From Actinomycetospora cinnamomea (GTDB lineage: Bacteria > Actinomycetota > Actinomycetes > Mycobacteriales > Pseudonocardiaceae): 64,000 nt of DNA. The notes under the pieces were generated by a model. It did no database searches. It saw only the letters and a list, made by a program, of their open reading frames with translations, and was not told where the DNA came from. This document shows positions 1-64,000 of this stretch, piece by piece (position 1 is the stretch's first letter; each line of letters starts with the position of its first letter). The position numbers were made by a program, and so were the translations under genes. The stretch is from assembly GCF_003096675.1 (NCBI RefSeq), contig NZ_QEKW01000013.1:1-64000 (forward strand). Reading direction: 5' to 3'.

Positions 1-48
1 CTCCAGCTCGGCCGCCAGGCCGGACCGAAAGCCCTGATCGATGCTCAC
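1..48 (-). CDS. DUF222/HNH endonuclease-family protein, N-terminal fragment cut by the window edge
   Basis: Reading leftwards from a GTG at 48-46 gives 16 codons (VSIDQGFRSGLAAELE) that match, almost residue for residue, the start of the DUF222/HNH gene at 53239 (MGIDQRVRPGPAAGLD). The upstream DNA is also shared (see 55-79). The rest of the gene lies outside the window. Proteins of this family (mycobacterial 13E12 repeat type) carry DUF222 and a C-terminal HNH nuclease motif and often occur as several copies per genome. The paralogy is seen directly; nuclease function is family knowledge only. Confidence 0.6.
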   Translation of the reverse strand, partial: MSIDQGFRSGLAAELE

Positions 49-54
49 GAACCC

Positions 55-79
55 GACGCTAGACCCACCCCCCGACACC
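55..79. repeat. Conserved 5' leader of the DUF222/HNH paralogues, copy 1
   Basis: These 25 bp match 53246-53270 at 24 of 25 positions. Both lie just upstream of the start codon of a DUF222/HNH gene on the minus strand, so the shared block (gacgctag followed by cccaccccccgacacc after one variable base) is probably the leader or ribosome-binding region inherited with a duplicated gene. Confidence 0.6.
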
Positions 80-92
80 ACCAGAAGATCAA

Positions 93-108
93 CTGAGAAC
101 GCTCTCAG
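93..108. other. Short perfect inverted repeat
   Basis: CTGAGA, four bases, TCTCAG: a 6-bp perfect dyad between the divergently leaving HNH fragment and the 3' end of the minus-strand gene at 144-917. It could be an operator of the HNH promoter or a weak terminator for 144-917. There is no T-tract. Confidence 0.3.
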
Positions 109-143
109 CCAGCGCGGCCGAGCGCTCCGTGCTCCCTGGACGC

Positions 144-917
144 TCAGGGGTGGAGGTGCAGCGCCGCGTGGCCGACGCCGGTCTCGTGCTCGGCCGCCGC
201 CAGGGCCGCGGCCCGGATCGCCGGGTCGTCGAACGCGTCGGTGTGCACCTCGACGCGCAGCCCGCGCAGCGCCGCCTCGACGGTGGCCCGCTCGACCACG
301 ATGCCGGCCACCACGGACTCCCGGACCCCATCGGTGTGGGTGCACACCGCCAGGACGGGATCCCGGCGCCACGGCAGGTCCAGCGTAAGCGTCTCCGCCG
401 GCACCGGGGCGGGGGTCCGCCAGGCCGGCGCACCGTCGCGGGTGGGCCCGTTCAGCAGGTGCAGCCAAGCGCCGCGGGACGCGGCCGCGTGGGCGACGTC
501 CACGACGCGGGCCAGGTCGGCGGGCGCGGCGTAGCGCGGCGAGGCGCCCCCACCCGGGCCACGGTCGAGCCGGCGGCGGGCCAGGTCCATCGGGGTCGCC
601 GGGCGGCGTCGCGTCGCCGAGATCGTGGCGAGAGGCCGGGCGTCGGCGTGGGTGGCGACGACGGTGCGGGGCGCCCAGCCGAACGACCGCAGGGCGTTCT
701 CGACGGCGCCGACGAGGCGGCCGGCGTGCACCAGCGACCGGTGCGGCGCGGGCTCGGCCGACGGGTCGAGCGCGAACTCGACCCGCCGGTCGTGCACCGA
801 CACCGCACACCCCGGGGCCCGCGGCTCGGCCAGGGGCTCGAGCGCCGCCAGCAGGGCGGCGACCTCGGTGGGTGTCCACCGTTCGGTCGCGGTGGACGAG
901 GTGCGGGTCGTGCTCAT
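144..917 (-). CDS. Degenerate Acg-type nitroreductase-like protein
   Basis: 257 residues from an ATG at 917. The order of short blocks (V-x-V-x-D-x-RVE near residue 45, then a stretch ending in LR-x-x-GW, then a region with clustered arginines) follows the actinobacterial Acg/Rv3131 nitroreductase fold seen intact at 2686 and 18615. However, the flavin-binding S-x-HNTQPW motif of those proteins is absent and the chain is about 75 residues shorter. It may have lost flavin binding or taken another role, as proposed for Acg itself. It diverges from the CBS-USP gene at 1047 across a region with two DosR-like boxes. The family call is an inference from layout, not from a catalytic signature. Confidence 0.5.
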   Translation of the reverse strand: MSTTRTSSTATERWTPTEVAALLAALEPLAEPRAPGCAVSVHDRRVEFALDPSAEPAPHRSLVHAGRLVGAVENALRSFGWAPRTVVATHADARPLATISATRRRPATPMDLARRRLDRGPGGGASPRYAAPADLARVVDVAHAAASRGAWLHLLNGPTRDGAPAWRTPAPVPAETLTLDLPWRRDPVLAVCTHTDGVRESVVAGIVVERATVEAALRGLRVEVHTDAFDDPAIRAAALAAAEHETGVGHAALHLHP

Positions 918-952
918 GGCGGGAGCCTGCGCCGCCCGGTGCTCCGCCCCCA

Positions 953-987
953 GGGCCGGACGTCACCCACGTCGGGTCCTCCGTGCC
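953..987. promoter_or_regulatory. Two weak DosR-like boxes 21 bp apart
   Basis: GGGCCGGACGTCAC (953-966) and GGGTCCTCCGTGCC (974-987) each match GGGAC-N4-GTCCC at 8 of the 10 fixed bases. Their start-to-start distance of 21 bp is two helical turns. They lie between divergent genes 917(-) and 1047(+). Single 8/10 matches are expected by chance in this base composition; the spacing is what makes the pair plausible. Confidence 0.4.
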
Positions 988-1046
988 CCCACCGGACGGT
1001 CCGGTGGCCCTGCTCCCGGGGCGCGGCCCCGCGGACGATGCCCGGC

Positions 1047-1916
1047 ATGAACACCGACCCGGGCCCGCGCCGAGCCCGCGACCTGATGACCAGCCCGGTC
1101 CTCACCGTGCCCCCCGACGCACCGCGCGAGGCCGTCGCCGCGCTGCTGGTGTCCCACGGGATCGCCTCGGCCCCCGTCGTCGACGCCCGGGGCCGCATCC
1201 TCGGTGTGGTCGACGAGCGCCACCTCGTCGGGGCCGACGACGAGGCACCCGCCGCCGAGCTCATGACCCGCGTGCCGCTCGCCGATCCCGACACCCCGAT
1301 CGACGAGCTCGTCGACCACCTCGTCGAGGGGAGCCGTGCGATCCCCGTCGTCCGGGAGGAGGTCCCGGTGGGCATCGTGAGCCGCCGGGACGTGCTGCGC
1401 CGGGTCGCCCGCGGCGAGCTGGTCGCCCACGGGGAACGGGCCGCCGGTCCGGGCGCACCGGTGGTCGTCGGGGTCGACGGGTCCGAGGGGTCCGTGCACG
1501 CGCTGCGCTGGGGCGCCCGCGCCGCCCGGGCGGCGGGGGCACCGCTCCACGCCGTCATCGCCTCCGGCCCGCCCGACCTGTACGGGACCTCCAGCGACCA
1601 GGTCCGCGCGGCGCGACGTGAAATCGAGGAGACCGTGCGGCGGGCGCTCGGCGAGGACGCGACGGAGCGGGAGGAGCTGACCCTCGACGTGCGCGAGGGC
1701 CGCCCGGCGCGGGTGCTGGTGCGCGCCAGCGAGGGCGCCCGGCTAGTCGTGGTGGGCAGCCGCCACGTCGACGGCGTCGGCGGGCCGCCCGGAGGGTCGG
1801 TGACCGCGCAGCTGGTCAGCCGCGCGTGGTGCCCGGTCGTCGCCGTGGTGCCCGTGCGGCCCGAGGAGACCGGGGAACGCGCCGGGGAGGACGCGGCGGC
1901 CGTCCCCGCCCCCTGA
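1047..1916 (+). CDS. CBS-pair plus universal stress protein fusion
   Basis: 289 residues. Residues about 8-130 form two CBS motifs (ARDLMTSPV... and AELMTRVPL...GIVSRRDVLRR), a module that binds adenosine nucleotides in other proteins. Residues about 140-280 form a UspA domain starting VVVGVDGSEGS and ending CPVVAVVPV. The usual USP G-x2-G-x9-G-S/T ATP loop is altered (VVGSRHVDGVGGPPGGS), so ATP binding is uncertain. The start is ATG 1047; an in-frame ATG at 1038 is the alternative, and neither has a strong ribosome site. The arrangement suggests a USP gated by adenylate status. A strong terminator follows at 1933. Confidence 0.85.
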   Translation: MNTDPGPRRARDLMTSPVLTVPPDAPREAVAALLVSHGIASAPVVDARGRILGVVDERHLVGADDEAPAAELMTRVPLADPDTPIDELVDHLVEGSRAIPVVREEVPVGIVSRRDVLRRVARGELVAHGERAAGPGAPVVVGVDGSEGSVHALRWGARAARAAGAPLHAVIASGPPDLYGTSSDQVRAARREIEETVRRALGEDATEREELTLDVREGRPARVLVRASEGARLVVVGSRHVDGVGGPPGGSVTAQLVSRAWCPVVAVVPVRPEETGERAGEDAAAVPAP

Positions 1917-1932
1917 ACCCCCGGGAACACCA

Positions 1933-1963
1933 CCGCCCCGGCACCTGCACGGTGCCGGGGCGG
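1933..1963. terminator. Bidirectional hairpin terminator between convergent genes
   Basis: CCGCCCCGGCACC (1933-1945) pairs perfectly with GGTGCCGGGGCGG (1951-1963) around a 5-base loop, a 13-bp GC stem. It sits in the 64 bp between the stops of the plus-strand CBS-USP gene (1916) and the minus-strand USP gene (1981). There is no clear U-tract, as is usual in actinobacteria. Confidence 0.75.
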
Positions 1964-1980
1964 CGTCGCTGTTGTCGCTG

Positions 1981-2514
1981 TCACGCGATGGGCCCGACGG
2001 GCAGGGGGCCGGCGAGGGCCACCTCCTCGTCCGCCGCCACCTCGGCCGCGCGCCGCGGCGCGGGCACCACGGTCACTGGGCACGGCGCCCGGAGGACGAC
2101 CGAGAGTCCGACCGAGCCGAGCAGGGTGCTGCGCAGGGCACCGCGCCCCCGGTGGCCCACGACCAGCAGCTCGGCTCCCCGGGCCTCCTGCTCCAGCACC
2201 CACCCGACGGGGCCAGTGACGGCCACGACGTCGACCGGGACGGCGCGCAGCGCTTCGTCCAGCTCCCGGCGGACCGCCTCGACGCGAGTGCGGGCGGAGT
2301 CCTCCACGGCCTGACGGATCTCGTCGCTGTCGGCGAGGAGGGGCACGCCGTAGGGCGACATCCACGCGTCGGGCGGCTCGTGGGCGACCACGGCCCGCAC
2401 GGCCAGACCGCGGCGCGCGGCCTCCCCCACCGCCCACCGCAGGGCGTCGTCGGCGTGGGTCGAGCCGTCGATCCCCACCACGATCCGTCCCCGCTCGGTC
2501 CCCGCTGCGTCCAT
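1981..2514 (-). CDS. Universal stress protein (UspA family)
   Basis: 177 residues, single Usp domain: IVVGIDGSTHADDALRWAV at the N-terminus and the ATP loop VVGHRGRGALRSTLLGS before CPVTVVP. The ATG at 2514 is preceded by GGAG at good spacing, so an upstream in-frame ATG at 2580 is not needed. Divergent from the nitroreductase at 2686 across a 9/10 DosR-like box. The USP plus Acg pairing mirrors the mycobacterial DosR regulon. Role: ATP-binding stress protein of the cytoplasm; precise function unknown. Confidence 0.9.
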   Translation of the reverse strand: MDAAGTERGRIVVGIDGSTHADDALRWAVGEAARRGLAVRAVVAHEPPDAWMSPYGVPLLADSDEIRQAVEDSARTRVEAVRRELDEALRAVPVDVVAVTGPVGWVLEQEARGAELLVVGHRGRGALRSTLLGSVGLSVVLRAPCPVTVVPAPRRAAEVAADEEVALAGPLPVGPIA

Positions 2515-2616
2515 GTCCCGCTCCTGCCCGTCGGCGTCCTCACTGTCCTCACGTCGCCTGCTCAGCCTCCCGGCGCCCACGGTCCCGGCACCGGAGGCGG
2601 ACGGTCCCGCCGCGCC

Positions 2617-2630
2617 GGGTCATCGGTCCC
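2617..2630. promoter_or_regulatory. DosR-like box (9/10)
   Basis: GGGTCATCGGTCCC fits GGGAC-N4-GTCCC except for T at position 4. It lies about 56 bp upstream of the nitroreductase ATG (2686) and about 103 bp upstream of the USP ATG (2514), between divergent genes. Confidence 0.6.
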
Positions 2631-2685
2631 TGGTGAGCCGCCCGCCCCGCGCACGAGGCTCGGTCGACCGAGAAGGGGGAGCGCC

Positions 2686-3684
2686 ATGCGCCAGGACACG
2701 GACGCGACGACGGGGAGCGGTTCGCCCCCGGACGCCGCGGAGATCGCCCAGCTGCTGGCGGCGGGGGCGGCGGCGCCGTCGAGCCACAACACCCAGCCGT
2801 GGCGTCTGCGCTGGCACGACGGGGCCGTCGAGGTGCACGGCGACCCCGACCGTGCCCTCGCCGCCGCCGACCCCGACGGCCGCGAACTGCGGATGGCCTG
2901 CGGCGCGGCGCTGGCCAACGTGCGCCTGACGGTCCGCGCCCAGGGCCGGCGCGCCCACGTCCAGCTCCTGCCCGAGCCCGAGGAGCCCTGGTTCTTCGGA
3001 CGGGTCCGACCCGGCGCCGCGCTACCCCCGACCGGCTGGGAGGTGGAGCTGGCCGCGGCCATCCCGCGCCGGCACACCGACCGCCACCCGTTCAGCGGCC
3101 GACCGATCTCGGCGGCGCTGCGCGAGCAGCTCGGCCGGGCCGCGTGGCGTGAGCGGTGCCGGCTCGTGCTCGTGGACGGGTCCGAGCAGCGCCGGCAGCT
3201 GCGCGAGCTCACCGCGGAGGCGCACCGCCGGCAGCGGGCCGACCCGGCCTTCGTCGCCGAGTGGGAGCGGTGGATCGGGCATTCCGACCGCGTCGACGAC
3301 GGGCTCCCCCACCCCCGGGCCCGGCACGAGCCCCGGCCGGACGACGCCTGGCGACTCCGGGACTTCGCCGGGACGATCGCGGCCGACGAGCGGTTCCCCG
3401 GCGAGGACCCGGTGGAGGACGAGCCCACCATCGCCGTGGTGGCCAGCTACGACGACACCCGGCTCGCGCACGTCCAGGCCGGTCAGGCCATGGAGCAGGT
3501 CCTGCTCACCGCCACGGCCCGCGGATTGGCGTCGTCGTTCGTCGCGTCGCCGCTGGAGGTCGCGACGACGCGGGTCCAGGTGCGGGCCCTGCTCGGCGGG
3601 GTGCTGTGGCCGCAGATGGTGCTCCGCCTGGGGCGGGGCCGCTCGGTGCACCCCACCCCGCGGCGCGCCGACACCGGCGACTGA
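2686..3684 (+). CDS. Acg-type NAD(P)H nitroreductase-family flavoprotein
   Basis: 332 residues; start ATG 2686 with a strong purine-rich site (aagggggagcgcc). The N-terminal APSSHNTQPWRLRW block (residues about 30-43) is the signature of the actinobacterial Acg/Rv3131 branch, and GQAMEQVLLTATARGLASSF near residue 270 is the second conserved helix. Family members bind FMN; Mycobacterium Acg is reported not to act as a nitroreductase and may store flavin, so the substrate is open. Its length equals that of the mycobacterial DosR-regulon members. Divergent from a USP gene across the 2617 box; convergent, 3 bp from the stop of the sensor kinase. Confidence 0.88.
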   Translation: MRQDTDATTGSGSPPDAAEIAQLLAAGAAAPSSHNTQPWRLRWHDGAVEVHGDPDRALAAADPDGRELRMACGAALANVRLTVRAQGRRAHVQLLPEPEEPWFFGRVRPGAALPPTGWEVELAAAIPRRHTDRHPFSGRPISAALREQLGRAAWRERCRLVLVDGSEQRRQLRELTAEAHRRQRADPAFVAEWERWIGHSDRVDDGLPHPRARHEPRPDDAWRLRDFAGTIAADERFPGEDPVEDEPTIAVVASYDDTRLAHVQAGQAMEQVLLTATARGLASSFVASPLEVATTRVQVRALLGGVLWPQMVLRLGRGRSVHPTPRRADTGD

Positions 3685-3687
3685 CCG

Positions 3688-8263
<4,576 letters not shown>

Positions 8264-8344
8264 ATGCGCCCTCAGTTCACTTGACACGTGATCCGGCCAG
8301 AGCACGATGGGGCCACGTCCAGCAGGCGCGTGTGATGAGGTGTT

Positions 8345-9679
8345 GTGCCCGACCGTTCCGAGCCCGCGACCCCGTCCAAGGGGCTCGCCTTCTCCTCGGT
8401 CGCCCGGCTCGAGCTCGACGAGCTGCTCGACCAGCTCATCGCCCGCGCCACCGAGGTCAAGCTCACCCAGGGCCGGCTGCGCGGGCTGCTCGACGCCACC
8501 CACCACATCACCGCGGGCCTGGAGCTCGACGACCTCGTGCAGCGCATCGTCGAGAGCACGCGGGCGCTGGTGGGGGCGCGCTACGCGGCGCTGGGCGTCG
8601 TCCGCGACGGACGCCTCATCCGCTTCGTGCACGTCGGCATGGACCCGGAGACCGTGAGGCGTATCGGCGAGCTCCCGCAGGGCAAAGGTGTGCTGGGCAG
8701 CCTCATCGACGACCCGAAGCCGCTGCGCCTGGACGACCTCGCCACCCACCCCGCATCGGTGGGCTTCCCCGCCGAGCACCCGCCGATGCGCTCGTTCCTG
8801 GGCGTGCCCCTGCTCGCCGGCGGCACCGTCTACGGCAACCTCTACGTCACCGAGAGCGCGCACGAGGACGGCTTCACCGCCGACGACGAGCAGCTCCTGA
8901 CGGCGCTGGCCGGGGCCGCCGGGATCGCCGTGGAGAACGCGCTCCTGCTCGAGAACGCGCGCCGCCGTGAGCGCTGGCAGGCCGCGTCGGCCGAGCTGGC
9001 CCGGAGCCTGCTCTCGGGCGAGATGGCGCCCGAGGCGGAGCTGCAGCACCTGCTGGACACCGCGGTGGAGGTGGCCCGCGCCCACGGGGCGGCGATCACC
9101 GAAGTGCCCGACGCCGACCCGACGATCGCCCACGTCAGCGCCGCCGCCGGCGGCGTGGCCGAGTGGGCCGGGCGCTCGGCGGGCACCGACGGGTCGATCA
9201 CCCAGGCCGCCCTGGACGCGGACGGCCCGGTCCTCGTGGCCGACGCCGCCGCCGATCCCCGGACCACCACGGTCGTCATGCGGGCTCCGGAGGTGCGGTC
9301 CGTGCTCGCCGTGCCGCTGTCCACGTCGCCCGGGGGTCCCGGGACCCGGTCGGTGCTCACCCTGACCCGTCCGGCGGGCGAGGAGGTCTTCGGCGCCCTC
9401 GAGGCGGAGATGCTGCTCGGCTTCGCCGCCCATGCGACGACGGCCATCGAGCTGGCCCGCGGGCGACGCGACCGCGAGGCCGTGCGCGACCTCGAGGCGC
9501 GCGAGCGGCTCGTGCTCGCGCTCTCCGAGCAGGTGCTCGCGCGGATTCAGCGGGTCGGGCTGGCGCTCACCAGCAGCGCCTCCGGCGCGGACCCGGCGCT
9601 GCGCCACCAGCTCCTCGCCCAGGTCGCCGAGCTCGACGACGTCACCCGCGCGGTCCGCGACACCGTCTTCCCCCGCTGA
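8345..9679 (+). CDS. DevS-like two-GAF sensor lacking a functional kinase core
   Basis: 444 residues from GTG 8345, with GAGG five bases upstream. GAF-A (about 60-205) is very close to DevS/DosT and keeps the aligned haem-ligand histidine (H145 in GFPAEHPPMRSFLGVP). GAF-B (about 215-370) is more divergent. The last 70 residues align with the HisKA_3 helix, but the DLHDHV phosphoacceptor block reads ALSEQV, so the histidine is replaced by serine; the protein then stops and no HATPase follows. It cannot be a conventional kinase. It may be a decoy, a heterodimer partner of the 3688 kinase, or a gas-binding regulator of other proteins. Not a recent break: the frame is clean and the stop natural. 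Confidence 0.88.
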   Translation: MPDRSEPATPSKGLAFSSVARLELDELLDQLIARATEVKLTQGRLRGLLDATHHITAGLELDDLVQRIVESTRALVGARYAALGVVRDGRLIRFVHVGMDPETVRRIGELPQGKGVLGSLIDDPKPLRLDDLATHPASVGFPAEHPPMRSFLGVPLLAGGTVYGNLYVTESAHEDGFTADDEQLLTALAGAAGIAVENALLLENARRRERWQAASAELARSLLSGEMAPEAELQHLLDTAVEVARAHGAAITEVPDADPTIAHVSAAAGGVAEWAGRSAGTDGSITQAALDADGPVLVADAAADPRTTTVVMRAPEVRSVLAVPLSTSPGGPGTRSVLTLTRPAGEEVFGALEAEMLLGFAAHATTAIELARGRRDREAVRDLEARERLVLALSEQVLARIQRVGLALTSSASGADPALRHQLLAQVAELDDVTRAVRDTVFPR

Positions 9680-9728
9680 GGGACCTCGACGGGCTGTCGG
9701 AGCCCGCGCGCCGCGGTCGCCCAGCGCT

Positions 9729-10013
9729 TCATGCCTCGCGGAGCTCGCGAGCGAAGTAGACCGCCAACAGTTCCGCCCACTCCTGCCCGCTCATCGGACC
9801 CGTGTCCGCGCCGTCCCGCGCGCCCGCGGGCAACGGCCACCATCCCGCGAGGGCATCGGCGAGATCCCGGAGCCGGGCCGCATCGTCCGCCGCATCGTCC
9901 GCAAACACTCCCTCGATCCCGGCGAGTACCCGGGCCAGGCCGTGCAGGACCGCGGACGCCTCGTGCAGAGTCGACACCGACAGGTAGCGGTCGTCGGGAG
10001 GATGTGGCGTCAT
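9729..10013 (-). CDS. Hypothetical protein
   Basis: 94 residues from ATG 10013. The N-terminal half is predicted helical with an amphipathic pattern (LSVSTLHEASAVLHGLARVLAGIEG) and an acidic Asp-rich stretch follows; the C-terminus (GQEWAELLAVYFARELREA) is also helical. No signal or membrane segment and no recognised family. Codon use looks coding, but the ribosome site is weak. It may be read together with devR or alone. Confidence 0.5.
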   Translation of the reverse strand: MTPHPPDDRYLSVSTLHEASAVLHGLARVLAGIEGVFADDAADDAARLRDLADALAGWWPLPAGARDGADTGPMSGQEWAELLAVYFARELREA

Positions 10014-10143
10014 CCGGACCACCGCCCGTGGACTCGGAGTGGACTCACGCGGGCAGAGCACGAGCACGGATCCTCGCCATCGTCCGGCGCTCCCTCGCCC
10101 ATTCTCGTGGTCATGATGACGGCCCTCGACGTCCAGAACCTGG

Positions 10144-10782
10144 TCACTGCTTCTCGGCCCGGACCTCGTTCGCCAGCACAGCGGCCTGCACCCGGCGGTG
10201 CATCCCCAGCTTGGCCAGCACCGCCGAGACGTAGTTCTTCACCGTCTTCTCGGCCAGGAACATGCGTTGTCCGATCTCCCGGTTCGTCAGGCCTTCCCCG
10301 ATGTAGCCCAGGACCTCCCGCTCCTTGCCGGTCAGCTCGGCCAGCGGGTCCGGCGCCTCGCTGCGCGTGCGCACCCGATTCATCAAGGCGCCGGCCGCGC
10401 GCCCGTCGAGCAGGGAGCGCCCCGCCCCGACCTCACGGACCGCGTTCACGATGTCGTTGCCGCGTACGTCCTTGATGACGTAGCCGCTGGCGCCGGCGAG
10501 CACCGCGTCGAACATCGCCTGCTCGTCGGTGAACGAGGTCAGCATCAGGCACGCCAACTCCGGCATGCGGGAGCGCAAGTCGCGACACAGCTCGATCCCC
10601 GTGCCATCGGGTAGCCGCACATCGAGGACCGCCACGTCGGGACTCAGCGCAGGGATGCGGGCGAGCGCCTCGGCCACGGAGCCGGCCTCGCCGATCACCT
10701 CGAGGTCGTCGTCACCGTCGAGGAGATCGGCGACACCCCGCCGCACCACCTCGTGGTCGTCCACCAGGAAGACAGTGGTCAC
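10144..10782 (-). CDS. devR: DevR/DosR-type response regulator (NarL/FixJ family)
   Basis: 212 residues from GTG 10782, with GGAG upstream. The receiver domain has D8, D9, phosphoacceptor D54, T82 and K104, the same numbering as mycobacterial DosR. The LuxR-type helix-turn-helix (about 146-205) reads [31 protein letters not shown]; the EKTVKNY recognition helix is the one that contacts the DosR box in M. tuberculosis. It is therefore the best candidate to bind the GGGAC-N4-GTCCC sites found through the window. It is split from its presumed kinase by about 4.7 kb, unlike the mycobacterial devRS operon. No strong DosR-like box lies upstream of it. Confidence 0.95.
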
Positions 10783-11096
10783 GGTGTGCTCCTCTCGTTC
10801 GTGGGTGGGGCGAGGGGGACCCAGCGGCGCAGCCGAGACCTGACCTCGTCCTCGGGACTTTCCGATGGAGCCCGCGAGCTAACGAATCACGCGGTGATCG
10901 GCGGGGGTGGTGGGGCAGTCGTCCCGAGTGCGCTTGCCCGTGCTGTACACCACGCGGTGGTACCCGCGGGAGCCGTCCAGCCCTGGTCGGTCGTGCCTCC
11001 GGGCCCTGCCGAGGTACGTCGAGGGGATGATCCACTCAGGTCGGCCGACCCCGACGCCGCTCGTCCTGGCGACCACATCTTCTCGAAGGAGCTGCG
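10783..11096. other. Gene-free divergent regulatory region
   Basis: 314 bp between devR (minus) and the membrane protein at 11097 (plus). No convincing coding frame. It holds a paired 13-bp palindrome (see 10886-10961), a DosR half-site GGGACTTT near 10854, and a poor 7/10 DosR-like match GTGCCTCCGGGCCC at 10993-11006. Confidence 0.5.
10886..10961. promoter_or_regulatory. Pair of 13-bp palindromes upstream of devR
   Basis: ATCACGCGGTGAT (10886-10898) and ACCACGCGGTGGT (10949-10961) are both perfect 5-3-5 palindromes and share 11 of 13 bases. They start 63 bp apart, six helical turns, within the devR/membrane-protein divergent region. They do not resemble the DosR box. The likely meaning is an operator pair for an unidentified dimeric repressor that could loop the DNA. 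Confidence 0.45.
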
Positions 11097-11528
11097 GTGC
11101 ACCCCCTCACAGGAGTCCGTCCGAGCCGTCGCGCCGCGCGGTGGGGCCGTATCGGGTCCGCAGCGCTCGGAGCCCTCATGGTCGCCGGGTCGGCGACCAA
11201 CGTCTTCCTGCTCAGCACGCGACCTGCCGTGTACGCCGAGCTCGGGGACTGGCTGCCGGCACCGGACGCACTGCACCAGCTGTGGGACGCCACCCTCGGC
11301 GAGCATCCCCTGCTCTGGGTGCCAGGAGTCGGCATCGCCTACGAGCTGCTCGTCGGCGTGTTGGCCCTGCTGCCTCGTCGGCGGCTGCGGTTCCTGGGGC
11401 TGGCGGGTATCGCGCTGTTCCACCTGGGGCTGCTGGCGATGGGCCTGTGGGCGTGGGCGCTTCCCGTGATGGCGCTGATCGGTGCCGTGGTCGCGCTCGA
11501 GGTCCGAGGCGCCGCGGGGGAAGCCTGA
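11097..11528 (+). CDS. Small integral membrane protein
   Basis: 143 residues from GTG 11097 with GGAG at ideal distance. About four hydrophobic segments: 19-40, 70-90, 95-115 and 118-136. The first may be a signal anchor. Between helices 1 and 2 lies an exported-looking loop (STRPAVYAELGDWLPAPDALHQLW). No family recognised. Divergent from devR. Confidence 0.75.
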   Translation: MHPLTGVRPSRRAARWGRIGSAALGALMVAGSATNVFLLSTRPAVYAELGDWLPAPDALHQLWDATLGEHPLLWVPGVGIAYELLVGVLALLPRRRLRFLGLAGIALFHLGLLAMGLWAWALPVMALIGAVVALEVRGAAGEA

Positions 11529-11636
11529 GCGCACGGTCCTCTGCCGATGGCCGCGGCCCCGAGAGCCGCTGGGTCGTCGACGGCGACCACGGTCACCGTC
11601 GCTGCGCGCGCTGATCGGAGTCCGGTCAGGAGCCGC

Positions 11637-12212
11637 TCAGCTCCGGACGTCGTCCGGCGCGTCCCCGAGGGGGACGACGACCACCGGGCACCGCGCGCGG
11701 CGGGAGCACCCGAGGGCCACCGACGTCAGCGGGTCCTCGTCCTCGCTGTGCCCCACGACCAGGGCGGTGGCGCCGGCCGATTCCCGTACGAGCACGTCGA
11801 CGGGCAGTCCGGGCACGACCCGGATATCGATCCCGACCGACCCGCGAGCGGCGGCCGGCACCAGTCGGTCGTCGGAGAGCACCTCGTCGACGAACTCGCG
11901 GACGACTGCCTCCTCGGCGGCCAGGCCCTCGCGGCGGTGCGGCACCGGGAGCAGCTCACCGCCGGGCAACGCGGCGAGTGCACCCCAGTAGTGGCCCACG
12001 TCGTCCACGGCCGTGACGACGGTGACCCGCCCGCCCGTCGGGGAGGCCCGGCGCAGGGCCTCGGCGAGAGCGTGGCGTGAGCTGGTGGAGCCGTTGACCC
12101 CGCACACGACCCGCCCCGGGCCGGAGGTGGGGTGCTGAACGCCCGGATCGGGCGCACCGCCGCCGGTCGGTGCCGTCCTCGCGCCGACTTCGGTGCCGTG
12201 TCCTACCGTCAT
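11637..12212 (-). CDS. Universal stress protein with a degenerate ATP loop
   Basis: 191 residues from ATG 12212, with an N-terminal extension of about 33 residues before RVVCGVNGSTSSRHAL. The C-terminal CPVVVVPLGD strand is typical, but the ATP loop reads VVGHSEDEDPLTSVALGCS in place of G-H-R-G-R-G, so nucleotide binding is doubtful; it may be a UspA-type non-ATP-binding member. Followed on the same strand, upstream in transcription, by the USP at 12276-12761. Confidence 0.8.
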   Translation of the reverse strand: MTVGHGTEVGARTAPTGGGAPDPGVQHPTSGPGRVVCGVNGSTSSRHALAEALRRASPTGGRVTVVTAVDDVGHYWGALAALPGGELLPVPHRREGLAAEEAVVREFVDEVLSDDRLVPAAARGSVGIDIRVVPGLPVDVLVRESAGATALVVGHSEDEDPLTSVALGCSRRARCPVVVVPLGDAPDDVRS

Positions 12213-12275
12213 CCTCCCAGCGTCTCCCGGTGGCCTCCCTGTAGCGCGACCCCTCCGGCTCCCGAGCGACGAGGA

Positions 12276-12761
12276 TCACGTCCCGGTGACGGTCGGCTCG
12301 GGGACCACCGTGATCGGGCAGGTCGCGTGCAGCACGCAGCCCAGACCCACCGATCCGAGGACGACGCTGCCGAATGCCCCGCGTCCGCGGTGCCCGACGA
12401 CAAGCTCGTCGGCGCGGCGGGCGATGTCGACCAGCTCCTCCGCCGCCCGCCCTGGTCGGGCCTCGACGGTGATCTCGGGCAGCGTGAGTTCGGCGGCCAT
12501 TCCCGAGGCCACCTCGTCGACCAGGCCCTGCGCGAGCTTCAGCGCCTCCCGGTGCAGGGTCGCGGCGTCGGGGATCGGCAGGTCCCCGGCAGCGCCCCAG
12601 CTCATGGCCGCCCACATCTCCGGCGGCTCGTAGGCGGCCACCGCCTGCACGCGGGCACCACGGCGCACCGCCGACCGGATCGCCTCCTGCAGGGCGTACC
12701 GCGAGCCCGTCGAGCCGTCGACGCCACAGACCACCACGCGCCGCGCCGCGTCCTCGGTCAT
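12276..12761 (-). CDS. Universal stress protein (UspA family)
   Basis: 161 residues. ATG 12761 follows GAGGAGG at good spacing. VVVCGVDGSTGSRYAL opens the domain; VVGHRGRGAFGSVVLGS is a full ATP loop; it ends CPITVVPEP. It is a close paralogue of the USP at 55790-56272: both share YEPPEMWAA/YDPPEVWAA and the block DELVVGHRGRGAFGSVVLGS. Divergent from the membrane operon at 12913. Confidence 0.9.
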   Translation of the reverse strand: MTEDAARRVVVCGVDGSTGSRYALQEAIRSAVRRGARVQAVAAYEPPEMWAAMSWGAAGDLPIPDAATLHREALKLAQGLVDEVASGMAAELTLPEITVEARPGRAAEELVDIARRADELVVGHRGRGAFGSVVLGSVGLGCVLHATCPITVVPEPTVTGT

Positions 12762-12841
12762 GTCCGCTGCCTCCTCGCTCGACCCTCCGCTGCCTCGCCC
12801 GACCCTGCCAGATACCCGGATCAGGGGCGTCCTCCTCCTCA

Positions 12842-12876
12842 GGGCCTCCGGACCGCTGGTGGGGGCGGTTGGACCC
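12842..12876. promoter_or_regulatory. Possible weak DosR-like tandem
   Basis: GGGCCTCCGGACCG (12842-12855) and GGGCGGTTGGACCC (12863-12876) each match only 7 of 10 fixed bases, but they start exactly 21 bp apart and lie between a USP gene and a divergent operon, the context of the better sites. Speculative. Confidence 0.2.
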
Positions 12877-12912
12877 TGACTCCGCGGGCCTCGCCGGCGA
12901 GATCCTGGGGAC

Positions 12913-13344
12913 ATGCGGAGGGAATCGACGGGCTCGGTGTGGGGTCCGTGGCTGCTGGGCTGGTGCGGCCTGCTCGTGCTGGCGCTGGCCAACGGCACGC
13001 TGCGGGCGTTGGTGATCCAGCCCCGGCTGGGCGAAACCGTCGCGCGGGCGCTCGCGACCGTGATCCTGCTCGCGGCGCTCACAGCCCTGGTGTGGTGGCT
13101 GCACCGGCGGCGCCCGATCCCGACCGCGCGGCAGGCGTGGGCGATCGGGGCGGCATGGGTGGCGATGACCCTGGCCTTCGAGTTCGGCTGGGGCGGGCTC
13201 GTCGCGGGCCTGCCGTGGTCGACGATGCTCGCCGACTACGACCTGACCGCCGGGCGCATCTGGATCCTCGTGCCGATCTGGACCGCGCTCGCGCCGGCCC
13301 TCGTGCGCCGGGCGCAGCACCGCGCGCCCGCGACCGCGCCGTGA
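12913..13344 (+). CDS. Four-helix integral membrane protein
   Basis: 143 residues from ATG 12913. Hydrophobic segments at about 12-32, 45-63, 75-98 and 108-125, with basic loops. No family recognised. Its stop overlaps the GTG of the next gene by 4 bp (GTGA), so 12913-15841 is a translationally coupled three-gene operon of membrane-associated proteins. Confidence 0.75.
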   Translation: MRRESTGSVWGPWLLGWCGLLVLALANGTLRALVIQPRLGETVARALATVILLAALTALVWWLHRRRPIPTARQAWAIGAAWVAMTLAFEFGWGGLVAGLPWSTMLADYDLTAGRIWILVPIWTALAPALVRRAQHRAPATAP

Positions 13345-14933
13345 CGGGCACCCCGGTGCTCACGGGCCCCGATCGGCGCGCCGCCGACGTCCCGGTACGG
13401 CCCGGAGCCCGAGTCGCGACCGTCGTGGCCCTCGCCGCGCTCGCCGGCTGGTTGACGGCGCTGACGATGCCGCGCGGACCGATCACGCCGGTGGGCGCGG
13501 TCGCGGCGATGGCCGTCGGTGTCGCCGTGGGCGTGGCCGCCGGCTACGTGCTGCGGTCGCGGTGGGCGATGCTCCTCGCACCGGTGGCGTTCGCCGTGGC
13601 CGTCGAGCTCGGCCGGGTCGGGGTCGTGGGCCCGACCGTGGACCGGCCGCAGGTCTCGACGTTCTTCGGGGTGCTCGTCCTGGTCCTCGGGCGCGGGTTC
13701 CATGCGCTGGTCCAGCTGCTGCCGATGGTGCTCGGGGTGGCGGTGGGGGTGGGGCTCGCACGCGGGCGCTCCGGCGCGTCCGCCCTCCGAGGGTGGCGCC
13801 GGGCGGCGCAGTGGGGGCGTCGCGGGATCGCGGCGGTGGTGGCGGTGGGGCTCGTCGCCCTCGCCGTGGTGCTGACCCGCCCCGGCACGACGGCGCCGAT
13901 CGTCGACGCCGCCGGCCGGCAGGTCTCGGGCAGCGTCGCCGAGCTCGCGACCGTGCGCCTCGGCGGGCACGACCAGACGGTCATGATCCGCGGGCGCGAC
14001 GCCACCGCTCCGGTGGTGCTCTACCTGGCCGGCGGTCCCGGGCAGAGCGACCTGGGCTACGCCCGGGCCTACATGACCGAGCTCGAGGACGACGTCGTGG
14101 TCGCGGTGTGGGACCAGCGCGGGACCGGCACCTCCTACGCGGCCCTCGACCCGACGGCCACCTGGACGCTGGACCGGGCGGTGGCCGACACCGTCGAGCT
14201 CGCGACGTACCTGCGTGACCGGTTCGGCCAGCAGAGGGTCTACCTGGTCGGCAACTCATGGGGCAGCACCCTCGGTGTCCTGGCCGTCCAGCGTCACCCC
14301 GAGCTGTTCGCCGCCTACGTCGGCACCGGGCAGATGGCCAGCCAGCTCGAGGCCGACCGGATCATCTACCGCCAGGTGCTCGACCTGGCCGCCCGCACGG
14401 GCGACACCGCGCTCGCCGAGCGGCTGCGGGCCGCGGGCCCGCCGCCATATCGCGACGTCTACGTCAACGCGATGCTCATCGACTACTACGACGCCATCGG
14501 TCCCTACCCCCGCACCGAGTACTTCCTGACCCAGGGCCCGGCCGGCATCGACGGCACCGGCGCCGAGGAGTACGGCCCGCTGGACAAGGTCAACAAGCTC
14601 AAGGCCATGATCGACATGGGCTCCGTGATGTACCCGCAGCTGCAGGGGGTCGACTTCCGCACCCAGGTGCCGCGACTGGAGGTGCCGGTCTACGTCGTCG
14701 CCGGCGGGCACGAACTGACGGCCCGTTCCGGGGCCGCCCGGGAGTGGTTCGACCGCCTGGAGGCCCCCGCGAAGCAGTGGATCACGTTCGAGGGCTCCGG
14801 GCACGTCCCGCACTTCGAGGAGTTCGGCCGCTTCCGGGAGGTCATCCGCGAGGTCGTGGGACGGCACGGGCCACCCGCCGGCGGACCGGCTCCCCCGGCG
14901 ACAGCGCCGCCGGGAGGGGTGGGGCGCCCGTGA
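13341..14933 (+). CDS. Membrane-anchored alpha/beta hydrolase, proline iminopeptidase-like
   Basis: 530 residues from GTG 13341. The first 180 residues hold about five transmembrane helices; residues about 195-515 are an alpha/beta hydrolase of the S33 type: oxyanion block YLAGGPGQSD, DQRGTGTSY, the nucleophile elbow GNSWGSTLG, and the terminal histidine in GSGHVPHFEEF. S33 peptidases cleave N-terminal proline or small acyl groups; with the multi-helix anchor the true substrate may be membrane-near. Coupled by 4-bp overlaps to both neighbours. The C-terminus ends in a Pro/Gly-rich tail. Confidence 0.85.
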   Translation: MTGTPVLTGPDRRAADVPVRPGARVATVVALAALAGWLTALTMPRGPITPVGAVAAMAVGVAVGVAAGYVLRSRWAMLLAPVAFAVAVELGRVGVVGPTVDRPQVSTFFGVLVLVLGRGFHALVQLLPMVLGVAVGVGLARGRSGASALRGWRRAAQWGRRGIAAVVAVGLVALAVVLTRPGTTAPIVDAAGRQVSGSVAELATVRLGGHDQTVMIRGRDATAPVVLYLAGGPGQSDLGYARAYMTELEDDVVVAVWDQRGTGTSYAALDPTATWTLDRAVADTVELATYLRDRFGQQRVYLVGNSWGSTLGVLAVQRHPELFAAYVGTGQMASQLEADRIIYRQVLDLAARTGDTALAERLRAAGPPPYRDVYVNAMLIDYYDAIGPYPRTEYFLTQGPAGIDGTGAEEYGPLDKVNKLKAMIDMGSVMYPQLQGVDFRTQVPRLEVPVYVVAGGHELTARSGAAREWFDRLEAPAKQWITFEGSGHVPHFEEFGRFREVIREVVGRHGPPAGGPAPPATAPPGGVGRP

Positions 14934-15841
14934 CGCCCGGAGCCCGCCGGGCGGTGACTGTGCTGACCCTGCTCGCGGCCGCCCTCGCGGCCGGGGCCGC
15001 GACCGCGGGGCTCGCCGTGGGCGGCGGCCCGGGCCGGCAGGTGGTCGTGACACCTCGCGGCGTGCCCGTGGTGCTGGACGGCACCGGCCTGTACCGGTGG
15101 AGCGGTGTCTTCGCCGCGGCCGGACAGCGGGGCACCGACCTGGTCGTCCTCGTGCTGGTGGTGCCCCTGCTGGTGATCGCTCTCGTGGCGGCGCGCCGCG
15201 GATCGGTGCGGGCGAGGCTGCTGCTGGTCGGCCTGCTCGTCGTCGTGGTCTACGTCCACGGCAGCATCGTCGCGGGCACCATCGCCTACACCCCCCTCTA
15301 CGTCGTGTCCGTCCTCGTCGTGCCCACCGCCGGCACCGCCGTCGCCGTGCTCGTCGCCGGGATCGCCCGGCACGAGCCGCTCCTGCGGCCGGGCGTACCG
15401 CGACGCGGGCCGGGCCTGTTCCTGCTCGCCAGTGCGCTGGTGACCGTGGTCGTGTGGGGCGTGCCGCTGGTCGTGGCCGCCGCGACCGGCACCGTCCCGG
15501 CCCGCACCGACCTGGCCGCGGCCCCGGTCACCCTCGGGCTCGACCTGGCCGTGATCACGCCGCTGGTCTCGCTGGCCGCCGTCCTGCTGCTGCGGGGGGC
15601 ACCGCAGGCGCTCCTGCTCGCGGTCCCGCTGCTGGTGCTCGAGATCTCGCTGGCGCCGGTGATCACCGCGCAGACCGCGTCCCAGCTCGCGTCCGGGGTC
15701 CGGCTCGAGGCCGCCGAGGTCGCCGGGCCGATCGGGGGGTTCGCGGTCCTCGCCCTGGGTGCCGCGATCACGCTCGTCGCGCTCCTGCGCGCGCCGTCCC
15801 CGTCGCCCTTGACCTCGCCGCAACCAGCCTCCGCCGCGTGA
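14930..15841 (+). CDS. Polytopic membrane protein
   Basis: 303 residues from GTG 14930, overlapping the hydrolase stop by 4 bp. N-terminal hydrophobic segment 8-30, then an extracytoplasmic-looking stretch (about 32-60), then roughly six more helices to residue 290. No motif recognised. Its coupling to the hydrolase suggests a shared membrane function. Confidence 0.75.
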   Translation: MTPGARRAVTVLTLLAAALAAGAATAGLAVGGGPGRQVVVTPRGVPVVLDGTGLYRWSGVFAAAGQRGTDLVVLVLVVPLLVIALVAARRGSVRARLLLVGLLVVVVYVHGSIVAGTIAYTPLYVVSVLVVPTAGTAVAVLVAGIARHEPLLRPGVPRRGPGLFLLASALVTVVVWGVPLVVAAATGTVPARTDLAAAPVTLGLDLAVITPLVSLAAVLLLRGAPQALLLAVPLLVLEISLAPVITAQTASQLASGVRLEAAEVAGPIGGFAVLALGAAITLVALLRAPSPSPLTSPQPASAA

Positions 15842-15919
15842 TCCGCTGCTCGACCTCCTGCCGCCACGCGCCGCCTCGAGCTGGGCCCGGCCGACCCGGC
15901 GTGATCGCTCCGACGATGG

Positions 15920-16381
15920 TCAGCGTGCCGTGGTCGGGGCCGGCTGCCCAGGCTGCTCCGGTGCGGGCAGCACCCCACCTCTTCCGGCGCCCGGCTCATC
16001 GCTCCGGCGCTCCGGGGCATCGTCGGCCGGGGCGAGCACGAGGTAGACGATCATCCCGACGAGGCCGAAGCTCAGCAGGCCGGTCACCAGCAGCACGATC
16101 AGCAGCGCCGTGTTGGACAGGCCGGCGGCGTCGAGGACCGCACCGATCCAGGCGATGAACTGCGTCAATGCGGCGGCGAGCAGCACCAGCGCGCCCAGCA
16201 CCGTCAGGACGAGGGCCACCCAGGCCGCCGGCGTGGAGCGCACGCCGACGACGTCAGGTCCGCGCATGACGAAGACCCCGCCGCCCCACGCCAGCCCGCC
16301 GGCGACCAACAGCACCACGAACCCTCCGACGGCGCCGACGAGGCTCCCGACGAACAGCTGCGTGACGAGTCGCTTGGACAC
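15920..16381 (-). CDS. Small membrane protein with a charged C-terminal tail
   Basis: 153 residues from GTG 16381, with GGGGGA upstream. Three hydrophobic segments (about 8-32, 52-75 and 90-115) followed by a hydrophilic Pro/Ala/Arg-rich tail. No known family. Convergent with the operon ending at 15841. Confidence 0.7.
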   Translation of the reverse strand: MSKRLVTQLFVGSLVGAVGGFVVLLVAGGLAWGGGVFVMRGPDVVGVRSTPAAWVALVLTVLGALVLLAAALTQFIAWIGAVLDAAGLSNTALLIVLLVTGLLSFGLVGMIVYLVLAPADDAPERRSDEPGAGRGGVLPAPEQPGQPAPTTAR

Positions 16382-16513
16382 GGATCCCCCAGTCTCCGGT
16401 GGAGAGGTGAGCGTGCGCCGCGGCGCGGAGGGTCACCAGGGCCAAAGGACAGGGGCGGCCTCGGCCACAAGGTCCCGTGCCGGGCCCGCATCACGAAGGT
16501 CGTGAGACGGCAC

Positions 16514-16666
16514 ATGGCTCGTCGAGCCAAGTGCTCGGAGTGTGGTACTTCGTTGATCTCGGCCGACGTCCTCATGGACGACCAGGTCCTCGAAGTGCCG
16601 TGGGAGTTCGGAGCTGGTTACCACAGCGCGCAGCGCTGCCAGCTTCTCCGAGCCGCGACGCGCTGA
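16514..16666 (+). CDS. Possible small zinc-ribbon-like protein
   Basis: A 50-codon frame beginning MARRAKCSECGTSLISADVL and ending in a block with a further cysteine (YHSAQRCQLLRAATR). The CxxC knuckle and the single extra cysteine suggest a truncated or dimeric zinc ribbon. The ribosome site is weak. The codon use looks less GC-extreme than the neighbours. Confidence 0.35.
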   Translation: MARRAKCSECGTSLISADVLMDDQVLEVPWEFGAGYHSAQRCQLLRAATR

Positions 16667-16797
16667 CGCAGGAGGCGAAGCGTTCGCCGCCTCCGCACCG
16701 CCGCGACCTCTGGGCAGGGCGCTCGCGGCGACGAGATGGTGCGGCCCCGCCCGTTCGAGCCGGCGGCGCGCTCGTCCGAGGCACGGAGCCGCAGAGA

Positions 16798-16835
16798 AGG
16801 CCCTGGTGAGCTGTGTTCTCAACCGACCAGGGCCT
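16798..16835. terminator. Intergenic hairpin
   Basis: AGGCCCTGGT (16798-16807) and ACCAGGGCCT (16826-16835) pair perfectly over 10 bp with an 18-base loop. It lies 217 bp beyond the stop of the minus-strand gene at 17053 and 131 bp beyond the small plus-strand ORF. Which transcript it ends, if any, is unclear. Confidence 0.4.
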
Positions 16836-17052
16836 GAAGCCGGCGCCGAGTACGGACGAGCTCGTGGGCCCAGGCGCGGGCTTCGCCCGGACCTCGGCCC
16901 GGGGGACGTCTGCAGCCTTCACGTCGAGGTCGGCGCCCCTTCTCGGTGAGCCCTCTTCGTACGACTCGGCCGCTCCCTCGCTGTCTACGTCGGGTGCGGC
17001 GAACGGGCACAGGGCCGGGCGACCCGCGCGACACCGCGGTCCCTCCGACGCG

Positions 17053-17841
17053 CTACCGGTTCTGCCGGCCCTTCGAAGCGTCGGCTCGCAGCTTCGGGCT
17101 GTCCTCGGCGCTCTCCTCGGTGGGTGACGGCGTCGCCGGCCGGGTGTTCCGCTCGACGCTGCGGTCCCTGTGCCTCACCCAACCGACGAGCGCCAGCGAC
17201 GCCACGCCCAGGGCGAAGAAGGGGATGTCGGGCACGTACAACAGCGCGACCATCGCGGCACCGACGAACACGGCGTAGGCGGTCAACAGGTGGAACAGCT
17301 GACGGCCGCCGGCGGGATAGACGAGGAAGAGCAGGCTCAACGCAACCATCGTCGTCGGGCACCCCATCAACCCGTAGGCGCCGAACAGCAGTTCGGCCGG
17401 GTCGAACACGAGACGGACCCCATAGATGTACGGCGGGTACCAGAACCCCCAGACCGCCAGGGGGACGGCGACGAGCAGGCGCCACTTCTCGATGTGCCGG
17501 AAGTCGAGGTCCAACGTCGGCGCCCGGAGCTCCCGCAGCCATTGGAGGGCGATGACCAGCAGGAACACCGGGGTCGCGCCGTACACCGCGAGGGCGACGG
17601 CGCCCATCCGCTCGTAGAGCTCGACGCTGACCCAGATGCCGACGAACCCGACCAACCAGAGGTAGTCGAGCGCGAAATAGGCCGCGAACAACCTGCGGTA
17701 CCGGTTGCCGTACCGGATGACCAGGTAGACCACGACGACGGCCGCCAGGTGCCAGAACAGCGCCACCCACGCGAATGCGACGCGGTCCTCCCCCACCAAC
17801 TGCCCCAAGGTCTTCCCGAACTCGATGCCGAACGGATCCAT
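17053..17841 (-). CDS. DUF6064-like integral membrane protein
   Basis: 262 residues from ATG 17841. About seven to eight hydrophobic segments. The block GAYGLMGCPTTMVALSLLFL near residue 165 and the pattern around it (aromatic YPPYIYG before it, a final helix pair after it) match my memory of DUF6064 membrane proteins, whose function is unknown. The C-terminal 35 residues are charged and cytosolic. Family assignment is moderate. Confidence 0.7.
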   Translation of the reverse strand: MDPFGIEFGKTLGQLVGEDRVAFAWVALFWHLAAVVVVYLVIRYGNRYRRLFAAYFALDYLWLVGFVGIWVSVELYERMGAVALAVYGATPVFLLVIALQWLRELRAPTLDLDFRHIEKWRLLVAVPLAVWGFWYPPYIYGVRLVFDPAELLFGAYGLMGCPTTMVALSLLFLVYPAGGRQLFHLLTAYAVFVGAAMVALLYVPDIPFFALGVASLALVGWVRHRDRSVERNTRPATPSPTEESAEDSPKLRADASKGRQNR

Positions 17842-18136
17842 GAGAGCCTTCCTCCCGACCGGGCGCTCGTCATCGCACGGAGCCGATGCCCTCAGCTCCA
17901 GGGTGTGCCGCGGCGAGGGTTCGCCGGAGAGGCGAAGGACCCGCAGGCCGGGACCGACCGGGCGGCCCCGACCAGCGCCGGCGACGAGGAGGCCTCCGCC
18001 GTCACCGGACCAGCGACCCACCCGGCGCGCGGCGGCGGGCCGATCGTCCCGCCCCCCAGGGGCACTTCGTGCCTGGCGGGCGCCGCCCCGGCGCGCGGAT
18101 CGTCGGGAGCAGATGACGAGGAGCGAGGAGACCGGC

Positions 18137-18559
18137 ATGGACACGTGCCGCGAGACCGAGGCACTGCCGGTGACCGAGTGCTGGACACGGCTCGCTTCGG
18201 TGCCGGTGGGACGGCTGGTGTTCACCGAGAGGGCACTCCCGGCGGTGCACCCCGTGAACTTCCTGGTGCACGGACGGTCCGTCATCATCCGCACCGGTCC
18301 CGGCACCAAGCTCGACGCCGCCCGCCGTGGCGACGTCGTCGCGTTCGAGGCCGACCACATCGATCCCGGGTCCCGGACGGGGTGGAGCGTGCTGGTCGTC
18401 GGGCACGCCGCGGTCGTCGGCGACGTCGACCGGCTCGTCGCGGTCCTCGACCCCCAGCACCGCCCCTGGGTCCGCGGGCGCGGCATCCACGTGATCGAGG
18501 TCTGCGGGGAGCGCGTCACGGGCCGCCGGCTCGTCCTCGACCGGAACCCGGCCGCGTGA
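18137..18559 (+). CDS. Pyridoxamine 5'-phosphate oxidase-like flavin/F420-binding protein
   Basis: 140 residues, one split-barrel domain. The opening CWTRLASVPVGRLVFTERALPAVHPVNFLV and the later block VAFEADHIDPGSRTGWSVLVVGHAAVV are typical of the small PNPOx-like proteins that accompany DosR regulons. Start ATG 18137 follows GAGGAG; an in-frame ATG at 18113 is less well placed. It lies 55 bp before the nitroreductase at 18615. Closest paralogue here is 49313-49741. Likely binds FMN or F420; substrate unknown. Confidence 0.85.
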   Translation: MDTCRETEALPVTECWTRLASVPVGRLVFTERALPAVHPVNFLVHGRSVIIRTGPGTKLDAARRGDVVAFEADHIDPGSRTGWSVLVVGHAAVVGDVDRLVAVLDPQHRPWVRGRGIHVIEVCGERVTGRRLVLDRNPAA

Positions 18560-18614
18560 GCGCCCGCTCGCCGGCGGTCGACCCGGAGGCCCCTCACCCG
18601 ACAGGAGGTCCTCG

Positions 18615-19631
18615 GTGACGGTCAGCCGCGACCCTGCCGCCCGGGAGGCGGTCCTCGCCGCGCTCGAGGGCGCGCTGCGCGCACCATCGGAGCACAACAC
18701 CCAGCCCTGGCGATGGACGCTGCTGCCCGACCGCCTCGAGCTGGCGGTGGACCCGCACCGGCGGCTGCCGTTCACCGACGAGCGCGGCGAGGGGGCGCTG
18801 CTCGCCTGCGGCGCCGCGCTGCACCACCTGCGTATCGGCCTCGCCGTCCGCGGCTGGACCCCTCTGGTCAGGCTCGACCGGGAGGGCCCGCCGCAGCGCC
18901 GGGTGGCGGAGGTGGGCTGGGAGCCGGCCGACACCGTCCCTGACGACGCGCGCCGGCACGCCGCGGCGATCGAGCGCCGCCGCACCGACCGCCGCCGCTT
19001 CGGCGCCGATCCCGTCGACCCCGCCGTCCTCGACGAGCTCGCCCGGGTCGCGCGGGCCTTCGACGGCGCCGTGCACGTCGTCGCCGGCCGTGCTCGCCGC
19101 ACCGTGGTCGAGGCCATGCGGGACGCCGCGCTCCTCCAGCTCGAACGGCCCGGGTACGCGGCGGAGCTGCAGCGGTGGACGCACCGCTACGTGGGTGGAG
19201 CCGACGGGCTCCCCCACGGCGTCCGCCTGAGCGAACCGCACCTCTACGACGACCTCGTCCTGCGGTGGTTCCCCGGTGGGGGCCTCGACCAGCCCCACGG
19301 CGGGTCCGACCACGAGGACGCCTCCACCCTGCTCGTCCTGTCCGCCCACGGCCATGACACGGCCTCGGTCGTGCGGGCGGGCGAGGCGATGAGCGCGGTC
19401 CTCCTCGAGGTGACGGCGCACGACCTGGCCGCGACACCGGTCACCCAGGTCCTCGAGGTCGACGAGACCCGCGAGCGCGTCAGCGAGGTCGCCGGGGGCC
19501 ACCCGGTCGTCGTCCTGCGCGTCGGCCGGCCCGTCCCGGAGGCACCGCCACCCCCGCGAACCCCGCGCCGGGACCTCGCCTCGGTCCTGATCGACCGCTC
19601 CGCCGCGCCCGACGAGCAGGCCGCCCGATGA
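18615..19631 (+). CDS. Acg-type nitroreductase-family flavoprotein
   Basis: 338 residues. GTG 18615 is preceded by an optimal ACAGGAGG. The motif RAPSEHNTQPWRWTL (residues about 22-36) defines the Acg branch; EAMSAVLLEVTAHDLAATP near residue 258 is the second conserved helix. Same family as 2686 but only moderately alike. It overlaps the GH65 gene by 4 bp (ATGA), so the two are translationally coupled. In M. tuberculosis the DosR gene set likewise places redox flavoproteins near a GH65-containing gene (otsB1 locus). Confidence 0.9.
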   Translation: MTVSRDPAAREAVLAALEGALRAPSEHNTQPWRWTLLPDRLELAVDPHRRLPFTDERGEGALLACGAALHHLRIGLAVRGWTPLVRLDREGPPQRRVAEVGWEPADTVPDDARRHAAAIERRRTDRRRFGADPVDPAVLDELARVARAFDGAVHVVAGRARRTVVEAMRDAALLQLERPGYAAELQRWTHRYVGGADGLPHGVRLSEPHLYDDLVLRWFPGGGLDQPHGGSDHEDASTLLVLSAHGHDTASVVRAGEAMSAVLLEVTAHDLAATPVTQVLEVDETRERVSEVAGGHPVVVLRVGRPVPEAPPPPRTPRRDLASVLIDRSAAPDEQAAR

Positions 19632-22102
19632 CCGAGCCGGACGGTTGGACCGTCGAGTTCAGCGGCTGGGACCCCGCCGACGAGGGACGCCGGGAGGCCC
19701 TGTGCACCCTCGGCAACGGCTACCTCGGCACCCGCGGCGCGCTGCCGGAGAGCACTGCGGACGGCGTGCACTACCCGGGCACGTACGCCGCCGGCGTGTT
19801 CAACCGTCTCGCCGACGAGATCGACGGGGTGGCGATCGAGAACGAGAGCCTCGTCAACCTGCCCGACTGGCTCGACCTGCGGATCGCGGTCGAGGACGGC
19901 GCGTGGCTCGACCTGTCCGCCGTGCGCGTCCTGGAGCACCGCCAGCGGCTCGACATGGCGCGGGGCGTGCTGCACCGCACCACCCGCTTCGTCGACGACG
20001 CGGGGCGGCGCAGCTCGCTGCACCAGCGCCGGTTCGTGCACATGGGGCGGCGGCACCTGGCGGGTCTGCACACGTCGTTCGTCGCCGAGGGCTGGAGCGG
20101 CCGGTTGACGGTGGCGTCGGGGGTGGACGGCACGGTGACCAACAGCGGGGTGAGCCGCTACCGCCACCTCTCCGGGCGGCACCTCGACGTCCTCGCGGCC
20201 GAGGAGACCGGCGACGACACCGTCCTCCTGACCGCCCGGACCACCCAGTCCCGGCACCGCGTCGCGGTGGGGGCCCGGACGCGGCTCACCCGCCCGGGGA
20301 ACGCCCCCGTCACCCGCGAGCCGGACCGTAGCGAGGGACTGATCGGCCAGCGCCTAACCGTCGAGGTCCGTGCCGGGGAGACGGTGGAGATCGAGAAGAT
20401 CGCCGCGGTGGTCACCTCCCGGGACGTGGCCATCTCCGAGCCCGCCCTGACCGCTACCGAGCTGCTCGCTGACGCCCCGGGATTCGAGGAGCTGCTCGCC
20501 GAGCACACGCGGAGCTGGGACCGGCTGTGGCGGTGGTGCCGTATCGAGCTGCTCGAGGGCACGCATCCGGCGTCCCTGGAGACCGTGCGCAACCTGCGGC
20601 TCAGCGGGTTCCACGTGCTCCAGACCGCCTCCGCGCACGACCTCGATCTCGACGCCGGCATCCCCGCCCGCGGGCTGCACGGCGAGGCCTACCGCGGGCA
20701 CGTCTTCTGGGACGAGCTGTTCGTCCTCCCGGTCCTCCTGCTGCGGTTCCCGGCGCTGGCCCGCGGCCTGCTGCTCTACCGGGTCCGGCGGCTCGACGCC
20801 GCCCGCCGGGCCGCGCGAGCAGCCGGTCACCGCGGAGCGATGTACCCGTGGCAGTCGGGCAGCGACGGCCGCGAGGAGAGCCAGCGGCTGCACCTGAACC
20901 CACTCTCGGGCCGGTGGCTGCCCGACACCAGCGACCGGCAGCGGCACATCGGCCTCGCCGTCGCCTACAACGTCTGGCAGTACTTCCAGGCCACCGGCGA
21001 CCTCGCCTTCCTGGCCGAGCAGGGCGGTGCCGAGGTGCTCCTCGAGGTCGCCCGGTTCTTCGCGGACCTGGCCGAGTACGACCCGGTCGACGGCCGATAC
21101 CACATCCGCGGGGTGATGGGGCCCGACGAGTACACGACCCGCTATCCCGGCGCCGACGAGCCCGGCATCGACGACAACGCCTACACCAACGTGCTGACCG
21201 TGTGGGTCCTCCAACGGGCCCGGGACCTGCTCGACCTCCTGCCGCCGCGCCGGCGCGACGCCCTGACGGAGACCCTCGACCTGGGCCCGGCCGACCTCCA
21301 GCACTGGCGCGAGGTCAGCGAGCACATGGCCGTCCCGATCCACCACGACGGCGTGATCAGCCAGTTCGCCGGCTACCGCGACCTCCCCGAGCTCGATTGG
21401 GAGGCCTACCGGCGCCGCTACGGCGACCTGCAGCGCCTGGACCGGATCCTCGAGGCCGAGGGCCGCTCGGTGGACGACTACCAGGCCTCCAAGCAGGCCG
21501 ACGTGCTCATGCTGTTCTACCTCTTCTCCGCCGACGAGCTCCGTGACCTGCTCGGCCGGCTCGGCTACGCCCTGCCGCCCGAGGCGATCCCCCGCACGAT
21601 CGACCACTACCTGGCCCGGACCGCGCACGGCTCCACGCTCAGCGCGCTGGTGCACGCCTGGGTGCTCGCCCGGGCACACCGGGAGGAGGCCCTCCCCCAC
21701 TTCGACCGGGTCGTGCGCAGCGACGTCGCCGACCTCCAGGGCGGCACCACCGCCGAGGGCGTGCATCTCGGGGCGATGGCCGGAGCCGTGGACGTGGTGC
21801 AGCGCTGCTTCGCCGGCGTGGAGACCCGCTGCGGCGTCCTGTGGTTCAACCCGCACTGGCCGGGCCGCTTCGGCGTGCTCGAGCTGGCCCTCTACTACCG
21901 GGGCCGTCCGCTGGCGGTGCGGGTGACCGACCGGGAGGTGTGGGTGTCGGCCGACGCCGGCCCCGGGGCGCCCGTACGGGTCGCGGCCGGGGACGGGGTC
22001 CGTGACCTGTGGCCGGGGCAGACGGTACGGCTGCAGCTCCCGCGGGCCGGCGGTGTGGACCACCCGGAGCCGGGTCACCGCGACGGACTCGACGCACCCT
22101 GA
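19628..22102 (+). CDS. GH65 glycoside phosphorylase/hydrolase (trehalose- or kojibiose-phosphorylase type)
   Basis: 824 residues. An N-terminal beta-sandwich (about 1-265; ALCTLGNGYLGTRGALPES), a linker and an (alpha/alpha)6 catalytic barrel (about 320-690). The proposed general acid Glu501 lies in GVMGPDEYT; the phosphate-site region KQADVLMLFY is intact; a C-terminal sandwich follows. Family members phosphorolyse or hydrolyse alpha-glucobioses such as trehalose. No HAD phosphatase is fused, unlike mycobacterial OtsB1. Coupled by ATGA to the nitroreductase. Likely role: mobilising trehalose or a related disaccharide with energy saved as a sugar phosphate. Confidence 0.88.
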   Translation: MTEPDGWTVEFSGWDPADEGRREALCTLGNGYLGTRGALPESTADGVHYPGTYAAGVFNRLADEIDGVAIENESLVNLPDWLDLRIAVEDGAWLDLSAVRVLEHRQRLDMARGVLHRTTRFVDDAGRRSSLHQRRFVHMGRRHLAGLHTSFVAEGWSGRLTVASGVDGTVTNSGVSRYRHLSGRHLDVLAAEETGDDTVLLTARTTQSRHRVAVGARTRLTRPGNAPVTREPDRSEGLIGQRLTVEVRAGETVEIEKIAAVVTSRDVAISEPALTATELLADAPGFEELLAEHTRSWDRLWRWCRIELLEGTHPASLETVRNLRLSGFHVLQTASAHDLDLDAGIPARGLHGEAYRGHVFWDELFVLPVLLLRFPALARGLLLYRVRRLDAARRAARAAGHRGAMYPWQSGSDGREESQRLHLNPLSGRWLPDTSDRQRHIGLAVAYNVWQYFQATGDLAFLAEQGGAEVLLEVARFFADLAEYDPVDGRYHIRGVMGPDEYTTRYPGADEPGIDDNAYTNVLTVWVLQRARDLLDLLPPRRRDALTETLDLGPADLQHWREVSEHMAVPIHHDGVISQFAGYRDLPELDWEAYRRRYGDLQRLDRILEAEGRSVDDYQASKQADVLMLFYLFSADELRDLLGRLGYALPPEAIPRTIDHYLARTAHGSTLSALVHAWVLARAHREEALPHFDRVVRSDVADLQGGTTAEGVHLGAMAGAVDVVQRCFAGVETRCGVLWFNPHWPGRFGVLELALYYRGRPLAVRVTDREVWVSADAGPGAPVRVAAGDGVRDLWPGQTVRLQLPRAGGVDHPEPGHRDGLDAP

Positions 22103-22120
22103 CGTCGGCCGACGGCGTCC

Positions 22121-23047
22121 TCACTCCCCTCTCGGGGCAGTGTGGCCCGTGGTGATCGCCGGACCGAGCACGAGGACGGGACAGGGCGCGCTCAGGAGCA
22201 GCGAGAGTGTGGTGGAACCGACGCCCACGAGCTCCCCGGCCGTGCGGCCCCGGTGCCCGACGACGACCAGGTCGGCGCCGGCGGCCCGCGCCAGCAGCAG
22301 CCGCGCCGCCCGGTCCTCGGCGACGACGACCTCCACCGGCACGCCGGGGACCTGCGCGCGGGCCGCCGCGACGAGCGCCTCGACCGGCGCGGCCTCGTTC
22401 CCGTCCTCCGGCCGGCGCGCGATCCCGTCGGCCCCGTACTCGACCTCGCCGACGGCCCGGACCACCTCGACGGCCTCGCCGTGCATCTCCGCGACGCGCA
22501 GGGCCCGGAGCAGCACCTCCGCGGCGCCCGGCGCGTCGTCGATCCCGACGACCACCACCGCACGCTGCGGCGTGCCCGCCGGCGAGGGAGCGCGGTACTC
22601 GGGTACCACCAGCACCGGGCACGGCGCGATCGCGACGAGTCCCTCGGTGGTGCGGCCCGCGTCGCTGCCCAGGCGGCGGCGCCGATCCCCGACGACGAGC
22701 ACCGTCGCGGGCCCGCAGGCCGCGGCCAGCGCGGCCGCCGGCTCCTCCTCCGCGCACGTGCGCCGCACCTCGAGGTCGGGCGCGGTGCGGTGCAGGTAGC
22801 GCTCGGCCCGCTCGCCGGCGTCGTCCGTGTCGGCCGTGCCGGCCGTGCCGGCCGTGCCGGCCGTGTCGGCCGTGTCGGCGGCGGCTTCGGGCTCGTGCGC
22901 GTGGACGATCCGCACGGTGCGGTCCCGGTGGCGGGCCTCGGCGACGGCCCGATCGAGCACGCGTGTCCGGAGCAGCCCGCCGCCCACCCCGACGACCACG
23001 GACGGGGTGCGCGGAGGCACCCGCGCGCCCATCGAGGTCACGGTCAC
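22121..23047 (-). CDS. Tandem universal stress protein (two Usp domains)
   Basis: 308 residues from GTG 23047, overlapping the stop of the upstream USP gene by 4 bp. Domain 1 (about 15-150) is degenerate: VVVGVGGGLLRTRVL lacks the aspartate of the VDGS loop, and its ATP loop reads VVGDRRRRLGSDAG. Domain 2 (about 160-300) has VVVVGIDDAPGAAE and a near-canonical VVGHRGRTAGELVGVGS. A repeat of Ala-Asp/Gly-Thr triplets (from 22827-22880) is inserted in domain 1. Asymmetric tandem USPs may use one domain for binding and the other for dimerisation. Confidence 0.85.
   Translation of the reverse strand: MTVTSMGARVPPRTPSVVVGVGGGLLRTRVLDRAVAEARHRDRTVRIVHAHEPEAAADTADTAGTAGTAGTADTDDAGERAERYLHRTAPDLEVRRTCAEEEPAAALAAACGPATVLVVGDRRRRLGSDAGRTTEGLVAIAPCPVLVVPEYRAPSPAGTPQRAVVVVGIDDAPGAAEVLLRALRVAEMHGEAVEVVRAVGEVEYGADGIARRPEDGNEAAPVEALVAAARAQVPGVPVEVVVAEDRAARLLLARAAGADLVVVGHRGRTAGELVGVGSTTLSLLLSAPCPVLVLGPAITTGHTAPRGE
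22827..22880. repeat. Six 9-bp tandem units inside a USP gene
   Basis: Units GTG(T/C)CGGCC repeat six times (22827, 22836, 22845, 22854, 22863, 22872), encoding an A-D/G-T triplet repeat in frame. The near identity of the units suggests recent slippage; repeat number would change only loop length. Confidence 0.8.
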
Positions 23048-23931
23048 GAGGCCTCCCCGGCCTCGGAGTGCTCGGGATGCGCCCACGCCTCCGCCGCCCG
23101 CGGGGACAGGACCGCGACCGGGCAGGGAGCGGCGTGCACGACGCGTTGGCTCGTCGAGCCGAGCAGTACGCCGCTGACCGCTCCGCGGCCGCGCGAGCCC
23201 ACCGCCAGCAGGGCCGCGCCGGCGCGGGCCTCGGCGAGGAGCTCCTCGGCGACCTGGCCGCGGCGCACCACCTCGCGGAGGGGGATGTCGGGGTGGGCGC
23301 CGGCGATGCCCGCCACGCCCTCGGCGAGGTGGCGGCGAGCGTCCTCCTCGGTCTCCCCGCCCGAGCGCGCCGCGACGGTCACCACCGTGAGCGACGAGCC
23401 GGTCCGGTCGGCCACGTCGGCGCCGAACGCGACCGCGCCCTCCGACTCGACGGAGCCGTCGACGCCGACGACCACCCCCGACATCGCCTCGTCGGCGCCC
23501 GGCTCCCAGCGCGCCGGGACCACCACGACGGGGCAGGCGGCGTGGCCCATCGCGTGGGCCACGGTGCGGCCGACACCGGCGTCGGCGACGCCACCGGACG
23601 GGCGTGCCCCGAGGACGAGCAGGCGCGCCTGCGCGGCCGTCGCGACGAGGGCCGGCCCGACGACGCCGTCGACCACCGACAGGTGCACCGGCAGGTCGGG
23701 TGCCTCCCGGTGCGCGACATGCCGGGCCTGGTCGAGCAACGCGTGCGCGCGCCCGGACGGGCTGCGCATCTCGTCGTGCGGCCGCTCGGAAGGAGGCAGC
23801 ACCTGGACGAGGTCGAGCGGCAGGTGGCGCCGTGCGGCCTCGTTCGCCGCCCAGGCGACGGCGCCGTGGGTGGCGGGGCTGCCGTCGACGCCGACGAGGA
23901 CGCCGGCGGGCGACACCGAGTGGTCGATCAT
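23044..23931 (-). CDS. Tandem universal stress protein (two Usp domains)
   Basis: 295 residues from ATG 23931. Domain 1 (about 10-145): VLVGVDGSPATHGAV ... LVLGARPSGGVADAGVGRT, with an unusual ATP loop. Domain 2 (about 150-280): GVVVGVDGSVESEGAV ... AVGSRGRGAVSGVLLGS, canonical. It heads a two-gene USP operon with 22121-23047. Confidence 0.9.
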   Translation of the reverse strand: MIDHSVSPAGVLVGVDGSPATHGAVAWAANEAARRHLPLDLVQVLPPSERPHDEMRSPSGRAHALLDQARHVAHREAPDLPVHLSVVDGVVGPALVATAAQARLLVLGARPSGGVADAGVGRTVAHAMGHAACPVVVVPARWEPGADEAMSGVVVGVDGSVESEGAVAFGADVADRTGSSLTVVTVAARSGGETEEDARRHLAEGVAGIAGAHPDIPLREVVRRGQVAEELLAEARAGAALLAVGSRGRGAVSGVLLGSTSQRVVHAAPCPVAVLSPRAAEAWAHPEHSEAGEAS

Positions 23932-23959
23932 GTGGTCCTCCTCGACGGGGGCCGGGCGA

Positions 23960-24286
23960 TCACGTGGACGCCCTGCGGGGGCCGCCGATGCGGGCAGGCC
24001 CGGAGAAGATCAGTGCGACGCCGAGCACGTAGCCGAAGTCGTACCAGGCGCCGTCGTTGTGCACCTCGTAGATCGCCACACCGTCGTTGAACAGCGAGAC
24101 GATGAACGTGATCGGGACGATCAGGCCCTGCCAGAGCCCCAGCCAGAAGCCGGCCACCGGCGGGGCGGCCAGACGGGCGGAGTCGTCGGCGACGGCGGCG
24201 CACCCGCCGACCAGCAGGAGCCCGGCGACGAGCAGGCCCGCCAGCAGCAGGCCCCGCTCCCGGCGCCGGGGATGCTCGGAGGTCAT
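23960..24286 (-). CDS. Small predicted lipoprotein/membrane protein
   Basis: 108 residues from ATG 24286. A basic N-terminus, a hydrophobic stretch and a lipobox-like LLLVGGC at about residue 29 suggest a lipoprotein signal. The rest, AGFWLGLWQGLIVPITFIVSLFNDGVAIYEVHNDGAWYDFGYVLG split over two segments, matches a widespread small family of unknown function with two hydrophobic stretches. A weak 8/10 DosR-like box lies 36 bp upstream. Confidence 0.8.
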   Translation of the reverse strand: MTSEHPRRRERGLLLAGLLVAGLLLVGGCAAVADDSARLAAPPVAGFWLGLWQGLIVPITFIVSLFNDGVAIYEVHNDGAWYDFGYVLGVALIFSGPARIGGPRRAST

Positions 24287-24321
24287 GGGCCCATCGTGAT
24301 CGCCCCGTGGGTGGCACGGCA

Positions 24322-24335
24322 GGGGTGGACGTCCC
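24322..24335. promoter_or_regulatory. Weak DosR-like box (8/10)
   Basis: GGGGTGGACGTCCC, followed by GATC as at several of the stronger sites. It is 36 bp upstream of the small lipoprotein gene (minus). At 8/10 it is within chance expectation when taken alone. Confidence 0.3.
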
Positions 24336-24392
24336 GATCTCGTCGGGACCCGTGGACGGCGCACCCCGAGCCGTCGGGCCCGGGACCGTCGC

Positions 24393-25289
24393 TCACGCGC
24401 CGGGGGCGAGCCGATCGACCGGAGCCTCCGCCGGCCGCGGCGCCGCCGTGCCGGTCGCGTCGACCGGTGGGTAGAGCCAGCACAGCGCCGGCGGCGGAGC
24501 GAAGGGCCGCCACCGGCCCTCGGGCTGGGCGAGCCGATCGGCGACCGCCCACAGCACCGCGGGGTGCGCGCCGAGACCGAAGTGACTGCCGTGGACCGCG
24601 ATCGACTCCGCCAGCTCGCCGGCGGGTTCGACGCACGCGCGCCAGGCGACGATGCCGTCCCACGGCGAGTAGACCGACGTGCACGGCACGGGCAGGGCCG
24701 GCAGGACCGCCTCCGGCGCGGGCAGGTCCTCCGGGGCGACGTGGCGGCCCGAGACCGCCAGGTAGAACCACAGGGCCCGCGTCTGGCTCGGGTGCGTCAG
24801 GCGCACGGGGCTGCCGAGCGTGACGACGCCGCGGACCAGGTCGGGGTGGCGGCGCGCCGCGTCGCGGGCGTAGAGGCCGCCCATGCTCCACCCGACGATG
24901 CTCACCCGCCGGCCGTAGCGCTCGGCCAGCTCCGCCAGCCGGGCCGGGACCCCTCGCACGACCTCCGCGGTGGGGCCGAGGTTGCGGCCGAGCCGCCAGC
25001 CGTGCGCCCGGTAGCCGCGGTCGCGCAGGACGGCGCGCAGCGTGCGGGTCGAGCGGTCGCCGGCGCTCAGCCCGGGCAGGACGAGGACGGGGTGCCCGTC
25101 GCCGGTGGGCGCGGCCCGGAGGATCGACCGGCCGAGCGCGGTGATCCCGGAGCCGCCGAGGGCGCGGCCGAGGTCGGTGGCGAACAGCGGCCACGACGGG
25201 CCCTGCTCCCCGGGCCCGGGCGGGCGGAACGCGACCGGCATCCCCGGCCGCCACGACGTCGGCTGCTCGTCACGGAACACGCTCGCCAT
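24393..25289 (-). CDS. Alpha/beta hydrolase, lipase-like
   Basis: 298 residues; ATG 25289 preceded by GGAGGGG. HPVLVLPGLSAGD forms the oxyanion strand; SIVGWSMGGLYARDAAR holds the nucleophile Ser in G-W-S-M-G; an Asp in YSPWDGIV and a His in VHGSHFGLG complete a triad. The pattern resembles the triacylglycerol lipase/PGAP1-like hydrolases. It diverges from the tgs1-like triacylglycerol synthase at 25492, which makes an acylglycerol or wax ester substrate plausible (inference). Confidence 0.82.
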   Translation of the reverse strand: MASVFRDEQPTSWRPGMPVAFRPPGPGEQGPSWPLFATDLGRALGGSGITALGRSILRAAPTGDGHPVLVLPGLSAGDRSTRTLRAVLRDRGYRAHGWRLGRNLGPTAEVVRGVPARLAELAERYGRRVSIVGWSMGGLYARDAARRHPDLVRGVVTLGSPVRLTHPSQTRALWFYLAVSGRHVAPEDLPAPEAVLPALPVPCTSVYSPWDGIVAWRACVEPAGELAESIAVHGSHFGLGAHPAVLWAVADRLAQPEGRWRPFAPPPALCWLYPPVDATGTAAPRPAEAPVDRLAPGA

Positions 25290-25438
25290 GTGGCCCCTCC
25301 GCTGAGTGGCCCCCCGCACACGGATCGTAAGCACCTGCGGGTCCAGCGGGGAAGTGGCCCGGGCCCTCCGCCCCTGCCCCGACCGCCGGGCCCGCGCACA
25401 CGCTCAGCCGATCACCCCACCACCGCGAGGAGGCGACG

Positions 25439-25495
25439 ATGAGCCTCGACCTGCCCGTCATCCCGCGCGAGTCGCCGCTCGAGCGGACGCTGTGA
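25439..25495 (+). CDS. 18-codon upstream ORF coupled to the tgs1-like gene
   Basis: ATG 25439 with a strong GAGGAGG site 6-12 bases upstream encodes MSLDLPVIPRESPLERTL and ends at TGA 25493-25495, overlapping the GTG start of the acyltransferase (GTG 25492). The downstream gene has no good ribosome site of its own. This looks like a leader peptide for translational coupling; a frameshifted N-terminus of the main gene is the alternative, but the peptide does not resemble WS/DGAT N-termini. Confidence 0.5.
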   Translation: MSLDLPVIPRESPLERTL

Positions 25496-26871
25496 ACGCG
25501 GTCCCCCTCGGCCCGCTCGACGCGGCGTTCCTCGAGGTCGAGGACGCCGAGCCCGAGGTCTCGATGGCGATCGCCTCGATCGCGGTCTTCGCGGGACCGT
25601 CGCCCGGCACCGACGAGTTCGCCGCCCACCTCGCGGGGCGGCTGCCACTCATCCCCCGCTACCGGCAGAAGGTCCGCCGGGTCCCTCTCGACCTGGGTGC
25701 CCCGGTGTGGGTCGACGATCCTGGGTTCGACCTCGACCGCCACCTCGTCCGCGTGGCGCTGCCCGCGCCGGGCGGCGACGCCGAGCTGGCCGCGCTGATG
25801 GGGCGCATCATGGCCACCCGGCTGGACCGGGACCGCCCGCTGTGGCGCTACTGGCTGGTGGAGGGACTGGCCGGCGGACGTTGGGCGCTCGTCTCCCAGA
25901 TCCACCACTGCATGGTCGACGGCGTGTCCGGCACCGACCTCTACGGCATCGTCCTCGATCCCGAACCCGACCCCCGGCCCCCGGCGCCCGACGCGCACGT
26001 GCCCGGGCCCGAACCGTCGTCGGCCGAGCTGCTCGTCGCTGCTGCGGGCGGCCTCCTCCGGCTGCCGCTCGCCGCCGCCGGCGCGGCCGCGGCGCTGGTG
26101 GCGCGGCCGCGCGAGGCATGGGGGCGGGTCGCGGCGGGCCTGCGGGGCGGTGCCGCGCTGCTCGCGAGCCTCCGCCCCGGCCCGCCCTCGTCGCTGACCG
26201 GGCCGCGGCACCGGCCTCGCCGCTACGCGTTCGCCCGGGGGCGGGTCGAGGACGTCCGGGCGATCCGCCACCGACTCGGCGGGACCTTCAACGACGTCGT
26301 CCTCGCGGCGGTCACCGCCGGCTTCCGTGCCCTGCTCCTCGCAAGGGGCGAGGAGCCCGCCCCCGACCTCGTCCGCACCCTGGTCCCGGTCTCGGTCCGG
26401 GCGCCCGGGGACGAGGGCTCCCGCGGCAACCAGGTGTCGCTGCTGCTGCCCCGCCTGCCCGTCCACCTCGACGACCCCCGGGAACGGCTCGCGGCGACGG
26501 TCGCCGAGCTGGACAGGTGCAAGGCCGCGCACGAGGCCGAGGCCGGCGCTCTGCTGACCCGGCTGGCCCGTTTCGAGCCGTACCCCCTCCTCGGGGGCGG
26601 CGTCCGGTGGGCCTCGCGGAGGACGCAGCGCTCGGTCGTCACCGTCACGACCAACGTGCCGGGCCCCCGCGAGACGCTGTACGGGCTCGGACGGGAGCTC
26701 CTGGAGATCATCCCCTACGTCCCGATCGGCAGCGCCGTGCAGGTCGGGGTGTCGATCATGACCTACCGCGACGGGCTGGCGATCGGCATCACCGGTGACG
26801 AGGCGGCCGAGGACCTCCAGGTGCTCGCGCGCGCCGTCGAGACGGAGCTGTCGGTGCTCTCGGAGCGCTGA
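25492..26871 (+). CDS. tgs1: Wax ester synthase/diacylglycerol acyltransferase, Tgs1-like
   Basis: 459 residues. Opens LGPLDAAFLEVED, then LGAPVWVDDPGFDLDRHLVRVALP, close to mycobacterial Tgs1. The catalytic HHxxxDG motif is HHCMVDG at about residue 139; RGNQVSLLLPRLPV, the PVSVRAPGDEG block and TNVPGPRETLYGLGREL are further conserved blocks. These enzymes esterify diacylglycerol or fatty alcohol with acyl-CoA to make storage lipid; Tgs1 is the main triacylglycerol synthase of the DosR regulon. Start GTG 25492 is coupled to the 18-codon ORF before it. Confidence 0.9.
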   Translation: MNAVPLGPLDAAFLEVEDAEPEVSMAIASIAVFAGPSPGTDEFAAHLAGRLPLIPRYRQKVRRVPLDLGAPVWVDDPGFDLDRHLVRVALPAPGGDAELAALMGRIMATRLDRDRPLWRYWLVEGLAGGRWALVSQIHHCMVDGVSGTDLYGIVLDPEPDPRPPAPDAHVPGPEPSSAELLVAAAGGLLRLPLAAAGAAAALVARPREAWGRVAAGLRGGAALLASLRPGPPSSLTGPRHRPRRYAFARGRVEDVRAIRHRLGGTFNDVVLAAVTAGFRALLLARGEEPAPDLVRTLVPVSVRAPGDEGSRGNQVSLLLPRLPVHLDDPRERLAATVAELDRCKAAHEAEAGALLTRLARFEPYPLLGGGVRWASRRTQRSVVTVTTNVPGPRETLYGLGRELLEIIPYVPIGSAVQVGVSIMTYRDGLAIGITGDEAAEDLQVLARAVETELSVLSER

Positions 26872-26879
26872 GCACGCAC

Positions 26880-26923
26880 GGGACCCGCGCTCCTCGTCCC
26901 CCGGGAGGCGGGACCTTCTGCCC
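26880..26923. promoter_or_regulatory. Two weak DosR-like boxes before the acyltransferase-3 gene
   Basis: GGGACCCGCGCTCC (26880-26893) and GGGACCTTCTGCCC (26910-26923), each 8/10. The second shares GGGACCTT and the following CCCTG with the 9/10 cydA box at 28872. They start 30 bp apart, not 21, so the case rests on sequence only. Confidence 0.3.
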
Positions 26924-26959
26924 TGGGATCCCGCGACGCGGCGGGAGACGGTGGCACGT

Positions 26960-28150
26960 GTGGCGGACAGGGGGAGGCGGCCGCGCGGACCCCGGTTGCC
27001 GCACCTGGACCACCTGAGGGCGGTGCTCGTCGCCTGGGTCATCGGCGGTCATGCGCTGGTCGGGTACTCCGCCGTCGGCGGCTGGGCGTACGACGAGGTC
27101 AACGAGGTCACCTTCGCCCCGGCGACCGAGCTCGTGCTGGTCGCGGTCATCGGGCCGTCGGGCCTGTTCATCATCGGCGTGCTCTTCTTCATCGCCGGCC
27201 TGCTCGTGGAGCAGGCGGTCGAGCGCCACGGGTGGTCGCGCTACACCCGCGAGAGGGTCGTCCGGCTCGGCCTGCCGTGGCTGGTGTCGGCGGTCCTGGT
27301 GTGGCCGGCATCAGTGTGGCTGGCGTACGTCGCGGCCGGTCGGCAGGTGTCCTTCTGGTGGGTGCTCACCCACCGCGATCCGCTGCTCGACTCCGGAGCG
27401 CTCTGGTTCGCCCTGGTGCTGCTGGTGTTCTCGGCGGCGTTCGCGCTGGCACGCCCGTGGACGGTCGGCCGCCGCGGCCGTCCCGCCCGGACGCTGACCG
27501 GGAGGCACGTCGCCGCGACGGTGGCCCTGGTCGCGCTGTCGTCGTTCGTCGTCCGCCTCTGGTTCCCGGCCCGCAGCGGGCAGGTCGGTGATCTGCACCT
27601 GTGGCAGTGGCCGCAGTGTCTCGGGTTGTTCGTCCTCGGCATCGCGGCGGCCCGCTCCGGCTGGCACTGGCACGTGCCGGGGCGGCTGCGCCGCCGCTGC
27701 GGCGCGGTCGCGCTCGTGACCCTCGTCCTCCTGCCGGTGCTCGCCCTCGCCAGCGGGGTGCGCGACCTGAGCCGCGACGTCGCGTCCTACCTCGGCGGGT
27801 GGCACTGGGAGTCGCTCGCCACCGCAGGGATCGAAGGGATCCTGGTCGTCACGGGGTCGGTCTGGCTGGTGGGCCTGGCCGAACGCCGGTGGCGCGACCG
27901 CGCGCCGGAGACCGCGGGGTGGGCGCGGGGTGCCTTCGCCGCGTTCGTGATCCAGGGCCCCGTGCTCATGGTCCTCGCCAGCGCCGCGCGACCGCTCGAC
28001 CTCCCGGCCGAGCTCAAGGCGCCACTCGTCGCCGCCCTCGGGATCACGGCCTGCTTCTGGCTCGGCCGACGTCTCCCGATCCTCTCCGGGAGACGCCCTG
28101 CGGCCGCCGGCGGGTCCACGGCCGACCCGGGGCCAGGAGGAACCCGGTAG
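26960..28150 (+). CDS. Acyltransferase-3 family membrane protein
   Basis: 396 residues from GTG 26960 (GTG 26951 is an alternative). About ten transmembrane helices. The N-terminal LPHLDHLRAVLVAWVIGGHALVGYS carries the H-x-R...H pattern of acyltransferase-3 proteins (OafA/NodX type), and FIAGLLVEQAVERHGWSRYTRERVVRLGLPW is the second typical block. Such proteins O-acylate sugars or cell-wall glycans at the cytoplasmic membrane. Substrate not deducible. Confidence 0.82.
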   Translation: MADRGRRPRGPRLPHLDHLRAVLVAWVIGGHALVGYSAVGGWAYDEVNEVTFAPATELVLVAVIGPSGLFIIGVLFFIAGLLVEQAVERHGWSRYTRERVVRLGLPWLVSAVLVWPASVWLAYVAAGRQVSFWWVLTHRDPLLDSGALWFALVLLVFSAAFALARPWTVGRRGRPARTLTGRHVAATVALVALSSFVVRLWFPARSGQVGDLHLWQWPQCLGLFVLGIAAARSGWHWHVPGRLRRRCGAVALVTLVLLPVLALASGVRDLSRDVASYLGGWHWESLATAGIEGILVVTGSVWLVGLAERRWRDRAPETAGWARGAFAAFVIQGPVLMVLASAARPLDLPAELKAPLVAALGITACFWLGRRLPILSGRRPAAAGGSTADPGPGGTR

Positions 28151-28159
28151 GCGTCCGGC

Positions 28160-28759
28160 TCAGTGCGTGCTCTCGTGGTCGGGGCCGGTGAACCGTCGCC
28201 AGGCCGCCTCCCACTCCCGCAGCCGGATCCGGTCGAGGACCCACCGCAGGCCGGCGAGCAGGAACAGGGAGACCAGCAGGTCGCCGAGCAGGATCACCAG
28301 GGTCGTCAGGAAGCCCTGGGTCTCGGGGTAGCCGGGCGTCATCGGCGCGATCGTGGGCCGGTCGGCGGCGTCCACCCAGAGCGTGCGCGGGTCACCGGCC
28401 TCGGCCGTGTCGGGCACCCGGACCAGGGCCACCCGCGGGGTGCCGTCGGCCGCGATCCACCGCACGGGTGCGCGCACCTCGGTGCTGGCGACCTCGGTGC
28501 CGTACGCGGCCGCCGGCCCGGGCTCGGCGAGCACGACGCCGGTGACCTGGTGGCGCTCGGCGCGCTGTTCGGCGACCTGCGGGCCGAGGTTCGCCGTGAC
28601 CTGGCTCCCGACCGCCAGCGCCACGGGAACGAGGAACAGGCCGAGGAGCAGGAGGACCCACCGCGCCGCGACCTCGATGCGGTCGCTGCGCCGCCGCAGC
28701 TCGGAGCGCTTCGGCACCAACAGGCGGAACGCCCGCTGCACCGCTCCCGTCGTGCCCAT
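28160..28759 (-). CDS. Rv1733c-like membrane protein
   Basis: 199 residues from ATG 28759 with GAGGAGG. Two membrane helices (about 30-52 and 158-180) flank an extracytoplasmic domain; blocks such as EVRAPVRWIAADG, TLWVDAADRP and LRWVLDRIRLREWEAAW line up with M. tuberculosis Rv1733c, a DosR-regulon protein of unknown role and a known T-cell antigen. Divergent from cydA across a 9/10 DosR-like box, which supports a shared low-oxygen control. Confidence 0.85.
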   Translation of the reverse strand: MGTTGAVQRAFRLLVPKRSELRRRSDRIEVAARWVLLLLGLFLVPVALAVGSQVTANLGPQVAEQRAERHQVTGVVLAEPGPAAAYGTEVASTEVRAPVRWIAADGTPRVALVRVPDTAEAGDPRTLWVDAADRPTIAPMTPGYPETQGFLTTLVILLGDLLVSLFLLAGLRWVLDRIRLREWEAAWRRFTGPDHESTH

Positions 28760-28871
28760 CGTCCGCCTCCTCGTCCTGGGAGGACGACGCTGGACGGGCG
28801 GCGCCCGCCCCGGCACGGGCGCGGGGCCCCCTCCGACCGGGCGAGGGACCCCTGCCGACGGGACCACCGGA

Positions 28872-28885
28872 GGGACCTTGGGCCC
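28872..28885. promoter_or_regulatory. DosR-like box (9/10) before cydA
   Basis: GGGACCTTGGGCCC, differing from GGGAC-N4-GTCCC only by G for T. It lies 85 bp upstream of the cydA ATG and 113 bp upstream of the Rv1733c-like gene, and is followed by TGATCACG. A poorer 7/10 site is at 28845-28858. Confidence 0.6.
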
Positions 28886-28969
28886 TGATCACGACCGGGG
28901 CCGCGCACGGATCGTCGTGGGCGGTCACCGTGCAGACCGTGCGCGGGTGGGAGCGGGAGGGCTTTCGCG

Positions 28970-30370
28970 ATGGCGCTGGACCTGGCGCGCTGGCAGTTCG
29001 GCGTGACGACCGTCTACCACTTCCTGTTCGTCCCGTTGACCATCGGCCTGTCGCTGCTGGTCGCGGGCATGCAGACCGCGTGGGTCCGCACCGGTGACGA
29101 GCGCTGGCTGCGCATGACGAAGTTCTGGGGCAAGCTCTTCCTGATCAACTTCGCCATGGGCGTGGTCACGGGGATCGTCCAGGAGTTCCAGTTCGGGATG
29201 AACTGGAGCGACTACAGCCGCTTCGTCGGCGACGTCTTCGGCGCTCCCCTGGCGATCGAGGGCCTGCTCGCCTTCTTCCTCGAGTCGACGTTCCTCGGCC
29301 TCTGGATCTTCGGATGGGGCCGGCTGCCCAAGCGGGTGCACCTGGCGACGATCTGGGCCGCCGCGATCGGCACCCTGCTCTCGGCCTACTTCATCCTCGC
29401 CGCCAACTCGTGGATGCAGCATCCCGTGGGCTCCCGGGTCAACCCCGTCACCGGCCGCGCCGAGCTCACCGACTTCGGGGCGGTGCTGACCAACTCCACC
29501 GCGGTCGGCGCGTTCACGCACACCATCACGGCGGCCTTCCTCACCGCCGGCATGTTCATCCTGGGCATCTCCGCGTGGCACCTGGCGCGGCGGAACGAGA
29601 CGCGGGTGTTCCGCTCGTCGCTGCGCCTGGCGCTGGTGACCGTGCTCGTGGCCGGTGTCGGCACGGTGGTCACCGGCGACGTCCAGGCCCGGCTGATGAC
29701 CGAGCAGCAGCCGATGAAGATGGCGGCCGCCGAGGCGCTGTGGGACACGAGCACGCCGGCCTCGTTCTCGCTGTTCACCATCGGCAGCCTGGACGGCTCC
29801 CAGGAGGTCTGGAGCGTCCGGGTGCCGAAGGTGCTCTCCTTCATGGCCACCGGCGACCCCGACGGCACGGTCGAGGGCATCAACGACGTCCAGCGGGCGT
29901 CCGAGGCGCAGTTCGGTCCGGGCGACTACCGGCCCAACGTGCCGATCGCCTACTGGACCTTCCGGGCCATGATCGGCTTCGGCGCCCTCGCCCTGCTCGT
30001 CGCCCTGGCCGGCCTGTGGCTGCAGCGCGGCGGGCGCGTGCCCAGCTCCCGGTGGTACACCTGGGCGGCCCTGGCCGGCATCGGGTTCCCGGTGGTGGCC
30101 AACTCCGTCGGCTGGATCTTCACCGAGATGGGCCGCCAGCCGTGGGTCGTCTACGGCACGTTGCGCACCGCCGACGGCGTCAGCCCCTCGGTCGGGCCGG
30201 TGTCGGTGGCGACCTCGCTCGTCGTGTTCACCCTGCTCTACGGCGTGCTCGCCGTCGTCGAGGTGACCCTGCTCGTCCGCTACGCCCGCAAGGGCCCCGA
30301 CCCGCTGCCGCCTCCGGACGAGGAGACGCCGAGCGAGTCCACCCCGCGCCCGCTCGCGGTCGCGTACTGA
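28970..30370 (+). CDS. cydA: Cytochrome bd ubiquinol/menaquinol oxidase subunit I
   Basis: 466 residues, about nine helices. His17 in VYHFLFVPL is the equivalent of the haem b595/d ligand near the N-terminus; the GRQPW block (TEMGRQPWVVYGTLRT) and QQPMKMAAAEALW are diagnostic; the quinol (Q) loop is the short form. With CydB it oxidises quinol and reduces O2 with high affinity, helping respiration at low oxygen. First gene of cydA-cydB-cydDC. Confidence 0.97.
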   Translation: MALDLARWQFGVTTVYHFLFVPLTIGLSLLVAGMQTAWVRTGDERWLRMTKFWGKLFLINFAMGVVTGIVQEFQFGMNWSDYSRFVGDVFGAPLAIEGLLAFFLESTFLGLWIFGWGRLPKRVHLATIWAAAIGTLLSAYFILAANSWMQHPVGSRVNPVTGRAELTDFGAVLTNSTAVGAFTHTITAAFLTAGMFILGISAWHLARRNETRVFRSSLRLALVTVLVAGVGTVVTGDVQARLMTEQQPMKMAAAEALWDTSTPASFSLFTIGSLDGSQEVWSVRVPKVLSFMATGDPDGTVEGINDVQRASEAQFGPGDYRPNVPIAYWTFRAMIGFGALALLVALAGLWLQRGGRVPSSRWYTWAALAGIGFPVVANSVGWIFTEMGRQPWVVYGTLRTADGVSPSVGPVSVATSLVVFTLLYGVLAVVEVTLLVRYARKGPDPLPPPDEETPSESTPRPLAVAY

Positions 30371-30395
30371 TCCGGCCACGGCCCAGGAGGACATC

Positions 30396-31523
30396 GTGTT
30401 CGGCCTCGCGCTGACCGACATCTGGTTCCTGCTCATCGCCCTGCTCTGGACGGGCTACTTCGTCCTGGAGGGCTTCGACTTCGGCGTCGGCGCGCTGCTC
30501 GGCGTGCTCGGCCGCGACGAGACCGACCGCCGCCGCGTCATCAACACCATCGGTCCCCTCTGGGACGGCAACGAGGTGTGGCTGCTCGTGGCCGGCGGCG
30601 CGACGTTCGCCGCCTTCCCGGAGTGGTACGCGAGCCTGTTCTCCGGGTTCTACCTCGCGCTGCTGATCATGCTGGTCGCGCTCATCGGCCGGGGCGTCGC
30701 CTTCGAGTACCGCGGCAAGGTGGACGACCCGACCTGGCGCCGCCGGTGGGACCTCGTGATCATCTCGGCGTCCGCCGTGCCCGCCCTGCTGTGGGGGGTG
30801 GCCTTCGGCAACATCGTCGCGGGCGTGCCGCTGGACGCCGACCACGAGTACACGGGCACGTTGTTCACCCTGCTCAACCCCTACGCCCTGCTCGGTGGCC
30901 TGACCACCCTGCTGGTGTTCCTGCTCCACGGGGCGGTGTTCGTCGCCCTCAAGACCGACGGCGACCTGCGGGTGCGGGCCCACCGGCTCGCCCTGCGGCT
31001 CGGGCTCGGTGCCGTGCCGGTGGCGGCGGCCTTCCTCGCCTGGACCCAGCTCGCGCACGGCACGGGCTGGACGATCGTCAGCGCCGGCCTCGCCGCGGTC
31101 GCCCTGGTCGGCGCCGTCCTGCTCGCCGGACGCGAGCGCGAGGGCTGGGCGTTCACCCTGACCGCCGTGACGATCGTCGCCACCACGGTGACGCTCTTCG
31201 GCTCGCTCTACCCGGCCGTGCTGCCCTCCTCGACCGACCCCGCGGGCACGCTGACCACGACGAACGCCGCCTCGACGCCCTACACGCTGCAGATCATGAC
31301 GTGGGTGGCGCTCGCGGTGACCCCGGTCGTCCTGGCCTACCAGGCGTGGAGCTACTGGGTCTTCCGCCGCCGCCTGACCCGTGACGACATCCCGCCGGCC
31401 GGTGGGCTGCCCCCGCGCCGGGAGCGGGTCACGGCGGTCGACGGGACGACGGTGCCCGACACGCCGGTGGAGGCCCTGTCGGTCGACGGCGACGGCACCA
31501 CGGCGCCCGGGCCCCGGGCGTGA
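30396..31523 (+). CDS. cydB: Cytochrome bd oxidase subunit II
   Basis: 375 residues from GTG 30396 with AGGAGG. Conserved LLWTGYFVLEGFDFGVGAL, GPLWDGNEVWLLVAGG and the later helix pattern. The last 45 residues are hydrophilic and longer than in many CydB proteins. It overlaps cydDC by 4 bp (GTGA). Confidence 0.97.
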   Translation: MFGLALTDIWFLLIALLWTGYFVLEGFDFGVGALLGVLGRDETDRRRVINTIGPLWDGNEVWLLVAGGATFAAFPEWYASLFSGFYLALLIMLVALIGRGVAFEYRGKVDDPTWRRRWDLVIISASAVPALLWGVAFGNIVAGVPLDADHEYTGTLFTLLNPYALLGGLTTLLVFLLHGAVFVALKTDGDLRVRAHRLALRLGLGAVPVAAAFLAWTQLAHGTGWTIVSAGLAAVALVGAVLLAGREREGWAFTLTAVTIVATTVTLFGSLYPAVLPSSTDPAGTLTTTNAASTPYTLQIMTWVALAVTPVVLAYQAWSYWVFRRRLTRDDIPPAGGLPPRRERVTAVDGTTVPDTPVEALSVDGDGTTAPGPRA

Positions 31524-34500
31524 AGCCGCTCGACCCGCGGCTGCTGCGCCACGTCCGCCCGGCGCGCACCTTCGTGGTGCTCACCGCCGGCGCGGGCGTG
31601 GCCACCGCCGCGCTCGTCGTGGCCCAGGCCGACCTGCTCTCGCAGGTGGTCGCCCGGGCCTTCCTCGACGGCGCACCGCTCGCCGTGCTGACCGGGCTCC
31701 TGGCCGCGCTGGTGGCCGTCGTCGCCGGCCGGGCCGCTCTGGCCTGGGCCACGGAGGCGGCCGCGGTGCGCGCGAGCGCCCGGGTGATCGGGCAGCTGCG
31801 GGCCGACCTCGTCGACCACGTCCTGCGCCTGGGCCCGCGCGACCCCCGCCTGCCCTCGACCGGCGAGCTCGGCGTGCTGGCCACCCGCGGGATCGACGCT
31901 CTCGACGGCTACCTGCGCCGCTACCTGCCGACCCTGCTGCTGGCCACGACGGTGCCGCTGCTGGTCGGGGTGCGCCTGCTCACCGCCGACTGGCTCGCCG
32001 CGGTGATCGTCGCCGTCACCGTGCCGCTGATCCCGCTGTTCATGGTCCTCGTCGGCCTGCGCACCCGCGACGACACCACCCGGCGCTGGCGAGCCCTGGC
32101 GGTCCTGGGCCACCACTTCCTCGACCTCGTGGCGGGGCTCGACGTCCTCGTCGCCTTCGGCCGCGCGGGCGCCCAGGCCGGCCGTCTGCGCGCCGTCGCC
32201 GACGAGTACCGGCGGACCACGATGCGCACCCTGCGGGTGGCGTTCCTCTCCGCGCTGGTGCTCGAGGTGCTCGCCACGCTCTCGGTCGCCCTCGTGGCGG
32301 TGTCGGTGGGCCTGCGGCTGGCCGAGGGCCGGCTCGACCTGGCCACCGGGCTGCTCGTGATCATGCTTGCGCCCGAGATCTACCTGCCGCTGCGCGCGGT
32401 CGGCGCCCGCTTCCACGACAGCATGGAGGGCCTGGCCGCGGCCGACGACGTGTTCGCGGTGCTGGAGACGTCGGCGGACGCGGGGCCGGCGGGCCCCGGG
32501 GGCGCCCGCCGGCCCGCGCCGGACCCGTCCCGCGTGCCGGTGCGCCTCGAGCGGGTCGGCGTCGACGGCCGCGGGGGCGCGGTGCTCGACGACCTCGACC
32601 TGACGGTGGCCCCCGGCGAGATCGTCGGGCTGCGCGGTCCGAGCGGGGCAGGCAAGTCCACGCTGCTCGATCTCGTCACCGGGCTGCGCCGTCCCGACCG
32701 CGGACGGGTGAGCGTCGGCGGCGTCGGGCTGGACGACCTCGACCCCGAGGCCTGGCGGGCGCGGATCGCCTGGGTGCCGCAGCGGCCGGTGCTGGTCGCG
32801 GGCACCGTGGCCGACAACATCCGGCTCGGCGCGCCGGACGCGTCCGACCGGGCGGTCGGCCGGGCCGCGCGGGCCGCGCGGGTCGACCTCGACCTCGACG
32901 TGCCGGTCGGCGAGCGCGGCGCCGGCCTGTCCACCGGACAGCAACGCCGCGTCGCGCTGGCCCGCGCGCTGGTCGCCGACCGCCCCCTGCTGCTGCTCGA
33001 CGAGCCCACTGAGGGCGTCGACGCCGAGACCGAGTCGGCACTGCTGGCGGTGCTGCCCTTCGCGCTCGCCGGACGCAGCGCGATCGTCGTGAGCCACCGC
33101 CCCGGCGTCCTCGCGGCCTGCGACAGGGTCGTGGACCTGCCCGGCCGGCACGCGGTCCCCGCTCCCCCTCCGGCGTCCCCGCCGACCTCGAGCTCGGCTG
33201 CTCCCGCGGCCCCCGTCCCGCCGGGCTCCCCCGGCGGCGAGGTGGAGCCGGCCGTCCCCGGCCGCGCCGGGGGCGCGCTGCGGTGGTTCGCGGCGGCGGC
33301 CCGTCCGCGGGCCGTCGGCCTCACGATCGCGGTCCTGCTCGGGGCCGGCGCGCTGGGCAGCGCGGTGGCGCTCACGGCCACCTCGGCCTGGCTGATCTCC
33401 GCGGCGGCGCTGCAGCCCCCGCTGCTGACCCTCGTCGTGGCGATCGTCGCGGTGCGCGCGTTCGGCCTGGCCAAGGGCGTCCTGCGCTACCTCGAGCGGC
33501 TCGCGTCCCACGACGCCGCGCTGCGCCTCGGCGCCGACCTGCGCGTGCGGGTCTGGCGGGCGCTGGTCCGGCGTGGCCCGGCGGCAACGGCCGCGCAGCG
33601 CCGCGGGGACCTGCTCTCCCGGCTCACCGGCGACGTCGACGCCCAGCAGGACGTCCTCGTGCGCGGTCTGGTGCCGGCGGGGTCCGCGCTGCTCGTGGCG
33701 ACGGGGCTGGTCGGCCTCTTCGCGGTGCTGCTGCCCGAGGCCGCGATCGTCCTCGCCCTCGGCCTGCTGCTCGCGGGCGTCGTCGCCCCGCTGCTCGGCG
33801 TGCTCGCGGGCCGGCGGGCCGCGCGAACGACCGCCGCGGCCCGCGCCGCGGTGGCCACGGGCACCCTCGAGCTGCTCGAGGGGGCCGCCGACCTGCTCGT
33901 GCTCGGCGCCGCCGGGCGACGCCGGCGGCGGCTGGCCGCGCACGACACCGAGCTGGCCGACCGCACGGTCGCCCAGGCCGGCGGCGCGGGCCTCGGCGCG
34001 GGTCTCGGGGTGCTCGGGATCGGCCTGGCGATGGTCGGCGCGACCGTCGTCGGCGTGCTGGCGCTCGCGGACGGGCGACTGGCGCCGACCGCCCTGGCCG
34101 TGCTCGCCCTGACCCCGCTGGCCGCCGCCGAGCTCGTCGCGGGGCTGCCGGACGCCGCCGCGCGCCTCGCCGAGGCGGTCCCGGCCACCCGCCGGCTGGC
34201 CGAGCTCGAGGCGGCGCCGGCGCCGGTGACCGACCCGGTGCCGGCCGCCGCCGTTCCCGCCGACCCCACCGTGGCCGTCGAGTCGCTGGCCGTGCGCTGG
34301 CCGGACGCGACGCAGGAGGCGGTCAGCGGGGTGTCCTTCGCGCTCCCGCCCGGCGAGCGCATGGTGCTCGCCGGTCCCTCGGGGGCAGGCAAGAGCACGG
34401 TGCTCGCCGCGATCCTGCGCACCCTGCCCGCCGCGCGTGGTGCGGTGACCCTCGACGGTCGCGACACCGCGACGATGGCCGCCGAGGACGTGCGCTCCCG

Positions 34501-34954
34501 CATCGCCTCGTGCGGCCCGGCGGCGCACCTGTTCGACAGCACGCTGCGCGAGAACCTGCGCCTCGCCCGCCCGGAGGCGACCGACGACGAGATCGTCGAG
34601 GCCCTCGACCACGCGCGGCTCGGCGGCTGGCTCGCCTCTCTGCCCGAGGGCCTGGACACGCCGCTGGGCGAGCACGGCGGCCCCGTCTCCGGCGGCGAAC
34701 GTCAGCGGCTCGCGGTGGCCCGTGTGCTGCTCGCCGACCGCCCGGTGCTCACCCTCGACGAGCCCACCGCCCACCTGGACGCGCCCACCGCCACCGCGCT
34801 GGCCACGGAGATCGAGGCGCTGAGCCGCGGCCGCACGGCGCTCGTCGTGTCCCACCGGCCCGGCGAGTTCCCCGGGCTGCCGGTGGTGGAGCTGGGGCGC
34901 ACGGACGTCCCGGGCGTGGCCGGAGCCCGGGCCGCGGTCGCATCGCCCCACTGA
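31520..34954 (+). CDS. cydDC: CydDC fused ABC transporter (thiol/haem exporter for cytochrome bd assembly)
   Basis: 1144 residues in one chain: membrane domain and ATPase of CydD (1-560; Walker A GPSGAGKST with K379, signature LSTGQQRRVALARAL, LLLDEPTEG), a Pro/Ser/Ala-rich linker (about 545-580), then CydC (about 590-1144; Walker A K958, signature VSGGERQRLAVARVL, TLDEPTAHLD). In E. coli the two halves are separate and form a heterodimer that exports cysteine and glutathione and binds haem; fused forms occur in Streptomyces and relatives. Coupled to cydB. Confidence 0.95.
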   Translation: MKPLDPRLLRHVRPARTFVVLTAGAGVATAALVVAQADLLSQVVARAFLDGAPLAVLTGLLAALVAVVAGRAALAWATEAAAVRASARVIGQLRADLVDHVLRLGPRDPRLPSTGELGVLATRGIDALDGYLRRYLPTLLLATTVPLLVGVRLLTADWLAAVIVAVTVPLIPLFMVLVGLRTRDDTTRRWRALAVLGHHFLDLVAGLDVLVAFGRAGAQAGRLRAVADEYRRTTMRTLRVAFLSALVLEVLATLSVALVAVSVGLRLAEGRLDLATGLLVIMLAPEIYLPLRAVGARFHDSMEGLAAADDVFAVLETSADAGPAGPGGARRPAPDPSRVPVRLERVGVDGRGGAVLDDLDLTVAPGEIVGLRGPSGAGKSTLLDLVTGLRRPDRGRVSVGGVGLDDLDPEAWRARIAWVPQRPVLVAGTVADNIRLGAPDASDRAVGRAARAARVDLDLDVPVGERGAGLSTGQQRRVALARALVADRPLLLLDEPTEGVDAETESALLAVLPFALAGRSAIVVSHRPGVLAACDRVVDLPGRHAVPAPPPASPPTSSSAAPAAPVPPGSPGGEVEPAVPGRAGGALRWFAAAARPRAVGLTIAVLLGAGALGSAVALTATSAWLISAAALQPPLLTLVVAIVAVRAFGLAKGVLRYLERLASHDAALRLGADLRVRVWRALVRRGPAATAAQRRGDLLSRLTGDVDAQQDVLVRGLVPAGSALLVATGLVGLFAVLLPEAAIVLALGLLLAGVVAPLLGVLAGRRAARTTAAARAAVATGTLELLEGAADLLVLGAAGRRRRRLAAHDTELADRTVAQAGGAGLGAGLGVLGIGLAMVGATVVGVLALADGRLAPTALAVLALTPLAAAELVAGLPDAAARLAEAVPATRRLAELEAAPAPVTDPVPAAAVPADPTVAVESLAVRWPDATQEAVSGVSFALPPGERMVLAGPSGAGKSTVLAAILRTLPAARGAVTLDGRDTATMAAEDVRSRIASCGPAAHLFDSTLRENLRLARPEATDDEIVEALDHARLGGWLASLPEGLDTPLGEHGGPVSGGERQRLAVARVLLADRPVLTLDEPTAHLDAPTATALATEIEALSRGRTALVVSHRPGEFPGLPVVELGRTDVPGVAGARAAVASPH

Positions 34955-35087
34955 GCGGCCTACGAGCGGCCCCCAGCGGCCCCGCAGCGGCCCCCCAGCG
35001 GACCGAGCCCGACCGGTTGCGCTCCCGTGCTCTACGCCCGGGCGGCCGGCGCGTCGCTCAGCGCCTCGTGGGGTTACCGGCCGCATA

Positions 35088-35428
35088 TACGCACAAGATC
35101 GCGTCGAGACCGACACGCTCGCGGCCGCCGCCGGTGGCCGCTCGCTGCTCCGCCGCAGAGCTCCACCCAGGCTGCGAAGGCGCCCCTCGCCGCACCCCAG
35201 GCAGCGAAGGCACCCCACGCACCTCTGCAGCGAACGCGCCGTCCGCTGCTTCCCACGCAGCGAACGCCCCGTCCGCTGCTTCCCACGCAGCGAACGCGCC
35301 GTTCGCTGACCCCACGCAGCGAACGCGCCGTTCGCTGCCAGGGCCCCGAGTGCGAAGAGCCGCCTCGCGCGGGCGAGCGGCGCCCGCTCCGACGCGAGGC
35401 TGTCGGTCTCGCTGCGATCTTGTGCGTA
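35088..35428. mobile_element. MITE-like element with 36-bp terminal inverted repeats
   Basis: The left end (35088-35123, starting TACGCACAAGATCGC) and the reverse complement of the right end (35393-35428) agree at 32 of 36 positions, including the first 15 bases. The 341-bp interval has no open transposase and contains the tandem hairpin units at 35171-35345. Outer flanks show no obvious target duplication. It could be a non-autonomous transposable element, or a dispersed structured repeat whose ends pair in RNA. Confidence 0.55.
35171..35345. repeat. Array of about six 26-30-bp hairpin-forming units
   Basis: Units start at 35171, 35201, 35227, 35257, 35287 and 35316, each beginning GC(A/T)GCGAA. 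The last two contain a perfect dyad, CAGCGAACG and CGTTCGCTG around CGC (35288-35308, 35317-35337); units three and four have one changed pair. The first two are degenerate. There are no spacers, so it is not a CRISPR array. Confidence 0.75.
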
Positions 35429-35702
35429 GCTCCCGGCAGGCCCTCGCGACGAAGGCGTCGCGAACGCCTCGAAGCCGGGCGGCCACCCCCTCGCCCTCGG
35501 GGTGCGGCGCCGCCCAGGCCAGGGGTCGATGGTCCCGCTCCCGACCGGGCCCGGAGCGCGGGAGCAGGCCCGGTAACGACGCGCTGGTGCTGTTCGGCCC
35601 TACCGCGCGGGCCGGGGGGTTGGCGAGGCTGACCGGGGAGCGCGGACCGCGCCGTCGTCGAGACGTCCCGTCCGCCGACCGCCTCCGGGGAGGAGTGTCA
35701 CC

Positions 35703-36218
35703 ATGACCACCGCCGCAGCCACCGAACGCCCCGACGAGCCGCCGTCGACGTCGGGGCGTGTCGTCGTCGGGGTCGACGGCTCGTCCGGCTCGCGCGAGGC
35801 CCTGCGCGCCGCGATCCTCGCCGCCGATCTCCGCGGGGACACCGTGCAGGTCATCACCGCCCCGCTCTCCGATACCGAACTCGGGGCCTGGGGCAGCGCA
35901 GCGTGGCCGGCCATGCCCCTGCCCGACCCCGACCGCATCGTCGACGCCGCGCGCGACACGGCGCGGAGCATGGTGGCCGACGTGCTCGGCGAGCTGGACG
36001 GCCGGCTGCGGACGACGCCCCGGGTCGACGTGCAGGCCGTGCCGGGCAACCCCGCGCGGGTGCTGATCGAGGCCGCGCGCGGCGCGGACCGGTTGGTCGT
36101 GGGACACCGCGGCCGCGGCGCGGTGAGCAGCTTGGTGCTGGGCTCGGTCGGCCTGCACTGCCTGGCCGACCCGCCCTGCCCGGTCACGATCGTCCCGCCG
36201 GCCGACGACGGGTCCTGA
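35703..36218 (+). CDS. Universal stress protein (UspA family)
   Basis: 171 residues, ATG 35703 after GGGGAGGAG. VVVGVDGSSGSREAL and VVGHRGRGAVSSLVLGS are intact, ending CPVTIVPPAD. Single domain. It precedes the WS/DGAT gene on the same strand, as a USP precedes the WS/DGAT gene in the 44171-42756 operon. Confidence 0.9.
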   Translation: MTTAAATERPDEPPSTSGRVVVGVDGSSGSREALRAAILAADLRGDTVQVITAPLSDTELGAWGSAAWPAMPLPDPDRIVDAARDTARSMVADVLGELDGRLRTTPRVDVQAVPGNPARVLIEAARGADRLVVGHRGRGAVSSLVLGSVGLHCLADPPCPVTIVPPADDGS

Positions 36219-36319
36219 CCGGCCTCCGGCTCACGGCACCGGCGCGCCGACCGCCGGGCCCACGGGTCCGGGCCCAACGGACCTGGTCCGCGGTGCTCGC
36301 GGACGCGCACCGTGACGGC

Positions 36320-37768
36320 ATGGCGAGCGACATCCCGATGACGGGTGAGGACGGCCTGTGGCTCCGGCTCGACAGGCCGAACAACGTGCTCGGCGTGGTG
36401 TCGGTGCTGTGGACGGCCACGCCGGTGGACCCCACTGCGCTGCGCCGGCTCCTGGCCGAGCGGATCGTCGACCGCTACCCGGTGTTCCGGTGCCGCCCCG
36501 TGACCCGGAGCGCGTGGCTCCCCGGCGCCGCGTGGGAGGAGGACCCGGACTTCGACCTCGGCCGCCACGTGCTCGTGGAGTCCCTCCCGGACGCGCACCC
36601 CGAGGCGGCGCTGCAGCAGCGCGTCGGCGACCTGCGCAGCACGTGCCTCGACCTGGAGCACCCGCCGTGGAGCGTGCACCTGCTGCAGGGGCACGGCCGG
36701 GGCAGCGCCGTGGTCGTGCGCACGCACCACGCCCTGGCCGACGGCGTCCGCATGACCCGTCTCCTGTTCGCGCTGCTCGACCCGCTGCCCGGCGAGGGCG
36801 CCGCCGCCCGGCCCGTCGGCACCCACGGCATGGACGACCCGTTCGCGGACCTGCTCGCCGCACCCCGGCACCCCCTGCGGGCTCTCGGCGCCGGGGTGCG
36901 GGTGCTGACCTCCGGCCTCAACACCGTGTACGACACCCTGCAGATGCTCGGCTGGACCAACCCGCCCACCGCCTGGACCGGCCCGCCGGGGACGCGGAAG
37001 AGCGCGGCCTGGAGCGACCCGGTCCCGCTCGACCTGCTCGCCGACCTCGCCCACGCCGAGGGCGCCACCATCAACGACGTCTGCCTCGCGCTGCTCGGCG
37101 GCGCGCTCGCCCGGGCCCACCGCGCCGAGATGCGCGCCGCCACCCCGTCCGACCTGGCCTGGATGGTGCCGGTCAACCTGGAACCGCTCGAGGCGGGACC
37201 GCCGGAGCGGCTGGGCAACCGCTTCGCGCTCGTCCTCGTGGTGCTCCCGCTGCGCGGGCCGTTCCGGGCCCGGGTGGCCGAGGTGCACGCGCGTGTGGAG
37301 CGCCTGCGGCACAGCTGGGAGCCGGTGCTGACCCGCGGCCTGCAACAGCTCCTGGGTCTCGCCCCGAACCCGCTCGCCACGACCCTGAGCGACTACTTCG
37401 CCGGCAAGGCCGTCGGCGTGCTGACCAATGTCCCGGGACCGCGCAGCGCGATGGCCCTGGCCGGCGCGGAGGTCACCGGCATCGTCGGCTGGGCACCGTG
37501 CAGCGGCGACCAGGTGATGACCGCCTGCATCGTCAGCTACGCCGGCCGCGTCCGCATCGGCTTCGGCACCGACGACCGCCGGGTCGGCGACGCGCGCCTG
37601 ATGGTGGCGGCGTTCCGCGACGAGCTGCACGCCGTGGTCGAGCAGTACCGGACCGCGGCGGCCCCCGCCGGGGTGCCGGCGCCGCGACCCGAGCCCGGCG
37701 TCTCGACGGCCGCCACCCCCATCGCGGCGGTCAACCGGAGCGACCCGCGCGGTTCACCCCGGCGGTGA
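36320..37768 (+). CDS. Wax ester synthase/diacylglycerol acyltransferase family protein
   Basis: 482 residues from ATG 36320; a GTG at 36293 or ATG at 36338 are alternatives because no start has a clear ribosome site. DGLWLRLDRP opens the domain, DPDFDLGRHVLVESLPD follows, and the catalytic motif is HHALADG near residue 139. LTNVPGPRSAMALAGAEV and the terminal FGTDDRRV block are typical. It is diverged from the Tgs1-like protein at 25492, so the acceptor (diacylglycerol, long-chain alcohol or other) is open. Overlaps the convergent membrane protein by 38 bp. Confidence 0.85.
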   Translation: MASDIPMTGEDGLWLRLDRPNNVLGVVSVLWTATPVDPTALRRLLAERIVDRYPVFRCRPVTRSAWLPGAAWEEDPDFDLGRHVLVESLPDAHPEAALQQRVGDLRSTCLDLEHPPWSVHLLQGHGRGSAVVVRTHHALADGVRMTRLLFALLDPLPGEGAAARPVGTHGMDDPFADLLAAPRHPLRALGAGVRVLTSGLNTVYDTLQMLGWTNPPTAWTGPPGTRKSAAWSDPVPLDLLADLAHAEGATINDVCLALLGGALARAHRAEMRAATPSDLAWMVPVNLEPLEAGPPERLGNRFALVLVVLPLRGPFRARVAEVHARVERLRHSWEPVLTRGLQQLLGLAPNPLATTLSDYFAGKAVGVLTNVPGPRSAMALAGAEVTGIVGWAPCSGDQVMTACIVSYAGRVRIGFGTDDRRVGDARLMVAAFRDELHAVVEQYRTAAAPAGVPAPRPEPGVSTAATPIAAVNRSDPRGSPRR

Positions 37769-37928
37769 GCAGGAGCGCGGTCCCGGCCGCGACGAGGAGC
37801 AGCGGGAGCACCACCGCCCACGACAGCGCGACCACCTCGAGCTCCTGGAGCAGCAGCGCCACCCCGGCCAGCAGGTAGCCGACGCCGGCCGCGACGGCGA
37901 CCGCCGTGCGGTGGTGCTCATCGCGCAT
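37731..37928 (-). CDS. Small two-helix membrane protein
   Basis: 65 residues from ATG 37928. Hydrophobic segments about 9-30 and 34-57 with a short basic C-terminus. It follows the LiaF-like gene (overlap 11 bp), so it is the last of a three-gene minus-strand operon 39014-37731. No family recognised. Confidence 0.6.
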   Translation of the reverse strand: MRDEHHRTAVAVAAGVGYLLAGVALLLQELEVVALSWAVVLPLLLVAAGTALLLTAGVNRAGRSG

Positions 37929-38556
37929 GATGGACCTCCACCTCCCCGAGCGCGACGTCGACCGCGACGGTGGGCCCGTCGGACGCCGGCTCGACCCATC
38001 GGGCATGGACCCCGTCGTCCACCCGGACCCCGTCGACGAGGACGCCCCCCGCGACGACCTCCACGTCCACGCCGGCCGGACTCGCCGGCGGCAGGACGAC
38101 CACGACACGCCCGGCGCCGACCGCGACGTCGAGGTGACCGTCCGGCGGCAGCGGGTGGCGGGTGAGGTCGACGGTCGCGGTCCCGGCCAGGAGCCGGGTA
38201 TGCGTCGGCCACGCCCCCGGGGGCGGGGCGACCAGCTGGTCGCCGACCGGGCCCGCGAACCGCTCCACGTGCACCCCGACCGCGACGGCCGCGACGAGCA
38301 GGAGCGCGCCGAGCCCGACCAGCCCGCGGTGCGGCCACCCGCCGGCGGCGGCCACGACGAGCACCGCACCGACGACGACCAGCGCGATCGCGGGGAACAG
38401 CCGCCACGGCACCGACACCCCCACCGCGTCGAGCAACCAGGCGGCGCCGACAGCGACGAGGAGCGCGCCTGCGACGAGCCGGTCGAGCCGCGGCCCCCGG
38501 GCCGGCGGGGTGGTCGTCGGGGAGGCCGCGGGACCCAGCTGGGTCACCGTGCTCAC
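37918..38556 (-). CDS. LiaF-like membrane protein
   Basis: 212 residues from GTG 38556, overlapping the PspC gene by 4 bp. Three to four N-terminal helices (about 28-100), then a soluble beta-rich domain with GTATVDLTRHPLPPDGHLDVAVGAGRVVVVLPP, the repeat-like pattern of LiaF/DUF2154-type C-terminal domains that adorn cell-envelope stress regulators. Function here inferred: envelope-stress sensing with the neighbouring PspC protein. Confidence 0.75.
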   Translation of the reverse strand: MSTVTQLGPAASPTTTPPARGPRLDRLVAGALLVAVGAAWLLDAVGVSVPWRLFPAIALVVVGAVLVVAAAGGWPHRGLVGLGALLLVAAVAVGVHVERFAGPVGDQLVAPPPGAWPTHTRLLAGTATVDLTRHPLPPDGHLDVAVGAGRVVVVLPPASPAGVDVEVVAGGVLVDGVRVDDGVHARWVEPASDGPTVAVDVALGEVEVHHAR

Positions 38557-39014
38557 CGCCGGCTCGAGACGACGACGAGAACGCCGACGCCGATCACGAC
38601 CAGCGGCCAGAAGACCGCCCCGTCGAACCAGGGGATCACCGCACGGACCAGCAGCAGCACGCCGAGCGCGACGAGGGCGGCCCCGGCGACGACCGTCACG
38701 CGGTGCCGGTCGGTGGGTGCGGCCGTGACGGGCGGCTCGTCCTCGTCCGCCTCGGGGATCACGATCCACGCGACGACGTAGGCCAGCACGCCGACGCCGA
38801 CCGAGAGCATGAGCGCGACCGTGACGATGCGGACCAGGACCGGGTCGACCCCGAGGTAGCGCCCCAGGCCCCCGCACACGCCACCGACGATCCGGTCCCG
38901 GCGGCTGCGGACCAGCCGTGACGGGCCCGCGGCCCGAGGAGCTGCGCCCCCTTGCTCGGTCCGCACGTCGTCGGGGCCCGGCGCGTCGACGGCGGGCGGG
39001 CGGGGATCGTCCAT
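38553..39014 (-). CDS. PspC-domain membrane protein
   Basis: 153 residues from ATG 39014 after AGGAGG. SRRDRIVGGVCGGLGRYLGVDPVLVRIVTVALMLSVG (split across the N-terminal half) is the PspC signature; two further helices follow (about 108-150). PspC proteins take part in phage-shock or envelope-stress responses and in actinobacteria often partner LiaF-like proteins. Confidence 0.88.
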   Translation of the reverse strand: MDDPRPPAVDAPGPDDVRTEQGGAAPRAAGPSRLVRSRRDRIVGGVCGGLGRYLGVDPVLVRIVTVALMLSVGVGVLAYVVAWIVIPEADEDEPPVTAAPTDRHRVTVVAGAALVALGVLLLVRAVIPWFDGAVFWPLVVIGVGVLVVVSSRR

Positions 39015-39079
39015 GGCGCTGCCTCCTGGCTTGCGAGCTGGGCGGACGCAGCGTCGCCGCGCGGGCCCCTCGCTCGTGA

Positions 39080-39093
39080 GGGGCCGAAGACCC
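39080..39093. promoter_or_regulatory. Weak DosR-like box (8/10)
   Basis: GGGGCCGAAGACCC, 66 bp upstream of the PspC gene ATG. It shares the GGGGC start and the CGAAG core with the better 56379 site. Chance cannot be excluded. Confidence 0.3.
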
Positions 39094-39136
39094 CGGCGCC
39101 CGACCCGTTGGGCCCCGTCCGGCCCGTCCGAGGGGC

Positions 39137-40246
39137 TCAGCCCAGCACCGCCCGCACCTCACGGGCGATGACGAGGTCCTCCCGGGCGTGCACGACGACG
39201 GTGCGGGCGCCGGCGTCGGGGGCGGAGACGTCGCCCTCGGCACCGCCGACCGCCGCCGCGTCGGCGTGCGGGTCGACCGCGAGCCCGAGGAAGCGCAGGC
39301 CCCCGACGACCCGCTGCCGCAGCGCCGGGGCGTTCTCCCCCACCCCGCCGCTGAACGCGAGCACGTCCACGCCGCCGGCCGCCGCGGCCATCGCGGCGAG
39401 CTGCGCGCACGCCCGGTGCACCCAGACGTCGACGGCGAGGACCGCATCCGGGTCGCCGGCGTCGGCCGCCGCGAGCACATGGCGCATGTCGGGGTCGCCG
39501 GCGAGCGCCGCCAGGCCCGAGGCGTGGTCCAGCGCGTGCTCGACCTCGGCGGGCGGCACGCCCGCGTGCACGCTGAGCCAGGCCACCGCGGAGGGGTCGA
39601 GGTCCCCGCAGCGGGTCGCCATGACCAGCCCGGCGGTGGGCGTGAACCCCATCGTCGTGTCCACCGACCGGCCGCCGGACACCGCGCACGCCGAGGCGCC
39701 CGAGCCGAGGTGGGCCACGACCACCCGCAGCTCCTCGAGCGGCCGGCCGACGATCTCCGCCGCGCGGGCCGACGCCCACGCGTGCGCCAGCCCGTGGAAG
39801 CCGTAGCGGCGCAGGCCGTACTCGGTGCGCCACCGCGCCGGTACGGCATAGGTGCTGGCCGCCGCCGGCATCGTGGCGTGGAAGGCGGTGTCGAAGCAGG
39901 CCACCGACGGCACGTCGGGCAGCGCCTCGGTCATCGCCCGCAGGCCGGCGACGGCCGGGGGCTGGTGCAGCGGCGCGAGCACGATGAGCCGGTCGATCCG
40001 ACCCACGACGTCGGCGCCGACCACCACCGGACCGGTGAAGTCGGCGCCCCCGTGCACCACCCGGTGGCCGACCGCGTCCACCCCGCCGGCCTCGTGGGCC
40101 AGCCGCGCCGCGGCCTCCTCCAGCTCCCCGGCGGCGGGTCGGCCCCGCGGTGCATCGAGGTCCACCCGGTGGGCGACCGTGTCGTCGGGCTCCACCACCC
40201 GCAGCTTGACGCTGCTGGACCCCGCGTTGAGGACCAGGACGCGCAT
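39137..40246 (-). CDS. ackA: Acetate kinase
   Basis: 369 residues from ATG 40246 overlapping the phosphoketolase stop. [15 protein letters not shown] binds the phosphates; GHRVVHGGADFTGPV, FDTAFHATMPAAASTYAVP, RRYGFHGLAHAW and AHLGSGASACAV are the ACKA hallmarks; FSGGVGENAP closes the ATP site. It is about 30 residues shorter than typical AckA. It converts acetyl phosphate and ADP to acetate and ATP, drawing on phosphoketolase upstream in the same operon. Confidence 0.95.
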   Translation of the reverse strand: MRVLVLNAGSSSVKLRVVEPDDTVAHRVDLDAPRGRPAAGELEEAAARLAHEAGGVDAVGHRVVHGGADFTGPVVVGADVVGRIDRLIVLAPLHQPPAVAGLRAMTEALPDVPSVACFDTAFHATMPAAASTYAVPARWRTEYGLRRYGFHGLAHAWASARAAEIVGRPLEELRVVVAHLGSGASACAVSGGRSVDTTMGFTPTAGLVMATRCGDLDPSAVAWLSVHAGVPPAEVEHALDHASGLAALAGDPDMRHVLAAADAGDPDAVLAVDVWVHRACAQLAAMAAAAGGVDVLAFSGGVGENAPALRQRVVGGLRFLGLAVDPHADAAAVGGAEGDVSAPDAGARTVVVHAREDLVIAREVRAVLG

Positions 40247-42759
40247 CAGCGGACGTCGGCCATGGGGTCGTGCTGGTCGGGCCCGGTGCGCACGTCGTCG
40301 GGGAAGTCGGAGGCGGTGTCCGCGGCGGCGCCGGGCCGCCCCGCCCGCCCGTCCGGTTCCCCGGAGTCGGTCCACACCCAGTCCCGCACGTCGGGCCGGT
40401 CCTCCCCGTGACGCCGGGTGTACTCGCGGCAGGCGAGCCGCTCGTCGGCCATCCGCTGGCGCAGCCCGGCGTGGCGCACCCCCAGCCCCGGGACACGGTC
40501 GATCACGTCCATCACGAGGTGGAAGCGGTCGAGGTCGTTGAGCATCACCATGTCGAAGGGCGTGGTGGTCGTGCCCTCCTCCTTGTAGCCGCGCACGTGC
40601 AGGTTGGGGTGGCCGGTGCGCCGGTAGGTCAGCCGGTGGATCAGCCAGGGGTAGCCGTGGTAGGCGAAGATGATCGGCTTGTCCGGCGTGAACAGGGCGT
40701 CGAACTCGCGGTCCGGCAGCCCGTGCGGGTGCTCCGTCGGGTCCTCGAGCCGCATCAGGTCCACGACGTTGACCACGCGGACCCTGAGGTCGGGCAGGTG
40801 GCGGCGCAGCAGGTCGACCGCGGCCAGGGTCTCCAGCGTCGGGACGTCCCCGGCGCACGCCAGCACGACGTCGGGCTCGGCGGAGTCGTCGTTGCTGGCC
40901 CACTCCCACACCCCGAGCCCGCGGGTGCAGTGCGCAACCGCCTCCTCCATCCCCAGCCACTGCGGCGCGGGCTGCTTGCCGGCGACGATGACGTTGACGT
41001 AGTCCCGGGTGCGCAGGCAGTGGTCGGCGGTGGAGAGCAGGGTGTTCGCGTCCGGCGGCAGGTACACCCGCACCAGCTCGGCCTTCTTGTTCACGACGTG
41101 GTCGATGAAGCCGGGGTCCTGGTGGGAGAAGCCGTTGTGGTCCTGGCGCCACACGTGCGAGGTGAGCAGGTAGTTCAGCGAGCCGATCGGGCGCCGCCAC
41201 GGGATGTCGCGGGTGACCTTGAGCCATTTGGCGTGCTGGTTGAGCATCGAGTCGACGATGTGGATGAACGCCTCGTAGCAGGTGAACAGCCCGTGCCGGC
41301 CGGTGAGCAGGTAGCCCTCCAGCCAGCCCTGGCACATGTGCTCCGAGAGCATCTCCACGGCGCGGCCCGCCGGGGCCAGGTGGTCGTCACCGTCGACGAT
41401 CTCCCCGTCGAACTGCCGGTCGGTCACCGCGAAGACGTCCTGCAGCCGGTTCGAGGCGATCTCGTCGGGCCCGAAGAGGCGGAAGTTGTCGGGGTTCTGC
41501 CGCACCACCTCCCGGACCCAGCCACCCAACACGCGGGTGGCCTCCGCGACGGGTCCACCGGGGCGGTCGACGGCGACGGCGTGGTCGCGGAAGTCGGGCA
41601 GCCGCAGGGCGCGCAGCAGCTCGCCGCCGTTGGCGTGGGGGGTGGCGCTCATCCGCCGGTCGCCCCCGGGGTGCAGCGCCGCGAGGTCGGGACGCAGCTT
41701 GCCGCCGTCGTCGAAGAGCTCCTCGGGCCGGTAGGAGCGCATCCACTCCTCGAGCTGGGCCCGGTGCTCCGCGTTGTCACGGGTGCCGGCCAGCGGCACC
41801 TGGTGCGCGCGGTAGGTGCCCTCCACCTGCTGCCCGTCGACCTCGCGGGGCCCGGTCCAGCCCTTCGGCGTCCGCAGGATCAGCATCGGCCAGCGCGGGC
41901 GCGGCACCGCACGGCCCGCGGCCCCGTCCTCGGCGGCCTCGGCGGCCTCGCGGCGCAGCGCGGCGATCTCGTCGACGATCTCGTCCATGGTGTCGGCCAT
42001 CCGCCGGTGCACCGCGGCGTGGTCGGAGTCGAGGCCGGCCTCGACGACGTAGGGCCGGTACCCGTAGCCGGTGAACAGCGCGAGCAGCTCGTCGTCCGGG
42101 ATCCGCGCCAGCACCGTCGGGTTCGCGATCTTGTAGCCGTTGAGGTGCAGGACCGGCAGCACGGTGCCGTCGTGGACCGGGTGGCAGAACTTGTTCGCGT
42201 GCCACGCGGTGGCGAGCGGCCCGGTCTCGGCCTCGCCGTCGCCGACCACGCACGCCACCAGCAGGTCGGGGTTGTCGAAGACGGCACCGTAGGCGTGGGC
42301 CAGCGAGTAGCCCAGCTCACCGCCCTCGTGGATCGAGCCGGGGGTCTCCGGCGCGACGTGGCTGGGGATCCCGCCGGGGTAGGAGAACTGGCGGAACAGC
42401 GTCCGCAGCCCGTCGGCGTCCGCCGTGACGTGGGAGTACCGCTCGGTGTAGGTGCCCTCGAGGTAGGCGGCGGCCACCACCGCCGGACCGCCGTGCCCCG
42501 GCCCCGACACGAACAGCGGGTCGAACTCGCCGCGGCGGGCCACACGGTTGAGGTGGGCCCACAGGAAGGTCTGCCCGGGCGTCGTCCCCCAGTGCCCCAG
42601 CAGCCGCGGCTTCACGTGCTCGGGCGCCAGGGGCTCGCGCAGCAACGGGTTGTCGCGCAGGTAGATCTGGCCCACCGCCAGGTAGTTCGCCGCGCGCCAC
42701 CACGCGTCGAGCAGGGTCAGGTCGTCGGAATCACAGTCGCCGCTCATCGCCACGGTCAC
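40246..42759 (-). CDS. xfp: Xylulose-5-phosphate/fructose-6-phosphate phosphoketolase
   Basis: 837 residues from GTG 42759 (ATG at 42747 possible). Thiamine diphosphate enzyme: [35 protein letters not shown], and the cofactor block [21 protein letters not shown] are intact, as are [18 protein letters not shown] and [13 protein letters not shown]. It cleaves xylulose 5-phosphate (and usually fructose 6-phosphate) to acetyl phosphate plus glyceraldehyde 3-phosphate (or erythrose 4-phosphate). With AckA next door it gives ATP and acetate without an NADH burden, useful when respiration is limited. Confidence 0.96.
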
Positions 42760-44168
42760 CGGTTACCCACGACGATCGACACCGGGACACCGGACATCCG
42801 GTGGAGCTCCCCGCGCAGGGCGTCCGCGAGGCCCCCGGGGTCGCCGACGGCGTCCGGGTCGACCACGACGGCGACCGTCAGTGTGCCGGCGTAGGACAGG
42901 GCCTCGAAGGACACGGTGACGTTCCCGCTCTCCCCGACCGCCAGCGGGACCACGGCGCGGACCGTCGCGCCCGCCACGGTGACCGCCGTCCCCGGCCCGC
43001 GGACGTGGGTGACCAGGGTGTGCATCCGGTGCTGGTGGGCGAGGTACCGACGGTAGCCCCCGAGGGTCGCGACCAGGCGGAAGAGGCCGGAGAGCACCGC
43101 GATCGGCGGTGGTCCGGCGGCCGCGCCCGACCGCAGCTCCCGGCTCCGCATCGCGACGGCGGCCAGGCGGGTGGCCGGGTCGCCGGCTGTCGGCACGGCC
43201 ACGACCATCGGGCTGACGGCGTTGCCGCCCGGCGCTCCCGCCGCCGACCGGCGCGCGGAGACGGGCACCGCGACCTGCACGGTGGCGGGCGCCGCCTCGC
43301 CGCGGTCGGTGAGGACCCGGCCGAGGGCGCCGCCGACGGCGGCCAGCAGGGCGTCGTTGGTCGTCGCCCCGTGCCGGTGGGCGTGCGCGCGCAACGGCTC
43401 GCGCTCGACCCGCACCACCGCCACGGCCCGCCGCCGGCCGGTCGGGGCGAGCAACGAGCACGGGGCCGCGCGGGCCGGTCGGAGCCCGCCGGCGGCGCCC
43501 AGACCCGTGCGCAGCGCCCGCCAGGCCGACGCCACCCGCCCGACGCCCCGCAGGCGCCGCGCGAGCGCGTCGCGGAGGAGCAGCGGGGCCGCGGGACGCG
43601 GTCGCGGGAACCCGCCGTCGTGCTCGGCGGGCTCGAGCTCGGGCTCCGGCTCGAGCAGCGCCGCGAGCAGGCCGAGGCCGCCGAGACCGTCGGCGAGGGC
43701 GTGGTGCAGCACGACGACGAGCCCGACGCCGCCACCGGCAGGCGTCCGGAGGACGACGACCCGCCAGAGGGGCGCGTCGCGTGGGAGGGGGGTCATGATC
43801 GCGGACAGGGCGGTGTCCACCACCGCGGCCTCGTCGCCGGGCGGGGCGCACGTCAGCTCCTGGACATGGCGACGCACGTCGAACGCGGGGTCGTCGACCC
43901 ACAGCGGCGTCCCGCAGCCCGGCGGGGCCGCCCGGAGGCGCTGCCGCAGCCGCGGCACCGCGGGCAGGCGCCGGACGACCAGCTCGCGGACCGTTCCGGT
44001 GTCGAGCGCGGTGCCGATCGGGGTGCCGACGGGGGTGCCGACGGGGGTGCTGCCTGCGGTGCCGACCTCGAGGACGACGCCGAACTGCTGGGGCACCGGG
44101 CCCGTGTCCATCGCGAGGAAGGCGAGGTCGGTGGCGCCGGCGCGCTCGACGACCGCCATGGACTCCAC
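42756..44168 (-). CDS. Wax ester synthase/diacylglycerol acyltransferase family protein
   Basis: 470 residues from GTG 44168 (GGGAG about nine bases upstream; ATG 44159 is the alternative). HHALADG is the catalytic motif at about residue 155; [20 protein letters not shown] precedes it. A Thr-Pro-Val-Gly repeat (12-bp DNA units at 44011-44046) is inserted near residue 45, a slippage product. It sits between a USP gene and phosphoketolase, overlapping the latter by 4 bp, linking lipid acylation to the acetate branch in one transcript. Confidence 0.85.
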
Positions 44169-44170
44169 CG

Positions 44171-44935
44171 TCAGTGCTCCCGCCGGGCCGTGGCCGCCCG
44201 CTCGGCGCCGACGCCGGCCAGCGGGATCGGTGGCACGACCACCACGGGGCACACGGCGTGGCGGACCACGTCGGGGGTGATCCGGTGGTGGAACCACGCG
44301 TGGTCGACGCCGAGCACGAGGACCTCGGCCCCACGGGCCCGGTCGACCAGCGCGCGGTCGACGTGGTCCTCAGCGACGACCCGGACCGCGCCCAGCGCCA
44401 CGCCCCGTCGCTGCGCGCGGTCGGCGGCGTAGCGCCACGCGCCCTCGCAGCCGGGCGTGCCGTCATCGCCGACGATCACCGGCGCGTGGTCCCCGTGGGG
44501 ACCGAAGGGGTCGTAGTCGACGGGCACGACGACCAGGGGGACGTCGATGTGACCGGTCAGCCCGCGGACGACGCCGCCGAGCAGGCGGTCGCCCACCCGG
44601 CCGAGCCCGTCGCTGCCGAGGACGACCAGATCCGCGTCCCGGGCCTGCGCCCGCAGCACCGGCACCGGGCTCCCGCGGATCACCCGGGTCTCGATCTCCA
44701 GGTCCGGCGCGACGTCCCGCGCGATCGCCGTCGCGGCGAGCAGCGCGTCCCGGCCGCGGCCACGCAACGCCGGGGGGACGGTCAGCCCCCACCCGGGGTG
44801 GTGACCGACCGGCAGCACCAGGGCGTGCACCAGCCGCAGCCCGAGGTCGCCGTCCCGCGCCTCGGTCGCGGCCCAGCGCACCGCGCGCTCGTCGGGCACG
44901 AACCCGACCCCGACGACCACCACACCACGGGTCAC
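44171..44935 (-). CDS. Tandem universal stress protein (divergent)
   Basis: 254 residues from GTG 44935, with GGAGG six bases upstream. Domain 1 (about 4-135) opens GVVVVGVGFVPDERAV and has LVVLGSDGLGRVGDRLLGGVVRG; domain 2 (about 140-240) opens APVIVGDDGTPGCEGAW and ends CPVVVVPPIP with the loop LVLGVDHAWFHHRITPD. Both ATP loops are altered. First gene of the operon leading through WS/DGAT and phosphoketolase to AckA. Confidence 0.8.
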   Translation of the reverse strand: MTRGVVVVGVGFVPDERAVRWAATEARDGDLGLRLVHALVLPVGHHPGWGLTVPPALRGRGRDALLAATAIARDVAPDLEIETRVIRGSPVPVLRAQARDADLVVLGSDGLGRVGDRLLGGVVRGLTGHIDVPLVVVPVDYDPFGPHGDHAPVIVGDDGTPGCEGAWRYAADRAQRRGVALGAVRVVAEDHVDRALVDRARGAEVLVLGVDHAWFHHRITPDVVRHAVCPVVVVPPIPLAGVGAERAATARREH

Positions 44936-45021
44936 GACCCACCTCCGCGCGTCCGGCCGGAACGGCTCCGACCGTGCCCTCCGGGGCCGCGCGGGGGCAG
45001 GGGCGCAGGCCCCGACGGGGA

Positions 45022-45056
45022 GGGACGTCCGGCGCGAGGCGGGTGACCTCCGGCCC
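45022..45056. promoter_or_regulatory. Pair of DosR-like boxes 21 bp apart in a divergent promoter
   Basis: GGGACGTCCGGCGC (45022-45035) and GTGACCTCCGGCCC (45043-45056), each 8/10, start 21 bp apart. They lie between the USP-WS/DGAT-xfp-ackA operon (minus) and the 45108 gene and P-type ATPase operon (plus); either arm could be served. The CTCCG core recurs at 974, 50376 and 57771. Confidence 0.5.
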
Positions 45057-45107
45057 TCGCCGCGGGGCCGCTCCGCCCGCTGGGCTGGAGCCCGGAGAGG
45101 AGCCGTC

Positions 45108-45389
45108 ATGGACACCGTGCCCGAGCGTCGACCCACCGAGACCTTCGACCTCGTGACCCGGGTCGTCGCCCTCCGCCGCCGGGGGGTGCCGCGGGTGACG
45201 CTGCTGGCCGCGCAGGACCAGGCATGGACGTCGCTGCACCACGAGCCCCACCGCGACGTGCGCCGCACCCTGACGTGGGTCCTGCGCGCGATCGACGGCG
45301 GCGAGCACGACGACGTGCGCCTCGACGCCGCCCTGCGCGTGGCGGCACGCGACCTCGGCCGGCCCCCGTCGTCCGGGTACGCGCGGTGA
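45108..45389 (+). CDS. Hypothetical protein
   Basis: 93 residues from ATG 45108 after GGAGAGGAG. Mostly helical, rich in Arg and Asp (TFDLVTRVVALRRRGVPRVTLL, DVRRTLTWVLRAIDGGEHDDVRLDAALRVAARDLG). No membrane segment and no known family. It is the first gene after the 45022-45056 boxes and lies 22 bp before the ATPase. Confidence 0.7.
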   Translation: MDTVPERRPTETFDLVTRVVALRRRGVPRVTLLAAQDQAWTSLHHEPHRDVRRTLTWVLRAIDGGEHDDVRLDAALRVAARDLGRPPSSGYAR

Positions 45390-45411
45390 CCTCCGTCCGG
45401 TCGTCGGCCTG

Positions 45412-48239
<2,828 letters not shown>

Positions 48240-48243
<4 letters not shown>

Positions 48244-49316
48244 AGGCCTGGCGTCTGAACGATTGGAAGTCCGACCCCGTCCTCGTCGACGTCGAGCGGC
48301 CACGGCCCGCGACCGGCGAGGTGCTCGTCCGCGTCGGCGGCTCCGGGGCGTGCCACTCCGACCTGCACCTCATGCACGAGTTCGGCCCCGGCATCCTGCC
48401 CTGGGGGCCGCCCTTCACCCTCGGCCACGAGGTGGCGGGGTGGGTCGAGGAGCTCGGCCCGGGCGTGGGGGACGGCGTGGACCTCGAGCCCGGCCGGCCG
48501 GTGGCCGTCTACGGACCGTGGGGCTGCGGGCGGTGCGAGCGCTGCCGCGCCGGCGCCGAGACCTACTGCGAGGACCTCGCCTCCGCGCCGGTCCCCGGCG
48601 GCGGGGGCGGGCTCGGGCTCGACGGCGGGATGGCCGAGTTCATGCTGGTACCGGCCGCGCGACACGTCGTCCCGCTGCCCGACGGGCTCGAGCCCGCGGC
48701 GGCCGCGCCGCTCACCGACGCCGCCCTCACCCCCTACCACTCCATCCGCCGTTCCTGGCCGAAGCTGACTCCCGGCAGCACTGCCCTGGTCATCGGGATC
48801 GGGGGCCTCGGGCACATGGCGCTGCAGATCCTCGCGGCCACCACCGCGGCCCGCGTGGTCGCCGTCGACACCCGACCGGAGGCCTTGGAGCTGGCGCGGA
48901 CGGCAGGGGCCGACCTGGCGCTGCTGGGCGACGGGGACACCGCCGACGCGATCCGGCGCTTCACCTCCGGGCGGGGTGCGGACGCCGTGTTCGACTGTGT
49001 CGGTTCCGACGCCACCCTGGCCCTCGGGGCCGCGGTGGGACGGACCCTCGGCGACCTCACGATCATCGGACTCGCCGGCGGCACGCTGCCCGTGGGGTTC
49101 TTCGGCGTGCCCTACGAGCTCTCGGTGCAGACGACCTATTGGGGCACTCGGCCCGAGCTGGTCGAGGTGCTCGACCTGGCCGCGCGCGGCCTGATCCACA
49201 CCGAGATCACGACCTTCCCGCTCGAGGGGGCACTCGACGCCTACCGGGAGCTCGAGCAGGGCACGATCACCGGGCGCGCGGTCGTCGTCCCCGACACCGA
49301 GGGGCGCCGGTCGTGA
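48240..49316 (+). CDS. Zinc-dependent alcohol dehydrogenase (MDR family)
   Basis: 358 residues from GTG 48240 with GAGGAGG. Catalytic zinc region GACHSDLHLMHEFG ... LGHEVAG; structural-zinc cysteines CGRCERCRAGAETYC; NAD(P) fold VIGIGGLGHMALQILA. Related to alcohol dehydrogenases acting on aldehydes or alcohols; could re-oxidise NADH by reducing an aldehyde. Middle gene of the ATPase-ADH-flavoprotein operon. Confidence 0.9.
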
Positions 49317-49741
49317 GCGCCGTCGAGCACGCGGTCGTCGACCAGCTCGGCACCGCCGAGGCGCGGGCGCTGTTGATGACCGCCGAGTTCGGGCGGCTCG
49401 CGTTCATCGACGGTCACGGACCCACCGTGGAGCCGTTCGCGTTCGCCTTGGAGGACACGGCTGAGGACACCGCGATCGTCATCGCCGTCGGCACCGGCAG
49501 CGGGGCCCGGGCCGCGGTCGGGCAGACGGTCGCGTTCGAGGTCGACGAGATCGACCCGGTCCGGCGGACCGGCTGGTCGGTGGTGGCGGTCGGGACGCTG
49601 CACGGCGCCCCGGCGACGGTCACCGCTCGCCCCGAGCCGTGGCCCGACCCCGACGGGGAGCTGGTACTGCTCCGGCTTCCGGCGGAGCGACTGACCGGCC
49701 GGCGCCTGCGCCGCGAGACCCGGCGCGCGGGGCGCCGGTAG
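49313..49741 (+). CDS. Pyridoxamine 5'-phosphate oxidase-like protein
   Basis: 142 residues from GTG 49313, overlapping the ADH stop by 4 bp. One split-barrel domain: LLMTAEFGRLAFIDGHGPTVEPFAF and VAFEVDEIDPVRRTGWSVVAVGTLH, closely paralogous to 18137-18559 (FEADHIDPGSRTGWSVLVVG). Probably FMN- or F420-binding; acceptor unknown. Confidence 0.85.
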   Translation: MSAVEHAVVDQLGTAEARALLMTAEFGRLAFIDGHGPTVEPFAFALEDTAEDTAIVIAVGTGSGARAAVGQTVAFEVDEIDPVRRTGWSVVAVGTLHGAPATVTARPEPWPDPDGELVLLRLPAERLTGRRLRRETRRAGRR

Positions 49742-49804
49742 CGCACTCGCCCGTCAGGACGCGAGGGTGAGGCTGCCGGTCGACGGCAGCGCCAGCCCCT
49801 CTCG

Positions 49805-50245
49805 TCAGGCGGGGCGACCGCGGACGACGACCACGGGGCAGGGTGCGTGGTGGACGCAGTAGGACGCCGTCGAGCCGAGGTGCATCCCGGGCAGGTCGCC
49901 GCGTCCGTGGCTGCCGAGGACGAGCATCTGCGCGTTCTCGGCCCGTTCACCCAGGACGAGCGCCGGGCGTTGCTGCACCAGATGCTTCTCGATCTTCACG
50001 TCGGCCGCGGACTCCTGGACCTCGGCGACGGCGCGGTCGAGGACGGCGCGGGCCTCGCGGGCGTAGTCGGCCTCGGTGTAGCTGGGTACGAGCATGATCG
50101 TGACGGGGACCTCCCAGGCGGTCACCGCGTGCACCTCGGCCCCGGTGAGCCTGGCCATGTCCGCCGCCCAGCGCAGGGCTTCCACGCTGCGGACGGAGCC
50201 GTCGATCCCGACGACGATGGGGCCGGGGTGTTCCTGCTCGTTCAT
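49805..50245 (-). CDS. Universal stress protein (UspA family)
   Basis: 146 residues from ATG 50245 with GGAGG. PIVVGIDGSVRSVEAL, LVLGSHGRGDLPGMHLGSTASYCVHHAPCPVVVV: a canonical ATP loop, but the Q/K-rich middle (DVKIEKHLVQQRPALVLGERAENAQ) differs from the other USPs here and is closer to general actinobacterial ones. Divergent from the 64-residue gene at 50448 across a 9/10 box. Confidence 0.9.
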   Translation of the reverse strand: MNEQEHPGPIVVGIDGSVRSVEALRWAADMARLTGAEVHAVTAWEVPVTIMLVPSYTEADYAREARAVLDRAVAEVQESAADVKIEKHLVQQRPALVLGERAENAQMLVLGSHGRGDLPGMHLGSTASYCVHHAPCPVVVVRGRPA

Positions 50246-50375
50246 CGCGTGCCTCCGCTCCAGGGTCCTCTCGGACGAGCGAAACACGGTCCACTGCCGG
50301 CCCGGGAGCGGCCGCAGGCCCTCGTCCACCGGGCCCGGGGGATCGGTGCGCCGCGATCGTGCGCCGCGGCCCGCC

Positions 50376-50389
50376 GGGACCTCCGACCC
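50376..50389. promoter_or_regulatory. DosR-like box (9/10)
   Basis: GGGACCTCCGACCC, differing from the palindrome only by A for T. It is 58 bp upstream of the small gene at 50448 and 130 bp upstream of the USP at 50245. Confidence 0.6.
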
Positions 50390-50447
50390 TGTCGGGCGCG
50401 TGCCTCCGGTCCTCGACTGCGGGGGACGAGACGTGAGGAGGTCCACC

Positions 50448-50642
50448 ATGTCCTGCTGGTGCGGCCACGGCCCGTGGCACCACTACGGCTACGCCTACCC
50501 GATGCCGGTCTACCCGGCCGCGCCGTACCCGCCGCCGGACCGGGACCGGTCGGAGGGCGATCTGGAGCGTCGTCTCGCCCACCTCGAGGAGGAGCTCGGG
50601 CGCCTGCGGGAGGAACTGGCGGCGCAGCGCCGCAGCTCATGA
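50448..50642 (+). CDS. Small His/Cys-rich protein with a coiled-coil tail
   Basis: 64 residues from ATG 50448, with GGAGG seven bases upstream. The N-terminus MSCWCGHGPWHHYGYAY packs two Cys and three His, a likely metal-binding patch; a Tyr/Pro-rich middle follows; the C-terminal half (DLERRLAHLEEELGRLREELAAQRR) is a charged heptad coiled coil. No signal peptide. Resembles small, uncharacterised proteins seen in several Gram-positive genera. A good DosR-like box upstream suggests hypoxic expression. Confidence 0.75.
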   Translation: MSCWCGHGPWHHYGYAYPMPVYPAAPYPPPDRDRSEGDLERRLAHLEEELGRLREELAAQRRSS

Positions 50643-51786
50643 CCATCGTGCGGGGCGATGCCCGCCCGGTCACGCGGTGAGCAACCCGCGGCTACCGGGC
50701 TGACCGCGCGTCGCGTCGACGCGCCTCCACTCAGAACGGCGGGGGGTCGTCGGTGGTGTCGTCGGTGGTGGGGGGTGGGGGTCGGCGTCTGGTGGTGTTG
50801 CTCGGGCGTGGTCTGGGTCGGCCGGTGGCGGTGGTGGGCCACCGTTCGGGGGCTTCGGCTGCGGCCCGCTCGGTTTCGGCTCGCTCGGGGTCGGTCCAGC
50901 GGGTTGCGGTGGTGCCGTCGGTTCGGTCGCTGGGGGTGTCGGGGCCCCAGCCGTCGTCGGGCAGGGGCCGGGGGTGGGCGGCGGGGCGGGGCGCGGGGAG
51001 CGGTTCGATGATCGGCTTGGGAGTGGTGGTGTGCTTGACCCCGGCGCGGGTGCGGATCTGGAAGTGTCCGGGTCGGGGTTGGCGGACCCGCCAGCCGCCG
51101 TGGTGTTTGGCCTTGTGGTGGTGGCGGTCGAACACGCCGAGGTTCCAGTGCGCGGTGGGGCCGCCGCGGGCGCGGTCGTGGGTGTGGTCGAGCTCGGCGC
51201 GGTGGGCGGGGCGCCGGCAGGCGGGCGCCACGCAGTGGCGATCGCGGACCCGGACCCACCGGTCGGTCTCGGCGCGTGGGCGCCGGCGGGCGTGGTCGTC
51301 GGCGGTCTCGGGTGGCGGCGCGCCGAGGCGGGCTCCGAGGCCGGCGAGTCGGTGGTGGAGCTCGGTGAGCAGGGGAGCCCACGGGCCGTGCTCGTCGGGG
51401 TCGAGGGCGGCCAGCAGCGTCGTGGGGCCCTGGAGCTCGACGATGGCACGACACGGCGCGTCCGGTGGGCCGGCCCGGTCGGGAGGGCGCCGGTCTCGGC
51501 GGGGCCGGCGGGGTCCGGGTGGGTGGGGTCCGGGTCGGCGGTGGGCGAGCAGGACGTGGTGGAGGCGTCCGTGGTCGTCGGTGAGCACGATGCGCCACTC
51601 GCCGTCGCGGCGTGCGTGGAGCATGGTGCGGGCGTGGTGGGCCAGGACGTTGCCGTAGCCGGGCACGGTGGCCGGGTACTGGTCGAGCCCGAGCGCGGTG
51701 GACAGCCGCAGGCGCAGCTCCGAGGTCCCGTCGCGGATCCGCCCCGGGCGGGGATCGGGCCCCTCGATCATCGGCGGCAGACCGGA

Positions 51787-51842
51787 CTCAGCAAGATCGG
51801 GCTCCGACAGATCGGGCTCAGAAAGATCGGGCTCGGGAAGAC
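51787..51842. repeat. 15-bp tandem repeats in the HNH linker
   Basis: About four units around AGATCGGGCTC encode repeats of the SEPDL type on the minus strand. Confidence 0.65.
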
Positions 51843-51881
51843 CGGGCAGGTCCAGGACTCCCTGTTGCTCGACCGCCGGGT

Positions 51882-51982
51882 CCGTCTCGGTGTCGGTCTC
51901 GGTGTCGGTCTCGGTGTCGGTCTCTGTGTCGGTCTCGGCCTCGATGTCGGCCTCGGTGTCGGCCTCGGTGTCGGCCTCGGCC
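51882..51982. repeat. 6/12-bp tandem repeats (TETD/TEAD) in the HNH linker
   Basis: Repeats of GGTGTCGGTCTC and variants encode alternating Thr-Glu-Thr-Asp and Glu-Ala-Asp units on the minus strand, giving a highly acidic segment. Confidence 0.75.
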
Positions 51983-52213
51983 ATGTCGTCGCCCGCCGCG
52001 TCGTCGTCGGCGTCGTCGTTCGCGGCGTCATCGCCGGACCCGTGCTCGGCCGGGTCCTTCTCCTCGTGGTCGGGGTCGTGGTACCCGGTCTCGCCGGGGC
52101 GATGGTCGTCGCCGGCGGCGCCACCGTCACCTGGCGCGGCGTCCCCGCGGCCGCCGTCACCGCCGCCGCCGCGCCTCGAGCCGGTGGCCGGCCCGTCGCC
52201 GGGGCCGCCATCG

Positions 52214-52309
52214 TCGTCCGGCCCGTCGTCCGGCCCGTCGTCCGGCCCGTCGTCCGGCCCGTCGTCCGGCCCGTCGTCCGGCCCGTCGTCCGGCCCGTCG
52301 TCCGGCCCG
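52214..52309. repeat. Eight perfect 12-bp tandem units in the HNH linker
   Basis: TCGTCCGGCCCG is repeated eight times without change, followed by degenerate copies to about 52350. On the minus strand it encodes Gly-Pro-Asp-Asp. Perfect identity implies recent expansion by slippage. Confidence 0.9.
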
Positions 52310-53245
52310 CCGCCCGGCCCGCCGTTCGGGTCGTCGTCGGGCCCGTCGTCGGGGTCGGGGTCGGTGGGGCCGGCGGGTGGGTCGTCGGGCCCGTGGTCGG
52401 GCCCGGGGCTCTCGTGCCCGGCGTTGTGGTACTCGGTGGCCAGGACCACCGCGACGGCGCGGTCGTCGAGCCCGGCCACCGAGCCGTCGAGCAGGCGAGC
52501 CGCGACCGCGGCGCGCAGCGCGCCGACCGGGGTGAGCACCCCGAGGTGGCGCACCGCCGCGGTCAGGGCATCGACCCGATCGCGCATGGCCAGCCCCGTC
52601 GGGACCGCGACGTCGCAGACCGACAGCGTCGCGGTGCCCGACGGGTTTGGGCGACAGGATCACCCGCGCGTTCTTCTCCGCCCGCCGCGCCCGCCGCGCG
52701 GCCCATTGCGGATCCAGCGCGGTCGCGACCTGCTCGATGCGCCGGATCAGCTCCCCCACCGGCAGCGTCGGGGCCTCGGGCAGCAGCACCTGACACACGT
52801 GGCGGGCGTGGTCCTCGGCCAGATCCCGGGTCCACTCACACAACCGCACCGCCTTGGGCTCGTCGAGCCGGCCCTCCCACAGCGCCTCGCCCACCGCGGG
52901 CAGCCGGTCGATCAGGTCGTCGGCCAGGTCGAGCTTGCGGCCGGCCATCGCCCGCGACCACCCCAGCACCGCGCACACCTCGTCGCCGGAGAACTCGTCG
53001 AGCCCCGGGCGCCGCTCGGTGCGCCCGTCCTGCGCGCGCCCCAGGTGGTGCATCCCCTCGAGCAGCCGCGCGGTGCCCCGGTTCTGCACCCGCGCGCACC
53101 CCCGCACATAGGCGGCCAGATCCTCTCCGGTCAACGCGGCCGGCGACAGCCGCTCGAGCGCCGCGACCAGCTCCGGGCCCGGCGACAGCGCGTCCAGCCC
53201 GGCCGCCGGGCCGGGCCGCACGCGCTGATCGATACCCATGTCGAT

Positions 53246-53270
53246 GACGCTAGGCCCACCCCCCGACACC
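53246..53270. repeat. Conserved 5' leader of the DUF222/HNH paralogues, copy 2
   Basis: 24 of 25 bases equal 55-79; it sits just upstream of the HNH start at 53239. A related CGTTCT...GATC block recurs farther upstream of both genes. Confidence 0.6.
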
Positions 53271-53408
53271 GACCGCCGCTGCGCGGCCCTCCAGACCCCC
53301 GCCCGGATCACAGAACGATAACGATCCCCTCCTCACGTGGGGCGCGACCGAGGACGCGCGAGCCGGCCCACGACAGCCGCCATCACCACGGCGGCGGGCC
53401 GATCGGAT

Positions 53409-53906
53409 CTACGCCGATGTGGATCGGGGCACTGCCGCGCGATGGGCGCGGTCCGGGGGGACGACCGTGACCGGGCAGCGGCCCCGCAGGACGCAGCCGA
53501 TCGCGACGGGACCGGTCAGGCGACCGTGGGCGGCGCCGCGGCCACGGTGCCCCACGACGAGGAGGTCGGCGCCCTCGGCGGCGTCCACGAGCACGTCGAC
53601 CGGCGGTCCCCCGACCGCGACGACCTCGATCGCCGCCTCCGGCACCGGGGCCGCCACCGCGCGCCGGGCGGCGACCACCTCGTCCACCAGGCCGCGAGCG
53701 CGCGCCGTCGCCCCGGGACCCGGGTCGGGCGGCGCCGGCCGCCGCTCGAGCGCGAACAGCTCCGCCCAGTAGTCCGTCGGCACGTAGGCGACCACGACGC
53801 GGACGCCCACGTGCCGTCGCGCCGCCTCCGCGAGGGCGTGGTGCAGCGCGGCGCGGGACCCGTCGGAGCCGTCGACACCGACCACGATCGCCGGGCCGCC
53901 GCTCAC
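53409..53906 (-). CDS. Universal stress protein (UspA family)
   Basis: 165 residues from GTG 53906, overlapping the upstream USP stop by 4 bp. AIVVGVDGSDGSRAAL and VVGHRGRGAAHGRLTGPVAIGC: the final loop has Gly-Pro where Gly-Ser is usual. Last gene of the USP/CBS operon 56272-53409. Confidence 0.88.
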   Translation of the reverse strand: MSGGPAIVVGVDGSDGSRAALHHALAEAARRHVGVRVVVAYVPTDYWAELFALERRPAPPDPGPGATARARGLVDEVVAARRAVAAPVPEAAIEVVAVGGPPVDVLVDAAEGADLLVVGHRGRGAAHGRLTGPVAIGCVLRGRCPVTVVPPDRAHRAAVPRSTSA

Positions 53907-54397
53907 GGGGCGGCCGCCGTCGCCGCCCGGTCCTGCAGGACGCTCGCCGCGGTCGGCCTCGCCCGCACCACCGTCACCGGGCACGGCGCGTGCAGGACGC
54001 AGCCGAGGCCGACCGAACCGAGCAGGGCCGAGGCGACGGGCCCGCGGCCGCGGTGCCCGACCACCAGCAGGTCGGCGTCGCGGGCCGCGTGCACCAGCAC
54101 CGAGGTCGGCCGGCCGAGCCGCGCCCGGACCTCGACCGACACCCGGTCGCCCTCGACGCCCGCCAGCACCTCGTCGACGTGCTCCCGGGTCCCCCGGGCG
54201 GTCCTCTGACGCACCGCCTCGGGATTCACCGGCATCGACTCGACGTCGAGGGCGCCGATCGCCGGGGGCTCGGCGGCCGCGATCGCCAGGACCCGGCCAC
54301 CGCGCCGGCGCGCCTCCTCCACGGCGTACCGCAGCGCGGCGTCGGCGTCGGTCGAACCGTCCACGCCCACGAGCACGACCGGTCGTTGGTCAGTCAT
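53903..54397 (-). CDS. Universal stress protein (UspA family)
   Basis: 164 residues from ATG 54397. VVLVGVDGSTDADAALRYAV, ATP loop VVGHRGRGPVASALLGS, end CPVTVVRARP. Overlaps the tandem USP gene by 8 bp and the next USP by 4 bp, so it is tightly coupled. Confidence 0.9.
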   Translation of the reverse strand: MTDQRPVVLVGVDGSTDADAALRYAVEEARRRGGRVLAIAAAEPPAIGALDVESMPVNPEAVRQRTARGTREHVDEVLAGVEGDRVSVEVRARLGRPTSVLVHAARDADLLVVGHRGRGPVASALLGSVGLGCVLHAPCPVTVVRARPTAASVLQDRAATAAAP

Positions 54398-55337
54398 CTC
54401 CGTATCCCTCCGTCTCGTCCGGGTGGCCCGGTGTCGCGTCGCCGGGGACGACGACCACCGGGCACGGCGCGCGCAGCACGGCGCCGTGGGCGACCGAGCC
54501 GAGCAGCCACCGCGCGAACGCCCCGTGACCCGTACGCCCGACCACGACGACCGGGGCCGCGATCTGCTCGGCGACGTCCACCACCGCCAGGGTCGGGTCC
54601 TCCGCCCGCACCACCACCTCGATCGACGGGACGGGGTGGCGGCGCCCGTACTCGCCCACGACCCCGCCGACGAACTGCTCGACCCGCGGTCGCAGGCTCT
54701 CGCGGACGGCCGTCAGCGTCGTCGCCGGGAGGGGGCGGAACCCGACCGTCGAGGGTGGTGGCGCAGCTCCGGTGACCGCGACGACGTCGACCCGGCGGCG
54801 CAGCGCATCGGCCAGCGCGTAGCGCAGGGCGGCCGCGGAGTTCTCCGACCGGTCGATCCCGACGACGACGGGGCCGTCGGGCCCGGCCGCCCGGGGACGC
54901 ACCACCAGCACCGGGCACGGCGCCAGGGCGAGCAGGCGCACGCCGGTGGAGCCGAGCACCGCGCGCCCGACCATCCCGCGCCCGCGGTGGCCGACGACCA
55001 GGAGCTCCGCCCCGCGCGCGGCGTCGGCGAGCACCGGCGCGGGCGACCCCGCCCGGACCCGGACCTCGAGCGGGACGCCGCGCAGGGCCTCCGAGAGGTG
55101 CAGGGTCGCCTCGGCGACATACCGCTGCGCCTGCTCGAGCACCGCGGCCGCCATCCGGTCCGGCTCGAGGACGTCGGCGTCCCCGTCCCCCTCCGCCCAC
55201 GACCCCGGGGCGGCGTAGGCCAGCATCGCCGTGACCCCCACGCCGCGGCGGGCGGCCTCCTCGACGGCCGCCACCAGTGCGCCGGCCGCCGTCGTCGATC
55301 CGTCGACGCCGACGACGACGCCCGACGCCGCGGTCAT
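54390..55337 (-). CDS. Tandem universal stress protein (two Usp domains)
   Basis: 315 residues from ATG 55337. Domain 1: GVVVGVDGSTTAAGAL and VVGHRGRGMVGRAVLGS; domain 2: PVVVGIDRSENSAAAL and VVGRTGHGAFARWLLGS. Both halves keep a near-full ATP loop, so this is the most canonical tandem USP in the window. Overlaps the CBS gene by 4 bp. Confidence 0.92.
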   Translation of the reverse strand: MTAASGVVVGVDGSTTAAGALVAAVEEAARRGVGVTAMLAYAAPGSWAEGDGDADVLEPDRMAAAVLEQAQRYVAEATLHLSEALRGVPLEVRVRAGSPAPVLADAARGAELLVVGHRGRGMVGRAVLGSTGVRLLALAPCPVLVVRPRAAGPDGPVVVGIDRSENSAAALRYALADALRRRVDVVAVTGAAPPPSTVGFRPLPATTLTAVRESLRPRVEQFVGGVVGEYGRRHPVPSIEVVVRAEDPTLAVVDVAEQIAAPVVVVGRTGHGAFARWLLGSVAHGAVLRAPCPVVVVPGDATPGHPDETEGYGDD

Positions 55338-55780
55338 GCCCGCGGCCCTCCCGAGAGGAGCGCCGCGAGCAGGCCGGTGGTGGTCACGACCCGCAGCAGC
55401 GCGCCGTGGCGTGCCCGCACCGGCAGGGCGGGCAGTCCCGTACCGAGCAGCCGGTGACCCGCGTGGCGCAGGGAGTCGTCGGCGGCGAGCACGTCGACCC
55501 CACAGGGTCGGTCCAGGACGTCGTGCACGGTCCAGCGGTGCTGGACGAGGGGCCCACCGGCCGGCCAGCGCTCGGCGAGCGCCCCGGCCGTCACGACCGC
55601 GAGGGGCCTCCCGTCGCGCACGACCACCCCGACGTGGTCCTGGTCCTGGTGCAGCCGCGCCCAGGCCTCCGGCAGCGGGGCCGACTCGGCGAGCGTGGTC
55701 GCCGGCCGGGCGACGGTGTCCACCGGCGCGTCGAGGTCGATCGCGGGCACGGCGTCCTCCAGCGTCGTCGTGTCCGACAC
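55334..55780 (-). CDS. CBS-domain protein
   Basis: 148 residues from GTG 55780, GGAG upstream. Two weak CBS repeats: DTVARPATTLAESAPLPEAWARLHQDQDHVGVVVRDGRPLAVVTAG in the first half and TVHDVLDRPCGVDVLAADDSLRHAGHRLLGTGLPALPV in the second. Possible adenylate sensor encoded between two USP genes. Confidence 0.75.
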   Translation of the reverse strand: MSDTTTLEDAVPAIDLDAPVDTVARPATTLAESAPLPEAWARLHQDQDHVGVVVRDGRPLAVVTAGALAERWPAGGPLVQHRWTVHDVLDRPCGVDVLAADDSLRHAGHRLLGTGLPALPVRARHGALLRVVTTTGLLAALLSGGPRA

Positions 55781-55789
55781 CTCGGCTCC

Positions 55790-56272
55790 TCAGGCCGCGA
55801 CGGGCTCGGGGACCACGGTGACCGGGCACGTCGCGTGCAGGACGCAGCCCAGGCCCACCGAGCCGAGCACGACGCTGCCGAACGCGCCGCGTCCGCGGTG
55901 TCCCACGACGAGCTCGTCGGCCTCCCGCGAGATGTCGACCAGCACCTCGGCCGGCCGGCCGGGCAGGGCCTCGACCGAGACCTCCGGCGGCGTCCCGTCC
56001 CAGGCCGTCTCGGCGAGGACCTCGTCCACCATCTGCCGAGCCGCGGTGTACTCCTCCTCGCGCAGCGCGTCCGGGTCGGGCAGCGGAATGCCCGCGGAGG
56101 CCCCGTAGCTCCACGCCGCCCACACCTCGGGCGGGTCGTAGACGGCCACCGCTCGCACGCGGTCGCCCCGGCGCATCGCGGTCCGGATCGCCTCCTGCAG
56201 GGCGCGTCGCGAGCCGCTCGACCCGTCGATCCCGCAGACGATGACACCCTGCCGGGCGCCGTTCTCGGTCAT
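55790..56272 (-). CDS. Universal stress protein (UspA family)
   Basis: 160 residues from ATG 56272 with a purine-rich site. VIVCGIDGSSGSRRALQEAI and VVGHRGRGAFGSVVLGSVGLGCVLHATCPVTVVPEP are canonical; it is a close paralogue of 12276-12761. First gene of the operon 56272-53409, with a 9/10 DosR-like box 107 bp upstream. Confidence 0.92.
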   Translation of the reverse strand: MTENGARQGVIVCGIDGSSGSRRALQEAIRTAMRRGDRVRAVAVYDPPEVWAAWSYGASAGIPLPDPDALREEEYTAARQMVDEVLAETAWDGTPPEVSVEALPGRPAEVLVDISREADELVVGHRGRGAFGSVVLGSVGLGCVLHATCPVTVVPEPVAA

Positions 56273-56378
56273 GGTCTCCCCTTCCTCCTCGCGCGGCTCG
56301 CCGGCCGCCCCACCACGATCGTCTGGCGGCGCCCCGCGGGGCCAGAGCCGGACGGTCCGCCCGGCGTCCCGACCGCGC

Positions 56379-56392
56379 GGGGCGAAGGTCCC
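56379..56392. promoter_or_regulatory. DosR-like box (9/10)
   Basis: GGGGCGAAGGTCCC, with G for A at position 4, followed by GATC. It precedes the five-gene USP/CBS operon beginning at 56272. A poorer 7/10 site is 22 bp away at 56357-56370. Confidence 0.6.
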
Positions 56393-56407
56393 GATCAGGG
56401 CGCCGGG

Positions 56408-57238
56408 TCAGGAGGAGCGCGGCCACCAGGAGCGGCGGGGCGGTCCCGGCGGCGGGACGACGAGGACGGGACAGCGGGCCCGCAGGGTCACCGGGGCGAC
56501 GGGCGACGCCGCCACGGACGCCAGCACCCGGCCGCGTCCGGAGCGGCCGAGCACCAGCAGGCGGGCGCGCAGCGACAGGTCGACGAGCTCGAGGGCGGGG
56601 TCGCCCTCGGCGACCTGCACCTCCACCGGGACGTCCGGGTGGGTGACGTGCCAGGCGGACAGGCGGTCCCACCAGTCCCGGCGCTCCTCGGCGACCGCCT
56701 CGGCCTGGTCGTCCCGGGTCGCCGGCAGCGCCCGCTCGGGGTCGCGGACGCGCACGGCGAGCAGCGGCGCCCCCCGTTGCGCCGCGGCGTCGAAGGCCGC
56801 GTCGACGGCCTCGTCCGAGGTGCGCGGGGCCAGAGCCAGCACCACGGGACCGCGCGTGTGGGACGGCTCGTCCGGGACCACCGCCACCGGCTCGTAGGCC
56901 GTCTCCACGAGCTCGTCGACACCGGCCAGCCGCTGGGGCACGACGAGCATCCGGGCCCCCGCGGCGGCGCGAGCGAGCCGGTCGACGAGCGCCGGGCGGC
57001 CGGCGAGAGCGGCGAGCGCCCGGTCGAGAACCCGGCCGAGCAGCTCGGCCGGCCCACCCGCGGGACCCGGGGGCGCGGGGTCGACGAGGATCTCCACCCG
57101 CGCCCCGGTGCGGCCCGCGTGCCGGCGGGCCCAGGCGACGACGGCGTGTCGCCCCCGACCGGGGGGCGCGTAGGCACGCACCACCGCCGCCGCGGGGGGG
57201 TCGGGCGCGCCGGGCCGCGGCATGTCGGCGGTGTGCAC
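56408..57238 (-). CDS. Tandem universal stress protein, degenerate
   Basis: 276 residues from GTG 57238 (ATG 57223 is an alternative). Domain 1 (VVRAYAPPGRGRHAVVAWARRHAG) has lost the VDGS loop and ends with VAVVPDEP; domain 2 (GPVVLALAPRTSDEAVDAAFDAAA) ends LLVLGRSGRGRVLASVAASPVAPVTLRARCPVLVVPP, with only a partial ATP loop. It follows the CBS gene by 14 bp and is probably co-transcribed with it. Confidence 0.78.
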   Translation of the reverse strand: MHTADMPRPGAPDPPAAAVVRAYAPPGRGRHAVVAWARRHAGRTGARVEILVDPAPPGPAGGPAELLGRVLDRALAALAGRPALVDRLARAAAGARMLVVPQRLAGVDELVETAYEPVAVVPDEPSHTRGPVVLALAPRTSDEAVDAAFDAAAQRGAPLLAVRVRDPERALPATRDDQAEAVAEERRDWWDRLSAWHVTHPDVPVEVQVAEGDPALELVDLSLRARLLVLGRSGRGRVLASVAASPVAPVTLRARCPVLVVPPPGPPRRSWWPRSS

Positions 57239-57252
57239 GGACCCGTCCCGTC

Positions 57253-57687
57253 TCACCCGAGGTCGTCGAGCAGGAACCTGACCACGTCGCGCATCGAGAC
57301 GATCCCGGTCACGGGGCCGTTGTCGGGGTCGTCGCGCTCGCCGGGGCCCCGCACGAGGACGTGGCGGACGCGCGCGTCGACCATCAGGCGCCCGACGTCC
57401 GCGACCGACGTGTCCTCGCCGGCGGTCACCAGGTCGACGGTCATGAGGTCGGTCGCCTGGGTCTCGAGGTCGCCGCCGGAGGCGAGCACCGTGACGAGGT
57501 CCCGCTCGGAGATCAGCCCGATCGGCTCGTGGCCGTGCTGGACGACGACGACACCGATCTCGTCGAGCGCGAGCTCCTCGGCGACGTCCTGCAGGGTCGC
57601 GTCGGGCTCGACGGTGGCGAGGTTCCGGTCGACCACCTCCCGGACCGCGGTGGTCGCGGCGGCGGACGGCGTGCTGGTCGGGCTCAT
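57253..57687 (-). CDS. CBS-pair protein, Hrp1-like
   Basis: 144 residues from ATG 57687 after AGGAGGAG. Two full CBS motifs: DRNLATVEPDATLQDVAEELALDEIGVVVVQHGHEPIGLISERDLV and the second around TDLMTVDLVTAGEDTSVADVGRLMVDARVRHVLV...GIVSMRDVVRFLL. Size and arrangement match mycobacterial Hrp1 (Rv2626c), a DosR-regulon hypoxic-response protein whose ligand is uncertain. It diverges from 57872 across two 9/10 boxes. Confidence 0.87.
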   Translation of the reverse strand: MSPTSTPSAAATTAVREVVDRNLATVEPDATLQDVAEELALDEIGVVVVQHGHEPIGLISERDLVTVLASGGDLETQATDLMTVDLVTAGEDTSVADVGRLMVDARVRHVLVRGPGERDDPDNGPVTGIVSMRDVVRFLLDDLG

Positions 57688-57748
57688 CGCTCCTCCTGGG
57701 GCTGCGGGCTCGCCGCACACGCTGCCGCGCCCGCGGCCGCGACCGGCA

Positions 57749-57784
57749 GGGACGACGGTCCGCCGCGCCCGGGACCTCCGTCGC
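57749..57784. promoter_or_regulatory. Two 9/10 DosR-like boxes 22 bp apart
   Basis: GGGACGACGGTCCG (57749-57762) and GGGACCTCCGTCGC (57771-57784), with a further 7/10 copy (ACGACCCGCGACCC) at 57792-57805, 21 bp on. This is the best tandem in the window and lies between the Hrp1-like gene (minus) and the MgtC/DUF4010 gene (plus). Confidence 0.65.
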
Positions 57785-57871
57785 CGGCACCACGACCCGC
57801 GACCCTGGCCGGTCGCCTGCCGCCCGTGCGGCACTACGGGGCACCGCGTGCCGAGGGGAGGGGCAGCCCGG

Positions 57872-59143
57872 GTGGACACCGTCACCGCACTCGCGCACGT
57901 CGGGACGGCCCTGGCGATCGGGCTCCTGGTCGGCCTGGAGCGGGAGCACAGCGCGCGCCACGACCTCCCCCGCCCGTCCGCGGGCGCCCGCACCTTCGCG
58001 CTGCTCGCCGTGACGGGCGCGGTGGCGACGGCGCTGGGCGTCGCGGTCCTGGTCGCCGGCCTGGCGGCCGTGACGGTGCTGATGGTCGTCGGCTACCTGG
58101 CCGCCGTGCGCACGGCCGCGGAACCGGACCTCGGGGCCACCACCGAGGTCGCCGCCGTGGGCACCTACCTGCTTGGCGCCCTCGCCTGGACCCGGCCTTC
58201 GTGGGCCGTCGCGATCGGTGTGGGCGTCGTCGTCGTGCTCGCGGTCAAGCGTCCGCTGCACGACTTCGCCACCCGCCTCGTCACCGACCAGGACGTCGGG
58301 GACGCGCTGCGGCTGTTCGTGGTCGCCCTGGTCGTGCTGCCGCTGCTGCCCGACCGGCCGCTGGGCCCCTACGGGGTCCTCAACCCCTCGCGGATCTGGC
58401 TGCTCGTGGTGGCCCTCACCGTCGTCGGCTGGGTCGGCTACGTCGGCGTGCGCGCGCTGGGCGAGCGGATCGGGCTGCTGCTCGTGGGGTTCCTCGGCGG
58501 GTTCGTCTCCGCGTCGGCGACGACGCTGGTCCTGGCCCGCCGGCGGCGGCGCGGGGAGGTGGCGCCGGCGGTGATGCCGGCGGTGCTCGCCGCCAACGTC
58601 GCCACCCTGGTGCAGCTGGTCGTGGTGGTGGCCGTCGCCTCGCCCGCGGTGGCGCTGCGGCTGCTCCCGGCGGCCGGGGCCGGGGTCGTGGTCCTGCTGG
58701 CCGAGATCGCCTGGCTGTGGCGCCGAACGGCCGGCGCGCCTGCTCCGGCCGAGGACCCGCAGACGCCGGCGGACGAGAACCACCCCGCGGTGCGCCCGCT
58801 CTCGCTCACGGCCACCCTCACCCTCGCCGCGCTGCTGGTGGTGCTCCTGCTCGGCACGCGGCTCGCCGCCGAGCTCGCCGGCAGCGGTGGGGTCGCCGTC
58901 GCCGCGGTGGTCGGGGGGCTGGCCGACGCCCACGCCGCGTCGGTGGCCGCCGCGACCCTGGCCGGCACGGTCATCCCGGTCGCGACGGCGGCGGCCGCCG
59001 CCGGCCTGGCGCTGGCCGCCAACACCGCGACGAAGCTCGCCCTGGCGCTCGCGGCGGGCGGCGCCCGCTTCGCCGGCCGGTTGACCCTCCTGCTCGCCGC
59101 CCCCGTCGCGGCGGTCGCGACCGGGATCGCCCTCGTCCCGTGA
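57872..59143 (+). CDS. MgtC/SapB-DUF4010 family membrane protein
   Basis: 423 residues from GTG 57872, with GGGGAGGGG upstream. The N-terminal MgtC-like part (GTALAIGLLVGLEREHSARHDLPRPSAGARTFALLAVTGAVATALG, in the first 60 residues) carries the GLxVGLERE and G-x-RT blocks; the remaining 280 residues form the DUF4010 helices. About 11 helices. MgtC proteins aid survival under magnesium limitation and modulate membrane energetics; role here unproven. Confidence 0.85.
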   Translation: MDTVTALAHVGTALAIGLLVGLEREHSARHDLPRPSAGARTFALLAVTGAVATALGVAVLVAGLAAVTVLMVVGYLAAVRTAAEPDLGATTEVAAVGTYLLGALAWTRPSWAVAIGVGVVVVLAVKRPLHDFATRLVTDQDVGDALRLFVVALVVLPLLPDRPLGPYGVLNPSRIWLLVVALTVVGWVGYVGVRALGERIGLLLVGFLGGFVSASATTLVLARRRRRGEVAPAVMPAVLAANVATLVQLVVVVAVASPAVALRLLPAAGAGVVVLLAEIAWLWRRTAGAPAPAEDPQTPADENHPAVRPLSLTATLTLAALLVVLLLGTRLAAELAGSGGVAVAAVVGGLADAHAASVAAATLAGTVIPVATAAAAAGLALAANTATKLALALAAGGARFAGRLTLLLAAPVAAVATGIALVP

Positions 59144-59178
59144 CCCCGGTACCGACGGGCCACGACCGAGACGCGACC

Positions 59179-59634
59179 TCAGCGCGGCGTGCGCACGACC
59201 AGCGTGCCGGCGGCCATGTCGCCGAGGCGCCGGCGGTTGCGCGAGGTCAGGACGGCGACGAAGGCGACCAGGTAGTTGAACAGCCCGTCGACGAGCCGGA
59301 GCACGGTACGCACGGCCGCCTTGCCGAGGCCCGGCAGCGCGCCGTTGCTCCCGTCGATGACGCGGATGTCGCAGACGAGCTTGCCCACGGTCTGGCCGAG
59401 CAGCCCCTCCATCAGCACGTAGTAGCCGACGACGGCCACGCCGTAGGCGACGTTCGCGGCGACCGGCATGTCCGCTCGCCAGGACCACGGTCCGGTCGGG
59501 ACGATCGTGCCCGCCACGACCGCGAGGGCGACGTAGGCCAGCCCGAACAGCAGGCCGTCGACGAGGGTGGCCACCACCCGCCGTCCGGTGACGTGGGTGG
59601 TGGTGGTCTGCGGGTCGGTCGGGGTCGTGGCCAT
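59179..59634 (-). CDS. RDD-family membrane protein
   Basis: 151 residues from ATG 59634. TGRRVVATLVDGLLF (R-x4-D in the first helix), MEGLLGQTVGKLVCDIRVID, the block RTVLRLVDGLFNYLVAF and RRRLGDMAAGTLVV are the RDD signature. Three to four helices. Twelve bp from the hydrolase gene and probably co-transcribed with it. Confidence 0.9.
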   Translation of the reverse strand: MATTPTDPQTTTTHVTGRRVVATLVDGLLFGLAYVALAVVAGTIVPTGPWSWRADMPVAANVAYGVAVVGYYVLMEGLLGQTVGKLVCDIRVIDGSNGALPGLGKAAVRTVLRLVDGLFNYLVAFVAVLTSRNRRRLGDMAAGTLVVRTPR

Positions 59635-59646
59635 GTCCGGTTCCTC

Positions 59647-60537
59647 TCACGACGCCGGGGCGTCGGGCTCGGGCAGCTCGTCCTCCGGCGGCGTGCCCTC
59701 GACGAGGGGCCGGAGCGGACGTTCGGTCAGGACGTTGGTGAGGATCTCGGTGAAGGCGTCGGGGTCGGTGATGAGCCAGCTGTGGGTGCCCTCGACGGTG
59801 CGCACGACGTCGTCCCCCAGCGCGAGCCGGAGGGCCGCGAGCGACGCCTCGGGCAGGACGCGGTCCTGCCGGCCCCACACGACGACCACCGGCAGCCGTC
59901 GGCGCCGGAGCTCCTCCAGCTCGTGCCGCAGGTCGGCGGTCCGCGCCAGCTCGGCGACCCTCCAGACCGCCAGCGGGTTGCGCAACGCGTTGGTGGCCGC
60001 GTCCGAGACGATCACGGGGACGACCCGGCCGAACGGCCCGCCGGGGTCGAGGTCGGCCTGCAGGTGCAGGCCCCAGTCCCACCACGGCCGCTCGGACATG
60101 AGCCGGGGGCCGGCGGGGCCGGTGGCCCACACCGCGCCGCCGATGCTGTTGACCAGCACGAGCCGGGACACGACGTCGGAGGCGTCGTGGGCGAGCCGCA
60201 CCGCGACCCCGCCCCCGAACGAGTGCCCGACGACGGTGACCGGGCCCTCGACGCCGACGCTCTCGAGGAACCGCACGACCCAGCGCGCATAGCCCGCCAG
60301 CGTGAACTCCGCGGCGGGCAGCTCGTCGGACCCGCCGAAGCCCGGCAGGGCCGGCGCCACCACGCGCGCCCCGCGGGCGGCGACCTGCGCGAGACCGGTG
60401 CGGTAGGACGCCGGGCTCAGCGCCCACCCGTGCAGGAACAGGACGACGGGTCCCTCCCCCGCGCTCCACCAGACGGCGCGACGCCCATCGACGCGCCCCT
60501 CGTGCCGGCGACCGACCGGGCCGCGCCGCTCGCTCAC
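59647..60537 (-). CDS. Alpha/beta hydrolase
   Basis: 296 residues from GTG 60537, overlapping the USP stop by 4 bp. VVLFLHGWALSPASY gives the oxyanion site; VVGHSFGGGVAVRL the nucleophile Ser; VVWGRQDRVLPE the Asp; VEGTHSWLITDP the His. Resembles esterase/haloalkane dehalogenase-like soluble hydrolases. Substrate unknown. Confidence 0.88.
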   Translation of the reverse strand: MSERRGPVGRRHEGRVDGRRAVWWSAGEGPVVLFLHGWALSPASYRTGLAQVAARGARVVAPALPGFGGSDELPAAEFTLAGYARWVVRFLESVGVEGPVTVVGHSFGGGVAVRLAHDASDVVSRLVLVNSIGGAVWATGPAGPRLMSERPWWDWGLHLQADLDPGGPFGRVVPVIVSDAATNALRNPLAVWRVAELARTADLRHELEELRRRRLPVVVVWGRQDRVLPEASLAALRLALGDDVVRTVEGTHSWLITDPDAFTEILTNVLTERPLRPLVEGTPPEDELPEPDAPAS

Positions 60538-61115
60538 GACAGCCTGCGCCGACCGGCGGGCGGCACGACGGTGACCGGACAGGTCGCGTGGCGCAGGCAC
60601 CACCAGCCGACGGATCCGAGGGTCGCGGTCGCCGCGAGACCCCGGCCACGGTGGCCGAGGACGAGGCGCGCGGCCCCGGTCGACGCGGCCGTGAGCACCG
60701 GTCCCGGGTCGCCCGCCACCGCCCGCACGACCACGGGGGGCTCGGACACGCCGGGGTGCTCGACGCGGTCCGCGGCGAGCACCTCGTCCACGACGGCCCG
60801 GGCCGCGGCCTCGGCGGCGGCCGCGACCTCGGCCCGCTCGACGGCGATCGGGATCCCGACGATGGCGGCGAGCTGCTCCGGGGAGACGAAGGCGGTCACG
60901 ACCTCGAGCGTCGCGTCGCGGCGCCGGGCCTCCGCGAGCGCATGCCGCAGGGCCGCACGGGCCCCGACCGAGTCGTCGAGCCCGACCACCACACGTTGGT
61001 CTCGCCGGCCGCCGTCGACGTCCGGCGCCGCGGTCGTCGCGGCCTCCGCGAGCTCCGTCGCGGTCCCCGTCGCGTCCTCCTTCACGTCCCCCGCCACGTC
61101 CCCGGTCGTCGTCAT
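60534..61115 (-). CDS. Universal stress protein (UspA family)
   Basis: 193 residues from ATG 61115 with GGGGAGG. A 38-residue low-complexity Ala/Thr/Asp extension precedes RVVVGLDDSVGARAAL; ATP loop LVLGHRGRGLAATATLGS, end CPVTVVPPAGRR. First gene of the USP-hydrolase-RDD operon; a 9/10 box lies 60 bp upstream. Confidence 0.88.
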   Translation of the reverse strand: MTTTGDVAGDVKEDATGTATELAEAATTAAPDVDGGRRDQRVVVGLDDSVGARAALRHALAEARRRDATLEVVTAFVSPEQLAAIVGIPIAVERAEVAAAAEAAARAVVDEVLAADRVEHPGVSEPPVVVRAVAGDPGPVLTAASTGAARLVLGHRGRGLAATATLGSVGWWCLRHATCPVTVVPPAGRRRLS

Positions 61116-61174
61116 CACGCGCCTCCCCTCGCCGACGTGCGGCTCAGGCTCGGGCGACGTCACGACGGCCGGCA

Positions 61175-61188
61175 GGGCCCAGGGTCCC
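61175..61188. promoter_or_regulatory. DosR-like box (9/10)
   Basis: GGGCCCAGGGTCCC, C for A at position 4, followed by GATC. It is 60 bp upstream of the USP at 61115 (minus), just past the stop of the alcohol dehydrogenase at 61218. Confidence 0.6.
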
Positions 61189-61217
61189 GATCGGCGGCAC
61201 CCCTGGGTCCCCGCCGG

Positions 61218-62216
61218 TCAGGGCACGAGGACCGCCGCCCCGGTGATCCGGTCGGCCGCGAGGTCGGCGAGGGCCTCGCCGGCCTTCTCCAGGGGGTAGG
61301 GCACGGTGGTCACCTCGAGGTGGTGCTCACCGGCGACCCGGAGGAACTCCCGCGCGTCCGCCCGGGTGTTCGAGGTGACGCTGCGCAGCGTGCGCTCCTG
61401 GAACAGGTGGCGCTGGTAGTCGAGCACCGGGACGTCGGTGAGGTGGATGCCGGCGACGGCCAGCGTCCCGCCCCGGTCGAGGGCCTCCAGCGCCGGCGGC
61501 ACCAGCTCGCCGGCCGGCGCGAACAGGATGGCCGCGTCGAGGGGCTCCGGCGGCGGGTCGGCGGCGCCCTGGGCCGACGCGGCACCGAGCCGGCGGGCCA
61601 GCTCCTGCGCGGCCGGGTTGCGTGTCATGACGTGCACCGTCGCGCCCTGGGCGAGCGCGACCTGGCTGGCCAGGTGCGCGCTGCCGCCGAACCCGTAGAC
61701 GCCGAGCCGGCCGCGCGCAGGCAGTTCGGCGCGCTGCAGCGCGTGGAAGCCGATGATGCCCGCGCAGAGCAGCGGGGCGAGCTCGGCGTCCGTGTAGCCG
61801 TCGGGCAGGTGGTGCGCGAAGTCCGCCGGGACGGTCGTGTAGTCGGCGTAGCCGCCGTCGGCGTCCCAGCCGGTGTAGGAGGACGCGGGGCAGAGGTTCT
61901 CGGCGCCGCGGCGGCAGAAGCGGCACGTCCCGCAGGTCCGGCGCAGCCAGGCCACGCCCACCCGGTCACCCTCCACGAACCCGGCGGCACGGGCGCCGGC
62001 GCGGACCACGCGACCGACGACCTCGTGGCCGGGCACCACCCCGGCGCGGTGCACGGGCAGGTCGCCCTCGGCGACGTGCAGGTCGGTGCGGCACACCCCG
62101 CACGCCAGAACGGCGACGAGCAGCTCGTCCGCCCCGGGCTCGGGGACGGCCGCGTCCACCAGCTCCAGGGGCCCCTCGGACGCCGGACGTGGGCGGGTCA
62201 CACGGAACGCGCGCAT
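61218..62216 (-). CDS. Zinc-dependent alcohol dehydrogenase (AdhA-like)
   Basis: 332 residues from ATG 62216 with GAGAGGACGAG upstream. [19 protein letters not shown] and [12 protein letters not shown] hold the catalytic zinc ligands; [15 protein letters not shown] the structural zinc; [16 protein letters not shown] the dinucleotide fold. [16 protein letters not shown] is typical of the AdhA-type propanol/alcohol dehydrogenases of actinobacteria. It is only distantly like 48240. Located 17 bp after the thioredoxin gene, in the same operon. Confidence 0.92.
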
Positions 62217-62232
62217 CTCTCGTCCTCTCACC

Positions 62233-62682
62233 TCAGGCGCCGGCGGCGGCGCCCTGGCCCCCCAGCTCCCCGGCGACCCAGGCTCGCAGCGGCCCCGGAC
62301 CGAGCGCGCCGACCCGCCGGGCGACGACCTGCCCGTCGCGCAGCAGCACCAGCGTCGGAATGCTCCGCGCGTCGAGGCGGGCGGCGACGGCAGGGGCGCG
62401 GTCGACGTCCACCTTCACCACCTTGAGCCGGCCGGCGAACTCCTCGGCCACGGCCGCGACCGCCGGCGCGACCATCCGGCAGGGTCCGCACCAGGCGGCC
62501 CACAGGTCGACCAGGACCGGCAGGCGCGCCCGTTCGGCCACGGCGCCGAAGTCGTCGTCACCGGCGTCCACCAGCCACGGCAGGGGCGTGCGGCACCGGC
62601 CACACCGGGGGCTCCCCGGGGCGTCACGGGCGATGCGGTTGGCCTGTCCGCAGCGCGGGCAGGTCACCGGGGCGTCGGCCAC
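62233..62682 (-). CDS. trxC: Thioredoxin 2-type protein with an N-terminal zinc ribbon
   Basis: 149 residues from GTG 62682. N-terminal [10 protein letters not shown]...CGRC zinc ribbon (residues about 8-33), then the thioredoxin fold with active site [13 protein letters not shown] and the cis-Pro [11 protein letters not shown]. This is the Trx2/TrxC architecture; reduces protein disulfides and resists oxidative stress. It lies between a tandem USP gene and the alcohol dehydrogenase in a likely operon 63665-61218. Confidence 0.92.
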
Positions 62683-62696
62683 GACTCGATCCCCTG

Positions 62697-63665
62697 TCAG
62701 GTCGCGGCGGCGTGGGCGCGGCCGCCGGTGTGCGCCTGTGCCCGCGCGCCCGGCGGGGGCACGACGGCGACGGGACACGGCGCGCGGTGCACCATCGCGC
62801 GGCTCACCGAGCCCAGCAGCAGCCCGGTGAAGCCCCCGCGCCCCCGCGTCCCCACGACGAGCAGGCGGGCCCCCCGCGCGTGCTCGAGCAGGCTCCGCGC
62901 CGGCCGTGACCGGGCGACCACGGTGGACACCTCGAGGTCGGGGTGGATGTCGGAGCGCCCCGCCAGCTGCTCGGCGAGCACCCGGCGCTCGTCGGCGGTG
63001 ATCGCGTCGAGGTCGAGGAACTCCTGGGGCACCGTGTCGACCAACGGGTCCCACCACGTGTGCACCGCGATCATCGGGCACCCCTCGGCGTCGGCGACCG
63101 CCGCGGCGAAGTCGATGGCCGCCGCGCTGGAGGGTGACCCGTCGACCCCGACGACGACCGGGGCGTCCGGCTCGGTGGACACCTCCCCCCGGACCACGAC
63201 GACCGGGCCCGCGGCGTGCGCGGCCACCGTCGAGGCCACCGACCCGACGAGCGCGCCCCCCAGTCCGCCCACGCCCTGCTCACCGACGACGAGCAGCCCG
63301 TCCCCCGCCCGCTCCAGCAGGGCGGGCGCCGCCGGTCCGTCCACGAGCTCCTCGGTGACGTGCAGCTCGGGCGCCTCCGCCCGGGCGGTCTCCGCGGCCC
63401 GCCGGGCCTGCTCCCGGGCCTGCTCGAGCATCTCCTGCTGGTAGCGGCGCCAGATCGTGGCGTCGGCGACCAGGCTCGGGTCGACACCGCCGTAGGCGAG
63501 CACCACGAGCAGGCCCCGGCCCGTGGACCGCGCGGCACGGGCCGCCCAGCGCACGGCGCGCAGCGCCGACTCCGAGCCGTCCGCGCCGACCACCACCGGT
63601 CGACCGGGCGCCGCACCGTCGCCCGTTGTCGCGGCCACCGGGTTCTCGCCGGGTCCCTCGTCCAT
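62697..63665 (-). CDS. Tandem universal stress protein (two Usp domains)
   Basis: 322 residues from ATG 63665 with GAGGGA. Domain 1: VVVGADGSESALRAV and LLVVGEQGVGGLGGALVGS (Arg-free loop); domain 2: APVVVGVDGSPSSAAAI and VVGTRGRGGFTGLLLGS, canonical. Ends in an Ala/His-rich tail. Heads the operon through thioredoxin and alcohol dehydrogenase. Confidence 0.9.
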   Translation of the reverse strand: MDEGPGENPVAATTGDGAAPGRPVVVGADGSESALRAVRWAARAARSTGRGLLVVLAYGGVDPSLVADATIWRRYQQEMLEQAREQARRAAETARAEAPELHVTEELVDGPAAPALLERAGDGLLVVGEQGVGGLGGALVGSVASTVAAHAAGPVVVVRGEVSTEPDAPVVVGVDGSPSSAAAIDFAAAVADAEGCPMIAVHTWWDPLVDTVPQEFLDLDAITADERRVLAEQLAGRSDIHPDLEVSTVVARSRPARSLLEHARGARLLVVGTRGRGGFTGLLLGSVSRAMVHRAPCPVAVVPPPGARAQAHTGGRAHAAAT

Positions 63666-63759
63666 CGCGCTGTCCCTCCGTCCACGCGGGTCACGTCCCA
63701 CGGGTGATCGTGGCCGCGCGGCGGGGCCCGGCGCCCGGGCCGTCCGGGCCCCGCAGTGC

Positions 63760-63773
63760 GGGCCCATGGTCGC
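63760..63773. promoter_or_regulatory. Weak DosR-like box (8/10)
   Basis: GGGCCCATGGTCGC, followed by GATC, 95 bp upstream of the tandem USP at 63665. Alone it is within chance expectation; context favours it. Confidence 0.35.
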
Positions 63774-63819
63774 GATCAGGCCGTGCCGTCCGATCGGATC
63801 AGTCCTGCTCCCGTGGGGA

Positions 63820-64000
63820 TCACCACGTCTCCTCCCGGGCTCGTGCCCCCGCCGGGGTGGTGGCGCTGGGCGGGCCCGGGGGGACGACGACCACCGGGCA
63901 GGTCGCGTGCAGCACCACACCCGGGCGGACGTGGTGGCGGTGGCGCAGCCAGCCGTGCTCGCCGACCCCGAGGACCACGAGCTCGGCCTCGCGTGCCTGC
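63820..64000 (-). CDS. Universal stress protein, C-terminal fragment cut by the window edge
   Basis: The last 59 codons of a minus-strand USP gene: AREAELVVLGVGEHGWLRHRHHV and VLHATCPVVVVPPGPP, ending at TGA 63822-63820. The ATP loop is altered (GVGEHGWLRHRHHVRPG). The N-terminus lies beyond 64000. Confidence 0.8.
   Translation of the reverse strand, partial: QAREAELVVLGVGEHGWLRHRHHVRPGVVLHATCPVVVVPPGPPSATTPAGARAREETW

Follow-up and report, generated by a model that had tools for sequence, protein, structure and literature searches.

The window, the whole 64,000-nucleotide stretch analysed here from the start of contig C13 of Actinomycetospora cinnamomea, encodes a DevR/DosR response regulator (DevR; 10144..10782, minus strand) and a DevS/DosT-type heme-GAF histidine kinase (DevS; 3688..5409, minus strand). 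DevR was assigned by alignment to M. tuberculosis DosR (3c3w), in which 209 residues (1–209) are aligned with an E value of 5e-90. The residues K179, K182, and N183, described as the base-contacting residues of DosR (PMC4082495), are identical in the two proteins. The recognition-helix stretch is common to both, in line with the first-pass annotation, which had placed a DevR with the mycobacterial recognition helix at 10144. The GAF domain of DevS is closest to the GAF-A domain of DosT/DevS and is accompanied by HisKA_3 and HATPase domains. The His residue in the heme box (HPPMRTF) of DevS is aligned with the equivalent of His149, the numbering being deduced from the construct 63–210. From the conserved His residue in the box and the HisKA_3 and HATPase domains, DevS is predicted to be the heme-GAF partner kinase. 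A kinase-less paralogue of DevS (8345..9679, plus strand) is also found, as described later.

The genome has three copies of DevR, the other two being paralogues at C13:97481 (89% identity) and C5:34208 (72%). The closest named relatives found are Actinomycetospora proteins (75, 87, and 88%).

The palindrome GGGAC-N4-GTCCC is found in many gaps between the genes in the window. The perfect predicted DevR box, GGGACCAATGTCCC (5474..5487), is located between the divergent devS (start at −71) and a GNAT/acyl-CoA ligase gene (start at −119). A speculative idea, suggested solely by this promoter in common, is that the GNAT/CoA-ligase protein (5600–8263) might acetylate DevR, by analogy with Rv0998, which acts on K182 in DosR (PMC5861037). 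The other predicted boxes are located at 2617..2630 (between a divergent universal stress protein (USP) gene, 1981–2514, and an Acg-family oxidoreductase gene, 2686–3684), 28872..28885 (GGGACCTTGGGCCC, between an Rv1733c-family gene and cydA), 50376..50389 (between a USP gene, 49805–50329, and a small ORF, 50448–50642), 56379..56392 (113 bp upstream of a five-gene unit, mostly USPs, 53409–56272), 57749..57762 (between a CBS-pair (Hrp1-like) gene, 57253–57687, and an MgtC/DUF4010 gene, 57872–59143), and 61175..61188 (63 bp upstream of a USP gene, 60534–61118). The divergent gap with the 57749 site also holds a second one-mismatch match (57771..57784). The 28872 site has the top matrix score among the window targets listed, and cydA, cydB, and a fused cydDC-type ABC gene (28970..34954, plus strand) form the predicted target unit beside it. 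For the five-gene USP unit, a site is also found at −109 in two congeners (G001 and G015).

The eight sites above are those in the first-pass annotation, and all of them (5474 perfect; 2617, 28872, 50376, 56379, 57749, 57771, and 61175 with one mismatch) were found at their positions and wholly intergenic according to independent gene calls. The list was incomplete, since three intergenic matches and four genic ones (31443, 42979, 56468, and 59498) were omitted. Two of these intergenic matches are predicted boxes: 18037..18050 (GGGCCGATCGTCCC), between the gene 17053–17841 (minus strand) and a pyridoxamine-oxidase/nitroreductase/GH65 unit (18113–22102), and 35523..35536, upstream of a USP gene (35703–36218). 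The third, 10912..10925, is a weak one-mismatch match upstream of devR. The position weight matrix described below predicts extra boxes at 953..966 (between 144–917, minus strand, and a CBS-USP gene, 1038–1916), 25361..25374 (between 24393–25289, minus strand, and a WS/DGAT gene, 25492–26871), 26910..26923 (upstream of an acyltransferase gene, 26996–28150), 36270..36283 (upstream of a WS/DGAT gene, 36293–37768), and 45043..45056 (between a USP-WS/DGAT-phosphoketolase-acetate kinase unit, 39137–44923, and 45108–48243, which includes a P-type ATPase gene). The gene families that had been named beside the sites (USPs, the Acg-family oxidoreductase, cydAB with the fused cydDC-type ABC protein, the Rv1733c family, and the CBS pair) were all recovered in a family search. 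USP, Acg, Rv1733c, and CBS-pair genes are classic DosR targets, and all these characteristic targets are present in the block.

The window signal lies in the location of the matches and not in their number. With at most one mismatch, 15 matches are found in the whole window, while the shuffle mean is 13.6 and 38 of 100 shuffles reach 15; there is no excess in the window as a whole. However, 11 of the 15 matches lie wholly between genes, though intergenic DNA accounts for 12% of the window. The first-order Markov mean for intergenic matches is 1.9, and none of 500 simulations reaches 11. The excess that the first-pass annotation had pointed out is thus real in the intergenic DNA, whereas its chance estimate of fewer than one match was too low, and the G+C content of the window is 76% instead of 72%. 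The densities are 1.43 per kb in intergenic DNA and 0.071 per kb in genes, so that the equal motif density inside genes by which the first-pass annotation would have withdrawn its reading is not seen. Among 80 permuted half-sites, GGGAC is ranked first (11 intergenic matches; mean, 1.5), and 4 alone stands out among the spacer lengths from 0 to 10. Gene models were obtained using a home-made codon-usage caller trained on the window, and gene starts and small ORFs are therefore approximate.

The same placement is observed on the rest of contig C13 (64001–161207), with 11 intergenic and three genic matches (1.37 and 0.034 per kb). The Markov mean for the intergenic matches there is 2.6, and 0 of 500 simulations reach 11. 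Contig C12, which has many USP genes, is intermediate (nine intergenic and 15 genic matches; 0.58 and 0.104 per kb). Seven other stretches chosen for USP, DevR, or perfect-motif hits have five and 11 matches, respectively (0.29 and 0.096 per kb). The background is given by 20 control stretches of 20 kb each on eleven other contigs, taken at round coordinates rather than by random draw, with five intergenic and 25 genic matches (0.12 and 0.070 per kb). The sites are strongly clustered, as had been proposed for a large regulon in one place, but the enrichment on C12 indicates that the regulon extends beyond this contig. In the whole genome, GGGMC-N4-GKCCC shows no excess (182 matches vs 321 for the reversed control); such whole-genome counts do not discriminate, being dominated by matches inside genes.

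The refined motif is (A/C)GGG(A/C)C(C/G)WW followed by its mirror image, giving the full box (A/C)GGG(A/C)C(C/G)WW(C/G)G(T/G)CCC(T/G), usually 40–120 bp upstream of start codons (39 of the 52 unit-site pairs listed on contig C13). In held-out tests, a matrix was trained on one part of C13 and the other part was scored at a cut-off of 10, with genes separated by gaps under 60 bp taken as one transcription unit. The matrix from the rest of C13 places sites before 23 of 37 window units but only 6 of 231 control units, and the matrix from the window does so before 20 of 58 units on the rest of C13 and 9 of 231 control units. With the in-sample matrix, at a cut-off of 11, sites precede 48 of 94 units on the whole of C13 (161 kb) and 3 of 231 control units.

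The promoters of cydA give the clearest conservation. Island-type cydA genes (69–100% identical to that in the window) are present in nine genomes, and all nine promoters have a matrix hit (10.3–19.3) at −84 to −102; six of them also match GGGAC-N4-GTCCC with no more than one mismatch. In contrast, none of the 18 other cydA copies scored (47–54% identical), including those of three genomes lacking DevR, exceeds 8.3. Three partial match rows (one in G005 and two in G010) were left out of this scoring. When seven of the island-type promoters are aligned, no other block is as well conserved as the site. Conservation at the other promoters is uneven. Of five devS orthologue promoters, three have a strong site above 10 (at −68, −70, and −84) and two have weaker ones (9.8 at −44 and 7.4 at −85). 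Three of seven promoters of matches to the USP at 1981 score above 10, where the USP rows often hit the same gene.

Autoregulation of devR is a further feature expected of a DosR/DevR-type regulon. The sole match upstream of the window devR, at 10912, is below the matrix cut-off and is probably not a strong site for this reason. Among nine devR orthologues, a strong site is found in three (G003, G006, and G007) and no strong one in five, and one could not be scored. In four of the five genomes without a strong site (G002, G005, G008, and G009), devR starts 27–54 bp after devS, suggesting that a site before devS could serve devR too.

We compared 18 Actinomycetospora genomes using thresholds of E ≤ 1e-75 for DevR and E ≤ 1e-50 for DevS. 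Twelve are DevR-positive, all near-complete, and three near-complete ones (G004, G013, and G017) have neither DevR nor DevS, their next best DevR relatives being 39–45% identical. The incomplete genomes G010 (which has a DevS match), G011, and G014 were left out of the comparisons. USP domains number 8–62 in the positives (the two lowest, 8 and 9) and 5, 7, and 7 in the DevR-less genomes (exact rank test, p = 0.002, a statistic that ignores relatedness). Near devR in ten congeners (20 stretches), 80 intergenic matches (1.53 per kb) are found vs 44 genic ones (0.127 per kb), and GGGAC again ranks first among 80 half-sites. In the three congeners without DevR and DevS, 17 stretches surrounding 18 of the 19 USP matches have one intergenic site in 24.9 kb, with 20 genic ones; this scarcity is partly confounded because the gene block is also missing there. 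Strict-consensus totals over the genomes do not separate DevR-positive (5–18) from DevR-negative ones (8, 10, and 12).

Beyond the genus, the devR neighborhood shows intergenic enrichment of the motif in Nocardia (12 loci; 0.58 intergenic vs 0.030 genic per kb), Mycobacteriaceae (31 loci; 0.60 vs 0.037), Amycolatopsis (eight loci; 0.43 vs 0.029), and Actinomadura (two loci). Little or no enrichment is found around devR in Rhodococcus (five loci; 0.15 vs 0.056), Haloechinothrix (two loci), or Segniliparus, Williamsia, and Xylanimonas (one locus each).

Based on these sequence features, namely site positions, enrichment, conservation at cydA, protein homology, and co-occurrence of DevR and DevS, the palindromes are very probably operators of the DosR/DevR-type (OsdR-like) regulator encoded at 10144 and its paralogues. 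They may instead be operators of another regulator with an identical palindrome, or mainly of the paralogue at C13:97481 or C5:34208, which we consider unlikely. The window devR lacks a good site of its own, and the paralogue gene at C13:97466-98113 is preceded by a strong one at a distance of 95 bp (C13:98202). However, DevR has the recognition-helix stretch of DosR and this paralogue is 89% identical to it, so that the two are likely to have their specificity in common. In addition, only one DevR (E ≤ 1e-75) is encoded in seven of the 11 DevR-positive congeners, and the motif is found in each of the six of these that were scanned (all but G012).

Readings that dispense with a regulator fit less well. 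A 5-bp GC-rich stem with a 4-base loop would make a plausible hairpin at this G+C content, but the 22 matches in the window and the rest of C13 lie in 15 divergent and seven tandem gaps and in no convergent gap, which indicates the layout of operators and not that of terminators. Convergent gaps hold one of nine sites on C12 and three of 80 intergenic sites near devR in congeners. Since other stems of identical base composition show less enrichment and the block upstream of cydA is conserved at a near-constant distance, terminators or mRNA stem-loops are very improbable. The USP genes are amplified in this genome (60 domain matches), and the sites might have been carried along with duplicated USP genes or be copies of a mobile or duplicated repeat. 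This is even harder to believe, because the flanks of 27 sites are unrelated (one of 351 pairs similar, E = 0.01, the two sites being 63 bp apart) and the sites precede unrelated gene families. Chance in GC-rich DNA would account for the whole-window count, which equals that of shuffles, but hardly at all for the intergenic counts in the window, the rest of the contig, and the congeners; the held-out tests refute it. The ranking of half-site and spacer, the orientation of the gaps, and the unrelated flanks thus disfavor the terminator, repeat, and chance readings alike.

For the predicted DevR operators, binding, activation, and signal are taken from the characterized families. DevS would sense low oxygen (or CO/NO) and phosphorylate DevR, whose dimers would bind the boxes, usually 40–120 bp upstream of starts and often between divergent genes. 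This binding would turn on USPs, cytochrome bd, the Acg and Rv1733c homologues, CBS-domain genes, and lipid-storage (WS/DGAT) genes.

The system resembles M. tuberculosis DosR/DevR-DosS/DosT in the recognition-helix residues K179, K182, and N183, the heme-GAF DevS with the His149 equivalent, and the Acg, USP, Rv1733c, and CBS-pair genes in the block. It differs in the box center, (C/G)WW(C/G), and in having many predicted targets on one contig. The DosR box of M. tuberculosis is 20 bases in length. The Actinomycetospora motif is intermediate between that box and the consensus of S. coelicolor OsdR, AGGGCCGATCGGCCCT, which is reported to be backed by gel-shift tests (PMC5069765). According to that report, a USP-rich cluster surrounds osdR (SCO0167–SCO0219), and eight sites account for 20 of the 22 genes of SCO0198–SCO0219. 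Clustering is therefore not new in kind, and OsdR/OsdK as described there likewise combine a DevR-type regulator and a kinase with a palindromic box and sites clustered round the regulator in a USP-rich block. The differences, compiled from the Actinomycetospora sequences alone, are cytochrome bd, Acg, Rv1733c, WS/DGAT, and phosphoketolase-acetate kinase in the block, two DevR copies on one contig, the kinase-less DevS paralogue, and the absence of DevR and DevS from some species. The sequences support in substance the first-pass reading of a DosR-type regulon; they predict a strongly clustered regulon of the DosR/OsdR type, in a new genus. A literature search, at the level of search results, gave nothing on point for such a regulon in Actinomycetospora or relatives. 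The finding would add a soil genus to those with the DosR/OsdR dormancy regulon. Since some of its species have the system and others lack it, the genus lends itself to natural comparison and offers a mild model of oxygen-controlled dormancy.

The kinase-less paralogue at 8345–9679 (444 residues, two GAF matches) aligns with DevS over 429 columns at 38% identity and stops before the ATPase domain, and the phospho-acceptor box LHDH reads LSEQ. Homologues are present in all 12 near-complete DevR-positive Actinomycetospora genomes and in the incomplete G011. The phospho-His is absent in all 13, while the heme HPPM box is retained in eight, reduced to the His alone in one, and lost in four. In comparison with the G007 orthologue, dN is 0.08 and dS is 0.42, pointing to selection for function. 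Our survey of devR loci gave 76 proteins with a DevS-like GAF domain, 66 of which also have an ATPase domain. Of the other ten, eight are rows for this paralogue (one genome counted twice), all from Actinomycetospora, one is cut by the end of the stretch, and one is a 546-residue Amycolatopsis protein with a C terminus like a diverged ATPase end. The loci scanned in other genera (up to 10 kb on either side of devR) gave no kinase-less DevS paralogue, and a literature search gave nothing on point at the level of search results.

We tentatively propose, with considerable doubt, that the Actinomycetospora DevR system forms a dormancy island, with the regulator, its sensor, and dozens of predicted target units on a 161-kb contig, which differs in size among species and is missing from some. 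In this proposal, the degenerate DevS paralogue, always kept where the system is present and usually with its heme box, may pair with DevS or compete for its ligand as a gas-sensing brake on DevR. That the paralogue restrains DevS is a guess. A stronger version, in which the whole block and the USP expansion vary as one, goes too far: three of 12 DevR-positive genomes have no island-type cydA, and two have only 8 and 9 USP domains. A conserved kinase-dead sensor paralogue would be a testable new control step. In the window, a gap of 81 bp separates the paralogue gene from the preceding gene, the one with the perfect 5474 site in its promoter. No site precedes the paralogue gene itself (best matrix score, 0.7), and it was not counted as a target unit because the 81-bp gap exceeds the 60-bp limit. 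In G002 and G008, the paralogue gene is divergent from devS, and a predicted DevR box precedes it.

In the cydA promoters, the stretch GGGACCACCGG lies directly 5' of the conserved DevR box. Among the seven aligned promoters (stretches L165–L171), it is exact in three (G003, G006, and the source genome G000), and an altered form is found at this position in the others. GGGACCACCGG is perhaps a second DevR half-site. The second, diverged cydA of the source genome (52%) is located outside the gene block at C1:604611–606062, and no DevR box was found at this copy when the cydA copies were scored for the box.

In the DevS paralogue (8345–9679), both the phospho-His and the ATPase domain are absent. 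The same build is found in 13 Actinomycetospora genomes, namely the 12 near-complete DevR-positive genomes and the incomplete G011 (the window copy and loci L137, L139, L141, L143, L145, L147, and L195–L200).

The perfect DevR box is common to devS and the gene for a GNAT and ADP-forming acyl-CoA ligase protein (5600–8263). In M. tuberculosis, Lys182 (K182) of DosR is acetylated by Rv0998, a GNAT (PMC5861037).

At 39137–42759, a WS/DGAT gene and a USP gene share one predicted DevR-controlled unit with the phosphoketolase and acetate kinase genes. Speculatively, acetyl phosphate from this unit could phosphorylate DevR. Genome-wide, 30 of the 60 USP-domain matches are on C13, the contig carrying the window, and 14 are on contig C12.
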